Assembly (NCBI GenBank): GCA_002007465.1
Contig: LNAC01001219.1
Location: 210,661-274,660 of the forward strand
Length of the DNA: 64,000 nt
Source of the DNA: Ailurus styani
Lineage: Eukaryota > Chordata > Mammalia > Carnivora > Ailuridae
Direction of reading: 5' to 3'
This document shows positions 1 through 64,000 of this stretch, in pieces; position 1 is the stretch's first letter; every line of letters begins with the position of its first letter. The position numbers were made by a program, and so were the translations under genes. The notes under the pieces were generated by a model that saw only the letters and a program-made list of their open reading frames with translations, had not been told where the DNA came from and did not search any database.

Positions 1-1700
1 TTCTAGTTTACTATGTGAAACCCTTCATTAATTTTCAGAATTTCTTATTTTCTATTATAAATATTTAAGTTCACTCTAAGTTCATTTGCTATTTTTATTG
101 TTGATCATAAATTGTATTATGATTTACAAGTGGGATGTGTGTGATTTAGACTCTTTGAAATGTGCTGAGACTTTTGATGCTTCGTAAGTAAACTTACAAA
201 GAATATTTTTTATTGGTTGGGTCAAGATTTTACCCATAGATGTACTATCAGTCCAAGCTTATTAACTTTATTATTCAAATATTCTCTATTGTTATTCTTT
301 TGCATGATATACTAGCTTCACTCAGATACATTTAAGTCTCCAAATATAATTGTCTCCTTTTGATGTCATTCTTCTTTTTAATAATTCCCATTTTTCCTTT
401 GCATATTTTGATTTTTGTTAGATATATACAAGTTGTAATTGTTCTTTTTTTTTTAATTTTCTTTTTTACAATGATACCATGTCCATGCATAGATGCATGA
501 ACACTTTTGGCTAAATTTTACATGATCTGATACCAGTATTGCTCCAAAACTTTGCCATTATATGTATTTCTATATTATTTATTTTTCTATCCTTTTATTT
601 TCAAACTTACAGCTTGTCTTCTCTCATTTGCATCTTTTTTAAATAGCATATTGCTTGACTTTGTTCACATTAACAATTATAAAATTTTGTCTTGGATAAA
701 TTTAGCCCATTTTACATTTATTGTATATTGTCGATATATTTTAAATAAGTTCTGCCAATTTTATTGTGTTTTCTATTTACCATGTTTTATTCTTTTATTT
801 TTTAAATCTTCTTTCCTACTTTCTATGGGATTGTTAGATTTTCTTGTTTCTTTTGTTTTGCTTTACCTGTTTTGGTAGACTTTATTTTATTCATTCTTAG
901 ATTTATAGCATCCATACTGCTTGATTTTTCTAAAACAATCTAATCAGTATTTTTTTCTTTCTCTAAGAATAGGCAATAACCTCTTTTGACTATCTACCCT
1001 TTCGACATCTTCCATGTTGTTTTATAGTATGATTTTTAAAAACAAAATAATTGCTTACTTTTTTGTAGCCAATAGGTTTATAAAAATATGTCACCATTTT
1101 CTCTGTTTATAATTGTTTGCCATATCCTATGGCTTCTTCTAATTCTTACCCAAGTACAATCCTTTGTTTTTAAAGTCCCATATTCATATGAACATTTTTC
1201 TAAGCCTTTGTATGACCGAACATAGCTTTACTTCACCCTCAACCTTAAATGAGAGTTTATCTGAGTATATAATTAATATTTTTTCTCTCAAGACTTTGCA
1301 TATTTATTTCATTTTTTCTGGCATTTCTTATTGTTGATAATAATTTTTTACTAGTTTGATGGTTCCTAAGCAACATGGCTTTAAGGTTTTCTGTTTATCC
1401 TTGTATTCTTCACTTTAATTATGAAGTCTCTGGGTGTGAGATTAACTTCACCTATCTTGCTCAAGATTCAAGATTTTCTATTCTGTGGACTCTAATCTCT
1501 CTTTAATTATAGAAAATTCTTGACATTAACTGCTATGAATATGTCCCATGTTTATACCTATGTCTATATCTATCTATCTAACAAACTCTAGTCTCTCATT
1601 CTAAGATTATCAAATATATGTAAAGATTCTTCTCTCATCTTTCAGGCCTGGTAATTTCTCTTTTGTCTACCTCATCTTTATTAATTATATTAGTCTGTGA
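1..1700 (-). mobile_element. Old AT-rich L1-like sequence, antisense
   Basis: The stretch is T-rich on the + strand and repeatedly resembles the complement of degenerate L1 coding sequence, for example phrases near 330-420 and 1480-1680. No intact frame survives; the 108-codon frame at 552-878 is a low-complexity Leu/Phe run of the kind AT-rich DNA produces. No exon with both splice signals was found. Family and exact ends cannot be set by eye. Confidence 0.4.
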
Positions 1701-1962
1701 TCCTGTAATAGATAAATCTTAAAATCTCAGTGGTTCTCTTCATAAAATTCTATTACATAAAATAAGGGATACCTGATTGCTAGTTGGCTCTCCTCTCAGC
1801 AATGACTTAAGCAACCAAGTCATTTTATCTTATGTCTCCATCATCTTCAAATAATGGCTTCTGAGTTCATCACATCCACCTTAAGTGAGTGCAGGAGAAG
1901 AAACTTGGAAATCATGAGTGGGGGCTTTTATGGGGAAACCTGGGTATTATTTCACGTATCTT

Positions 1963-2142
1963 GGGGCACCTGTGTGGCTCAGTGGGTTAAAGCCTCTGTC
2001 TTCAGCTCAGGTCATAATCTCAAGGTCCTGGAATCGAGGCTTCCTCCTATTTCTGCCTGCCTCTCTGCCTATTTGTGGTCTCTCTCTGTCAAATAAGTAA
2101 ATAAAATCTTAAAAAAACAAAACAAAAAAAACCAAAAAAACC
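1963..2142 (+). mobile_element. SINEC (CAN-SINE), sense
   Basis: The head 'ggggcacctgtgtggctcag' is followed by the tRNA-derived body, a CT-rich stretch, an 'aataagtaaataaaatctt' tail and an A-rich end. Several substitutions from the younger copies in this window suggest moderate age. Confidence 0.9.
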
Positions 2143-2229
2143 CATATATCTCTTTCAACTTTAGACTGGCTAGAACTCAATCATACAGCCCCACCTAACT
2201 GAAAGGGAATCTGGGGGAAATAAACAAAC

Positions 2230-2755
2230 CATACTGCATGCGTTTTCTATTGCTACTATAACAAACCACCACAAACTTAATGGCTTAAAACAATACAAAT
2301 TTACTATCTTAGTTCTGTAAGTTAGAAATCTGACACATGTCTCATTGGGCTAAAATCAGGGTGGCAGCAGAATTTCTTTCTGGAAATTCTGGGAGGAAAC
2401 CTGTTTCTTTGCTTTTTCAGTTTCTCGATATTCCTTGGCTCATGGTCCCCCATCTTCCATCTTCAAAACTAGCAAAAATTGACTAAGCTCCCCCACACAT
2501 CGCTCTGGCTTTCTTCCATTGTCACACCTTTTTCTATGACTCCTTTCAATCTCCTGCATCTATTTTTAAAGACCCTTATGATTCCATTGGACCCACACAC
2601 ATAATCCAGAATAATATCTCTATTTAAGTTCAGCTGGTTAACAACCTTAATTCCATCCACAACCTTAAATCCCTTCTGCTACATGTTAGCCTAACATATT
2701 CAGGTTTCAGGATGTAATGGACATGGAAATCTCAGGGCGAGATTCTTCTACCTAC
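2230..2755 (+). repeat. Old mammalian interspersed repeat, family not assigned
   Basis: The block opens with the widespread mammalian phrase 'cttaatggcttaaaacaata' (about 2277-2296) and carries 'ccttggctcatgg', 'attccattggaccca' and 'aaccttaattccatc' in the order seen in a very common dispersed mammalian repeat. It is old and diverged. I recognise the pattern but cannot name the family with certainty. Confidence 0.6.
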
Positions 2756-4354
2756 CACATATGTGCCTTGGAGAAAAAGGAAGTTACTTTGGTGAACACT
2801 AAGGCAATCTCTGTTACACTATATCCTTATTTCTTGATACTGGGTCCTGGATAATTTCCCCCAGATTTACCATTCATTAATTCTTCCTTCATTTACATCT
2901 ATTCTCTTTGTTTACCCCCCTAATGATTTTTATAATTTAATGACTCTATTTTCTACATCTGCTGTTTTCATTTTGTTCTTTGTCAAATATAGTTGTTCCC
3001 GATTAATTCTGCTTTTGCTTTATAGATTCTATTCCTTCTTTCATATCTTTGAATATATGAAACATCCTTGTTTTTAAATTCCTTTTGAATTTCTTTTCTT
3101 ATATGTGTGTCCCATTTGTTGTGGCACCTGTCACAGCAGTAGATTTCCTCAAATGTATTTCAATGTTAGTCTGTAAACTTATTAGTTATCATTTGTCTGA
3201 GTTCCTCATAAACTCCCTATTGCGCAATAATCCTATTAGTACATAGATTTCATAGGGCAGTTTTTATAACCATTTTTGCACCTCACATTTTCTCCCCTAT
3301 ATGAATGGTTCAAATGTGGACCCTGTATTGAATTTAGCTTACATTGAGAGTTCTACCATTGCTGGAGTCTCAATCTCCAGCCATAGCCTGGTGCAAATAG
3401 ATCATTTCCTGGCGAACCCTAACAAACAAATATGAATTAATGGTGACCTTTTCACAGACAGTGTTTTTGTGAGCCTTAGACATATAGAGTGTGTAGTCCC
3501 AGGTTATTCCACAGCATGAGGTCTGTGGCCTTAATTTTTGCTCCTGATCAAGTATTGAAAAGCCAACCTCCCATTAAGATATATGGATGATGAACCTCCT
3601 TATTTGATATCAAAATTACAGGCTCCCTCTGGATATATGGCCCTTGGAGACTTCTCTTTCTAGTTTTCAAGTTCAGCTTTATGTTTTGAAACTTTAAAAA
3701 TTATCATGCCCAACTTATCCAAGTGGTTAGAAGAGAAGGTGAAATATCCATCCTGACAAGTCCCTTTTCCCTGCCTTGACTCTTTATCTTTTACTATCTA
3801 GGGACATCTTGATTTCGTTTTCTTGTTATTGAGCATCCCCATAGATTTTTGAGAAGTATAAACCCCCTGTTGAAGCTGTTATGTAGTAATAGTTTGGTGC
3901 AAAAGATCTTTCAAGCAAAGGGGGGAAAAAAAGAAAATTGAGAAAGAAGAGAAGGAGGAAGACGATAGGTAGAGAAGGAAAACAAAAAGAACAAAAGCAC
4001 CAGGATGAGGAAAGAAGAAAGCCACAGAGGCAGAAAAGTTTCTGTGGACCAGAAAACTAGCAATCTTCATAAACATTGTTATTCTCTTACGAAGAGAACT
4101 TAAAAGATAGGCTGCATAGGCGTCGTAATCTTACCCTACCATAAGAGTATTACTAAGTAAATACACAAAAGCCCCCAAAATAATCCACAGATGAATGTCC
4201 AGCTGCCCACCACACTGCATTGCACCTGGTAATAGAAAATGGGATGTGACACATTCCTGCCCTCTTTCCCACAAACTTTTCCTCATATGTAATCTACGTA
4301 ATCTTAGGTTCTCCCTGAAACACACAGATCTCATTCTTGTTTATTTTCTTTTAG
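2756..4354. other. Intron upstream of first recognised exon
   Basis: From about 2880 to 3640 the + strand again reads like diverged antisense L1. A purine-rich run lies at about 3905-4025. I looked for exons encoding the TSBP1 signal/membrane segment and the juxtamembrane Arg/Ser/Tyr-rich part and found none, so those exons should lie before position 1. Confidence 0.4.
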
Positions 4355-4375
4355 CACTGTCTCGATCAAGTATTG
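4355..4375 (+). CDS. TSBP1: TSBP1 microexon, ALSRSSI
   Basis: The acceptor 'ttattttcttttag' precedes 21 nt and the donor is 'gtaagttcc'. With an incoming G the exon reads A-L-S-R-S-S-I and leaves G for the next codon. Human TSBP1 has LSRSSIAL at the equivalent place, and the next matched exon here (8131) supplies A-L, giving the same join. This is the most 5' recognised exon in the window. Confidence 0.85.
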
Positions 4376-4592
4376 GTAAGTTCCTTCACTTTTCTCCAAC
4401 TCAATTCAAAGTATCCCTAGGTTTGAATGGCAACAATAGAGGAGATGTCAAATCCTCTATCTCCCTGAGCCACAACTGACACTCAGAGGTTGATGCTCCC
4501 AGGGGTTCCCTCTTCTGATACTCCCCAAAATGAAAAACAACAATAAAAAAAATGCCAGACAACCCCATAAACATTTTGGTGCTTCTTTTTAG

Positions 4593-4604
4593 GAGAACAA
4601 AGAG
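4593..4604 (+). CDS. TSBP1: Possible 12-nt cassette microexon, GEQR
   Basis: The acceptor 'gcttctttttag' is followed by 12 nt and the donor 'gtaagttcc'. In the shared phase it reads G-E-Q-R. The sequence after the donor, including 'tttcttaattctaa', resembles that after the exon at 13337, as expected of a duplicated exon-intron unit. Human TSBP1 as I recall it joins LSRSSI directly to AL, so this would be an optional or lineage-specific exon, or a cryptic one. At 12 nt it would be very small to recognise. Confidence 0.4.
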
Positions 4605-5304
4605 GTAAGTTCCTTTTATATTTCTTAATTCTAATTCCCTTTGGTATATCACAGACCTGGGGGTCATACCTTAACTCTGCCTAGCCTTGTCCCTCATCTT
4701 TTCTTCCTTCTCTATAATCAAGCATTTTACCTGAAGTTTATGAGAGCTCTGGAAAATGAAAAGTCTACTGAGTATGAATAAAGAGAAGATTCAAGTGGTT
4801 TTAGCTGGCTATGATGGTTTCAGCAAAACAAAATATCTTCTTTCACGCAGAAGCAGGAGGAAGGAAGAAGGTGGTCAAAAGGGCAGGGAATGAGAGTAAA
4901 GGGGACAGTTGTAATTAAATAAGCCAGGTTTGTTGAGTCCATATTTACAGATATTGTAGATAAGAAATTGAACTCAAGGGTATTATCTAAGTTACCTAAA
5001 GGCACATAGTTCATAAAAGGTAAAACTGAGGTTCTACACACTGAGCTTTTGATTAAATCCTGTGCTTGTCCAACTATCCCCAGGACACCATTAAAATTTA
5101 ATTTTTCAATTTAAAGTATCTTCTTGAAATGAAATTTAGGACATTATGCATATGTAAAAAATATTACTTCAATTTTTAATATGTAATCTAAAAATGCAAA
5201 AAATGTGAATTAATCTAAATCTCAAAATTATTTTGCTGGTCTAATACTGACATAACTGTATCTGATGAATAAGATCTTTTTATTACATAGACATCTAATA
5301 TGTA

Positions 5305-5344
5305 TATGTAAGATATAGATATAGGTATATCTATATCTTACATA
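5305..5344. repeat. Perfect inverted repeat, 18-bp arms, 4-nt loop
   Basis: The left arm 'tatgtaagatatagatat' (5305-5322) and right arm 'atatctatatcttacata' (5327-5344) are exact reverse complements around the loop 'aggt'. The sequence is AT-rich and intronic. It could form a hairpin in RNA or a cruciform in DNA. Confidence 0.9.
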
Positions 5345-5581
5345 ATGACTTGGGAAAACTATCAAGCTCAATATTTTTTTACTGTTATAATCAAAACAGG
5401 TTTTATTTAGTTTTGCTTTGTTTTCATCCAATTAAGTCATAGAAAGGATAACTTACCACAGGAGCAAAGTAAAATATCTTCAGGTTGACATGCGTTAAGT
5501 AATCAACTCAGATCTTTAATTTCTCCTGCAATATTTCAAGGCCCTGTGGTACATGAATTTTTAATTAAAAAAATTGTTCAG

Positions 5582-5783
5582 GGCGCCTGGGTGGCTCAGT
5601 GGGTTAATGCCTCTGCTTTCAGCTCAGGTCATGATCTCAGGGTCCTGGGATCGAGCCCCGCATCGGGCTCCCTGCTCAGCGGGGAGCCTGCTTCCCCCTC
5701 TCTCTCTCTGCCTGCCTCTCTGCCTCCTTGTGATCTCTCTCCCTCTGTGAAATAAATAAATAAAATCTTTAAAAAAAATAAAT
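5582..5783 (+). mobile_element. SINEC, young, with 14-bp target duplication
   Basis: The body is close to the consensus and ends in 'aaataaataaataaaatctt'. The flanking repeat 'aaaaaattgttcag' is present at 5568-5581 and 5784-5797, a perfect target-site duplication that shows a recent L1-driven insertion in the sense direction of TSBP1. Confidence 0.95.
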
Positions 5784-6339
5784 AAAAAATTGTTCAGAAG
5801 GCTGCAAGAGACATAGTACTTTAAAGGACAATTGAGCTTGTTAAAACAAAATATTTGGAGAAGTTAAAAATATAGGGGAATCCGCTGATGTGAATTCCAG
5901 ACGGCATGGTGTACAGGATTTTAGAGTGTAAGAAAGAAAATCAGATTAGGAGTTACACTAATCATTATGATAATATGCTCCTTAAGATGAGAATTATCTT
6001 CTGATGGTGAATAAGCTAAATGAATATGTGACACATATTGGGATTAATCTCAGAGGAAGGTAAGTAATTCGTTATTATATATAGTATTTAGCTGAAAGAT
6101 GCATGGGACCATTCACCCCTGAAGTTCAATATACTGTGTGGTCCTAGAGGATGAATGAAGCCCTCTTGAGAGGTCATCCTCAGAGACAGCTCAGTGGACT
6201 ATGGCAACTTGGGGAAGGGCTCTCAAACCGGAGCACAAAGGGCTTGATTCTATTATTTCTTTGAAAATCTTAGAAGACTATAGTTCCTTTGTCCCACACA
6301 GGTGTATATAAGTATACATAGATAAGGACTGCAATTTGA

Positions 6340-6545
6340 AACAATATTATAATAATATATATGAAGTATATGTATTACACCTTCATAGCAATCCTATGAA
6401 GTAGATATTACCATAAATTTTGTATTTAAAATGAACACTCTGAGGCACAAAAAATTAAATTACTCGTGCAAGGTCACACAGCTAGTAAGTAGAGGAACTA
6501 GGATTCAAATCCAAGCATTCTAGCATCTGAACACCCACTGTACCT
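6340..6545 (+). repeat. MIR relic
   Basis: The ordered MIR phrases 'caatcctatgaagtagatatta', 'ctctgaggcacaaa', 'gcaaggtcacacagctagtaag' and 'aggattcaaatcca' are present. The 'gtaag' inside this repeat is part of the MIR core and is not treated as a splice donor. Confidence 0.85.
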
Positions 6546-7542
6546 CATGAAGATTAATCAGGACCCCCTTTCTAAAAAGAGTTCCATTAGAATCATAAGC
6601 TTTTTACACTATTAATCCAAACTCTTGTGGATTTTTGCTGTTCTTCCTCAGTGTCAACTCCAGGAACAGTATTTAAGTCTCTTTTCTATTTCTCAATTCA
6701 GGAAAGAGACATGTGAGCAAGCAAGAGGTAAAAGAAAAGGAGTACATAGGACAACTAAAGAAAGTTTAACTAAGACTTACGCCTTCCACATTCCCTGAAG
6801 TTTCAACCTTTACAAAGAAGACGTAAATGACCTCCCTGTTCACCACCAGTCCTCCATATCTTTCTGGGCCTCTGTCCCGGCACCAAAGCACAGGATCCTT
6901 CCACTATCTGTGACCAAATCACCGGGGGTGGGGGGGTGGAGACCTTCTTCCTGAAGCTTCTCTTCAAAGGGGATTAACTCTGATGCCTTTAAAGAGCTGA
7001 CCTCATGAATTTATCTGTGTGTCCATTCAGCACAGTTTATAAGGAAATTGAGCATGTTTCTTTTTGTTTCTCTGCCAAGAATCCTTGGTATCTGGGAACT
7101 TTGTTCTTCCTGTCCACCCTTTCCCAGGCAGGCCCTAAATTTAGAATGTCAGTCTTTTTGCTTCCCCATTATCCTAGATTTTATTAGCTAAGGCTAAAAG
7201 GCTCAGGAATACCGGACTTCAGTTTGTGGATTTAGACTAAATGAATCATAAAAGTTGAACTTAACAGAGCATTGTTAAATCCTGTTTTTTTAGAGATTGG
7301 TTAAATAAGGTTCCAAAAAGATGATGGAAATGATCTAACATAAAACTTTACACAGGAACTTAACCTCCAACATAAGGCAAATAAGACAAATGATCAGCCT
7401 TCTGCCACTGAATATAGTGGGGTTCATGCTATAGTAGTTTACATATTACTAATACAGTTATGATGTAATACTAAAAGTTCCAAAAACTCCCTATTATTTA
7501 GGTTATTTCATAAAAGGAACACTCCAGAGAGTAATAAAAAGA

Positions 7543-7577
<35 letters not shown>

Positions 7578-8130
7578 CAGTTGATATGTATGAAAGAAGT
7601 TAATTTACTTTTTAAAGGAATATTCCAGAAAGAACAGAAAGAGAAAACTGTATGTGGTACAGAGGAAAGTGCACTGAACTTTGAATCAGAAAGATTGGAT
7701 GTGAAAACTGCATATATTTTTTCGCATACTCAGGCACAGACCTTCCTCTCTCTCCTCCTCAGTCTTTTTTTATAAAATTGGAACTTTTGAAACATTGTCT
7801 TTCTTCAGTTCTTGAAGCTATTACTTTATGGAGAGGAGATTCCCCAAACTGAGAAGAGGAAAGAAAGAAAGAGGAAGGACTGGCAAATAGGGGAAAGGAA
7901 GGGTGCTGAATGAAATCAGAATGTTGAAAATACAGTAAACCTGGAGACTCCCCTGATAATTTCACTCATGGGTAGTGTTCAGGAGGGAGGAAGATCTGAG
8001 ATCCAAGTGTGGTAACCCATGTGCCTACTGGGGAATGGAGGGTACAGTTTCTGGAAAGACTTCTGGGAAATGGGTGGATTATTTAAACCATTAACTCTAA
8101 ACTGATTTGAATATTGTTACTGTTCTTTAG
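6546..8130. other. Intron, no gene seen
   Basis: Apart from a (GA)n run at about 7540-7575, I see no recognisable repeat and no microexon with paired splice signals. The short frames here, such as 7581-7775 and 7759-7965 on the other strand, lack any family resemblance. Confidence 0.5.
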
Positions 8131-8151
8131 CATTACTGCAAGGATCCATGA
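8131..8151 (+). CDS. TSBP1: TSBP1 microexon, ALLQGSM
   Basis: The acceptor 'actgttctttag' and donor 'gtaagtttt' bracket 21 nt reading A-L-L-Q-G-S-M with an incoming G, leaving A. Human TSBP1 has ALPQGSM in this position; the join to the next exon makes S, as in human. Confidence 0.85.
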   Translation, partial: HYCKDP

Positions 8152-8770
8152 GTAAGTTTTTCTTCTTCTTTCAAAATCTGGTATCATAGGACTCCCACAC
8201 AAGGCAGAGGACGTCTGCCTGTCTTATCTGGGGAGATATGCTATGTCAGAGTGAGAGCGCTTGAGGTTCATCATTCTCTACCTTCTCCTTCATTAGTTAT
8301 CTTACCTACACCATGCTCACCTGTCTCACCTTTCTCCTTAAGACAATGACACAAACCCCTTCTTGCTTTCAAGCAAATTCCTGCTTTCATGTCCTGTCAT
8401 GGGACCTCATCTCCCAGCCCCACCTTCTCTTCAGCAGCCATAGCTTCTCTTTTTCTGTATCTTTGTATTTTTCTCTTCCATTAACTCCCTCTCCTTAAAC
8501 TATAGAACAGATTTGGTTTTCTTCCATTCCAATAGGTCCTCCCTGGACTCTGTGTTCCTTTCTAACTATGTCACCCTTCCAACCCCACAAAGAAGGAAAT
8601 TATGCTATTTACTTTGTGCACTTAGGAATAAGTTATTGTCTGCCCCATTATTGAAAATATGCATTATTTCTCCACGAATTGTGAGTGGTATAATAAGAAC
8701 TATTAAAAACCACTTTAAAAAATAAGTTTTCTTAAAAAAAATGGGCAGAAGAAAAAAATAAGTTTTCTTG

Positions 8771-8969
8771 TGGGATGCCTGTGTGGCTCAGTGGGTTAAG
8801 CCTCTGCCTTCGACTCAGGTCATGATCTCAGGGTCTTGGGATTGGGCCCTGCATCAGGCTCTCTGCTCAGTGGGGAGCCTGCTTCCCCCCTCTCTCTCTG
8901 CCTACTTGTGATCTCTCTCTCTCTGTAAAATAAATAAATAAAATCTCTAAAATAATAAAAATAAATAAA
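8771..8969 (+). mobile_element. SINEC, sense
   Basis: The element has head 'gggatgcctgtgtggctcag', full body and 'aaataaataaaatctctaaa' tail. The flanks share an 'aaaataagttt.ctt' repeat (about 8755 and 8967), a slightly diverged target duplication. Confidence 0.9.
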
Positions 8970-10700
8970 AATAAGTTTGCTTATTAATGTATTATAAATA
9001 TACAGGGAGACTGTTACAGATGAAGGCTCTGGAGCCAGGTTGCCTGGAGTTGTATGCCAGCTCCCTATTTACTGTTTCTTTGAACATGGGCAAGTTATTT
9101 AATTTCTCATTAAGCTGTTACAATTTCAACTACCAGTTGAAAAACTAACAGAAAAGAACAGAAAAGTGAAGGAATATAGAAGACATGAATAGAGAAAGAA
9201 GAAAATTGAGGTGATAAGGCTTAAATCAGTCTACTGAAACTGATTTCCATTTATTGCCAAAGCAAAATGAACACATTTTCTAAACAAAGGGAAGAAAGAG
9301 AGAGGAATGAAGGGCAGAAAAGTAAGGAATTAGGGGAAATGACACAAAAAATTTTAAAAATTTATAAAGAGATAATCCAGGTTGACAGATTTTTTTTCTT
9401 CTAAGCTATGTGCTTCTGATAAAATTTTTCATATTAAATATTATATTTTTGGTCACACAATGAGTAAAATTACTTCTTGCTCAAAGATCATGATTTCATG
9501 ATGATTTCATGATGATTTTCTCATGTCCCAAGAGTTGCTACTAATTGATCAGAATTAGCCCATTAACTCAAATATATTTGTCATGCCTGATAAGGGGTCA
9601 GTATTCTTAAATCTTAAATATATAGATGCTGTTTTTTATAAATTATCTTTATTTGGTGGTGGAAATGGCAGTATGTTACCTTAGTCTATAGCATATAGAA
9701 AAGGTGGAATCTCTTCCCAAGTGCTGAGATCCTATCATTTCTGTGAAAAGCTACTATTTTCCCCAAACACAACAAACTAGCAAACAAAAACAAAGTCATA
9801 AATATACAAGTAAAAACTATAATCATTTTAAAGAAATAAGTTGCAAATTTTTCAACTCACTAAAAGCTTTCTTACTAAATGCAATTTTTTAAAATAATAC
9901 ATCAGCACTTGAAGACTGTTCAACAGAGAAATAAACCTACATAAGGAAAAAAGATTTGAACAGGTAAAAGAAGAAAGAGTGGGGAGGAAAGCAATAGAGA
10001 AGAATTTCAGCGAAAATCTCCAGAACAGGAAAACGAAAGTCCAAAGAAGGTTCTAAAACTTCAAATCATAATTTCACACATAAACAAAACCTTTGAAATT
10101 CCATGGGAAAATTAATTCATCTCATACATAAACTTGTTTCAGTAAAGAGGTCTTGACATCTTAAAATAAGATAGGTTCCTCTCAAGGAAGAAGCCGTGGT
10201 TCTCCACTGCTGCCAATCTCACTGCAACATCAACGGGTATAACTAAGGAACTGAGGTAACTAAGGAATACAAAAGGATTCTTTTTTTTTTTCAAAGGGTA
10301 AAAGCACACAGATCAGCAAACCAACACAACACAATGAAGTGCTCATGAAAATGCCCTGTCACCTGCATTCAGAACTTTCCAAATGACAATAAGAGGGGAA
10401 AATAGAGAAAATAGAAAAGAAGTAAACTAAAGCTGAATACTTTAAACACAGTGAAAACTTCCTACTTTGCAAAAGAGTTTCATTCCTTTGTAGTCACTGA
10501 ATATATCTTTCCATAACAATTCTGATAGAACTTACTAGCTTTCCTATCCATTATTTTTCTTGATTTTTCACTATAGCCATGCCTCTAAGAAAGAAGGTAT
10601 AATTTCCATTTTAAAGATAAGAAAAGTAATGTTTCAAAAGTTTAGTAACTTATGTAGTCATAAAACTAGAGAGTAGTGAAGCTAGGGACTCTCTAGTCTT
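8970..10700. other. Intron, no gene seen
   Basis: AT-rich intronic DNA with a purine-rich zone at 9120-9340 and another near 9960-10030. From about 10580 to 10700 the order of phrases resembles a very diverged MIR. No paired splice signals around a short frame were found. Confidence 0.45.
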
Positions 10701-10710
10701 GGATGTTTGT

Positions 10711-10892
10711 TTGTTTGAGAGAGAGAGAGCATGTAGGAGAGAACGGGGAGGGGCAGCAGGAGAAGGAGAGAGAATCTTAAGCAGGCTCCACACTCAACCC
10801 ATCACAGGGTTTGATCTCACAATCCTGAGGACATGACCTGAGCCAAAATTAAGAGTTGGAAGCTTAACCATCTGAGCCACCCAAAGGCTCCA
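10711..10892 (-). mobile_element. SINEC, antisense, older
   Basis: Read on the complement, it has the SINE head ('gagccacccaaaggctcc' here is the reversed start), the tRNA-like body and the CT-rich tail seen here as GA-rich DNA. Many differences from the consensus suggest an older copy. Confidence 0.85.
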
Positions 10893-11071
10893 AGTCTTGG
10901 ATATTTAATCTGAAGACTATTTGTACCACACACGTGGGGAGGAAGGAATGGGATTGCCTACACATCATGCTCTCTGAAAGTCTAATGAAAGTCTAGATGA
11001 CATTATAGTTGTCAATTTTTTTTTCTTAAACAACATTTATCTTTCATAGTTCTTGTCATTTTTCATCATAG

Positions 11072-11110
11072 GTGAAACAAAAGCCCTCAAAGCAACTCCA
11101 GAACCTTTAT
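11072..11110 (+). CDS. TSBP1: TSBP1 exon, SETKALKATPEPL (39 nt)
   Basis: The acceptor 'tttttcatcatag' and donor 'gtaagtttc' bound 39 nt, the longest exon in the set. With incoming A it reads S-E-T-K-A-L-K-A-T-P-E-P-L, leaving T. It lines up with human TSBP1 S-I-K-C-L-Q-T-T-E-E-P-P, sharing the spacing of K, L, T and E-P. Confidence 0.8.
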
Positions 11111-11668
11111 GTAAGTTTCTCTTATTTTTCAACTCTGTTTTTTTGTTTGCTTTTATCTTCTACAAAGTGCCTACTATTGGGGGGCTAGAGTGGAGGTTAA
11201 GTAGGCACATAAGGGAGGAGGAAAGGAGACATCTCACTATTTTTACTGGTCTTTTTTTTTCCTTTACCAGTGTGAGGAATTTGTAGCTGATTTTAGGATC
11301 CCTCTCAGTGACAATTTTCTTATTTAGTAAAGTGGAAACTCTGCTAATAAAATTAATTTATAGGTGAAAGGAAAAATCATATGATTGGATGAAGTTATTT
11401 ACTAAAAACAAACAAAATTTTAGAAGGATTGGACAGTAGGAAAATAGTAAAAACTGAGAACAAGAACAATAATTGCAGGAAATATGATCTTAAGAGTCTC
11501 CTTAAGGAAAAAAGCGGTGGGGGGTGGGGGTGGGGAATCCAGGCTTACCTTCTTACTGCTTTCCATGTAAATGTAATAATGCAGTAAATGCTTGACCTGA
11601 AGTTCCCTGAAATGTACATCCTTCAGTCATGCTCTCTCCAGACTTATCTCTTTGTGTTTGTATTTTAG

Positions 11669-11689
11669 CTGGCTCTGCAGGACCCATAA
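11669..11689 (+). CDS. TSBP1: TSBP1 microexon, SGSAGPI
   Basis: The acceptor 'gtttgtattttag' and donor 'gtaagtttc' bracket 21 nt. With the T left by the previous exon it reads S-G-S-A-G-P-I. It is a close copy of the next exon (TGTIGPI) and of the exon at 14759 (PGATGPI), showing exon duplication. Human has S-R-T-A-G-A at the corresponding place. Confidence 0.75.
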   Translation: MALQDP

Positions 11690-12209
11690 GTAAGTTTCTT
11701 TCCTGTGCTTTAATTACCATGTGCCTTGCTTTACTACACTGTTAGAATATGTAAGACTCTCCTACTCGTGGATGTTTTTATTTCTTCCTGCACAAATTGT
11801 CAATTATTTTCTCTTTCTTTATTCCCTATTCTTATTTTAATAAGCTGGTAGCCTCTCTGAGGAAGTACTATTACTTTCAAGTTTCTCAAGTTCTTGAGAT
11901 TCAATAGGCAAGGGAAAAGTGTTAAGAATAAAAGTGTTAGAAAGGTAGCATGGTCCCTTGCTAGAAATCCCAGTCACACTCAGAGGAAGAGAGCAGCAAG
12001 TCCCAGCTCACTGACTGAGGGTCCCCTGCTATTACCAAAGAATAAATCTGAAAGAAGTATCCAGATAGCATCTTAATGACATTACAACAAACATCTCTGG
12101 CAGAAGCACTGGGAATGGGAAATGGGTGAGAGACAGTTGATACAGAAAAGAAAAAAAAATGGTAAATGGAAACAACGTCCTATACATCCTCTGAGATTTT
12201 ACCAGTCTC

Positions 12210-12365
12210 TTAATGGCCGGCTGCTTAAAGTGGGCCCAGGGATCTGTATTAGCAACACCTTGGAGTTTCTTGGCAATGAAGAATCTCCACCTAAGACACA
12301 CTAAATCAGAATTTGCATTTTTAAGAAGATCCCCAGGTGGCTTAGAACCATTATTAACAGGGTTT
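12210..12365 (+). repeat. MER5A-like hAT transposon relic
   Basis: Phrases 'ctaaatcagaatttgcattt' and 'aagatccccaggtgg' in order, preceded by 'gctgcttaaagtg', match the common MER5A element. It is old and diverged. The open frames over it are chance frames. Confidence 0.7.
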
Positions 12366-12693
12366 CAATCCTCTATAGCTAGAAAAGAAATAAAAATCTG
12401 AGTGCACTAGATTTAAGTTTAACACTCCTCCATCCCTTCAGATTTTCCGCAGTAAGAGTAGCCTTAAAGTCGATGGCAAGAAAAATGAAACTCACCAAGG
12501 TTTCATTCATTTCTTATCATATTTCTATCCATCAATGCTGAGGATGTTCCTAGGGCAGGGCCAACACTAAAGGATGAATTGAGGGTTAGAGCTCATGACA
12601 AATCACACGCTGAGTCTACTCCTCCTGGAGCATTTATACGCATGACAATCAAACTTAATCAAGAGTAAACACTGGGGAAGTGTCACTAAAGCA

Positions 12694-12811
12694 CACATAG
12701 CCCTAGAGGTACAGAGAGGTGTCCATGTGTATGGTGTTTGTAAAGGAGAAGGCACATAGCCCTAGAGGTACAGAGAGGTGTCCATGTGTATGGTGTTTGT
12801 AAAGGAGAAGG
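12694..12811 (+). repeat. Perfect 59-bp tandem duplication
   Basis: The 59 bases from 12694 to 12752, starting 'cacatagccctagaggta' and ending in 'ggagaagg', are repeated without change at 12753-12811. The identity indicates a very recent event or an assembly error. Confidence 0.95.
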
Positions 12812-13336
12812 CAGTTATTGCTAAGCATGTGGGTCTAGTGCCTCAAGCCCTTTATCAGCCAACTGGACCTATGAAAATCTTGAGCCATCTGAGGGTTCCT
12901 ATTTCCTTTTATGCTAAGATATTGCAGGCCAAGTTACTCTGATGAGTAAGAGAGTTGAGGTCACCCACAGGAGACAGAAATTCCCACTGCCTCCCTCAGA
13001 AGATGAGGTCACAGATTCTGGCTAAACAAGTTCAAAGTAGCCCAGCTGGAAGAAAAGCAATGGCCTTTGGAATCTACTGAGTTTCAGTGACCCATCAGGG
13101 AAGGAACCCTGACCACTGCATCCCTGCAGCTCCAGCTGGCAGATCCCAGTGTCACGGGGGTCCTCCACAGTGGAGAATGAAGAATAAAATTTATTTACTC
13201 TTCTGATGAAGTAGAAATGTTGTTCCCTGTGTTTGCATTTATGATGTTCTCCCAAAAATAATTTCAGTGGAAGCTGTAAATTTTCTGTGCCAAAGAACCT
13301 TTCTAATTAATCTGTCTTGCTTTTCTCATATTTTAG

Positions 13337-13357
13337 CTGGAACCATTGGACCCATAA
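13337..13357 (+). CDS. TSBP1: TSBP1 microexon, TGTIGPI
   Basis: The acceptor 'ctcatattttag' and donor 'gtgagttcc' (the only non-GTAAGT donor in the set) bound 21 nt. With incoming A it reads T-G-T-I-G-P-I, leaving A, which makes ATG at the next join. It is a paralogous copy of the exon at 11669. Confidence 0.75.
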   Translation: MEPLDP

Positions 13358-14131
13358 GTGAGTTCCTTTTCTGTTTCTTAATTCTAACACTCTTTGGTCT
13401 TCTGTGAGCTATGGGACTTCTCCTTATCCAAGCTCTTTCTATCTCCAGGCTTTCTCACCCATGCTACTTGATTGCATAATTGCATTTGAATTATTGATAC
13501 CTCCTGATGCTCAAGACAATAGAAAAGAACACCCTAAAACTATCACTGAGTTTAAGATAAGGGAAAGCAAAATCATTGATATCTAAAATAATATGGAATA
13601 TAAATAAATATTTAAAGCCAGAGGCAAATTCTCTTTACTATGATAAAAATAATTAAAATAACTATTTGTGGACTTTTCCTAAACTGAGCAAGTGCTACAA
13701 GAACAGGTGGTTCTAGGAGGAGGCAAAAGAATAAGCATGATAAACACAGAGGAGGAGGTGGTGATGAAAAAAAAAAAAAAAACCAAACTGACATCCCACC
13801 TACCCCAGAAGTGTCAGTCCTTTGAGAAAGCTGAGTGTTGGGCTGGGCAGAGAGGGAAAAGGAGGAGGAATGAAAGTGAAGGAAAGTTTGACAACATTTA
13901 ACCCCAGTTTTATATGTTCCCCTCTGCCATTGATTTCTTATTTAGGATGAATGCCAAATGACTTAATCTGGAGGGAGGGCTATGGGGCTTCTTTGCTAAA
14001 ATTATCTACTGATATGCAGTAGTAATTTCCCTCTGGTTGAGTTGCTTCACAGTTTTTTTAAAAAGAATATTGGTGGCATGAGCATTTTGTTAATATCAAA
14101 CCTGCTAATTTTCCTCTTCTTTGTATTTCAG

Positions 14132-14152
14132 TGCAATTCACAGCACCAATTC
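14132..14152 (+). CDS. TSBP1: TSBP1 microexon, MQFTAPI
   Basis: The acceptor 'cttctttgtatttcag' and donor 'gtaagtatc' bracket 21 nt. With incoming A it reads M-Q-F-T-A-P-I, the same seven residues as human TSBP1 in my memory of it, and leaves C so that the next codon is CCA (P), also as in human. Confidence 0.9.
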
Positions 14153-14758
14153 GTAAGTATCAAATTTGTTTCCCCACTCCGGTTTTTTAAATTTCTCACC
14201 CACAAAGTCTTAAGTACTGATCTGCCCTGTTTTCTTGATGCCATGTTTCTCAACTTCTCTAAAATTCCTATTACACAGTTTCCAAAGAAGCCATGCTTGA
14301 AGTAGAGAGACTGCAAAGCCCACGGGCTAACATAAGAAAATAGAAAAGGACCCTCTTAATAGCAGTCAAAATGCCCTGTTAGCAAAGTAAGGTTCACTTT
14401 TCAAATAACAGTAAGTCCCTAATGGGATGAGAGAATAAAGAGAGAGAAAAAAATTTTAAAGGAGGTATTATGAATTAGTATGGAATGAGTCTATCCTAAT
14501 CCTCTACAGGTTGCAAATAGTACTGAAAACAAGGGAAGGCCTCCATTCCTGGAAGTCCCCTATATTGTACAACATGGAGTCTGTCTGAGGATTGTCATGC
14601 AAACAACCCTTGATGTTCCTAGGGTTTCTATTTATGACACTCCCTCTAGAGTGAGGGTTGAAGAATGGTTATTTCCCTCACAGTGATGAAGCATGCTGAT
14701 TATCTCCCTCTCCCCCCCACCCCTTTCCCTCTTCTCTCTTTCCCTCTATGTTTCTCAG

Positions 14759-14779
14759 CAGGAGCTACGGGACCTATCA
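14759..14779 (+). CDS. TSBP1: TSBP1 microexon, PGATGPI
   Basis: A long CT tract (about 14701-14757) ends in 'tttctcag'; the donor is 'gtaagttta'. With incoming C the 21 nt read P-G-A-T-G-P-I, identical to the human heptad. The exon leaves A for the next codon (AAG, K). Confidence 0.9.
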
Positions 14780-15404
14780 GTAAGTTTACTGCCTGATTCT
14801 CCACTGTAGAGAATTCTAATTTCCTGCAGTATCTTAAGGATCCTTCCCCGGATTCTATGTTGAGATTTTGGTGGTTTAGGGGTCCACATTTTCTTGGTCT
14901 TTTTTGTTGTCTTCTCCCCACGATTTCAGTAAATCTTTAATGATAGTGTGGATGTACATTCCAGTGCCAAACACAAACTATGAAGTGGAAGATGAGCTCC
15001 TGAAGGTTTCCAATGGCTTATCAACATCACACAAAGGACTTTTAAAAACAGAATGAGCTAGACAGTAGTGAAATTATAGGGGAAAGGAAGAAAATTAAGT
15101 TTAAATGGAGAAGGATGTTTCCAACCCTCTACAGGGTTTTAAATGGGCCAAAAGGGTGACCTCTACTTAGTACCTTTGGTACTTAGCCTCTCAGTGGATC
15201 CATTACATAAGGAGGCTCTTATATGTATTAGATTGTCTTAGCATACATGAAGAAAGTTAACATCCCTACTACCCCACTGTAGCTGAGCCCAAGTTGAGTG
15301 GCACAGATCCTTACCAGGAAAAGCATGCAAATGAGAATTACAGGCTCCAAACCCCGAGAGCACCTACTGATTTCTTTTCTCTTTTCTTTTGTTTATTTTT
15401 CTAG

Positions 15405-15425
15405 AGCTCTCTCAAAAAACCATCG
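15405..15425 (+). CDS. TSBP1: TSBP1 microexon, KLSQKTI
   Basis: The acceptor 'gtttatttttctag' and donor 'gtaagtcac' bound 21 nt. With incoming A it reads K-L-S-Q-K-T-I, identical to human TSBP1, and leaves G (next codon GTG, V). Confidence 0.9.
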
Positions 15426-16094
15426 GTAAGTCACCTAACTCTCAATGTCGTTTGGTCCTTTTCAATGCTTAGAATGTCAGTTGATTTTTATTTCAAATGA
15501 TTCATGCCTATGGACTCTAGGATCAAGTGTTTCCATTGCCCCATTACCCCACTCAGAATTCTTAGAGGTTGGATTCACCCAGGTTCTGCAGTAAAAAGAT
15601 ATGAACTATGAAGCTGAAATACAAAGTGAAAGAATAACCCCCCCCCAGGAGTGGTCTTTTCTAAGTTCTATAATCTATCTTTTTAGAACAAACATGTAAT
15701 AAAGATTTAGAACACAACACCTAAACTTCTTGCTTACCCTGAAAATATTAGATTATGTTCAAAATAATGCAAATCCTCTTTTTTTTTTACTATCTAATTT
15801 CTCTGAAAAGTTCTCTCCAAGACAGTTAGGTTTAACTTTCACCAACTTCTAGCAACTTATCCTATTGTATTTTTCCATGGAAACATTATAAATAATGGTT
15901 AGGTTCCAAGATACAGTTGTCCATAATTACATATTTTAAAACTAAGAGCAAATAGTTATAGCTTCACACACTGGGTTATAGGATTCCTAACAAAAATTCA
16001 GAATTTTTGAAATTAGAAACCTAAAATAATATGCTTAAGGTTTCCCATATTTGCCCGACAGAATGAATATAATATAATCTGTACCTAGTCATTC

Positions 16095-16199
16095 TTTGTG
16101 TGATTCCTTCATGAATTTCCATGTCATCCTTGCACACAAGTCATGATAATCTTCTCTGTATTGTTCCAATTTTAATATATGTACTGCTGAAGTGAACAC
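16095..16199 (-). pseudogene. U6 snRNA pseudogene
   Basis: Read on the complement it starts 'gtgttcacttcagcagtaca' and carries 'aaaattggaacaatacagag', 'aagatta', 'aaggatgacatg' and 'aaattcatgaag', which follow the order of U6 snRNA. Several substitutions and a damaged 3' end indicate a processed, non-functional copy. L1-mobilised U6 copies of this sort are common in mammalian genomes. Confidence 0.85.
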
Positions 16200-17522
16200 T
16201 CCTTGTATGACTCTTACAATGACTCACCATTTTTCTAACTCTCCCATGCATTATTTTGTTGGCCCTACACAACATTTCAGTGGTGGTGGGTAAAGCAGAT
16301 ATTATACCCATCTTGAGAGATGGAAAAATTGAGGTTCAGAAGTCATTCCTCCAAAAAATAAGGGAAGGAATATAGTTAATGAAGTTAAAACTGAAGTTGT
16401 GCTGACTCTTGAATTCTTTCCACTACCATTTTGAGCGTTCTAAAACGTTATTAGTTAGGAATATGATGAACTTGTAACATCAAAAATAGTGGACCAAAAG
16501 GCTTATGGGGAGAGGAAGTGAGAGAAAATGCAATACAAGGAGTAACAGAGAATAAAGATATGTGTTAAAAAGAGAAAAATCGAGAAATTTAAAAGGAACA
16601 AAGTAGGAAGTTAAAGTCAGGAGATTGAGTTAGAAACAGGAGAAGAAAAAAAGTAAATGAATATAAATAAAACTGAGAAAGAGATGTAAAAGAAGTTTAC
16701 AAAAGACTCACAAATTAAAAAAGGAAAAACAGTAAGAAAATACAGGAAAACTAAGAAAACAAAATAATATTTGAAATAATTATCTGTCTAAAGATGTAGT
16801 GGCTTATACCAGAAGGCAGGTGTCCTAGGATATCTACTTCAGGATCAAGGGCATTTTTTTTAAATAGAGACAGTCAAAGCAAATATTAAAGTACTTTTGA
16901 AAAATATCTAAATTTCTAGCTTGTCTAGAACTCATGGCCCAGGATATCCACAACTAATAATCCACCTTCTAGCTTTTTACATGGAAAAAAAAATTCAGAG
17001 GTAAGGGTTTTGGGACTTATGGGTTAGAACTGGGATATTTCCCATCGTGAGTGCCATGAAGTAAGGAGCTATGGAGAAGAAAGACAATGCAATGCCCACT
17101 GAAAGGAGAGGGTCTTTTTAGATTCAATTAACCATGCAGACTCACAAGATGATCTCAGCCTTCACCGGGCTACTCAGAGGGACTTAAGGGAGGAAGCACA
17201 GCTTGCCACTAGGACAGCATCAACCATCTCTCTTCTATGACAGTAGTCCTTGATGTGGTCTATGCAAGTGTCTACAGTGTCACCCAGGAACTATTCTCTT
17301 TGGCCTCCCATAGGCTGCATATAGGAACTGCTTGGAATTAGAAGTCCCAGGAGCCAAAATATCCTAAAGAACTCCAAAACATAACCTGCAGGGATCCTAT
17401 AAGGAACATGCCCAAATACATGGTCACTATACTCAGGGAAGCCCAAAGATATGGCTTTCTAACAGGTATTTACAGTTCTCCCAGTTCACATGCAGTTTAC
17501 CAAGCAAGAATTATTCTTCCTT

Positions 17523-17752
17523 TCATTTTTTTATTTTTTTTAATTTTTATTATTTCTTTCTTTATTATTTATTTATTTTAGAGAGAGAGTGTGAGTGAGT
17601 AGGGAAGAGGGGAGGGAGAGAGAGAGAGTCTTAATCAGACTCTGTTCTGAGCATGAAGCCCAACGTGGGGCTCGATACCATGACCCTGACATCATGACCA
17701 GAGCTGAAATCAAGAGTCAGACGCTTAACTGACTGAACTACCCAGGTGCCCT
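17523..17752 (-). mobile_element. SINEC, antisense, older
   Basis: The + strand shows T-rich tail, GA-rich tract and then the reversed body ending 'ctacccaggtgccc'. Divergence from consensus suggests an older copy. Confidence 0.9.
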
Positions 17753-18319
17753 AAGGATCATTCTTAAGTTAAAGGAATGTTGTCAGTTAAGATACAAGGT
17801 TTAATCAGAACTAGAAAATCAACTGAAGACCAAATTCTCATTAAAAACTGAAGGTTTTGTTGACTCTTTCCCAGACACTCAAGCTAATCAAAGCAGTAGT
17901 CAGTAAGCTGGAAACTGTGAGAAGGCTATATCCTTACCTCTTACCTTTATGCTTACCCTAAAGCATATTAGTTGTTCAGAAGTATTTTAGTATGAGGGTG
18001 GTCCTTTAAAAAAGCCCTATCTTTTGTTACCAACAGGAAAGAAAAATATAATGTTTATATCTTTAATGTCTTTAACTTCTCTTAGGTTGACAGTGATTCT
18101 AGAGAGATACTCATCTCAGGCTGAGTTGCAATATATGCTAAATATCTCTTTTCCTATATAGTTATCATACCTGGATTAGTTCTCCCTACTGTTCTTACTA
18201 TTATCACTTCTTTTCCCTTACTCTGCCTCCCAAATCCCCAACCCTAAAATAAAATTAACGAAAAATTTATTCTTCATCCAAACAGTCATACTAATATGCC
18301 AATTTTTATTTCTTTTTAG

Positions 18320-18340
18320 TGCAAACTCCAGGACCTATTG
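18320..18340 (+). CDS. TSBP1: TSBP1 microexon, VQTPGPI
   Basis: The acceptor 'tttatttctttttag' and donor 'gtaagtttcc' bracket 21 nt. With incoming G it reads V-Q-T-P-G-P-I, identical to the human heptad that follows KLSQKTI, and it leaves G. Confidence 0.9.
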
Positions 18341-18823
18341 GTAAGTTTCCTATATATACATAAACTCATATATAGTACTCAAATTCATAAAGGTAGCATA
18401 ATATTTTTCTAATAATTATTAGTTTGTCCGTATACATTAGAAGAATGTTCCAAAGCAAAGATGCAATAGAGAGAATCTGGGAGAGGACAAAAGAAGGATG
18501 GCCAGAGAGTGAAAAAAAGTGACAGGAGAGAAAAAAGATGGGGAAATTGAAGGGAAAGGAATACAATAAAGATTTCACTTCAAACACCTGTAGGAACAAA
18601 AGGCAAGCATGAAATGTTTCTCCCTCCAACTAATTACAAGTCTCCTAGGGGAAGATCTGATTCTTATGGTGAGGATACAGTCCAGTAAAAATATTTAATC
18701 CTGAGGATTGAGATTTAGTAATTCTGGGAAGCTGTTTAACTGTTCTCCTTTGGAAAACATCAGTATTATGTGTGTTTATCATGTTCAACAACCACAGTAA
18801 TTTATGTTTGTTTCTATTTTTAG

Positions 18824-18844
18824 TGCAATATACTGGGTCCAGTG
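18824..18844 (+). CDS. TSBP1: TSBP1 microexon, VQYTGSS
   Basis: The acceptor 'tttctatttttag' and donor 'gtaagtccc' bound 21 nt reading V-Q-Y-T-G-S-S with incoming G. Human has VQYPGSN here. It resembles the preceding exon and is probably its duplicate. In human the next residues are AGPP; here five extra candidate exons intervene before that exon. Confidence 0.85.
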
Positions 18845-19434
18845 GTAAGTCCCTTATCTATCTTTTCCTCTGGTGTTCTTTGATCTTCTACAGTGTATAG
18901 AGGGTCTGTCCCTTCTCCCAAATGTATCTGTTACCATAAGGACAGTAGTTTTAGGCACGTTTTCATGTATCTCAGTTTCTCTTGCTGAGAATTCTCTAAA
19001 GTTATTTCTTAAGAAAAAAGTATGAAAATGTCCCTTGTAATGGTCATATGGCTTCTATAATAATATAGAATTTTCTAAAGTAACAGAGAAAGAATAAGGG
19101 TAGCTTTTTACTTCTGAACTAATTTGTAGTTCAAAAAGGGCAAACTACAAAAGACAACAGACAACGTAAGTAAAATACAAAGTAAAATGCAAAGACAACA
19201 GAGACAATGTAAGTAAAATGAAAAAAAAAGGAAAGCAAATTTTAAAATAAATGTAAAAGAAGGAAAAACAATCAAATTTAAATAGACTGATGTCTTATCA
19301 GTTTTCTTCCCAGTTTCCTGGGAAAAGTACTCAGGGAATACTACTATGGATCTAGTCTGCACAGAGTTCCCCAATCTTTTCTCCCAATGCCTTCTCTTTC
19401 TTCATGTCCTATCCTGACCACTGCCCCAAACACC

Positions 19435-19490
<56 letters not shown>

Positions 19491-20925
19491 CTTCAGGGAA
19501 TACGATATGATGGTAGGTGGGCTATAATCATAGGAACTGGCAGATACATCAGACAACTAAAAACTATAAGTGAAAGAGAGTGAAGGGTAAGCTCATATTG
19601 TGACTAGCTAGGGCAAAATTAGTGTCAAATTCTAGGGTGTCAAAACAAACCAAACCTCAGGACATTGTAAATTCTGAGCCTGGAAATTAAGTAATAGCAT
19701 TCCAAGGTTTAAGCCAAACAAGAGGACATTATCAGAAGGCAAGTCAGATGTACTCAAACATTCCTTCAACTAGCTGATCTCTTGTATCAGAAACTGAGCT
19801 GAGGCTTGGGGATGAAGTCATGAACACTACGTCAAAAAACATATGATGTGCTCTATGCTGGCTAACTGAACACAATAAAAAATAATAAAAATATATTTCC
19901 AAAATAAAGTCATGAATTAGAGAGAAAGATTTGGTTAATCTCTGGTGCTATGAAGTTTATGGTCCTACAAGATATCTTGTGGAAAGGAACTCAAAACATG
20001 GAAAGGGCACACAGTCTCCCACACAATAATACTATGATCACTAAAACTGGATGCTGCCTACCCTAAATGCTGGTTCTAAATACTTCCTTTGTGAAGAAAT
20101 ATAAGCCATCACCTGTCGACTATTCTCTTGATTCAGGGTCTCCTTTCTCAGTACTCTTAATTATCACCAAGACTTACAGCTTGGAGTTCTCATTAATTCT
20201 TATAAGGGAGAAATCACAAACCAGCTCACCTCAGAGGTTCTCACTGGGGCTAAATGAAGGTGTTTCATCTGACCCAAAGTCCCCAAGTAGCTACCATGTG
20301 CCTGAGAATCTATATGGGTACATGGATTCCCTTTCCCTTTTCTTTTCTGTTTAATTCCCTCTCCCCTATGTGTAAACACTAAAAACATACAATCATGTAA
20401 AAATGGAAATTATACTGTTACATTTATTCCTTCCTAGCTTTCTCCTAAATTACAGGTGATTTGAAGAAAATGCAAAATGCACTGATTTTTTTTTTTGACA
20501 AAAATGAGTGCTTCAAATGGGACTAGTTAAAAAAAGGAGGGGGAGTGGGAAGAAAACATTTCAAATCAACTAAAAGGTTAGGTAGGGAAAAGAATAAATG
20601 AAAATGACAATGACAAACATACACAGAGGTACAAGTTTAAGATATTATGAACCTCTAGAAATTTCAAGCATTTCCCACCCTGAAAAGGGATGGAAAGGAA
20701 GGAGGACAGCACGCTCCTGCCCCAGACCAGCAGAAGACCTGAGGATGCGAAGCATAGGGCTAGGACCTTAAGACCAGATGCCGCACTGAGCTAACAGGCA
20801 GGTTTTAGAACTCCCTGCACCCTCCCTGTAGTTACCCTCTTCAAGCCCATCATGGGAGAACTGAGTTCTCTTCGTTCTACACACACTGATTTCTCCCTTT
20901 TCTTTCCCTTCCATTTTTCTGCCAG
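18845..20925. other. Intron, no gene seen
   Basis: Other than the AC microsatellite and a short tandem similarity at 19140-19220 (two 'gtaagtaaaat' phrases), nothing recognisable. The 'gtaag' phrases there lack an upstream pyrimidine tract and AG at exon distance. Confidence 0.5.
19437..19489. repeat. (AC)n microsatellite
   Basis: An uninterrupted run of about 26 AC units. Lengths this great are usually polymorphic in mammals. Confidence 0.95.
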
Positions 20926-20946
20926 GTGAAACTTCAGAAATGACTA
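20926..20946 (+). CDS. TSBP1: TSBP1-type microexon, GETSEMT
   Basis: A long pyrimidine tract ends 'tttttctgccag', then 21 nt and donor 'gtaagttcc'. With incoming G it reads G-E-T-S-E-M-T. I know no equivalent in the human isoform I remember. Its splice signals, length and phase are those of its neighbours, so it is probably a real exon of this lineage or of another isoform. Confidence 0.6.
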
Positions 20947-21552
20947 GTAAGTTCCATACTTGTTCTTATACAGTAGTTGCCTTTGGCCTCCTGCAGGGTC
21001 TGTAATCCTTTTGCTTCTGCCTTGTGGGTGTAGACATTCATGTTTCTCCACCTCTTGCTTATTCCACTACCTGGCTGCACTCCCACTCAAGAAATGAATG
21101 AATGGAGAGGAATACAAACCCCACTTAACAACCCAAAAAACTTAATATGGATATACTATATTACATAAAAATATCAGGAAACTGTCAACAAGGGTGGGGG
21201 AGGACATTTGTATGAATGAATGAAAGCTTTCACGGAAGAGCAGAAACAGGGAGTAGAAAAGTAAAAGCAGCAGTTTAAATTACCAATCTCCTGTAGAATT
21301 TGAAACAGTTACCTCTCACTGCAAAAAGGGGAGAGATAACTCTCTTTCCTGAAGCCTCTTAGACTAAGCAGGAGGCAGAATCCTCCAAGGCATGATGGCA
21401 GCTGTGTTCTCCAGCACAGTGCACAACAACATCTATAAGGGTTTGATGGTCCCTCTGTGAACATTTCTGATACTCCCTCTCAGAAAACGAGCAAGAAAAC
21501 TAATTCCTCTTTCACCAGTCTTTCTACACCTACTTCTCTTTTTGTTTTTCAG

Positions 21553-21567
21553 CTGCCAGATCCTCTT
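21553..21567 (+). CDS. TSBP1: TSBP1-type microexon, TARSS (15 nt)
   Basis: The acceptor 'tctttttgtttttcag' and donor 'gtaagtttc' bound 15 nt. With incoming A it reads T-A-R-S-S and leaves T. It keeps the phase-1 design. No human counterpart is known to me. Confidence 0.55.
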
Positions 21568-21884
21568 GTAAGTTTCACTATCTCCCTTCATGATGGAACT
21601 CAATTATCTCCAGCACTAACAGATCTACTTGAACAAAAATTTATCCATCCATATTGGGATAGCAATAGTTTAAAGCTCCTATTTCCCTGACCCTTATTTT
21701 TCCATTACTCAGAATTCCACTAGGTTATTAATAAGTTTCAAAAAAGTTCACCGAGTCACATAAAAATTAAGGAGCAGAGAAAAAAGTTTCTCCATGGTTC
21801 TAAAGATTGGCAGGGACTTTCCATACAGAAGGAGAAAAAATGAACAGGAAAAATAAAGATACAGATGATATTTCTGTTTTCCAG

Positions 21885-21908
21885 CTGGGTCATCTATATG
21901 AGCAATTA
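21885..21908 (+). pseudogene. TSBP1: TSBP1-type microexon with in-frame TGA
   Basis: The acceptor 'atttctgttttccag' and donor 'gtaagttg' are intact around 24 nt, but in the shared phase the codons are S-G-S-S-I followed by TGA (21899-21901). The intron after it is visibly related to that after the exon at 21553. Either the exon is dead and skipped, or it works as a poison exon that ends the reading frame when included. Confidence 0.6.
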
Positions 21909-22181
21909 GTAAGTTGTTTCTTTGCTGTGCACTTAAAGTCCAGCAATGTCTACTGAAAGTTGAGCTCTAATACACGGACTTGAAACAATTTCTTAGCTTT
22001 CGCTTCTCCATTAACCTGAATTCCACCAGCTGATTGTAAGCTTTCTGCAAAGTTCAAATACTCCTGATCAGAAAAACTTTGAGAGTAGTTATATCACTCT
22101 AGAAAATTTACCAGTAGAAAAAAATGACTCGGAGAGTAAATGAGCAGGGGGCAATAAGAAATCTCTCTGCTTATTTTTCAG

Positions 22182-22205
22182 TAGGATCAACTCCTCATAC
22201 AAACA
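22182..22205 (+). CDS. TSBP1: TSBP1-type microexon, (L/I)GSTPHTN
   Basis: The acceptor 'ctgcttatttttcag' and donor 'gtaagtttg' bound 24 nt. The first residue depends on the upstream exon: L after the exon at 21553, I after the one at 21885; then G-S-T-P-H-T-N. The opening GGATCA is shared, in shifted register, with the exons at 21885 and 23061. Confidence 0.55.
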
Positions 22206-22418
22206 GTAAGTTTGTGTATTCATTTAATTCTCTGCCATGGACTCAACTGGTTTTTAGTGGGGTTGAAGAGTCTTTATCTGGCCATGTTGGTATGCAAAGG
22301 GCTTGAGGTACCTCGTGGCCCCTTGCTATTTCATTATCAAAGTCCCTCTGCGTGATTCATGATGCAGTAGAAAGTTCTAACAGTACTGATTTACAGAAAC
22401 AGGGGAGAAAAAAGTTTT

Positions 22419-22629
22419 TTATTTTTTTTTAAAGATTTTTTTTTATTTATTCATTTGACACAGAGAGAGAGATTACAAGTAGGCAGAGAGGCAGGCAGAG
22501 AGAGAGGAGAGGAGGAAGCAGGCTCCCTGCTGAGCAGAGAGCCCGATGTGGGCCTCGATCCCAGGACCCTGGGATCATGACCTGAGCCGAAAGCAGCGGC
22601 TTTAACCCACTGAGCCACCCAGGCGCCCA
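22419..22629 (-). mobile_element. SINEC, antisense, with target duplication
   Basis: A near-consensus antisense copy, with reversed head 'gagccacccaggcgccc'. 'agaaaaaagtttt' flanks it at 22406-22418 and 22630-22642. Its antisense T-rich tail provides a pyrimidine tract in the gene's sense direction. Confidence 0.95.
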
Positions 22630-23060
22630 AGAAAAAAGTTTTGCTTAGTTATAGAGACCACCAACAAAAGGCTGCCTACAGAAAAGGAAAAAAATTATGG
22701 AAGAGAAAGGAGGGGATCAGAAGTTTCTAAACAGTTTTTCATTTGGACCTCCTGCCCTACCCAGTCTGTTTTCCACATTTGAATTCCAAGACACCTGAGG
22801 AAAATTTCCCTGGCCATTTGGGACTTTAGAGGCTTGAAGTTCCTATTTCTTATACATCCTGTATTCAAACTACCGATAATTCTCCTAGCTTTTTAATAAT
22901 TTTATGAGAAAAATCAAATTCCATGATTTACATAAAAAATAAAGATCAGAAGCGAAGGTTTCTCAGCGGTTAAAAATGACATGTTACAAGGGACAAAACA
23001 AATTGAATGGGGAAGAAAGGAAAAGGAGGTAACAATTTTCTCTGTTCTGTTTTCCACTAG

Positions 23061-23081
23061 GATCAGTTCCACCTGCCCTCA
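23061..23081 (+). CDS. TSBP1: TSBP1-type microexon, RSVPPAL
   Basis: The acceptor 'ctgttttccactag' and donor 'gtaagtcc' bound 21 nt. With incoming A it reads R-S-V-P-P-A-L and leaves A. The Pro-rich content fits the neighbouring AGPPPSMPR exon. No human counterpart is recalled. Confidence 0.6.
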
Positions 23082-23377
23082 GTAAGTCCTTCCATGTTTC
23101 CTCCACTGTGGAGTCCTTAGCTTTTTTCCCTGGCTATGCTGGGATTTCAGCTCATGGGCACATACTTCCCTAACCGCTTGCCTTTCCATGGCCAAATTCC
23201 ATGGTTATTAATGTTTTTTTGAAAGTTCAATTCTTGCTCATTTACACTGAAAGTAAATAAAGACCAAAGGGAACATTTTCCCTATTGTTATAATGACTTA
23301 ATGAGAAAGATCTAAACTGAGAGGGGAAAAAAAAGTGAAAGAGAAAAGGCTTGCAAAAATACTTCTTTGTCTTTCAG

Positions 23378-23404
23378 CTGGTCCCCCACCTTCAATGCCC
23401 AGAG
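23378..23404 (+). CDS. TSBP1: TSBP1 microexon, AGPPPSMPR (27 nt)
   Basis: The acceptor 'cttctttgtctttcag' and donor 'gtaagttc' bound 27 nt. When joined to the exon at 18824 (ends G) it reads A-G-P-P-P-S-M-P-R, close to human AGPPSAPR; joined to 23061 (ends A) the first residue would be T. It leaves G, giving the human-like R-G join. Confidence 0.85.
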
Positions 23405-23599
23405 GTAAGTTCAGTCTGTTTGTTTTTTGTGGGTTTTTTGTTTGTTTTTTACTGTTTTCTGTTGTTGTTGTCCTCTACACAACCTGCAGAACTGTTTCTG
23501 CCCTACTCATTTCTAACTCCTGTGCAGCAGCCTGAGACTCTTAGCTCTCACCTTCCTTTACCTTCTGCTCATCCTGTGAAGTAAACTTACATTTAATTT

Positions 23600-23760
23600 C
23601 AAACATTTGTTTAATTTGCATCTCCTCAGTGATAAGAACTATATAGATGCTTTAACTACATTATATCCCATTTAATCCTTGGAGTAAATCATTTGACCTC
23701 TTTTAAGGGTTAAGAAACCAAGGCCACATACTTGCCCAGGAACACAGTTTCCTGAACCAT
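23600..23760 (+). repeat. MIR-like relic
   Basis: Phrases 'atcccatttaatcctt', 'ggttaagaaaccaaggcc' and 'cttgcccaggaacaca' follow MIR order with heavy divergence. Confidence 0.55.
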
Positions 23761-23873
23761 AGTTTGAACAAAGAGCCATGTGACTACCAAGCTTCTTCCT
23801 CACACAAATATTCTTCCCTAGAAGGAAACTTGTTCCTTTCAAATAATTACTCACTGATATCTTTTTTTTTAAG

Positions 23874-23894
23874 GTGTGCCCCTGCCCCCCATAA
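23874..23894 (+). CDS. TSBP1: TSBP1 microexon, GVPLPPI
   Basis: The acceptor 'atcttttttttttaag' and donor 'gtaagtatt' bound 21 nt. With incoming G it reads G-V-P-L-P-P-I, in line with human G-P-P-M-A-P-I. It leaves A. Confidence 0.8.
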   Translation: MCPCPP

Positions 23895-24314
23895 GTAAGT
23901 ATTCTATTTGTCTACTATGGTTCTCATGTCTTCAAAGTCCAAGGGACTTCATTCTGTTAAAATGATCTGAGTTTTTCATTGCTCTCTTGCTTCCTTACTA
24001 CCCAGATTTCCCTATATTATAATTTAGGAATATACTGATTAAAAGAAAAGAAGTAAAGTAGCATTTGTCAATAATAACAGCAAAAACCCCTGAAAAATAT
24101 AAACAACAAAGGTAGGCAAAATTTTTGAGAGACAAACAGTAAGTCCAAAATAATGTTCAAATGGAGAGAGAATTTCAAGGTTCCCTGAAAGTATGCTTTC
24201 TTCTTATGTCTACCTAAGCCCTCCCCTCAGAGACATCAGTGGAAAAATGTTAGATAATACTATGTTTTTTCTATTTAAGAAAACTTACATGATTTCTTTT
24301 TGCTTATTTTTTAG

Positions 24315-24335
24315 TGATTTCACAGAGAACCTCAA
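24315..24335 (+). CDS. TSBP1: TSBP1 microexon, MISQRTS
   Basis: The acceptor 'ttgcttattttttag' and donor 'gtaagttc' bound 21 nt. With incoming A it reads M-I-S-Q-R-T-S, matching human I-I-S-Q-R-T-A. This is the last exon before the 24.6-kb intron. Confidence 0.85.
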
Positions 24336-25562
24336 GTAAGTTCTTTACTTCTCAACCTGTCAAATGTGAGACTTTTCCCAAGAGCGTATATTCTATTTCT
24401 AAAGTGTACAAAAGATTGAGATACATGTTTCTCATATTTGCTTGTCTTCACACTACCCAAATCCTCCAGATTAGAACTTCCAGATAATCTTTTTGAGCCA
24501 TAACTGTAGGAGTTCCCATTACTTCAGTTCCTAACTCAATTTCCCAGGAAAAAGGACACCAATAGTGACTCAATATTTAAACCAGACCAAGTACTGACAA
24601 TGGTGATCTTTAACATAGAATTCATGAAACCACGTTATACACTATGTCCAAATTTTCCATAATTCAAATCTGGTCTTCATACCTATGTTACAAATGATTT
24701 TTATTCAATACCAATATCGTTTGGGGTTCCTCAGATTGAAATTAAATTACATTACTATTAAAACCCAAAGTTCTTGTCAAGACTTTAAAAATACAGATGC
24801 CAGTGGAGCCAGGAAGACAATATAAATGAGTAAGAGAAGCACATCACCTAGGAACAGTGGAAAGATCACATACAGTCTAAAGAGGGTAACTGCTGCTCAG
24901 CTCTGGCCAATTACTCCATGCAAGAATACAGATTTAGAGTTACTAAAACATCTCACTTAATTCATATTTTTAGATAAAATTTCCCAATCTTTCAACCATG
25001 GATCACTCTAACAGATTGCAAACTTGCTTATATACCCCTCTATTTTCATCTTAAACACATTCTGATTATATTTTATAATACTAACTTTTGAACAATTGCA
25101 ATAATGTTAGGACACAAGGATTGGTATCTGAGGTAGAAGAATTGGAACTGTTAACATAGACATTCTACACATTCTTTCTGATTCCTGAACAGGGAGGCTA
25201 GCCAAATAAACAGTCTCACTGTCAGATGAAAATACTGACTCAAAAGGGCCAATGGTGCAGACCCAAGGATGAGGTTGGAAAGCGCAGGTGTCCATGTTTG
25301 GGAACAGGCCCTATAATTAGGAACAACCATTGGTTTTGCAGGTGGAAATTATAATCCAGAACCTAAAGTGAAAAATTCAGTGTCCTTTTCAGTGGAGGCA
25401 CCAGAAAGGGTGGAAGGAGAGATTTTAAAATTCAAGACTCAGGGGATTGGGAGGAGATAAAAACATATGCCAAAGGCACTAGAGAATACATCACCTTTTT
25501 TTCTGGTTGGCTTGGTTTTGCCTGCTATGTTGTTGTTGTTGTTGTTAAAACTACACAGCTGA

Positions 25563-25772
25563 GGGCGCCTGGGTGGCTCAGTGGGTTAAGCCTCTGCCTT
25601 TGGCTCAGGTCATGATCTCAGGGTCCTGGGATCAAGTCCTGCCTCAGGTTCCCTGCTTAGCAGGGAGCCTGCTTCCCCCTCTCCCTCTGCCTGCCTCTCT
25701 GCCTACTTGTGATCTGCTCTCTCTCTGTGTCAAATAAATAAATAAAATCTAAAACAAAACAAAACAAAACAA
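25563..25772 (+). mobile_element. SINEC, young, 16-bp target duplication
   Basis: A near-consensus copy flanked by 'aaaactacacagctga' at 25547-25562 and 25773-25788. It is preceded by a short (TTG)n run and its tail has become (AAAAC)n. Confidence 0.95.
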
Positions 25773-26309
25773 AAAACTACACAGCTGAACTTAAGCATAA
25801 ATAAAGAGGGGCTGGAGGGGAGAATGATTTCAGAACCCAGCATGCTGAGAATTGGAATTGAGACTTCCTGAGCAAAGCTGGCATCAGAAAATACCCTACC
25901 TATCTGCCCTACCCATGAAAACAGAGTCACCTGCACAGGACCAGACCTAATCTGCTCAGGGCTCAAAGACCTGCTGGAAGTGTGCCATCCATGCAGTACA
26001 GGAATCCCAGGCCAAAACAGATGGCCTGATGCTGTACCCTATTAGCTAAGGCAATAAAAACCACAAAAACTCCCCACAAGAAGGGGACTGAAGTAGAATA
26101 TTCACAGGATAAAACATCATCTACAAAGATAGTTCTCAAGGAATAAGAGACACCCAAAAAATTATGAAATGCATGAGGAAACCCAGCACCAAAGTGACAC
26201 ATCACAAGCCCCAACAAATTGGAGAATTTCAACCCAAAGAAATACAGCTACAGCAATCTGGAAGAAATAAAATATAATAATCTTTAAATCTTCAAAAGAT
26301 ACTAATGCA

Positions 26310-27140
26310 TTTAACAGAAATATACTGGGTACCTATTCTAGACATTGAGAATATAATAGTGGGGGAAAAGTCACTGCACTCAAGAAGTTAACATTTTGAA
26401 ATAAAAGCAAATAGTAACAAATTAACAATTAATTACTTTCAGATAAATGCCGTGAAGAAATATAAGCAGAGTAACAGAAGAAACCAGAGAAAGATGGTAT
26501 ACAGTGGGATAAAGAGTATTCCAGGCAAAAAAACAAGGATGTAGGTTCTGCTGTAGGGATGCATATTCTAGTGCAGATAGATGAAAAGTGCAGATCATGA
26601 AAAGAAAGAAGATGGTAGAAGATGAGATCAGAGAGGCCGCGTATGAGAGGCCTTGCAGGCCTTGGTAAAAAATGGTAGATTTTTATTCCAGCTGTAAGGA
26701 GGGTCCACTAGTGGGTTTGAACAGGGAGTCATAATGTCTACTTTATAATTTTATAACATCTCTCTGACTACTGTATGGAGGATTAACTGCAGAAAGAGTG
26801 ACAAGGGCAGGGAGCTTAAGAGAAGAAGCAGGAAGACCAGTTAGGACTGGAATTAAAGCACCACCGGTTACATGTGAGTGTAACAAGAAGCATAGTGATC
26901 AGGGTGAAAGTGGGGAGAAGTCTTCACATTCCATGTATTTTTAGGGTAGAGTCAACAGATTCTGAATGTGAGTTTAAATGGAAAAGAACTAAAGGTTATT
27001 CTCTGAGTTGGGACCAAAGCAAATGGGAGAATGGGGCTATTTACTGATCTAGGTAAGATGGGAAGAAGGGCAGATTTAGAGGAGGCAATCTTGAGTTCAG
27101 TTTTGTGCATATTAAATTCAAGATGCCTTGAACATTTATG
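26310..27140 (-). repeat. L2-like or other ancient repeat
   Basis: Phrases such as 'gagtattccaggcaaaa', 'gaggccttgcaggcct', 'agaccagttaggactgga' and 'gagttcagttttg' occur in the order of a well-known old mammalian repeat family usually masked next to L2. Ends and family name are uncertain. Confidence 0.5.
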
Positions 27141-27758
27141 ACTCGTTTATTAAAAAGTCAGCACTCAGTAGGCCATGGGCATGGTCTCTGACCCCTATCT
27201 CTTCCTTATCCATTAACATTTGGGGTAGAACCCATAATTTTTAGTCATTTTAAACTATTAAAAACCCTCAGGCCACTCCTCTTGAAATACTCCATTTTAG
27301 CAATCAGTCTTAGGCTCACTGACTCAGAACAGGGAAGAAGTGCAGTCTCTCTCCTTCCTGTCCACCTCCTTTGATTATATTTCCCACTGAGCTGAGGCTA
27401 GAAAGATGGGTTTCACTTAATTAGGTGTGCAATTTCCCCCCTCTTTTAGCTAAGGTCCTTTTTTCTAAGGACATGAGACTGGCTGCCTTCAATGTCATTT
27501 AGGGTAAGCACTCAAATGTCTTATAGAATATGTGTTGAATTTTTTGAAGGAATCTGCAAGAACTTGCCCAGTTCTGAGGACTCTAGTGCACAGTCTCTGA
27601 TGTGAGAGTATTGATTCCAGTATGGTCTATTCTAGAGCCCCTCAGCTCCCTCCCTACAGTATACCTCATAGTCTGTTACCGCCATCACCAAATAGGCATG
27701 AAGTTGAGTAAGATACCAACACAAAAGCTCAAGTTTGGATGTCTTCTTTGTTATGTCT

Positions 27759-28484
27759 GTTTTGCTTTGTTTTGTTTTGTTTTTTTCTTTCAATATTTTA
27801 TATAAATTCGAGTTAGTTAATACATAGTGTAGTATTAGTTTCAGGGGTAGAATGTAGTGATTCATCCCTTGCATATAACAGTGCTCATTACAACAAATGC
27901 CCTCCTTAATGTCCATCACCCATTTACCTCACCCCCTCCACTCACCTCCCCTCCAGCAACCCTCAGTTTGTTCCCTATTGTTAAGAGTCTCAGATATATA
28001 CATATGTAATATATATGTGATATACACATATATACTATATATATGTGATATATATATAAATCTACATATTTATATAATCACACCACTTTTTAAATTTTAA
28101 TTTTAGGAAGTCAGTATACAGTGCAATATTGATTTCTGGAGTAGAATCCAGTGACTCATCACTTACAACACCCAGTGCTCATCATAACAAATGCCCTCCT
28201 TAATAACCATCACTCATCTACCCAATCCCCCCCCACCTCCCTCCGTCAACCCTCAGTTTGTTCTCTATCATTAAAAGTCTCTTATGCCTTGTTTCCTTCT
28301 CTGCTTTTTTTCTTTTCCCCCTTCCCATATGTTCATCTGTTTTCTTTCTTAAATTCCATGTGTAAATGAGATCAGATGGTATTTGTCTGACTGACTTAGT
28401 TCACTTAGCATAATACATTCTAGCTCAATCCATGTTGTTGCAAACGGCAAGATTTAATTATTTTTGATGGTTGGGTAATATTCC

Positions 28485-28552
<68 letters not shown>

Positions 28553-31500
28553 TTTTTATCCAATCATCAGTTGATGGACATTTGGACTCTCTCCATAGTT
28601 TGGGTATTGTTGATAATGCTGCTATCAGCATCAGGGTGCATGTATTCTTTCAACTCTGTATGTTTCTATCATTTGAGTAAATACTTAATAGTGCAATTGA
28701 TGGTTCATAGGATAGTTCTGTTTTTAACATTTTGAGGACACTCCATACTGTTCCAGAGTGGCTACACCAGGTTGCATTTCCACCAACAGTGCAGGAAGGT
28801 TCCCCTTTCTCCACATCCTCACCAATACCTGTTGTTTCTTGTATTGCTAATTATAGCCATCCTGACAGGTGTGAGATGGTACCCCATTGTGGTTTTGATT
28901 TGTATTTCCCTGATGATGAGTGATGTTGAGCATCTTTTCATGTGTCTATTAGCCATCTGGATTTTTTTTAAGTGTCATTCATGTCTTATGCCCATTTATT
29001 AACTGGATTGTTTGGTATTTAGGTGTTGAGTTTTCTAAGTTCTTCACAGATTTTGAATACTAACCCTTTACTCAGATATGTCATTTGCAAGTATCTTCTC
29101 CCATTCTATAGGTTGCCTTTTAGTTTTGTTGATTGTTTCCTTTGCTGAACAGAAGAAGTTTTCTACCCTGATGAAGTCCCAACAATTCATTTTTGTTTTT
29201 GTTTCCCTTGCCTGTGGTGACATGTCTGGTAAGAAGTTCCTATGGCTGAGATCAAAGAGGTTTCTACCCATGTTCTTCTCTATGATTTTGATTGTTTCTT
29301 GTCTCACAGGTATTTCATCTATTTTGAACTTATTTTTGTGTAGAATGTTAAAAGTGGTCCAATTTCATTCTTCTGCATGTCTGGCTTTCTCAACACCATT
29401 TGTTGAAGAAACTATCTTTTTTCCATTGGATATTCTTCCTGGCTTTGATGAAGATTAGTTAACCATATAGCTGTGAGTCCATTACTGGGTTCTCTGCTTT
29501 GTTCCATTAACCTATGTGTCTGTTTTTGTGCCAGTATCATACTGTCTTGATGATTACAGCTTTGTAATAGAGCTTGAAGTCCAGAATTGTGATGCCTCTG
29601 GTTTTGTTTTCTTTTTCAGAATTATTTTTGGCTATTCGGAGTCTTTTGCAGTTTCAAACAAATTTAAGGATTGTTTGTTCCAACTCTGTGAAAAATGCTG
29701 GTGGTATTTTGATAGGATTGCATTAAATATATAGATTGCTTTAGGTAGTACAGACATTTTAACAATGTTTGTTTTTCCAATCCATGGAATGTTTTCCCAT
29801 TTCTTTGTATCCTCTTCAATTTCTTTCATAAGCATTCTATAGTGTTCAGAGTATAGATTTTTTATTACTTTAGTTAAATTTATACCTAGATATCTTTGTT
29901 TTGATGTAATTGCAAATGGGATCAATTCCTTGATTTTTTTTTCTGCTGCTTTGTTTGGTATGTAGAAATGCAACAGGTTTCTACACACTGATTTTATATT
30001 CTGTGGCTTTGCTGAATTCATGTATGAGTTTTAGGAATTCTTTGGTGGAGTCTTTCATGTTTTCTACATAGAGTATCATGTTGACTGCAAATAGTAAGTT
30101 TGACTTCTTCCTTGCCAATTTGGATGCCTTCCATTTCTATTTGTTGTCTGATTGCTGAGGCTAGGACTTCCAGTATTATGTTGAACAACAGTGGTGAGAG
30201 TGGACATCACTGTCATGTTCCTGACCTTAGGGGAAAATTTCTCATTTTTTTCCTTACTGAGGATGATATTAGCTGTGGGTCTTTCATATAATGGCCTTTA
30301 TGATGTTGACATATGTTCCTTTTATCCCTCCTTTCTTGAGGGTTTTTATCAAGAAAGGATACTGTATTTTGTCAAATTCTTTTTCTGTATCTATTGAGAG
30401 GATCATATGGTGCTTATCTTTCCTTTTATTAATGTGGTATATCACATTGATTGATTTGCAGATGTTGAAAGACCCCTGCAGCCTAAGAGTAAATCTTACT
30501 TGGTTGCGGTGAAAAATCATTTTAATATACAGTTGGATTCAATTAGCCATTATCTTGTTGACAATTTTTGCATCCATGTTCATCAGGGATATTGGTCTAT
30601 AGTCTCCTTTTTAGTGGGGTCTTTGTCGGTTTTGGAATCATGGTAACGCTGGCCTTATGGAATTAGTTTGGAAATTTTCCTTTCGTTTCTATCTTTTGAA
30701 ACATTTTCGGAAGAAGAGGCATTAACTCTTCCTTAAATTTTTGGTAGAATTCTCCTAGGAAGTCATCCAACCCTGGATTTTTGTTTGTTGGGAGATTTTT
30801 TATTACTGCTTCAATTTCTTTACTAGTTATGGGTCTGTTCAGATTTTCTATTTCTTTCTGATTCAGTTTTGGTCATTTATGTTTCTAGGAATGTATTCAT
30901 TTCTTCCAGATTGCTTAATCTGTTGGCATATAATTGTTTATAATATTCTCTTATACTTGTTTGTATTTCTGTGGTGTTGGTTGTGATCTCTCCTCTTTCA
31001 TTTAGGATTTTATTTATTTGTATCCTTTCTCTTTTCTTTTTCATAAGTCTGGTTAGTGGTTTATCAATTTTGTCAATTCTTTCAAAGTACCAACTCCTAG
31101 TTTCATTGATCTATTCTACTGTTTTTTAAATTTCTATATCATTTATTTCTGCTCTAACCATTATTATTTCCCTTCTCCTGCTAGGTTTAGGCTTTTTTTG
31201 CTGCTCTTTTTCCAGCTTCTTTACCTGTCAGGTTAGGTAATTTATTTGAAAGCATTCTTGCTTCTTGAGAAAGGCTTGTATTGCTATATACTTCCCTCCT
31301 AGGACTCCCTTGGCTGCATCCCAAAGGTTTTGGACTGCAGTGTTTTCATTTTCATTTGTTTCCATGTATTTTTTAAATTCTTCTTTAATTTCCTGGTTAA
31401 CCCATTCATTCTTTAGTAGGATGTTCTTTAACCTCCATCTATTTGTGGCTTATCCAAATTTTTCTTGTGGTTGACTTCAAGTTTCATAGAATTGTTGTCT

Positions 31501-31976
31501 GAAAAAATGCATAGTATGATCTCAATCTTTTTGTACTGGTTGAGGCCTAATTTGTGACCCAGTATATGATCTATTCTAGAGGATGTTCCATGTGCACTTG
31601 AAAAGAATGTGTATTCTGTTGCTTTAAGATAAAATTCTCTGAATACATCTGTTAAGTCCATCCATATGGTCCAGTGTGTCATTCAGAGACCTTTTTCTTT
31701 GTTCCTCTCCTGCTTAGATGACCTATCCATTGTTGTGAATGAGGTGGTAAGGTTCTCAACTAGTGTTGTGTTTTATCAATGAGTCTCTTTAAGTTCGTTA
31801 TTAATTGATTTATATATTTGGCTGCTCCCAACTTAGGGGCATAAATATTTACAATTATTAGATCCTCCTGTTGGATAGACCCCTTTTTTTATGCTATAGT
31901 GCCCTTCTTCATCTCTTATTACAGTCTTTGGTTGAAACTCTAGTTTGTCTGATAAAAGTATGGCTACAATGCCCAC
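27759..31976 (-). mobile_element. L1 retrotransposon, antisense, 5'-truncated
   Basis: On the complement this runs from within the ORF2 endonuclease (near 31970) through reverse transcriptase to the 3' UTR and poly-A (T-run at 27760-27790). Degraded ORF2 pieces are readable: 31428-31682 (TFFSSAHGT, RIDHILGHK, endonuclease end), 30284-30520 (KEFDKIQ, polymerase), and 29632-30021 (YLGINLTK, WENIPWIG). Frameshifts and stops separate them, so it is dead. Two 3' UTR-like tails lie in tandem (27775-27995 and 28085-28290), and the (TG)n(AG)n run at 28486-28549 lies inside it. Confidence 0.9.
28486..28549. repeat. Compound (TG)n(AG)n microsatellite
   Basis: About 17 TG units run directly into about 14 GA units inside the antisense L1. 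Confidence 0.95.
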
Positions 31977-33260
31977 TCAATCCTTGTGAAGCATCCTTGC
32001 TACAAGGGAAAGGAAGGGAAGACCTGTTGCTCCACTGCACCCTTGCCACTCTGCATAGTTCCCTCTCCCCAATTTTCTTTTCTTAATGCTCAAATAGTCA
32101 CCAAAAAAATCAGCAAATCTACTATGAAGACATTCACCCAAGGGAAAGTTGCCACACATCCTTTCCCACAGACATCCCAGTCTTTGTAAGCAAATCTCTT
32201 GAAGTCCTTCTCATTTGATTTCAGAAAGGATATCACTATCCCTTCCCCCCCCCAACAACACTGTTCCTTGTCCACTACTCACAGCTTTGAAGATTTCCTT
32301 AAGTCTTCTTCCTCATACAGTTGTCTTCTTATTTAGACTTGAAAGGAAAGTGACATTTGGTACAGGAGAACTAATTTAGACACCACTTGTTAAGGCCTGA
32401 AAGAAGCACCTGTGCCTTGCAACAACTCCAGAAATCCCTTCCTATGGTGTCTGGGAACACAGACTTCACAACTATGCCAATCTCTTCATGAGGGCTTGTC
32501 TCACTTCAGCTGAGTCGGGAGGGATATGGGAAGTTATAAACTCTTTTCCTCAAATTTTTGATGCTAGTAGTCAATTTGGGATAGTAGGAAAAGTCCCCCT
32601 CAACATCCTGTTCCCATCCAAGCATATACTCTCTATCAAAAAATAATTGAATATTTGAATCTGAAGCTACCAGGTGAGGTCAAGTAAAACACAAATTTGA
32701 CAGTTATTAGCACACAGTTAACCTTTAAAACCAATGAACTAAATTAGATCACCAAAGGTGATCTAAGGACTAAGCTGAAGAACATCAATTTTAGAAGTTG
32801 GGAAGAAGAGACATATCTGGCAAAGTATAGGCAAAATATGGGCATACAAATATCTGTATATAAAGTAAGCAGGAAGAAAAAGAAAACAGGGTGGATATGT
32901 CATAGAACTCAGAGTATTTCAAGATAGGAAGGATGAAATGAATGAATGACTACATCAAGAACTTCTGAGAAATAAAGCTTTGGATTGGGAATTGATCACT
33001 GAATTTTATTAAACAGAAGTCATCAGTAACCCTGATAGGATAGATGGGAACAAAAGCCTAATTGGAGGGGTTAAGGAGAGAATTTTCATTCTCATAGAGA
33101 ATCTTCCTTTCAAAGAAAGATAAGGTAGATGATACAGAATATAGCATAGAGTGGAGAGAGTATAACATCAAAGAGGAACCAAAGGCTAGAGTTTTGATAA
33201 GTCTTGGCTTCCCTGGTGGGAAATAAAAGACTATCCATTAAAAAAAAAGATAAAAGAAGA
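31977..33260. other. Unique intron stretch between L1 blocks
   Basis: No repeat family or exon recognised. Overlapping short frames on both strands at 31871-32275 have no resemblance to a known family. Confidence 0.4.
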
Positions 33261-34049
33261 ACATATATATTTTAAAGATATTTTGGAAAAAGAAAAGGTA
33301 GATATAAACAACAAAGCTGAAATCTTAGAAATGAAAAACAATTACTGAAGTTGAAGCAATAGATAATAAAATAATATATTAATGTTTATAGTTATGTAAG
33401 TATATAGTTATTTCAGTAACATTTAAGTATTAGATTAGTCACATCTACAAAGAGTAAGCTAGAAGACAGAACTGAGGAAATCTCTCAGAAGAGTACACAG
33501 ATGAAGAGATTAAAAATATGAAAAAGAAGAAGAAGAAGAAGAACCATGCTTGGATAGAAGGAGAAGGTCAAGTGTAACAGGAATTTAAAGAATTCAGAGA
33601 ACAAATACCAAGAAATAGTAATTAACAACATTCCAGAAGAAAAGAGACTTAAATCCTCAGATCAAAAGGGGCCACTGAGTGGTGGAAGTAGACAACTTTA
33701 AAATAGACAACACACACACATATACACACACAAGCGCACACACACAGGACTTATCATAGTAAACTGAAAGAGATAAAAAACATCATAAAAACAACCAGAG
33801 AAGGCAGGATTAATATACCAAAAATCATTTTAATGCTAACTTCTCAATACTATATTCCAGAAGACAGCAAAACAATGCCATCACTAAACTAAAAGAAAAT
33901 TACTGTAAACCCATATGATACAATAAGCCAAATCATCAGTTATGAGTGAAGATGAACTGAAATCTTATATTTCTAGATATTCAAGAAGCTCACTAACCTC
34001 AGTGAAAGATTTGCTGAGGAGGCATACTTTAGTGAAAATAAAACTGAAA

Positions 34050-34255
34050 AGGGGGACTCCTGGGTGGCTCAGTCATTAAGCATCTGCCTTTGGCTGTGGT
34101 AGTGATCCCAGGGTTCTGGGATCAAGCCCGGCAGCAGACTCCCTGCTCCATGGGAGGCCTGCTTCTCCCTCTCCTCCTGCTTGTGTTCCCTCTCTCGCTG
34201 TCTCTCTCTCTCTCTATCAAATAAATAAATAAAATCTTAAAAAAATAATAAAAAT
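34050..34255 (+). mobile_element. SINEC, sense, older
   Basis: The element has head 'gggggactcctgggtggctcag', body, CT-rich tract and 'aaataaataaataaaatctt' tail. 'aaaataaaact' occurs on both sides. Confidence 0.9.
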
Positions 34256-34309
34256 AAAACTTAAGGAGTTAGAAGCAAATATATATATATATATATAAGA
34301 AAATAAACT

Positions 34310-34310
34310 N
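34310..34310. other. Single-N assembly join
   Basis: One N sits between two copies of 'gaaaataaact' in an (AT)n tract, which suggests a scaffold join rather than a sequenced ambiguous base. Confidence 0.6.
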
Positions 34311-34794
34311 TATATATATGAAAATAAACTAACAGAACACAATGTGAAATCTAAAATATTGACTATAAAGAAGAAAAAGAACAAAAAGAAAAAAAGAAGA
34401 GAAGGAGAAGGAATTGAAGGAGGAGAAATTTACTAATGTGTTTTAAAATGAGTAGATCTCAAACATCAGAAAAAATAACAGAGGCAAGGCTGGTGATTAC
34501 ATATGAAGATAATGTGACAGAAAGACAGAAGTACTGATTAACTTTAAACTTTGTTTAATATAAATTTGAATATAAAGCTTAAAAAAGTCAACTATTAATA
34601 CAATAGAAATGCAACACACATCTTCTGAACTTGTAGGAAAAAATAAAAGGAATAAACAAAACCTGGTTAATCTCAGAAAGAGAGAGAGAGAGAGAGAGAA
34701 ACCAAAAACTTGTTTTTGTGGCAGGTGGCAGAAAAATATCAATACATGTCACTTAACACAATACAATAAATAAAATAAATTGAATAAACATTCA

Positions 34795-36440
34795 ACATGG
34801 CAGCACGAAAGACCCTGAAGAGCCAAAGCAATCTTAGGAAAGAAGAACAAAGCTGGAGGCATCACATTTCCTGACTTCAAACTATATTACAAAGCTATAG
34901 CAATCAAAACAGTATGGTATTGGCATAAAAACAGAAACACCTATCAGTGGAACAGAACAGGGAGCCCAAAAGTAAACCCATGTATAACCCATAGTCAATT
35001 TACAACAAGAAAGTCAAGAATATACAATGGGGAAAGGACAGTTTTTTTAATAAATGGTGTTGGGAAAACTGGATAAACACATGCAAAAGAATGGAATTGG
35101 ACCACTACTTTCAAGCATTCACAAAAATCAATTCAAATGGACCAAGGAATTAAATTTAAGACCCAAAACCATAAAACTCCTAAAAGAAAACATTGGTTTC
35201 TGACATTGGTCTTTGCAAAGAATTTTTGGATTTGACACCAAAGGCAAGGTAAGAAAAGCAAAAATAAATAAGTGAGAGTACATAAAAGTAAAAAACTTCT
35301 GTACACCAAAGGGAGCCTTCAACAAAATAAAAAGATAACCTACCACACTGGAGAAGATATTTGCAAATCATATATATAATTAAGGGTTAACATCCAAAAT
35401 ATATAAAGAAAACATACAACTCAATAACGAAAAAATAAAGTTTGATTTAAAAATGGACAGAGAAATAGAATAGACAATTTTTTCCAAGAAAGACATCCAA
35501 ATGGGTGATGGGTGCATGAAAGATGTTCAACATAACTCATCAGGGAAATGCAAACCCAAAACACAACAAAATGTCATTTCACACTGGTTAGAAGGGCTAC
35601 TATAAAAAAGACAAGAGATAGCAAATGTTGGTAATGATGTGGAGAAAAGGGAATCCTGTGTTTCGCTGGTGGCAATATAAATTGGTTAAACAACTACGGA
35701 AAACAGTATAAAGGTTTCTGAAAAAAATAAAAATAGAACTATGGTATAATCTAGTAATCCCATCTAAGAATAACTCCAAAGGAAATGAAAACAGGACATC
35801 AAATAACTATCTGTACTCTCATGTTCATCATAGCATTACTCACAATAGCCAAGATATAAGTGTCTATCAACAGATGAATGGATAAAAAAGACATTGTGTG
35901 TGTACACACACACACACACAATGGAATATTATATCCACTAGAAAGAAGGAAATCTGTTGTTTGTGACATTAATTGACCTTGAGGACATTATACTAAGTGA
36001 AATAAGACTGAGAAAGACAAATACTGTGTGGTATCACTTACATCTGGAATCTCAAAAAGAAAAGTCAAACTCATAGAAAGAGAGAGCTGAAAAGTAGTTG
36101 CCAGGGGTTGGGAGTGGGGAAAATATGGAAAGTTTGGTAAAGGGATATACTCTTTTAGCTATAAAATGAATAAACTCTGAAGATCTAATGTAGAACATGG
36201 TGGCTATAGTTGATAATACTGCATTATATAATTGAAATTGTATAACTGAAATTTGCTGAGAGTAGAAATTAAATATTCTTGCAAAAATATATATAATGAG
36301 GTGATAGATGCATTAATTAACTAGATGGGAAGAAATCTTATACAACATATTTGTATGTCAAATCATCACAATGTACACTTTAAATATCTTACAGTTTTAC
36401 TTGTCAGTTGTACCTCAAAAAACTGAAAGAATAAAAAAAA
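34795..36440 (+). mobile_element. L1 3' end, sense
   Basis: The block runs from the C-terminal part of ORF2 ('aacaaagctggaggcatcac', 'ggtgttgggaaaactggata') through the 3' UTR to an A-rich end near 36440. All frames are broken. Confidence 0.85.
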
Positions 36441-36785
36441 GGAAAAAAAACACCAAAAGTAGAACAAAATAATAAAATGAAAATTAAACATTAAAAAATA
36501 GTCAATTTTTTTATTTTATTGAAAAAATTTAAACATTGAAAAAGGAAAAACACAAATGTAGGAATAAAAAAGGAACTTACCTATCAATACAACAAAAAAT
36601 TTTTAGAATCATAAAAGAATGCACTAAACTAAATGAGAATACATTAAAAACAAATACCAATTTTTTAAAAAAATATATGAATTACCAAAACTGACTCAAG
36701 AAGAAATATAAAACACAAATATTATTGATAATTATAAAATAAAATGAACAATGAGTCAGAAAACCCTCTCACCTTAAAAGCTCCA

Positions 36786-36966
36786 GGGGTGCCTGGGTGG
36801 CTCAGTCAGTTAATTGACTTCAGCTTGGGTCATAATCTCAGTTTCCTGGGATGGAGTCTCGCATTAGGCTCGCTGCTCAGTGGGGAATCTGCTTCTCCTT
36901 CACCTTATGCCCCTCTCTCCGTTCATGCTGTCTCTCTCTCAAATAAATAAATAAAATTTAAAAAAA
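36786..36966 (+). mobile_element. SINEC, sense, older
   Basis: The element has head 'ggggtgcctgggtggctcag', body with several changes and an 'aaataaataaataaaattt' tail. Confidence 0.9.
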
Positions 36967-37155
36967 TAAGACCCAGACAACATGGTTTTGCAGGGAAGAG
37001 TTGCCAAATTTTCAAAAAACAGATAATTCCTATACTTGGAACTGTTTCAAAGAACAGTAAAGAAATGAAATCTACTTGAACTCATTTTATGATGTTATGA
37101 TTCCTTGATTTCAAGGCAAGGCAAAGATTGTATAAGAAAAAAAAAATGCATAGAG

Positions 37156-37351
37156 TCACCTGGGGGAAAGGGGCTCAATTGGTTAAGCCTCTGCCTTTTG
37201 CTCAGATCATGATCCCGGAGTTCCAGGATTGAGCCCTGCATTGGGCTCCCTGCTCAGTGGGAAGTCTGTTTCTCCCTCTGCCTCTCACTCAGCCTGTGCT
37301 CTCTCTCTCTCACTCTTTCTCTCTCTCAAAAAAATAAAATCTTTTAAAAAA
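37156..37351 (+). mobile_element. SINEC, sense, old
   Basis: The head is degraded ('cacctgggggaaaggggctca'), but 'ggttaagcctctgcctttt', 'gggctccctgctcagtggg' and the CT-rich tail identify it. Confidence 0.85.
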
Positions 37352-38631
37352 TGCGTAAACATATTTTACTTAGAAACACAGATACAAAATTCCTAAACAA
37401 ATAGTGCAATGATACACTGATCATAAACACAGTGATATTATATTTATTTTTAATGCCTCATAACCATGATAGAAATTTTTTTAAAAATCTATCAATAAAT
37501 TTGCTAAATTCATAGATAAAAAGAAAAATGTATGCTTATTTATAAAGATGAAGAGAATTTTTATAAGATTCACAAAACTTATTAGCAAGTAATAAAAACT
37601 TTCTTAAAAGGGAATAAATAAGAACTACTTTAATCTAATAGAAGAGGTCTATTCCTTTATCATTCTTAAGAATTCTAAAAAACAAAATTTTAGAACCATT
37701 GCCACTCAAGTCAAAAACCAAGAACAATATTACTACTACCAATTTATCCCAGCCTGTACAATAAAACAAAAACAAAAGATATAAAGACACAAAGAGAAGG
37801 GAGAATTTTGTCATTATTTTCAGACTATGATTATTAGCATAAAAAAACTACAAAAAATGAATGAACCGCTAATACTTAATACAAAGTCAGCAAAGTTGTT
37901 AGATACAAAAACAACAAACAAAATTTAAAACATTCTTATGTCAGCATAACATTTTAGAAAATATACTTTGAAAACAAAATTATACCATTCACTAAAGAAA
38001 CAAAATTTATAAATCTCCTACAGATAAACCTCCAAAAAATATGTTGTCTTATATAGCTAGAAATCAAATGGAACACCTTGTTTTTACCTAGCCAGCTCAG
38101 CTGTTTTGTCTGAGCACTTGATATTACAAGGGATGGAAAAATCTTGTATCCTGAAATAAACTGAGAGTGAATGTGAAGAGATGAGGCAGGTAGGGGAAGG
38201 GAAAGGAGAAGAAGTAAGGAGGAAGAAAGGGTGGGAGGGAGGGAAGACAGGCCAGCCATCTAACCAGTCTTGTCTACTCAAGCTGATCAATAGTTCAGTT
38301 TAGCACCAGGCCCTCAAATAAAACCTTAAGTCCATTTGCTCCTCTATATCGCTGACTCTCTAATGGAAATAATTCCAGCGTCAACTTTTACAATGTTAAT
38401 ATAGACACATGTGTAGGGACTATTGTCAATATAATGCAAAATTCATCTATTCGCTAATGATAATAATGAGCAAACTGATTATAACTTTGTAGATTTTCCC
38501 ATTATATTCTGCTATATCTTTTATTCTGGGAGCCAGTTCTGAATCATGACAACTTAGAGAGAGAGGAGGCACGAGAAAGAAAGAAAAATGTTTCTCAGTA
38601 TTCATTTGCCTCCAGTTTTTGACAATACCTT

Positions 38632-38827
38632 TATTTTTAATTTTTTTTAATTTTTTTATTATTTGCCCCAGGGGTACAGGTCTGTGAATCATCAGGCTTG
38701 CACCTTTCACAGCATTCACCAAAGCACAAACCCTCCCCAATGTCCATAACCCATCCACCCTATCCCTACCCTCCCACCCCCCAATAACCCTCAGTTTGTT
38801 TTGTACTGAGATTAGGAGTCTCTTATG
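38632..38827 (-). mobile_element. Young L1 tail, antisense, about 195 bp
   Basis: The + strand shows a T-rich start, 'catcaggcttgcacctttca' and 'aaccctcagtttgtttt', the complement of the carnivore L1 3' UTR. 'ttttgacaatacctttaa' or a near copy flanks both sides (about 38616 and 38828), a target duplication marking an extremely 5'-truncated insertion. Confidence 0.85.
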
Positions 38828-41520
38828 GTTTTGACAATACCTTTAAAAAACATAATATAAACTCTGAATAAATACATAAACCATTTTCAAATATATAAAA
38901 ATTCAACAATATAAATGTTAATTCCCCCCAACCAATTTACAACTCAATAAAATTCAAATAAAAATCCCCAACAGGAATTTTTGTGTATTTTGACAAATCA
39001 ATTCTATATATAAAAAAGAAAAAACAATCCAAGAATAAATAACATATTTATAAACATCAAGTTCCCAAGAGGGAAGGCTCACCCTAGGTATTTCATTTGA
39101 TTATCAAGTCATTTTAAAAAGAATACTGATTGAACACATGTGGTCTTAGCACAGGAATAAACTAATCACTGGGGGTATGCTAATCAGTGGGGGTAAAGAG
39201 GAGTGGCATCAGCAAAATAGCAGCAACAAAATTTCTAGCACTTGTCTGATCCAGAAACATCAATTTGAACAACTATCCAGGTACGATAATACCTTCACAA
39301 GAGCCAAGGATTCCAGGTGAGGGACTACAGAACCTGGGTAAAGCACAGAAATAAGAAAATATCCACTGAGGAAGGTAGGAGACATACACTCATATTATTC
39401 CTATCACCCTTTTTCCATGCACAAGTGGCCTAGCACAGAGGGAGACACACCTATGGGAGAAGAGTCCTAAGCTCACTCTGGCCAATTCCTATGGCATCAG
39501 GCTCCTGATGGACTCCAATGAATCAGACTCCCCAACATAGACCCACATTGGTGGGCTCCTGTGACACAAGGCTCCAGGATAACCTTGTCACCAGGCCATT
39601 TCTCCTCAGCCCGAGCTGCCACACCTATTCCCATGAAGCCAGGCTCCAGGCCCATCCCTGTATGGGACCAACCTCCACAGTCTCAGATGCTGGGCACACC
39701 TCAGTGGTTAACAATGCCTGGTGGGCAGCTGTAGACACAGGATCTAGGTCTGCCTATGCTGATCCAGTGCTCAGTCCCTTCACTAGAGACTCATGGACCA
39801 GGCCTACCACAATGAATCAAGGCTCCAGGCTTGCTCCCACAGAGCCATGTACCAGGCTGGTCTCCATGTACCCCAAAATAGGCCTCCTTACCTGCTGATC
39901 CAGTAATCAGACCTGTGTGCCCAAACACCCTGCACATAGCACCACAACAGGGCCTACCTACCCATAATGCCTTAATGGCCTGAATGGTAGGGTTTTGCCT
40001 GCCAAATCCAGTCTATAAAGACTGGAAGTTGTGCCTACACCCTCAAATACATAGACACCACCACAAGGCCACAACCATCATGAATAATCAAGAAAATATA
40101 ACTCCATCAAAGGAAACTAACAAAAAAATCCAATGACTGACCCTAAAGAAATGAAGATCTATGAACTATTTGACACAATATTCAGTATAACTCACTACTC
40201 TTTTTTTTTTTTTCTGTGTGGTTCAGTCTTTTATGGAACCTCTCTATTCAATTCTTCAGTTCAATGTTTTCTTCATCTCTAAGATTTGGGTTTTTTTAAT
40301 GGTTTCTATTTCTTTGTTGAATTTCTCATTTTGTTTATCCATTGTTTCCCTAATTTCATCTATTTTATAGTTCACTAAATAGTGAACTAGAAGACAAGTT
40401 ATTTGAAATCATCTATTCAGAGGAGAAAAAAAAGAAAAATAATGAAAAAGAGTAAAAAAAGCCGACATGAATTATGGGATACAATTAAGAGAAACAATCT
40501 GCACATTCTTGGAGTCCCAGAAAAAGAGGGGGAAAAGAATAGAAAGCTTATTTAAAGTAATAATGACAGAAAACTTCCCAATCTGGGAAGAAATTTGGAA
40601 GTCCAAATTCTTGAAGCTCGTGAATGAATCACCTCAAATTTCAAACCAAAACACTTTTGTCCAAGCACATTAATTACAACTATCTAAAATCAAAGACTAA
40701 GAATTTTAAAAGCAGCAAGAGGAAAAAATAGCTTCATATAAAAGGGGACCTTCATAAGGCTTTAAGTTAACTTCTCAACAGAAATCTTACAGGCCAGGAG
40801 AGTATATTGATATATTCAAAGTACTGAAAGGAAAACATTGCAAACCAGAAAGACAACCAAGCAAAATTGTCCTTCAGGAATGGAGGAAAGAGAAAAACAC
40901 AAAGTGGAAATAGAACATACCAAAACTTATGAGATACAGCAAAAGCAGTTCTCAGGGGGAAGTTTTATAATGAAAAACACCTATATTAAGAAAACGGCCT
41001 ACAAACAACCTAACTTTAAACCTCAAGGGATTACAAAAAAAAACAAACTAGCCAAACTTAGCAGAAGGAAAGAAATAACAAAGATCAGGTCAGAAATAAA
41101 TGAAATAGAAGCCAGAAAAATAACAGAAAAGATCAATGAAACTAAGAGCTGGTTTTGTGAAAAGATAAACAAAACTGACAAACTGTTAGAGTGAGTAAAA
41201 AAGAAAGAAAACTCAAACAAAATCAGAAATGAAACAGAAAAAAAAAACAAAGTAAAAAGAATATGTTAAAAATGTGTGACATTATAACAATACCAGCATT
41301 TCTTAACTATGTATCATGCGTATTATATGCATTATCTTATTGAGTTCTTGCTATAAGTTTACTATTCCCAATTTAAAAAAAAAAGAAAGAAATGAAACAG
41401 AAGCCATTACAACTGAAACCATAGAAACACAAAAGATCATAAAAGACTACTGTGAACACTTATATGTTAACAACTGGATAACCTAGAAGAGATGGAAAAA
41501 TTACTAGAAACATACAACTT

Positions 41521-41735
41521 GGGCGCCTGGGTGGCTCAGTGGGTTAAAGCCTCTGCTTTCAGCTCAGGTCATGATCTCAGCGTCCTAAGATCGAGGCCCG
41601 CATCGGGCTCTCTGCTCAGCAGGGAGCCTGCTTCCTCCTCTCCCTGTCTCTCTGCCTGCCTCTCTGCCTACTTGTAATCTCTCTCTCTGTGTGTCAAATA
41701 AATAAATAAAATCTTTAGAAACTAAAAAAAAAAAA
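41521..41735 (+). mobile_element. SINEC, young, inside L1, 15-bp target duplication
   Basis: Near consensus; 'agaaacatacaactt' flanks it at 41506-41520 and 41736-41750. It was inserted after the host L1. Confidence 0.95.
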
Positions 41736-42794
41736 AGAAACATACAACTTACCAGGACTGAATCAGGAAGTAATAAAATTTGGACTGACCAATAATGTGT
41801 AAGGAGATTAAGATAATAATCAAAACCTCCCAACAAAAAAAATGTCCAACACCAGATAGTTTCACTGGTGAATTATATCAAACACATAAAAAGAGGTGAC
41901 ACTAATCTCTGTCAAATTCTTCCCCAAAAAATGAAGTGGAAGAACATTTTCAGATTTTATGAGGCCAGCATTAACCTTGTGATAAAGCCAAATAAAGACA
42001 CTACAATAAAAGAAAACTGCAAACCAACACTTCTGATGAATAAAGATGCAAAAAAATCTAAACAAAATACTAGTAAATATCACATCTATAAGATCATACA
42101 CAATGATAAAGTGGGATTTATCCATGGATGGCTCAATACATGCAAATCAAAAAAATGTTCTACAACACATTAATAGAACAGAAGATAAAAATCATATGAT
42201 CATCTCAATATATGCAAAAAAATCTGACAAAATTCACCATCCTTTCATAATAAAAATTCTCAACAAATTAGATGTAGAAGAAATAAACCTCAACACAATA
42301 AAGCCCACATATAAAAAACCCACAGCTAATATCATACTCTATAGCAAAAGATTGAAAACTTTCTCTTTAATATCAGGGACAAAGCAAGGTTCCCACTCTC
42401 ACCACTCCTAGTCAGTATAATGCTGGAAGTCCTGTCCAGAGTAATTAGTTAAGGATAAGAAATTAAAGGCATTCAAATTGGAAAATAAAAAGCAAAACTC
42501 TCTCTGCATGCATGTGATATGATTTTATATATAGAAATCTTTAAAGATTCCACTAAAAATCTGTTAGAACTAATAAATTCAGTACAGTTGCTGGATACAA
42601 AATACACACAAAAGATCAATTGCATTTCTATATACTAGCAATGAAATATCTGAAAAAAAGTAAAGCAATCCCACTTACAATAATTATATCAAAAACAATA
42701 AAATACTTAGGGATAAATTTAACCAAGAATGTGAAAGATCTGTATACTGAAAATTACAGGGCAGTGATGAAAAAACTTGAAGAAGACACAAACA

Positions 42795-42978
42795 GGGGTG
42801 CCTGGGTGTCTCAGCCAGTTAAATGTCTGCCTTTGGCTCAAGTCATGATTCAGGGTCCTGGGATCTAGCCCTGGGTCAGGCTCCCTGCTCAGTAGAGAGT
42901 CTGCTTCTCCCACTCCCTCTGCCATCCCCCTGCTTGTGTTTGCTCTCTCTCTCAAACAAATACAGTCATAAAAAAAAA
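42795..42978 (+). mobile_element. SINEC, sense, inside L1
   Basis: The element has head 'ggggtgcctgggtgtctcag' and a diverged body. 'gaagacacaaa' is repeated at both ends (about 42783 and 42983). Confidence 0.9.
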
Positions 42979-43033
42979 TGGAGAAGACACAAATAAATGG
43001 AAAGATGTTCCATGAATTGGAAGAATTAATTTT

Positions 43034-43227
43034 TTTTTAAAGATTTATTTATTTATTTCACAGAGGGAGAGAGATCACAAGGAGGCAGAGAGGCAGGCAG
43101 AGAGAGAGAGGGGGAAGCAGGCTTCCCGCTGAGCAGAGAGCCCGATGCGGGCCTCGATCCCAGGACCCTGAGATCACGACCTGAGCCGAAAGCAGAGGCT
43201 TTAACCCACTGAGCCACCCAGGCGCCC
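43034..43227 (-). mobile_element. SINEC, young, antisense, inside L1
   Basis: A near-consensus reversed copy; 'tggaagaattaatttt' flanks it at 43018-43033 and 43228-43243. Confidence 0.95.
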
Positions 43228-45360
43228 TGGAAGAATTAATTTTGTTAAAAGTCTGTACTACCCAAAGCCATCCATAGAGTTAATGCAATTCCTATCAAAT
43301 TTCTGATGGCATTGTTCATAGAAACAGAAAACACAATTCTAAAATTTGTGTGGTACCACAAAAGACTCTGAATAACCAAAGCCATCCCAAGGAAGAACAA
43401 AGCTGAAGGCATCACATCTCATGCACTCTATTTCAAAGCCATAATAAAATAGTATGTTAGTGGCATAAAACAGACACGTAGAAAAATGGAATAGAATTAA
43501 GAGCCCAGAAATAAACCCATTCATAGACAGTCATGTAACATTTGACAAGGGAGCCAGGAATATTCAATGGGGAAAGGACAGTATCTTCAATAAATGATGC
43601 TGGGAAAAAAATATATTCCCATGAGAAAGAATGGAATTAGACTTTCCACTCACAAAAATAAACTCAAAATTGATAAGATTGAAAACTGTAAAATTCTTAG
43701 GAAAAAAGTAAAGGGAAAAACTCCTTAACACTGGACAAAATAAAAAGATGGAACTACATCAAACTAAAAGGCTACTGTGTAGAAAAAGAAACGAACCTCA
43801 AAACGAAAAGGCAACCTATGGAATTAGAAAAAATATCTGCAAACCCCATATCTGATAAGGAGTTCATCTATATTATACATATGGAACTCATCAACTCAGT
43901 AGCAAAAAATCTGATTTAAAAATGAGCAGCAGAACTGAATTGACATTTTTTTTCAGAGAAGATAATACAATGATCAACAGGTACATGAAAAGATGCTCAA
44001 CATCACTGGGAAATGAAAATCAAAACTACGATGAGCTATTACCTCCCATCTGTTAAAATGGCTATTACCATAAAGAGAAGAAACAAGTGTTAGTGAGGCT
44101 ATGGAGAAAAGGGTACGATGTCCATTGTTGGTGAGTGCACACTATGAGGTTCCTCAAAAATTAAAAATAGAACTACGATGTAATCCAACAAACCTATATA
44201 TTAATACATACATGAAGGAAATGAAATCACTGTCTTAAAGAGAAATCTGTACCACTATGCTCACTGTAGCATCATTTACAATAGCTAAGAAACGGAAACA
44301 ATCTCACTGTCCATCAATGAACCAATAGGTGTATATATACATATACACACACATACATGCAATGAATGGGTACATATATAGACACACAATGAAATACTAT
44401 TCAGTCATAAAGAAAGGAAAACTGGCCTTTTGTGACATGGATGGACCTTGAGGGCATTATGCTGAATGAGATATACAGACAGAGAAAGATAAGTGTTCCC
44501 CTATATGTGGAATCTAAACTGAATTCAGAAGTAGAGAGTAGAATGGTGGTTGCCAGAGGCTGGGGTGGGGTGGGAGAAATAGGGAGACGTTGATCAGAGG
44601 GTAAAACTTCCAGCTACAAGATGAGTAAGTTCTAGAGATCTCATGTACAGCATGGTGACTACAATTAACCTTATTTTACTGTATATTTGAAAATTGTTGA
44701 AAGAAGATCTTAAATGTTATCGCCACACACACATACATACACACACAATGGTAAATATGTGAGAGACTAGAAGTGTTAATTAACCTTATTGTGGTAATCA
44801 TACCACAGTATATACAGTATTAAATCACCACATTGTACACCTAAAACTTCATGTTATATGTCAATAATATATCAATAAAGTTGGGGAAAAAAGCAGTGTG
44901 ACAAAATCAAGAATCCAGAGATAGATCCTTATATAGGAGAATAGATTTATGACTCAGATAGGAGGTTTTTTTCTTAAATACCAAGAAAACAGGTAACATA
45001 AATGTTGACTAATAAAAATTCAAAACTTTTTATTGACCAAACACACTACAAATAAGGTTAAAAGATAAGAGGCAGTCAGACTGAGACAAAATATTTGCAG
45101 AGTATATAACTATCAATGTAATCAGCATTAAGGATGTAAATAAAATCTCACAATCAGTAAGAAAAATAAATTAAATGATTTAAGGATAAGAATAAACAGT
45201 TCACAAAATAAGGAAACTGAATGCCTAATAAACATGTTTCCAAATCTCAATAATTATCAAAAAATACAATATAAAAATGAGATACTACTTTCCTCCAAAT
45301 ATATCGACCAAAATTTTAAAGCCTGACAAGATCAAATATTTATTAAGGTATGTGGTAAAA

Positions 45361-45549
45361 GAGTGCCTGGGTGGTACAGTTGGTTGAGCATCACACTCTT
45401 AGTTTCCACTCAGGTCATGATCTCAGGATTGTGAGACTGAGCCCCAAGTCAGGCTCTGTGCTCAGGGTGGAGTCTGTTTCAGACTCTCTCTACCTCTGTC
45501 CACCCCGCCCGCCACACTGCACTCCCTCTCTCTCAAATAAATAAATCTT
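45361..45549 (+). mobile_element. SINEC, sense, old
   Basis: The element has head 'gagtgcctgggtggtacagt', changed body and a short 'caaataaataaatctt' tail. Confidence 0.85.
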
Positions 45550-45710
45550 GAATTCTACTTCTGGGTATAAACACAAGAGTAAAGTATTACATTTGTGCAT
45601 AAAATGTCATGTACAAAGATGTTTATTGTGACATTTAAAAATCAGAAATAAATTAACATATGTAAACTCGTAAAATAGAATAATATACAGCAGTTTAAAA
45701 TAAACTAACT

Positions 45711-45917
45711 CGGGCGCCTGGGTGGCTCAGTGGGTTAAGGCCGCTGCCTTCGGCTCAGGTCATGATCCCGGGGTCCTGGGATCGAGGCCCACATCGGGCT
45801 CTCTGCTCAGCAGGGAACCTGCTTCCTCCTCTCTCCTCTCTCTCTGCCTACTTGTAATCTCTCTCTCTGTGTCAAATGAATAAATAAAATCTTTAAAAAA
45901 TAAATAAATAAATAAAT
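45711..45917 (+). mobile_element. SINEC, young, 14-bp target duplication
   Basis: Near consensus; 'aaaataaactaact' is at 45697-45710 and again at 45918-45931. Confidence 0.95.
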
Positions 45918-46359
45918 AAAATAAACTAACTCTATATGTCTATATATATAATTGAGAAAACATCTCCAGTTACAGTGTTGAATGGACACAAGCCAGATGC
46001 AAAACGATATTTCCTGATACAAACTGATATTAAAAAATGACATATAATAATAAAAAGTAAGTATTTCAGAGAATTGAATAACAATTTATGTATCAATATT
46101 TAAAAAAGATGACACACAAATTAAAGCAAAAAATACTGAAACCCACCCTATTGCTTAAGGATCCACATATATATGAAAATACTTTTAAAAATTGCTGGAT
46201 ACACACTGAATGTTAAATTGAGGGAAGAAAATGAACCTGGGATTGGTGATTCAAAGGGATTTTAGACATCCCTATATTATTTTTTTCTTAGAAGAAAAAT
46301 TAGGAACAACCATGACAAACATTACATTATAAGTAGTATGATTATTGATTTCTGAGATA

Positions 46360-48210
46360 TTATTATTTTTTACAGTATCTCAAAATAAAAAGAAAGCAAA
46401 TGATACAATACTGTGAAGCCCTAAGGAGGCAGGTCATCATGGCAACATGTGCTATGGGTCACCAGTGTGTCCACCTGCAAAAGATCCAGCCTCTCTTGCA
46501 ATGCATCTTGTTCCTTCAAGCTCTGAGGGTCTCTAAGGGAGTGATGCCACATTCTCACTCACTAGTCTACCAGAACAAACCTCTGGTTCCTCTTATTTTA
46601 TTCACTGTCCATGAGGCTATTTGAAGGAACCCCACTTATTCCCATGAGTGATGCCCTTCTTTGTCAAGGTGCTGCTTCTGAAAAAAAGTACTGATCTTCA
46701 AAATGACTTGGGGTGCTGGTGTCCGTGAAAAATGAAATTTTCATACTCTGTACTGATACTTATAACCTGAGCCCCCAAATAGCACAGCTTGAGTTCAGTC
46801 TCATAACAATACTTCAGTGAAATTGTTGCTTAGTCAACTGTGAACAAGAATACACAGACACACACATATTCTTCCACACTCAAGGAACAGTTTTCACCAT
46901 TAATGCAACCCAAATTCATACTTAAAAAATAATAATTTTCTTCATTGTGTGTTTTCTCATTCTTACATGTAGTTTGATTACTCACAGTCATAGGGTATCA
47001 GATACCTCCTTTTCAAATCTTACTTTGTCATCTCATCTCTGCTTTGCTTTTTCACACCTGGCTCTTTCTAGTGATTCCCCAGAACAAAAGAAGCTGCCCC
47101 AAGTGTATTAAGCTGCCCCAAAAGTGTATTAATTATTTCACCTCTTGCTAGATTATAAAAAAAACCTCCTTATAACTTTGAAATTATTTTTCCTAGCCTG
47201 ATCAAGTTTTCAAAATCTTACAGCTAAAAATTTTCCAGGACTTAGGCACAGAATGTCATACATTCACCACTCTCCCAGCAATCTCTTTTGCTCACCCTCA
47301 TGCATCTTGTAGCAGAGATCTCTGAATGTCTTCACATACCCCATACCTGTTTCACCTATACTGCACAAAATCTTCCTAATGAGTGCTTAAAGAGAAGAGA
47401 GGTAATGGAAGAGCACTCTGATGCTGGATACAGTAGGGAGAATTTTTTCCTTGATTCAGTAAACATTTAAGTGCCTGCTCTTGCAGAGGTCATGCTAAGT
47501 GTGGGATTCGATGAGGAGAAAATAAAACCTTCTCTCACTGAAGGCAGTGACAGAGTGGGCAAATCAAGTAAGGAACCTTGGTGAGGACTGCAGAGATTAA
47601 GATTATGGGGTACAGACTGGAAAAGTAAAATGACAAAGGAGGATCAAGAAAGCAGCTCAACTAAAATAGGTTGGAATATGACACATTTCCTGACTTCACA
47701 CAGTCAGGGATCTAGAAAGGGAAAGGAAAAGTGAGCTCCATCACTAACTCTGGATCCTTCCTTCCAGAACGCTCCCAAGGCAAAGTGGTCCCTGCTTAAT
47801 CATCCTTTTCACTATTGTTCAGTGTGTGATTCTCATCCTGGAATGACATCAGTGAAAATGTGTTTCCACTTCATCAGAAAACCACACTAATTTGTCTGTT
47901 TGTTTGTTTTTATTAAAGCGAGACCTGAAAAATCTAAGTTCCATGTTTCTTTCAATTATATTGTTATCATTGGTATGATATGGTATCATGGTACCAGGTT
48001 ATGGTATCTAACTGCCCTTTTGTGCTCTCTTTTAGTGTGAATGTACCAAGACTTAAGATTTATATTTCTGACTCTGTAGTTTATTAATATTTTCAGCATT
48101 TCTCATCATCTAACTTCTTGTTTCTCTATTCTTATTTCCAATAGTTTGTTCCATTTTCAACTATTAAGGTCCATTTGGAGGGTATAATTGAAACTAACTG
48201 GTACTTAATG
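46360..48210. other. Unique intron DNA
   Basis: No clear repeat in most of this stretch; from about 47440 to 47530 it has faint L2-like wording. The frame at 46400-46624 has no flanking splice signals or family resemblance. A probable dead microexon lies at 47919-47933. Confidence 0.45.
47919..47933 (+). pseudogene. Probable dead TSBP1-type microexon
   Basis: A T-rich tract ending in 'tattaaag' is followed by 15 nt that in the shared phase read T-R-P-E-K, then 'ctaagttcc', which equals the recurrent donor 'gtaagttcc' with its G changed to C. The next intact exon (48942) reads T-R-Q-E-E-P, so this looks like a sister copy whose donor was lost. Confidence 0.4.
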
Positions 48211-48224
48211 TGGTACTATAGTAA

Positions 48225-48425
48225 TAAATAATATTTATTTATTAAATATTACAATGTACGAGGCACTGTACTCAGCACTTTATAGATGCATATACATTAT
48301 ATCAGATGAGTATTGTTATTCCTATTACAAAGAGAATAAAAGAGTGAAGCTAGGTAACTTGCCCATGATCCCCACAATATGAGCAGCAGAGACTGGGATT
48401 TGAATCCAGACTCTAAAGGTCCAGC
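48225..48425 (+). repeat. MIR relic
   Basis: Phrases 'gaggcactgtactcagcact', 'aggtaacttgcccatgat' and 'gggatttgaatccaga' follow the MIR order. Confidence 0.85.
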
Positions 48426-48941
48426 AGGGCCTCCATCCCAGTCAAATGGTGAGAAATACAGTCACCTGGCCCTAAGATATGTATGTTTATAGGGAAAAGA
48501 GAAAACTTTCTAAAATTAACAAAATGAACAGCAATTAGCAAAACAAGAATCATAGTAATGATCATGATAAACCAATATAATCATTCCAAAGAAGTGATGG
48601 GAAGAGGGGAATAATAATAAGAAAACAAAGTGTAAGTAACATAAAAATCTTACCAGTCAATGAAGAGTTTGAATTAGCAGAGAGAAAACAAAAGGAAGAA
48701 ATAGCATCTCCCAATGAGTCTATTCTTAACCTTTCTTTCCAAAAAGGCATCCAGATTGAGGGACATTAGCAAAACAATCTGAAGATATTCACTTTTAAAT
48801 CATACTGAACTGATTCTAAATATAGCGTTTGGTGGTCTCTCAGTACTATTTCTGAAACTTCTAGCATAAAGTTTGAGAAGTAACTCTGCTCTTCATCCAG
48901 AAATCTTTCACTCACTTACTTATTTGATTTCTTTTTTTCAG

Positions 48942-48959
48942 CAAGACAAGAAGAACCAA
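48942..48959 (+). CDS. TSBP1: TSBP1-type microexon, TRQEEP (18 nt)
   Basis: The acceptor 'gatttctttttttcag' and donor 'gtaagttctg' bound 18 nt. After the exon at 24315 (ends A) it reads T-R-Q-E-E-P and leaves A. The phase and signals match the ladder. I cannot place it in the human isoform I remember. Confidence 0.65.
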
Positions 48960-50597
48960 GTAAGTTCTGTATCTATTCATCAACTCTGGGGGTGGTTCCC
49001 GCATTAGTTATATCCTTTTCTGAAGATGAAAGACCTTAACATTCAAATTTTTCAAGTTTGTCTCTCTTGTTTTTATATTAAATAACTTCCTCTAAAGTAA
49101 CTGAGGAATTATTTTAGAAAGTAAAAAACCCACAGATGGCAAATCAAATACTGAGCTGGCTAAACTTGACCTGGAATTAGAAATAATGCTTCTGAACATT
49201 TGTTGTAAATTGTCACCTATGGAAAAATATGCTAGCTGTAACTACTTTACTAGAGTTTATAAATGTTTTTGGTAGAAAATTTAAAAAGTAGGAGATGTCA
49301 GAAATAAAATTCAATTGGCAAAGTTAAATAAATTAAGATCTTTGTTTGTTTGTTTGTTTGTTTGTTTATTGAGGGCTTACTCTGTGCCAAGCACTGGGAA
49401 TACAGCAGGGAAAAAAAGTGAAGAAAATAACTGCCTCTGGGAGTTTATGAATTTAAACTCCCAGTTTAACTCTCACCATTTGACTGGGAGAATATGAATT
49501 TAAACATTCCTGATACATTTCTTCTTCAAAGAAACTGGGGAGAGAATGAAAAGGAAAAGTAATTCATTTCTCCCAGTTCTTCTAAAAATGGAGCTCTTGC
49601 ATCTGACAAACATGCTTTAGTAGTAGTAATTGAGAGTATATTTGTCTTCAGTCATTGAGCAATATCAATGACAGCCATGATCTCTGTATCCACTTTAAGA
49701 CACTTGCAATTCTAAGCTCCATTTCTGTTGGAGGTTTCTGTTATGCACTCATTGTGGGTTTTTTCCCTAAATGTAGCTGTTTCCACTTCAAAAGAAAGAT
49801 AAACATTATATTTCCCATACCCTCTCCTCAGAATCCTACTAGAATATCTATGATTTTATACAAAACAGAGACCATAAAGATTGGTGGAAAAAATAAACAC
49901 GATTGTTTTTTTTTTTCCTAGTAAGTTAAAATGTCCCACTTAAAACAAGACTTTACCTACTTAGAAAGACTCATGATAAGGACCTATTAGAGATCACATA
50001 CTATAGCCTGAGGACGGAAGCAGGAAAAATCAAATTTATCCTCATTTCTAACTGGGCTGGAAATACTCACGTGCACTGATTTTTGCTTACACATTGACCA
50101 ACTTCTTCCCTCTTGGATTACTGAATAATATCTGGAAAATAAAACTGAGAAGCAGAAATAATTGCGAGTGAAGTGAAAATCTCTTTGGATTGCCTCTACT
50201 GAATTTTCAACAAAATACATTTTCTACTAAATATAAGGTAGAAATGACAGATAAAAGAAGGAAAACTCATGAAAGAGTAAACAATGAGAGAAGTGAGTAG
50301 AATGAAAATGGAAGCAAAATTTATAGGAAATGAGGCTTTTCCAGCTCTGTGGTATTTCAATTTCTGAAAAAAATGCTGGATGATAAAAGGAAAATAACAC
50401 TTCTTTGCCACTTTTTCAAAATGACTATGTTACTACTGGAAAAGAGAGACTAGAGTAACTCAGGTCAAAGTTCTGGGGTTTGCTCTCCCTTTTCATTCTG
50501 GAAATTCCTGACTGGAAACAGTATCAGTAAGATTATTATCAATGTCAATTTCATTATCAGTGTCAACCTATACTAATAACTTGTGTTTGGATTTTAG
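48960..50597. other. Intron, no further gene seen
   Basis: A (TTTG)n run at about 49337-49366 is followed by an L2/MIR-like stretch ('tgtgccaagcactgggaata'). At 49905-49926 a T tract meets 'ctagtaagtt', an acceptor and donor with no exon between them. Confidence 0.5.
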
Positions 50598-50618
50598 CAC
50601 ATGCAGCAGTACCTATGA
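50598..50618 (+). CDS. TSBP1: TSBP1-type microexon, THAAVPM
   Basis: The acceptor 'gtgtttggattttag' and donor 'gtaagttcc' bound 21 nt. With incoming A it reads T-H-A-A-V-P-M and leaves A. The ending V-P-M and the donor flank resemble those of the next exon and of 13337. Confidence 0.65.
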   Translation, partial: HMQQYL

Positions 50619-51135
50619 GTAAGTTCCTTTTCTTTTCATAAATCTGGTACAAGTTGGGATCCCAAAATAAGGAGAACATTTTTTCTAACTTTGACCAATT
50701 CCATTCAATGCTTGTATTTATAAATATTTTTTCTCCCTCTTGGCAACTTGCCGGGTAATTACTGACTCAATAGAAAGAATAAACATTTTACAAGAGACTA
50801 AGTATAAAAGAAATATTTTGTTTTCTAAAAACAATTTCAAATAGCTTTTAATAACAAATAAAATTTGCCATACGTCTAAAAGAAAAGATACATACAGTGG
50901 GATATCACAAATATGGAGATACCAACAGAGGATAAAGGAAAAATCAGGAAGATATCTTAGGTGTAAGGAGAGGAAAGAGAACAACCACAATTAACATTCA
51001 ATATGCTATTGTTTAAAAGTTCTTGCAGTATTTAAGCCCTCCATACTAGATGAGAAAGAAAAAGAATGGCAGAAGCATACATGTTCTAGCCTACTTTGCC
51101 TTTCTACTAAATTGAAATATAAGAAAGCCAGTTAA

Positions 51136-51288
51136 GGGCGCCTGGGTGGCTCAGTGGGTTAAAGCCTCTGCCTTCGGCTCAGGTCATGATCTCAGGGTCC
51201 TGGGATCGAGGCCCATATCGGGCTCTCTGCTCAGCAGGGAGCCTGCTTCCTCCTCTCTCTCTGCCTGCCTCTCTGCCTACTTGTGATC
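51136..51288 (+). mobile_element. SINEC, young, tail missing at an N
   Basis: A near-consensus copy begins after 'aagccagttaag' and stops at 'cttgtgatc' before the N at 51289. The A-rich tail and the second target repeat are absent; instead the 5' flank is repeated. Confidence 0.9.
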
Positions 51289-51289
51289 N
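51289..51289. other. Single-N join after a duplicated flank
   Basis: The bases after the N ('tggcagaagcatacatgttc', then onward to 51355) repeat those at about 51067-51135 with one difference, then continue without a SINE into 'tcagactg'. This looks like two haplotypes joined end to end. Confidence 0.75.
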
Positions 51290-51552
51290 TGGCAGAAGCA
51301 TACATGTTCTAGCCTACTCTGCCTTTCTACTAAATTGAAATATAAGAAAGCCAGTTAAGTCAGACTGAAACTATTCTTATACCACAAAAGAAATGCTAAT
51401 CCCTCTTCTTTCATTGTGGGTGTTTTTACTGGGGGAGGTTTGGTGTCTTTCAAAGATCTCTTTGCTAATACCTTGGAAAAATAAAAGAAGAAAAATGTAT
51501 TTTTGATCCAAAAACTCTGTTAATATATTTTTATTTCATGTTATTCTGCCAG

Positions 51553-51570
51553 TTACTCCAGTACCTATTG
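51553..51570 (+). CDS. TSBP1: TSBP1-type microexon, ITPVPI (18 nt)
   Basis: The acceptor 'ttatttcatgttattctgccag' and donor 'gtaagttatt' bound 18 nt. With incoming A it reads I-T-P-V-P-I and leaves G. Human TSBP1 has an I-T-L-T-P-V-V-I stretch after ISQRT, which may be related; that link is a guess. Confidence 0.65.
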
Positions 51571-52774
51571 GTAAGTTATTATTCATCTATTTCTCTTTTC
51601 TTTATTCATCTATTTCTTAATTCCAATGTCCTTTAGAAAAATTTCCCTGAAGTGTTTCATGTTCATGTTTTCAACCCCCTTTACTTCCCCATTATTTTGT
51701 ACCTCTTTAGGTTACAAATGAATTTAGAAACTATAATATGCCCAAAGCCTAGGTAAATAGATAAATAAATCATAGAAAACTAAGACCCTGAGGTAGTATT
51801 TTTCATCTAATAAAAAGAAAATTTTAAATATGATAAGCAATGTCAGCAATGTTTTGGTAAAAAATATATATTTATACATCATTGATCCCATTTGCATTGA
51901 TCCCTATGTTGCAAGATACAATGAAATACAGTATCTTTTAAACTCATAATTCCATTTCAAGAGATATTCTTTAAGGAAGAAATCTAAATATGAAATAAAA
52001 CCATATGCGTGACATTAAATTGCAAAAAATAAAAAATACTAAGGTAATATATTGCAGTGCTTAATAAAGGAATCAGATGGACCTAGGTTCAGATCCCAAC
52101 CAGAACATTTAACCAGATATGTGGCTTTGGGCAAAGTATTTAACTTCTCTAAAGCTTTAATTGTGTTATCTCTAGGGTCTTCTCTAAATCTGATGTTTTC
52201 ATTGTCTTTATTCTGTATTACTGATCTGTTATTACCTATTATTATAAACTGATCTATTTATGTATAAATCAGTGGAAAGCCTAAACCTCTACTGTTAAAA
52301 AAATGATAATTAGGGAAAACAATTACTGGTGGCAGTTTAAATATTTTACCAACATATCAAGCTACAAGGGAAATCTAAAGATGAAGAGCAAGAAAGAGCA
52401 GAGAAATCAGGACTCAGCCAAAAGAGAAAGGACATGAAAATTGTGAAAGTTAAGTTCAAATGTGGCAACACCTGATTCTTTCCTCTTACTAGGGCTTCAA
52501 AGGGTCTACTTTAGCATACTTTTCAGTGGATGATTTCCAAGAGAAACACTTTTTCAAAAATTACCTATGAATGTGGAATTTTTTCCCCAAATTTCCTAAG
52601 AACTGTGTATATTTCCCTTATCTTTATCTATACCACCTAAAATAGACTTAAATTTTTCATGCTTTAGTTAGTAAAGGTGATGACTTCATGGACTCAATTA
52701 CTCAGAAAGACCATAGTAATTACTCTTTCAAAGTAATCTTTCCAGAGAGGGTTTATTTGCCTGGGTTTTTTTGG

Positions 52775-52960
52775 TTGTTGTCGTTGTTGTTTTATTAAAC
52801 TATAGTTGACCCACGATAGTTTCTACAGGTATTTCAGGTATACAACAAAATGACTGAATAACTCTGTACACTACTACACTATGCTCACCACAAGTGTAGC
52901 TACCATTTGTCACCATACAATACCGCTGACTATATTCCTTATGTTGTATATTTTTGGGTT
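52775..52960 (-). mobile_element. L1 3' UTR-like fragment, antisense
   Basis: 'aactatagttgaccca', 'tttcaggtatacaac' and 'ctcaccacaagtgtagctac' follow the complement of mammalian L1 3' UTR wording. It is short and diverged. Confidence 0.65.
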
Positions 52961-53747
52961 TGATACAGGATTCTGAAGTACCTCTAGTAGTTTTGTCCTT
53001 TCTTTGGCAGTTGTAGAACTTTGAAGTTGACATAAGCTAGTGCAATCACTTTAAATGTTGTGAGAGAGCTGAGTATTTTCACCAGATTATATAAACTTTG
53101 TCCATTCTTACTATAATAATTAAGAGCACTAGAATTAAGACAAATTCTGTTCAAGACTAGGTGGAGGTATGACTTTGACTTGGATGAGATTTTCTACATA
53201 AACTCAACAGTTGCCTGTCTTTCAGCAGCTCTCCATATTCCCTCTACCTCATATACAAAGGGCAGCCATTTTCAACTCATGACTGTATCTGAACTCTTTT
53301 CTAAATGACTGATGAGCAAAAAATGAATCTTTAATTTATTGTAACAACAGTCTTTACAGTCACTGTTAGCTCAAAACTCATAAACAATGCTTATCAATAA
53401 TGGTTGTGTGAAATTAATATTTGATACTAACTGGAAACTAATATCCAGACATTAATAATTCCTAATAACACAACAATAATAATAATAGTTTTGCATGCCA
53501 TCCACCACCATTCTGTTGCCTGCAGTTTATAAAAAGTCGGGGGTATACTGATGCCTCCAGCTTTGTCCTTCGCCCTTTCCCAAGGTTACTGGACAGAACA
53601 GTGGAGGAGTTGATTTAACATACTTCTTTGCAGCTTCCTTCTTAGAAGGGAGGATAGTTTCAGGAATTCTTATCCACTTCTACTCTAAAGAATATGATTA
53701 GTAACTGAATTTTAGTGATGTTAAATTTTGTGTTAGGTTGATTAGAG

Positions 53748-53776
53748 TTTTGTTTTGTTTTGTTTTGTTTTGTTTT
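53748..53776. repeat. (TTTTG)n short repeat
   Basis: About six TTTTG units at a unique site. Confidence 0.9.
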
Positions 53777-54608
53777 CTCCCCCAAACCCATCAACACCAT
53801 TGCTTGGCAATTCTAACATCCTTTGGACTCCCACAGGGTTCAGGTTTCATGCTCTCATGGGCTGTAATCACTTCTGTTAATGCAAACTTAAGTGGCATAT
53901 TTTCCCATCTCTTTGCTCTCAGATTTTTCTGCATGTCCTGAAATTAATGATTTTAAGTAAAGAATCTATTGATGCAAAGGATAAAGAGGACAGCCATAAT
54001 ATGAACTTTTCATTAAAAAAATAGAACAAATTTCCTAAAGTAATAAAGAAGTTAGCTCAGATAGAAAAAAAAAACTAAAATAATAATGTTATGAAGAGTA
54101 AAGAATAGACAAAAAACATTATAAGGTAAGAGATTGAAATGGGAAGAAAAGCAAAATAAGTGAATTCTAAGTAATCTTTGCTAGCTCCTGAAGAATTTTA
54201 AATTGTCATAAAAACTGGTAAGAAAAGGTAGAGAGGCTAACCTCAACTCCACTTTGTTTAAAGATAACTATCATGAAAGATTTAGGACTATTGAAGAGGA
54301 TCAGGAGATTGAAGCTCTTGGGATTTCTCATCTCTTATTAAACTGATTTCTACTCTATCCTATTCTCTACCCTTGAAAGATGTGCAAGAACCGTCATCTT
54401 ACATGGGTTACAGGTCTTACTTGTGCTACTTCTTAGGCCAAATTTAGAATCCTGATTAAACCCCAGAGATTATCAGAAAGAAGAAACACACACAGAAAAA
54501 TTATCATGACAAAAGTTTTTGGTTTGATAGTTATAAACTTTTTGTACTGCAAAAAGGAACATGATGAGAGCTGACATGGTGATAGAGTTTTAAAAGGGAG
54601 ATAGAATG

Positions 54609-54788
54609 GGGTGCCTGGGTGGCTCAATGGTTTAAAGCCTCTGCCTTTGGGTCAGGTCCTGGGATCGAGTCCTGCATTGGGCTCCCTGCTCAGTGGGGAG
54701 CCTGCTTCCTCCTCTCTCTCTCTGCCTGCCTCTCTGCCTACTTGTGATCTCTCTCTCTGTGTCAAATAAATAAATAAAATCTTTTAAA
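54609..54788 (+). mobile_element. SINEC, internal deletion, 16-bp target duplication
   Basis: 'aaagggagatagaatg' is at 54593-54608 and 54789-54804. The body lacks the usual 'atgatctcagggtcc'-type segment between two 'caggtc'/'ggtcc' phrases, a small internal deletion. Confidence 0.95.
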
Positions 54789-55149
54789 AAAGGGAGATAG
54801 AATGCTGAAAGAGAAGAAAATGAGGAAGGAACTTAAATTACTAACCTTTAACTGGTAGCCAGTTTCCTACAAGATTGTGACCCTTGGACATGGTTAAGAA
54901 TGTTAAAAAAAAAATTATTGCATTAGAGAAAGTAACTTTACTCATATAACCCATCAAATGGGCCTTCCAAAATTGCCTGGTTATTTAGGTTATTAAAGGG
55001 TAGATAATACTGAATTAATAAGGTATAGCATATTCATATAAGATTTCATGTTTCCCAAAAGTCCCTTTTCCAATGTTCCAAATAGATTTTCAATAGGAAC
55101 TAAGTACATAATTTTTAAAAATAGTAATAAATTTTATTTTCTTTTTTAG

Positions 55150-55170
55150 TAATTGGTCCAGTAGCAGCTG
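55150..55170 (+). CDS. TSBP1: TSBP1-type microexon, VIGPVAA
   Basis: The acceptor 'attttcttttttag' and donor 'gtaagttcta' bound 21 nt. With incoming G it reads V-I-G-P-V-A-A and leaves G. This is the most 3' exon I can find; the long basic terminal exon should lie beyond 64000. Confidence 0.65.
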
Positions 55171-55920
55171 GTAAGTTCTAATTGCTGTCTCAGTTTCCTC
55201 TGATCCTCTGTAACGTCTGGTTCCTTTATTTACACTGACTCTTTTGACACGTGGCCAATCTGAGCCCTGAGAGTTAGATTATTTTCCATCTCTTCTTCTC
55301 CACATTTTCTAGTATTCTTTTAATTTACAAATAGTTTTGAAGTGAGGGGTAGTATATCAAAGGTCCACAGAACAGCAAAGACAAAGAAAAGTTGTTGTTC
55401 ATTTGGTTACCATATTAAGTTACAGAAGAGAAACAAAGGGAAACAATGCTGATAAAATATGCTGGGGTCAGAGCACAGGAAAAACCATGGAAATAACACA
55501 CTAAGAAATTTATATTCAGTCTGAACCTCTATGGTCACAAAACAAAGTTCCAAAAGATAAAAAAGGTGGAAAGCAGATAATGAGAAGATGTGAGTGAGAG
55601 TATTAGGAGGGACAGACTGCACATGCAAACAAAGAAAACACTAACTAAAATAGAGTTGAAGACAAAAAAGAAAGGCTGATCTTTGTCCTCTCCTTCATAA
55701 AGTTTATCATATCTAAACCTGAACCACCACTGCTGTTCAGTGAAAAGCGTCAGGAGCAATACTTTGAAAGCCTCTTCTGACTTCTCCTCTTTGAAAGAAT
55801 TGATTGAGATTTGCCATTCATACCATGGAGGCAAGCTACAAAAATTTGTATATCCATAAAAACAAACAAAAAACTGCTGTTTTAAATGCACCAATTAAAA
55901 AATAAAGATTAACTAAACTC
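55171..55920. other. Intron, no gene seen
   Basis: Unique DNA with no recognised repeat. The overlapping - strand frames at 55407-55894 show low-complexity hydrophobic runs and no family resemblance. Confidence 0.4.
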
Positions 55921-55924
55921 ATAA

Positions 55925-57620
55925 ATAAAACCAAAGAAAAACAAAATAAATAGAAAGATATTCCATTTTCTTGAATAGGGAGACTCAATATTGTCAAAAT
56001 GTCAATTCTTCCCAAGTTAATCTATAGATTGAATGCAATGCCTTCAAAATTTCAGCAAGGTGTTTTGTGGATATTAACAAACTGATTCTAAAATTTATAT
56101 GAAGAAGCCAAAGTCACAGAATAGCCAATATAATATTGAAGGAGAACAAAGTAAGAGGAATGACACTACTCACCCTCAAGACTTACCTGTAAAGCTACAG
56201 TAATCCAGATAGTATGGTATTGGTACGCAAATAGACAAATCAGTGGAACAGAAATAGACAGCTCAGAAACAGTCCCACATAAATATAGTCAACTAATCTT
56301 TGACAAAGTAGCAAAGGCAATACAATGGAGCAAAGATAGTCTTTTCAAAAAATAATGTTAGAACAACCGGACATCCAGTTACAAAAAAAATGAATCTTCC
56401 CCATACCTTACACTTTTCACAAAAATTAGCTCAAAATGGATCACAGACCTAAATATAAAACTCAAAATATAACACTCCCAGAAGATAACATCAAAGAAAA
56501 GCTAAATGACTTTGGGTATGTTAATGACTTTTTAATATATGTGATGCCAAAGTGAGCACTGGTAATAACTTTTTAGATATAACCCTAAGGGCATGATTCA
56601 TGAATGAAATAATTGATAAGCTGGACTTCACTAAAATTACGAACTTCTGAAAACAAACAATTTGATTTTAAAATAGGCAGAGGATTTGACTAGATATTTT
56701 TCCAAAGAAGACATACAGATGGCCAACAGACACATGAAAAGATGCTCAATGCTACTATTGTATCAGGGGAACACAAATCAAAACCACAATGAGATACCCC
56801 CTCACACTTGTCAGAATGGCTAAAATCAAAAACACAAGAAACAAGTGTTGAAGATGTGGGAAAAAAGGAACCTTGGTGCACTGTTAGTGGGAAGGTAAGT
56901 TGTTTCCCACAATGGAAAACAGATGGAGGTTTCTCAAATTAAAAAAAAAAAATACCCATGTGATCCAATAATTTACCCAAAGAAAACAAAAACATTAATT
57001 TGGAAATATATATACACCCTTATGTTTATCACAGCATTATTTACAATAGCCAAGATACAGAAGCAACCTAAGTGACCATCAATAGAGAAATGAATAAGAA
57101 ATACACATATACTTATATATATATTTAGTACAACCACAAAAAGAATGTGATCATGCCATTTGCAACACCATGGATGAACCTAGAAGTTATTATGTTGAGT
57201 ACATACACACACACACCATGGACTATTACTCAACCATAAAAAAAGAATGAAATCTTGCCATTTGCAATGACATAGATGGAGCTAGAAAATATGCTATGCA
57301 AAATAATTCATTCAGAGAAACATATGATTTCACTCATTGGTGGACTTTCCAAAACAGAACAAATGAGCAACAGGGAAAAAAGAGAAAGACACAAACCAAG
57401 AAACAGACTCTTAACTATAGAGAATAAATGGATGGTTACCAAAAGGGAGGTGGGTGGGGGAATAGGTTAAATCAGTGGTGAGGGGGAGTAAGGAGCGCAC
57501 TTGTGAAGAGTACTGGGTGATGTGTAGAAGTGCAGGATCGCTAAAGTGTACACTTGAAACTAATATTATACTGTATGTTAACTAACTGGATTTTAAATAA
57601 ACTTAGAAAAAGTAAAAATT
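55925..57620 (+). mobile_element. L1 3' end, sense
   Basis: From ORF2 C-terminal sequence ('ttgtcaaaatgtcaattctt') through 'acagatggccaacagacaca' to the 3' UTR ('ctggattttaaataaactta'). All frames are broken. Confidence 0.85.
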
Positions 57621-57720
57621 TAAAAATGACCCAACTTTATGCTATCTTTAAGAAACTCACTTCAAATTTAACAACAGAAAGAAAATGATAGAAAATATAT
57701 ACCATGAAAGCATTATTTTT

Positions 57721-57917
57721 TATTTTTTTAATTTTTTTAAGATTTTGTTTACTTATTTGACAGAGAGAGAGAAAGAGAGAGGGACAGAGCATGAGCCAGG
57801 AGGAGAAGCAGACTCCTTGCTGAGCAGGGAACCCAATGCAAGGCTCAATCCAGGAACCCTGTGATCATGACCCAAGTCAAAGGCAGCTGCCTAACAACCA
57901 AGCCACCCAGGTGCCCC
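57721..57917 (-). mobile_element. SINEC, antisense
   Basis: A reversed copy ending 'gccacccaggtgcccc'; 'aaagcattattttt' flanks both sides (about 57707 and 57917). Confidence 0.9.
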
Positions 57918-58089
57918 AAAAGCATTATTTTTTTAAAAAGTTAACGTGATATTAACATCACATAAAGTAGACCTCAGAGAAAAAAATTACCAGAAGGAAG
58001 AAGGGACATTACATAATGACAAAAAGAATACACCAAGAAGGCCTAGAAATCAACAACCCACAACACAAAAATAAGAATGGTATTTTGTG

Positions 58090-58305
58090 ACATGTGAAAA
58101 TTATAGGAAATCCAGGTTTCATTGTCTACAAATAATGTTTTATTGGGAAACATCCTTGTTGTTGTTTTTTTCTTTTACATATTGTCTATGACAACTTTTG
58201 TGCCACAGCAGCAAAGTTGAGTAGTTATGACAGAGATCTTGTGGCTTGCAAGCTTAAAATATTACCTGGCACTCTACAGCAAAGTTTGCCTACCTCTGCC
58301 CCAAA
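58090..58305 (+). repeat. hAT-type DNA transposon relic
   Basis: 'aatgttttattgggaaac', 'tattgtctatgacaactttt', 'gttgagtagttatgacagag' and the terminal 'caaagtttgcctacctctgc' match a widespread non-autonomous mammalian hAT element. The exact subfamily is uncertain. Confidence 0.65.
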
Positions 58306-58539
58306 AGAAGCTAAAGTATAAGAAATAGATTGGGAACTTACTAGTAGCTACTTGAAGTATTCATGAGAATTGAAACAAGAAAGTACGTAAATGGTAGTGC
58401 TTTGGAATCAGAAACACAGTTCTTCTCTATTCCCATTTCCCTAATTCTTTCTTCTAAGGTACCATTTACGATTCCTACCAGGATCAGTGCTATATAGTAG
58501 AACAGCAGATCCCTCAGTATGATAAAAGAACCTGGCACT

Positions 58540-59090
58540 TCTCACTACCTTTATGACTCTCGCTGTGATCCAAGTTACTTTCATCCCTCTGATTGCTCTG
58601 ATTTCACTCTTGCCTTCCAGTCAGTACCAATACAGCAACCTTTTAAGGGATCCTTTTAAGATTTACATCACCACTCTGCTGTGATCCACTAATAACTCTC
58701 CATCTTTCTTGATTCAAAGTCAAAGTCATTACAGCACCTCTCAAAATAAGGTCCTGAGGGTTCATGGGTGGCTCAGTCGGTTAAGCATCTGCTTTGTGCT
58801 CAGGACATGATCTCAGGGACCTGGGATTGAGTCCTGCCTTGGACTCCTTGCTCAGTGGGGAGCCTGCCTCCCCCTCTGCCCCTCTGCTTGCGTGCGCTCT
58901 TTTTCTCTCTCTCTCCCTCTCTCTCTCCTTCTCTCTGATAAATAAATAAAATCATTTAAAAAAAAAAGGTCCTGGAATGGGAGATCTGTTCCCCCCACAA
59001 CTCTCTAATAGCTTTCCTTCATCTTATTTTTTTTTAATTTTGTTCCAGCCACATTTGCTTTCTTTCTGTCACTGAAATAGTGTAGAAAGT
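58540..59090 (+). repeat. L2-like ancient repeat, split by a SINE
   Basis: Wording such as 'ctctgctgtgatccactaat', 'attcaaagtcaaagtcat' and 'ttgttccagccacatttgct' is typical of an old mammalian repeat. The SINE at 58755 splits it. Confidence 0.45.
58755..58967 (+). mobile_element. SINEC, sense, older
   Basis: The element has head 'gagggttcatgggtggctca', body with changes, long CT tract and 'gataaataaataaaatcatt' tail. 'aaggtcctg' lies on both sides. Confidence 0.9.
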
Positions 59091-59159
59091 TTCTTACCAG
59101 ACTGGTTTACTCATTGTCCTCTCTGCCTGAATTCTCCACTCAGACACCTGCATGGCTGA

Positions 59160-59810
59160 TCCTCTCACTTCTTTCATGTTCTTTCTAGTAGTTCTATCAA
59201 TTGCTGAGAATGAAGTGTTGAATTTCCCAGGTATAACTGTGAGTTTTTCTATTTCTCTTTTCATTTCTATCAGTTTTTTCTCCCATGTATTTTGAAGCTC
59301 TTTTGTTTCATGCAACACATGTTGTTTCTTGTATGTAGCTGTTTTGAAGAAATGCAATGAGCTACAAGAAAACTCAGATAATCTAATAAATTTAGAAATA
59401 AAATTAATGAAGAGAATAAGTTCGTAAGAGATTGAAATTATTAAAAAAACAAACTCTGAAACTGTAAAAATCATAAATGAGATGAAGAATGCAACAGAGA
59501 GCATAGATAACAGGGCAGACTAGATGAAAGAAAGAATAAATAACTTGGAGAATAGGAATATAGAAATACTTCCAGCTACAAGAAGATAAAGGAGAAGAGA
59601 AGGGAGGATGCAGAGGGCTTATTTAAAGAAATATTAGCTGAGAACTTCTCAAACCTTGAGAAGGAATGAAACATACAAGTCACAGGGAGAAGTCACTGTC
59701 ATTCCCTGTAGTGAGACAGATAGTGACTTAGCCAAACTTGAGTAGCACAAGGGGTGAGAAGTCCCTCTTCAGAGGTCCTGCAGAGCTCTTCCTGCAGAAG
59801 TATATGTTGT
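59160..59810. mobile_element. Two L1 fragments in opposite orientation
   Basis: 59160-59335 reads as antisense L1 ('tctatttctcttttcatttc'), and 59340-59690 as sense L1 ORF1-like DNA ('gaagagaataagttcgtaag', 'aacttctcaaaccttgagaa'). This looks like an inversion at a twin-primed or nested insertion. Confidence 0.55.
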
Positions 59811-60124
59811 GACATGTCTTCTATGTCTCAGAAGACCAAGGCTTGTGAGGGGATGGTGAGAGTGAATGAAACCTTCTATGGTAACAGGAAGTGATTTGGA
59901 TCCTGTGATTGAGGGAGTGGAGGCAGATTTTAACAGAAATATCTGTGGGCTCTAGTTTTTAGGGCACATGTAATTCAGCTGAGGACAAACATATGAACAG
60001 AAATAATAAACTTAGGAGCATGCATGGGGAAGTTCCTAGTGTGGACCAATAAGCAGAGGGGTACCACCTAAGCCACAGGTGTGCTCTTTAGTCACTTTCC
60101 TGTCCTGTCAACAGGGCCAGGTTA

Positions 60125-60203
60125 GAGCTGTGGTTCTCAGAGTGTAGTCCCTGGAATATCAGTACCAGCATCCCCGCCAACTCCTTAGAAATGTGCATCG
60201 TTG
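60125..60203 (+). repeat. MER5A-like fragment cut by a SINE stub
   Basis: 'gctgtggttctcagagtgta' and 'ccttagaaatgtgcat' follow the MER5A order; it stops where a SINE stub begins. Confidence 0.6.
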
Positions 60204-60238
60204 GGGATCCTGTGTGGCTCAGTCAAGTTAAGCAATCC
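60204..60238 (+). mobile_element. SINEC 5' stub
   Basis: Only the head, 'ggggatcctgtgtggctcag', and a few further bases remain before L1 sequence takes over. Confidence 0.7.
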
Positions 60239-60239
60239 A

Positions 60240-61250
60240 AAGGGGTGGGGTAAAAAGCTAGAGGTATCACACTTGCTGATTTTAAACTATACTATAAAGC
60301 TATAATAAAAACAGTACAGTACTGACATGAAAATAGACACATGGACCGATAGAACAGAATAGAGAGACCAGAATTAAACCCTCACATATACAGTTAACTA
60401 ATAGTCAAGGAGGGAGCCAAAAACATTCAATGGAGAAAGGATAATCATTTTAACAAATGGCGCTGGGAAAACAAGATACAAACATGCAGCACAACAATAA
60501 TATTAGGAGATTTTAATCTCCTACCCCACTTAATGGACAGGTCATCTGAACAGAAAATCAACAAGGAAACAATAACTTTGAATAATACACTGGAACTAAT
60601 ATATTTAACAGGTACATTCAGAACGTTCCATCCTAAAGCAGTAGAATACACATTCTTTTCAAGTGCACATGGAACATTCGCCAGGATAGATCACATATTA
60701 GGCCACAAAGCAACCCTCAACCAATTCAAAAAGGTCAAAATCATACCATGAACATTTTCTGACAACATTGCTAGGAAACTAGAAATCAACCATAAGAAAA
60801 AAATAGGGAAAGACCACAAATACACAGAGGTTAAATAAAATGCTACTAAACAATGAATGGGTAAGCCAGAAAATAAAAGAAAAATTTTAAAAATACATGG
60901 AAACAAATGAAAGTGAAAAAACAATGAATGGTTCAGGGCGCCTAGGTGGCTCAGATGGTTAAGCGTCTGCCTTCGCTCAGGTCATGATCCAGGGGTCCTG
61001 GGATCAAGCCCCACATCAGGCTCCCTGTTCAGTGGGGGGCCTGCTTCTCCCTCTGTGTCTCTTTCTCTCTGTGTGTGTCTCAAATAAATAAATAAATAAA
61101 TAAATAAAATCTTTAAAAAAACCACAATAGTTCAAAACCTTTGGAATGCAGCAAAAGTGCTTCTAAGAGGGAAGTTTATAGCAATACAGGTCTACCTCAA
61201 GAAGCAAGAAAAATCTCAACTTAAAGCTAAAAGGTTGCTGGAAGGGTATA
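60240..61250 (+). mobile_element. L1 fragments, sense, out of normal order
   Basis: 60240-60480 is ORF2 C-terminal L1 ('caatggagaaaggataatc'), then 60483-61250 returns to the earlier endonuclease region (frame 60533-60751 with TFFSSAHGTFARIDHILGHK). Two separate insertions abut. A SINE at 60936 interrupts the second. Confidence 0.85.
60936..61120 (+). mobile_element. SINEC, sense, inside L1
   Basis: The element has head 'gggcgcctaggtggctcaga' and a tail of about six AAAT units. Confidence 0.9.
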
Positions 61251-61544
61251 GTGAAAATAAATCCACTCATTTTGTGGTTTGTTTATAATCTATTTCTATT
61301 GAATGAATAAAAATCATATATAATTTTTTTTATTTTTGGCAGCCTTTTTAATGTTTGTCATAATAAAATATATCTGGATTCTCAAAAAAAAAACCAAAAA
61401 ACCTAATCTTACACTTAAAGAAGCTAGAAAAAGAACAACCACCCAAAATCAGCAGAAGGAAGTAAATAATACAGATTAAAGCATAAATAAATTGTATAGA
61501 AACTTAAAAAAAAAAGGCCCATGAAACCAGAAGACCAATAATGA

Positions 61545-62515
61545 AGCAGCAGAAAGAGAAACTAAGAAAACGATATCATTTACAAATGTACCCAAAATAA
61601 TAAGATACCTAGGAATAAACCTAACCAAAGAGATAAAAGACTTGCACTCTGGAAACTATAAAAAAATCACTGATGAAAGAAATTGAAGATGACACAAAGA
61701 AATGGGGACATTACATGCTCATGGATTGGAAGAACAAATATTGCTAAAATGTCTATACTACCCAAAGCAATCTACACATTTAAGGTAATTCCTATCAAAA
61801 TAACAACAGCACTTTTCACAGAACTAGAACACATAATCCTAAAATTTGTATGGAACCACAAAAGAACCCGAATAACCAAAGCAATCTTGAAGAAGAAAAG
61901 CAAAGCAGGAGGCACCATGATTCTGGATTTTGTTATATTACAAAACTCTAGTAATCAAAACAGTTTAGTACTGTCACAAAAATAGACACACAGATCAATG
62001 GAACAGAATAGAAAACCCAGAAATAATAATATAATAATACTGTCAATTCAACTTTGACAAAGCAAAAAGAATATCCAATAGAATAAGGACAATCTCTTCA
62101 AAAAATGGTGTTGGGAAAAGTGGACAGTTACATGCAAAAGAATGAAACTGAACCACTTTCTTACACCACACACAAAAACAAATTCAAAATAGTTTGAAGT
62201 CCTAAATGTGAGACCTGAAATTATAAAATCATAGAAGCGAACACAAGCAATAACTTCTTTGACATTAGCTGTAGCAACAATTTTCCTAGATATGTCTCCT
62301 GAGGCAAGGAAAACAAAAACAAACATAAACTATTGGGACTACATCAAAATAAAAATCTTCTGCACAACAAAGGAAACAATCAGCAAAACTAAAAGGCAAC
62401 CAATGGAATGGCAGAAGATATTTGCAAATGACATATCTGATAAAGGGTTAGTATAGAAAACATAAAAACTTATAAAACTCAACAACCAAAAAAATCTAAT
62501 TAAAAATGGACAGAA
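61545..62515 (+). mobile_element. L1 ORF2 C-terminal part, sense
   Basis: A readable piece at 61683-61985 carries [19 protein letters not shown] and [15 protein letters not shown], the conserved region after the L1 polymerase. Later frames are broken. It ends where a similar, younger L1 begins. Confidence 0.85.
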
Positions 62516-62519
62516 ATTG

Positions 62520-63756
62520 TACAGCTATCTATAGAAGAATGAAACTCGACCATCCTCTCACACCATATACAAAGTAAACGCGAAATGGATGAAAGACCTC
62601 AAAGTGAGGCAGGAATCTATCAAAATCCTGGAGGAAAACATAGGAGTAACCTCTTTGACATCGGCCACAGCAAACTTCTTTCAAGACACTTCTCCAAAGG
62701 CAAAGGAAACAAAAGCAAAAATGAACTTTTGACTTCATCAAGATAAAAAGCTTCTGCACAGCAAAGGAAACAGTCAACAAAACAAAGAGGCAACCCATGG
62801 AATGGGAGAAGATATTTGCAAATGACACTACAGACAAAGGACTGATATCCAAGATCTATAAAGAACTTCTCAAGCTTAACGTCCAAAATACAGATAATCA
62901 TGTCAAAAAATGGGCAGAAGGACATGAACAGACACTTCTCCAAAGAAGACATACAAATGGCCAACAGACACGAAAAAATGTTCATCACTAACCATCAGGG
63001 AAACTCAAATCAAAACCACATTGAGATATCACCTTATACCAGTTAGAATGGCCAAAATCAACAGGACAGGAAACAAGTGTCAGAAGAAGATGTGGAGAAA
63101 AGGAAACTCTTTCACACTGTTGATGGGAGTGCAAGTTGGTGTAGCCACTTTGGAAAACAGTGTGGAGATTCCTCAAAAAATTAAAAATAGAGCTACCCTA
63201 TGACCCTCATATATACAATGGAATATTATGCAGCCATCAGAAAGGATGAATAACCAATTTTTGTATCAATGTGGACAGGTCTCAAGGAGATTATGCTGAA
63301 TGAAATAAGTCAAGCAGAGAAAGTCAATTATCATATGGTTTCACTTCCTTGTGGAACATAAGGAATAAAATGGAGGACTTTAGGAGAAGGAAAGGAAAAG
63401 TGAATTGGGTAAATCAGAAGGGGAGACAAACCATGAGAGACTGTGAACTCTGAGAAACAAACTGAGGGTTATCAGAGAAAGTCAATTATCATATGGTTTC
63501 ACTTCCTTGTGGAACATAAGGAATAAAATGGAGGACTTTAGGAGAAGGAAAGGAAAAGTGAATTGGGTAAATCAGAAGGGGAGACAAACCATGAGAGACT
63601 GTGAACTCTGAGAAACAAACTGAGGGTTATGGAGGGGAGGAGGGACAGGTGAGCCTGGTGGTGGATATTAAGGAGGGCACGTACTGCATGGAGCACTGGG
63701 TGTGGTGCATAAACAATGAATCTTGGATCACTGAAAAAATAAAGTAAAAAAAAAAA
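62520..63756 (+). mobile_element. Younger L1 3' end, sense
   Basis: It starts abruptly with 'atagaagaatgaaactcgac', passes 'accatcagggaaactcaaat' and the 3' UTR ('attaaggagggcacgtactg') and ends in an A run near 63756. It contains the 158-bp tandem duplication. Confidence 0.85.
63315..63630 (+). repeat. 158-bp tandem duplication in L1 3' UTR
   Basis: 63315-63472, from 'cagagaaagtcaattatcat' to 'actgagggttat', is repeated at 63473-63630 without visible change. Confidence 0.95.
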
Positions 63757-64000
63757 AGAACATGAAAAAAAATGGACAGAAGATATGAAAAGACATTTTT
63801 CCAAAGAAGACATACAGATAGCCAACAGACACATGAAAAGATTCATTATTAATCACCATGAGGGAAATGCAAATCGAAACTACTGTGAGATATCACCTCA
63901 CACCTGTCAGAATGGCTGAAGTCAAAAAAACACAAAATACCAGGTATTGGTGAGGAGATGGAGAAAAAGGAACAATTGTGCACTGTTGCTAGGAATGCAA
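63757..64000 (+). mobile_element. Further L1 ORF2 3' sequence, sense, cut by window end
   Basis: Immediately after the previous poly-A, L1 wording resumes ('aaagaagacatacagatagc', 'cctgtcagaatggctgaagt'), the same region seen about 0.8 kb earlier, so it is a second 3' end in tandem. Confidence 0.85.

Follow-up and report, generated by a model that had tools for sequence, protein, structure and literature searches.

A ladder of very short exons in the middle of a carnivore TSBP1 gene in Ailurus styani

Are the very short, exon-like stretches that recur along a contig of the Ailurus styani assembly (LNAC01001219.1) parts of a gene and, if so, of which one? We addressed this in a 64,000-nucleotide stretch of the contig, called the window here; position 1 is its first letter and negative positions lie upstream.

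A ladder of short exons and its gene

We searched the window with a plain splice rule, requiring at least 8 pyrimidines in the 12 positions before [CTA]AG, an interval of 9–45 nt and then GTRAGT, unfiltered for length or frame. The forward strand yielded 27 matches, 22 of them in 1–24400; lengths were divisible by 3 in 24 of the 27, and 14 were of 21 nt. The reverse strand gave 9 matches with a single one of 21 nt, and 200 first-order Markov simulations gave a mean of 8.8 (maximum 18), the mean for 21-nt matches being 0.23 (maximum 2). Nineteen of the 22 matches in 1–24400 form what we call the ladder, and its exons are referred to as rungs (Table 1); the others were 14366–14410, with a stop inside, and two overlapping matches at 17582. 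All 19 rungs are multiples of 3 even though no length or frame filter was applied, 18 are open in phase 1, and 13 are of 21 nt, the remainder measuring 12, 15, 24, 24, 27 and 39 nt. A first-pass annotation of this DNA had proposed exactly such a set, nineteen short candidate exons mostly of 21 nt; it gave their overall range, their number and four peptides but no single-exon coordinates, and our 19 rungs are equated with its 19. Its range, 4355..24335, does hold all of them, but the ladder continues, with four more rungs at 48.9–55.2 kb. The plain rule took the place of a log-odds splice model, which under strict cut-offs recovered no more than 2 of the 19 exons, apparently through its penalty on exons whose last base is not G.

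Spliced with exons of the flanks, the rungs gave a 31-exon, 550-codon model with an open frame throughout, whose best matches in the protein database were mustelid (ferret TSBP1, E 2.3e-251). The search returned 151 matches at E≤1e-10, and 119 of the 120 listed carry TSBP1/C6orf10-type names; the relatives' proteins used here are the best 120 of the 151 together with six from another search. TSBP1 proteins of ferret, European mink, otter and dog mapped rung by rung and collinearly onto the exons, and the rungs of cat and human TSBP1 also agree with the ladder peptides. In all, 18 of the 19 rungs are collinear with relatives' proteins; the remaining one, 21885–21908, contains an in-frame stop. 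The core rungs MQFTAPI-PGATGPI-KLSQKTI-VQTPGPI are present in order, and 13 mammalian proteins show little or no variation at many of their residues. We read 4355–24335 as the middle of a carnivore TSBP1 (C6orf10) gene, with the ladder as frame-neutral cassettes that vary a linker between an anchor and a tail, at a probability of about 0.93; both the gene name and the carnivore origin suggested at first pass agree with the mustelid matches. Over the first 120 amino acids of the last exon, identity was 99/118 to ferret, 102/118 to otter, 97/115 to walrus and 87/120 to dog, the first three being about equal, as would fit an arctoid carnivore outside Mustela and Lontra. Pfam returned 0 families at E≤1 for three TSBP1 proteins. 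An Rfam search of the window found a U6-like copy only.

At least ten peptides had been said to resemble human TSBP1. Against seven human database proteins, nine of the 19 rungs have a clear match (ALSRSSI, ALPQGSM, MQFTAPI, PGATGPI, KLSQKTI, VQTPGPI, VQYPGSN, GPPMAPI and IISQRTA), rising to ten or eleven with AGPPSAPR and VRSHPHTI included, which agrees within uncertainty. Human rows flagged for SGSAGPI, TGTIGPI and TARSS were other rungs or unrelated stretches and were not counted, and human chain placements such as 12709 and 26443 were spurious and discarded. The expectation that gene finders miss such exons did not hold, as database models in ferret, dog and cat contain them; TSBP1 is a known gene, annotated in relatives together with its numerous splice forms, and the new detail here is modest.

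Table 1. Rungs of the ladder within and beyond 4355–24335, in window coordinates
Feature	Position	Strand	Length (nt)	Peptide	Remarks
rung	4355..4375	+	21	(A)LSRSSI	6/6 in ferret, mink, otter, dog
rung	4593..4604	+	12	GEQR	3/3 in ferret, mink, otter, dog; dog models 26/26, cat models 0/16
rung	8131..8151	+	21	ALLQGSM	dog 5/6; walrus ALLQGSM; absent from mapped ferret, mink, otter proteins
rung	11072..11110	+	39	xETKALKATPEPL	8/12 in ferret, mink, otter, dog
rung	11669..11689	+	21	SGSAGPI	splice rule and relatives' proteins
rung	13337..13357	+	21	TGTIGPI	donor GTGAGT
rung, conserved core	14132..14152	+	21	MQFTAPI	
rung	14759..14779	+	21	PGATGPI	alternative acceptor 3 nt downstream
rung, conserved core	15405..15425	+	21	KLSQKTI	
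rung, conserved core	18320..18340	+	21	VQTPGPI	
rung	18824..18844	+	21	VQYTGSS	5/6 in ferret, mink, otter, dog
rung, cassette	20926..20946	+	21	GETSEMT	dog models 13/26
rung, cassette	21553..21567	+	15	TARSS	dog models 11/26; assigned by eye, not by protein mapping; dog TTRSS, ferret and otter TTGSS
stop-bearing rung	21885..21908	+	24	GSSI*AI	good splice sites, in-frame TGA
rung	22182..22205	+	24	LGSTPHTN	CAG-TAG double acceptor (22182 or 22185), both in dog models
rung	23061..23081	+	21	(x)SVPPAL	acceptor side one residue shorter than in ferret, mink, otter, dog
rung, cassette	23378..23404	+	27	TGPPPSMPR	dog models 13/26
rung	23874..23894	+	21	GVPLPPI	splice rule and relatives' proteins
rung, cassette	24315..24335	+	21	MISQRTS	dog models 20/26
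apparently decayed rung	47919..47938 (edges approximate)	+		(T)RPEKSK	acceptor AAAG; GTTCCA where GTRAGT expected
rung past 24335	48942..48959	+	18	TRQEEP	
rung past 24335	50598..50618	+	21	THAAVPM	4/6 in ferret, mink, dog
rung past 24335	51553..51570	+	18	ITPVPI	
rung past 24335	55150..55170	+	21	VIGPVAA	

The whole ladder, some 30 exons measuring 12–39 nt, runs between 5' exons that precede the window and a large 3' exon that follows it. The transmembrane exon (EITLAVILTLLGLAILAILLTRW, -9951..-9865) agrees at 28/28 with ferret, mink, otter and dog and encodes one membrane helix; the last exon (71403–72304) holds about 900 coding nt, open to TAA, and encodes a K/E-rich tail of roughly 15-residue repeats that is identical to ferret at 233/298 positions, 65 of the 298 aligned residues differing. 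A single, putative first coding exon, MAAL at -11704 with donor GTATGG, corresponds to MAVL in most relatives. The VDSSGKI exon of relatives is absent from the model and probably falls within the N gap 64001–66500. Also omitted are 4593–4604 (later matched in relatives), 21885–21908 and a 9-nt stretch at -5591..-5583, for which no match was seen in relatives' proteins. All 30 internal exons of the model have lengths divisible by 3 and a codon split after the first base, a count that is partly by construction, because the exon scans retained only multiples of 3 and would miss a rung of other length. The contig extends 10,050 bp past the window. Dog X111 and a cat isoform have an alternative C-terminus rich in lysine and aspartate, for which the contig gave no match at E≤0.05.

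Upstream lies a PRY-SPRY open reading frame (flank piece L009:4194-4922), named butyrophilin subfamily 1 member A1-like in relatives; BTNL2 itself was not found upstream on the contig. A search of the contig with a butyrophilin Ig consensus gave only two matches, both weak (E 0.07 and 0.12) and both inside the window, and an Ig-like regular expression matched nowhere in 20 flank pieces. In M. lutreola, TSBP1 and a butyrophilin 1A1-like protein are on records both of 160,010,566 bases and are therefore probably on one chromosome.

Damaged rungs and competing readings

Simulated sequence of the same length also produces matches, about 9 per 64 kb, as expected if the short exons were chance splice-signal matches; yet 14 matches of 21 nt were found against 0.23 expected, and the collinearity of 18 of the 19 peptides with annotated proteins refutes chance for those 18, leaving it a negligible probability for the ladder. 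Only 21885–21908, taken alone, could be a chance match or a dead copy; the similarity of its flanks suggests that it is possibly a sister copy of 22182/23061. Its good splice sites, in-frame TGA and frame-neutral length, together with upstream flanks resembling those of 22182 and 23061, would also suit a poison exon whose regulated inclusion shuts the transcript down, but a dead duplicate explains them equally well. Moreover, no GSSIxAI-like stretch occurs in 101 relatives' proteins that carry the VQY rung just before, though protein records would hardly reveal a poison exon, and we consider this role unlikely.

The second damaged rung, RPEKSK, is kept in the proteins of dog, cat and ferret; searching for the RPEKPK rung by a short DNA pattern gave no match, and a peptide-level scan then located the donor-less copy at 47919. 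A stop in one rung, a lost donor consensus in another, one exon missing or in a gap and a first exon that is a candidate only are what a decaying TSBP1 pseudogene in A. styani might look like. Such decay is nevertheless very improbable: a single frame stays open through the 900-nt last exon, the exon for the membrane helix and the remaining modelled rungs, the core rungs fit invariant or near-invariant columns of the 13 mammalian proteins, and both damaged rungs (21885 and 47919) are frame-neutral if skipped. The reading as a TSBP1 gene with frame-neutral cassettes also accords with TSBP1 of ferret, European mink, otter, dog, cat and human, which have in common with it the membrane helix, the rung order and peptides, the phase-1 joins and the K/E-rich repeat tail; the locus differs from them in the stop within 21885–21908, in RPEKSK without a donor consensus and in 23061 being one residue shorter.

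Cassette use and the possible working of the protein

In relatives, rungs are skipped in varying combinations, as seen in annotated dog and cat models and in mouse RNA. Dog isoform numbers in the database reach X111, and 26 dog models gave 26 linker strings, or 20 after merging one allele difference; this count used 26 of 27 proteins, leaving out P0104, which begins within the ladder, and relatives' isoforms are largely computed models, some dog differences being alleles of two assemblies. Rungs 4355 to 18824 are contained in all 26 dog models, and annotated cat models likewise skip rungs in varying combinations. At the double acceptors at 14759, at 22182 and before the last exon, both choices occur in relatives' models, the second acceptor at 14759 giving the RATGPI form of ferret X3 and dog X111. 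For the mouse ortholog BC051142, PMC10953240 reports 25 RNA isoforms, or 103 when the settings are looser; they are absent from somatic testis cells and spermatogonia and rise through spermatogenesis, and RT-PCR confirmed two of them.

In the protein, the 5' exon would supply a membrane anchor, the ladder a flexible proline-rich linker and the 3' exon a charged K/E-rich tail. As the exons are multiples of 3 with phase-1 joins, a rung can be in or out without a change of frame, and the ladder would thus be a cassette set varying the linker between membrane anchor and charged tail, provided that its splice sites are used in A. styani. The positive-inside rule would place the N-terminus outside and the C-terminus inside. 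In the AlphaFold model of the ferret protein, a helix spans residues 2–40 and pLDDT is below 50 in 549 of 598 residues, a low confidence that may partly stem from the 13 sequences on which the model was built; linker and tail are predicted to be unstructured.

Flanking sequence may hold traces of how the ladder arose and is recognised. Exon-flank pairs exceeded the threshold in 23/253 cases downstream and 18/253 upstream, against 7/920 and 20/920 for exon flanks paired with random windows, a weak test in which pyrimidine blocks may inflate the downstream score. Flank similarity exceeds that of shuffles, and blastn matches also link exon modules (78% over 55 bp between the 11669 and 13337 rungs including flanks); the mean upstream score, however, was 103.5 against 103.6 for random pairs and 95.3 for shuffled ones, and the 99th percentile of random window pairs (331–332) lies above every exon-flank pair (maximum 280), because SINE copies match one another. 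We infer that the ladder grew by exon duplication. Past 23 donors, the pyrimidine fraction at +7..+36 is 0.70; the background is 0.49, and 28 GTRAGT sites elsewhere give 0.39. Proteins that bind U-rich RNA, TIA1 among them, act on pyrimidine-rich stretches behind donors, and the stretch may help recognition of such short exons.

TSBP1 among micro-exon genes

The micro-exon genes (MEGs) of schistosomes consist, in their coding sequence, mostly of short symmetric exons, many different sets of which can be skipped, and their proteins are secreted. TSBP1 is alike in its short, symmetric, skipped exons, but its protein is unrelated and the comparison is of parasite with mammal, an analogy and not kinship. 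In the vertebrate neuronal programme, frame-neutral exons below 30 nt, mostly one per gene, are controlled by SRRM4 in neurons; the exons of both are short and frame-neutral, whereas TSBP1 has about thirty in one testis gene. Schistosome MEGs are treated in PMC4671649, and in the open-licence library searched we found no paper joining TSBP1 or C6orf10 with the term microexon.

We put forward only tentatively that TSBP1 may be a mammalian micro-exon gene. Its ladder would have grown by exon-plus-intron copying and would work, as sperm cells mature, by yielding many linker variants side by side; the conserved central rungs would be fixed, and each lineage would acquire, silence and lose flanking rungs on its own, a course that the stop-bearing and donor-less rungs here suggest. 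The function of TSBP1 is stated as unknown in PMC10953240, although TSBP1/C6orf10 recurs in many papers on genetic association. Exons of 12–39 nt, invisible in an open-frame view, can be found by reading raw DNA, and a carnivore ladder with its fixed, cassette and dead rungs marked offers a comparison for asking which rungs matter.

A ladder of short exons belonging to TSBP1

Nineteen short plus-strand exons lie between 4355 and 24335. The first-pass annotation had proposed them by range and count, with no coordinates for single exons, and all nineteen were recovered by a plain splice rule (at least 8 of 12 pyrimidines before [CTA]AG, an exon of 9-45 nt, then GTRAGT) applied without a length or frame filter, together with three matches in the same range that are not rungs, as we call the short exons of the gene (named by start coordinate, negative before the window, or by peptide). 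The plus strand of the whole window holds 27 matches, 14 of them of 21 nt, compared with nine on the minus strand, one of 21 nt, and an expected 8.8, of which 0.23 of 21 nt, in 200 first-order Markov simulations of the window; 13 of the 19 ladder exons have this length. The ladder is real and far exceeds the chance expectation.

The gene is TSBP1 (C6orf10), as the first-pass annotation had named it: the spliced 550-codon frame, from a 2.3-Gb genome, matches ferret TSBP1 at E 2.3e-251, followed by proteins of European mink, otter, jaguar, walrus, dog and cat, and a TSBP1/C6orf10-type name is carried by 119 of 120 among the matches listed, the remaining one being an uncharacterised sheep protein. 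Joined ladder peptides, the first query, returned six proteins from bats, rodents and rabbit, all TSBP1 or C6orf10. Ferret, mink, otter and dog proteins mapped back onto contig candidate exons (restricted to lengths divisible by 3) gave identical rungs in identical order; 18/19 ladder rungs have a counterpart in one or more of the relatives, usually with agreement at 5/6 or 6/6 residues. In the phase shared by the rungs, the remaining exon, 21885-21908, translates as GSSI*AI, and nothing like it was seen in the database proteins searched, among which 101 contain the VQY rung that lies a little upstream. At the protein level, rung 23061 lacks one residue at its acceptor end relative to its ferret, mink, otter and dog counterparts.

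The gene beyond the ladder and its neighbours

Most of the remaining gene was found in the contig flanks. Since about one or two chance matches to the loose first-exon pattern are expected by our own estimate, it is only the likeness of MAAL to MAVL, the first coding exon in most relatives, that argues for the candidate at -11704. A VDSSGKI rung was not found from 55171 to 71400 and is probably located in the N run 64001-66500.

Features of the TSBP1 locus (window coordinates; L006 and L009 are pieces of contig flank before the window; inclusion is given for 26 dog models)
Feature	Position	Detail
Second butyrophilin 1A1-like PRY-SPRY copy	L006:1871-2146	truncated; upstream
PRY-SPRY ORF	L009:4194-4922	upstream, same strand as TSBP1; best named relatives butyrophilin subfamily 1 member A1-like proteins
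Candidate first coding exon, MAAL	-11704	donor GTATGG; sole stop-free match to loose pattern in 60 kb searched
Eight modelled exons	from -9951 (membrane-helix exon) onward	flank before window
Rung	8131-8151	dog alone among mapped proteins; walrus by separate comparison
Rung	11072-11110	8/12 residues matched in relatives
Rung	20926	inclusion 13
Rung	21553-21567	assigned by eye via dog TTRSS, ferret TTGSS; inclusion 11
Rung	22182-22205	5/7 to 6/7 residues matched in relatives
Rung	23378	inclusion 13
Rung	24315	inclusion 20
TRPEKSK/TRPEKPK rung of dog, cat, ferret	about 47919-47938	GTTCCA at expected donor place; inclusion (TRPEKSK) 11
Further rung	48942	
Further rungs	50598, 51553, 55150	inclusion 22 each
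Further rung	67013	beyond window end
Two modelled exons	after window	contig flank; final one open, 71403-72304
Double acceptors	14759/14762; 22182/22185; 12 nt before last exon	

BTNL2 was not found upstream of TSBP1 on the contig, nor were convincing Ig exons for the butyrophilin copies. The intron between rungs 15405 and 18320 holds a U6 snRNA-like copy (16093-16199, minus strand, 68.7 bits), probably a retro-copy. Exact tandem copies (158 bp x2 and 59 bp x2, within 63315-63630 and 12694-12813) and a repeated segment at 51100-51370, broken by N near 51289, are possible assembly artefacts.

Frame-neutral skipping and the encoded protein

In the unfiltered scan, ladder lengths are multiples of 3 in 19/19 and phase 1 is open in 18/19; in the full model the 30 exons that precede the last one all share both properties, a count that is partly by construction. 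The reading frame therefore survives the skipping of a rung, and annotated dog models make use of this: rungs 4355 to 18824 are constant (26/26), and no two of the 26 share the same string between VQY and the last exon, the number of distinct strings being 20 once one allele difference is merged. TPSANSL, GEQR, ALLQGSM and THAAVPM are missing from all 16 cat models, the dog and cat models being mostly computed. Relatives' proteins show both choices at all three double acceptors; before the last exon, VIFPGCMD occurs in 20 of the 26 dog models and SCMDAEL in 4. Evidence independent of these models comes from mouse RNA: in one study, the ortholog BC051142, its function given as unknown, has 25 RNA isoforms (103 under looser settings), two confirmed by RT-PCR, absent from somatic testis cells and spermatogonia and increasing through spermatogenesis (PMC10953240). 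In another, the human C6orf10 reference transcript has 26 exons across 80 kb (PMC6607989).

The predicted structure of ferret TSBP1 is a single helix (2-40) followed by an unstructured chain, and the protein would comprise a membrane-anchoring segment, a flexible linker of variable make-up and a charged tail, with a topology across the membrane that we infer. Identity over the first 120 last-exon residues is 99/118 with ferret, 102/118 with otter, 97/115 with walrus and 87/120 with dog, ferret and otter sharing 113/120; these values suggest that the source is an arctoid belonging to neither Mustela nor Lontra. The dog and cat TSBP1 proteins P0082 and P0087 have a long lysine/aspartate-rich C-terminus in place of the usual last exon; it was not found on contig LNAC01001219.1 and so may lie past its end. 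Segment 15513-15639, interrupted here by a stop and by shifts of frame, aligns with the C terminus of rabbit TSBP1 isoform X38 (E 8.7e-13), where its counterpart is probably an alternative last exon. An M. lutreola model reads the intron ahead of rung 22182 as coding (MSRRVNEQGAIRN...), a reading also open here from 22124 (22124-22205, MTRRVNEQGAIRNLSAYFSVGSTPHTN), and the frame also stays open across 4282-4375, before rung 4355 and through its pyrimidine tract (LILVYFLLALSRSSI), with a translation similar to a human isoform's second hydrophobic segment, in a stretch ending ILALSRSSI (11/15).

Origin and standing of the ladder

Judged from sequence likeness, copying of exon-plus-intron modules likely built the ladder. 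Among the 253 pairs of 23 rungs, 23 downstream-flank pairs (2.5 expected) and 18 upstream-flank pairs exceed the 99th percentile of shuffled sequence. Counting against this, the highest-scoring random window pairs, whose scores SINEs inflate, lie above every flank pair, and upstream flanks on average score no better than random pairs do. By blastn, 11661-11715 matches 13329-13383 at 78% and 4605-4645 matches 13358-13398 at 85%, and before the window a recent 113-bp copy (L004:4074-4183 and L004:6812-6924, 96%) takes in the final 14 nt of the 21-nt TPSANSL exon plus its donor, possibly giving an extra 12-nt rung. Positions +7 to +36 behind the donors are 70% pyrimidine vs 49% in the background, and this stretch may help recognition of such short exons, a role drawn from earlier work on U-rich elements.

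Both the exons and the gene name of the first-pass annotation were correct. As a discovery the find is ordinary, since existing annotation of relatives already contains TSBP1 with its small exons and numerous isoforms. The open-licence literature searched held no link between TSBP1 or C6orf10 and the word microexon, and the locus remains of interest as a clearly marked case of a testis gene built from microexons.
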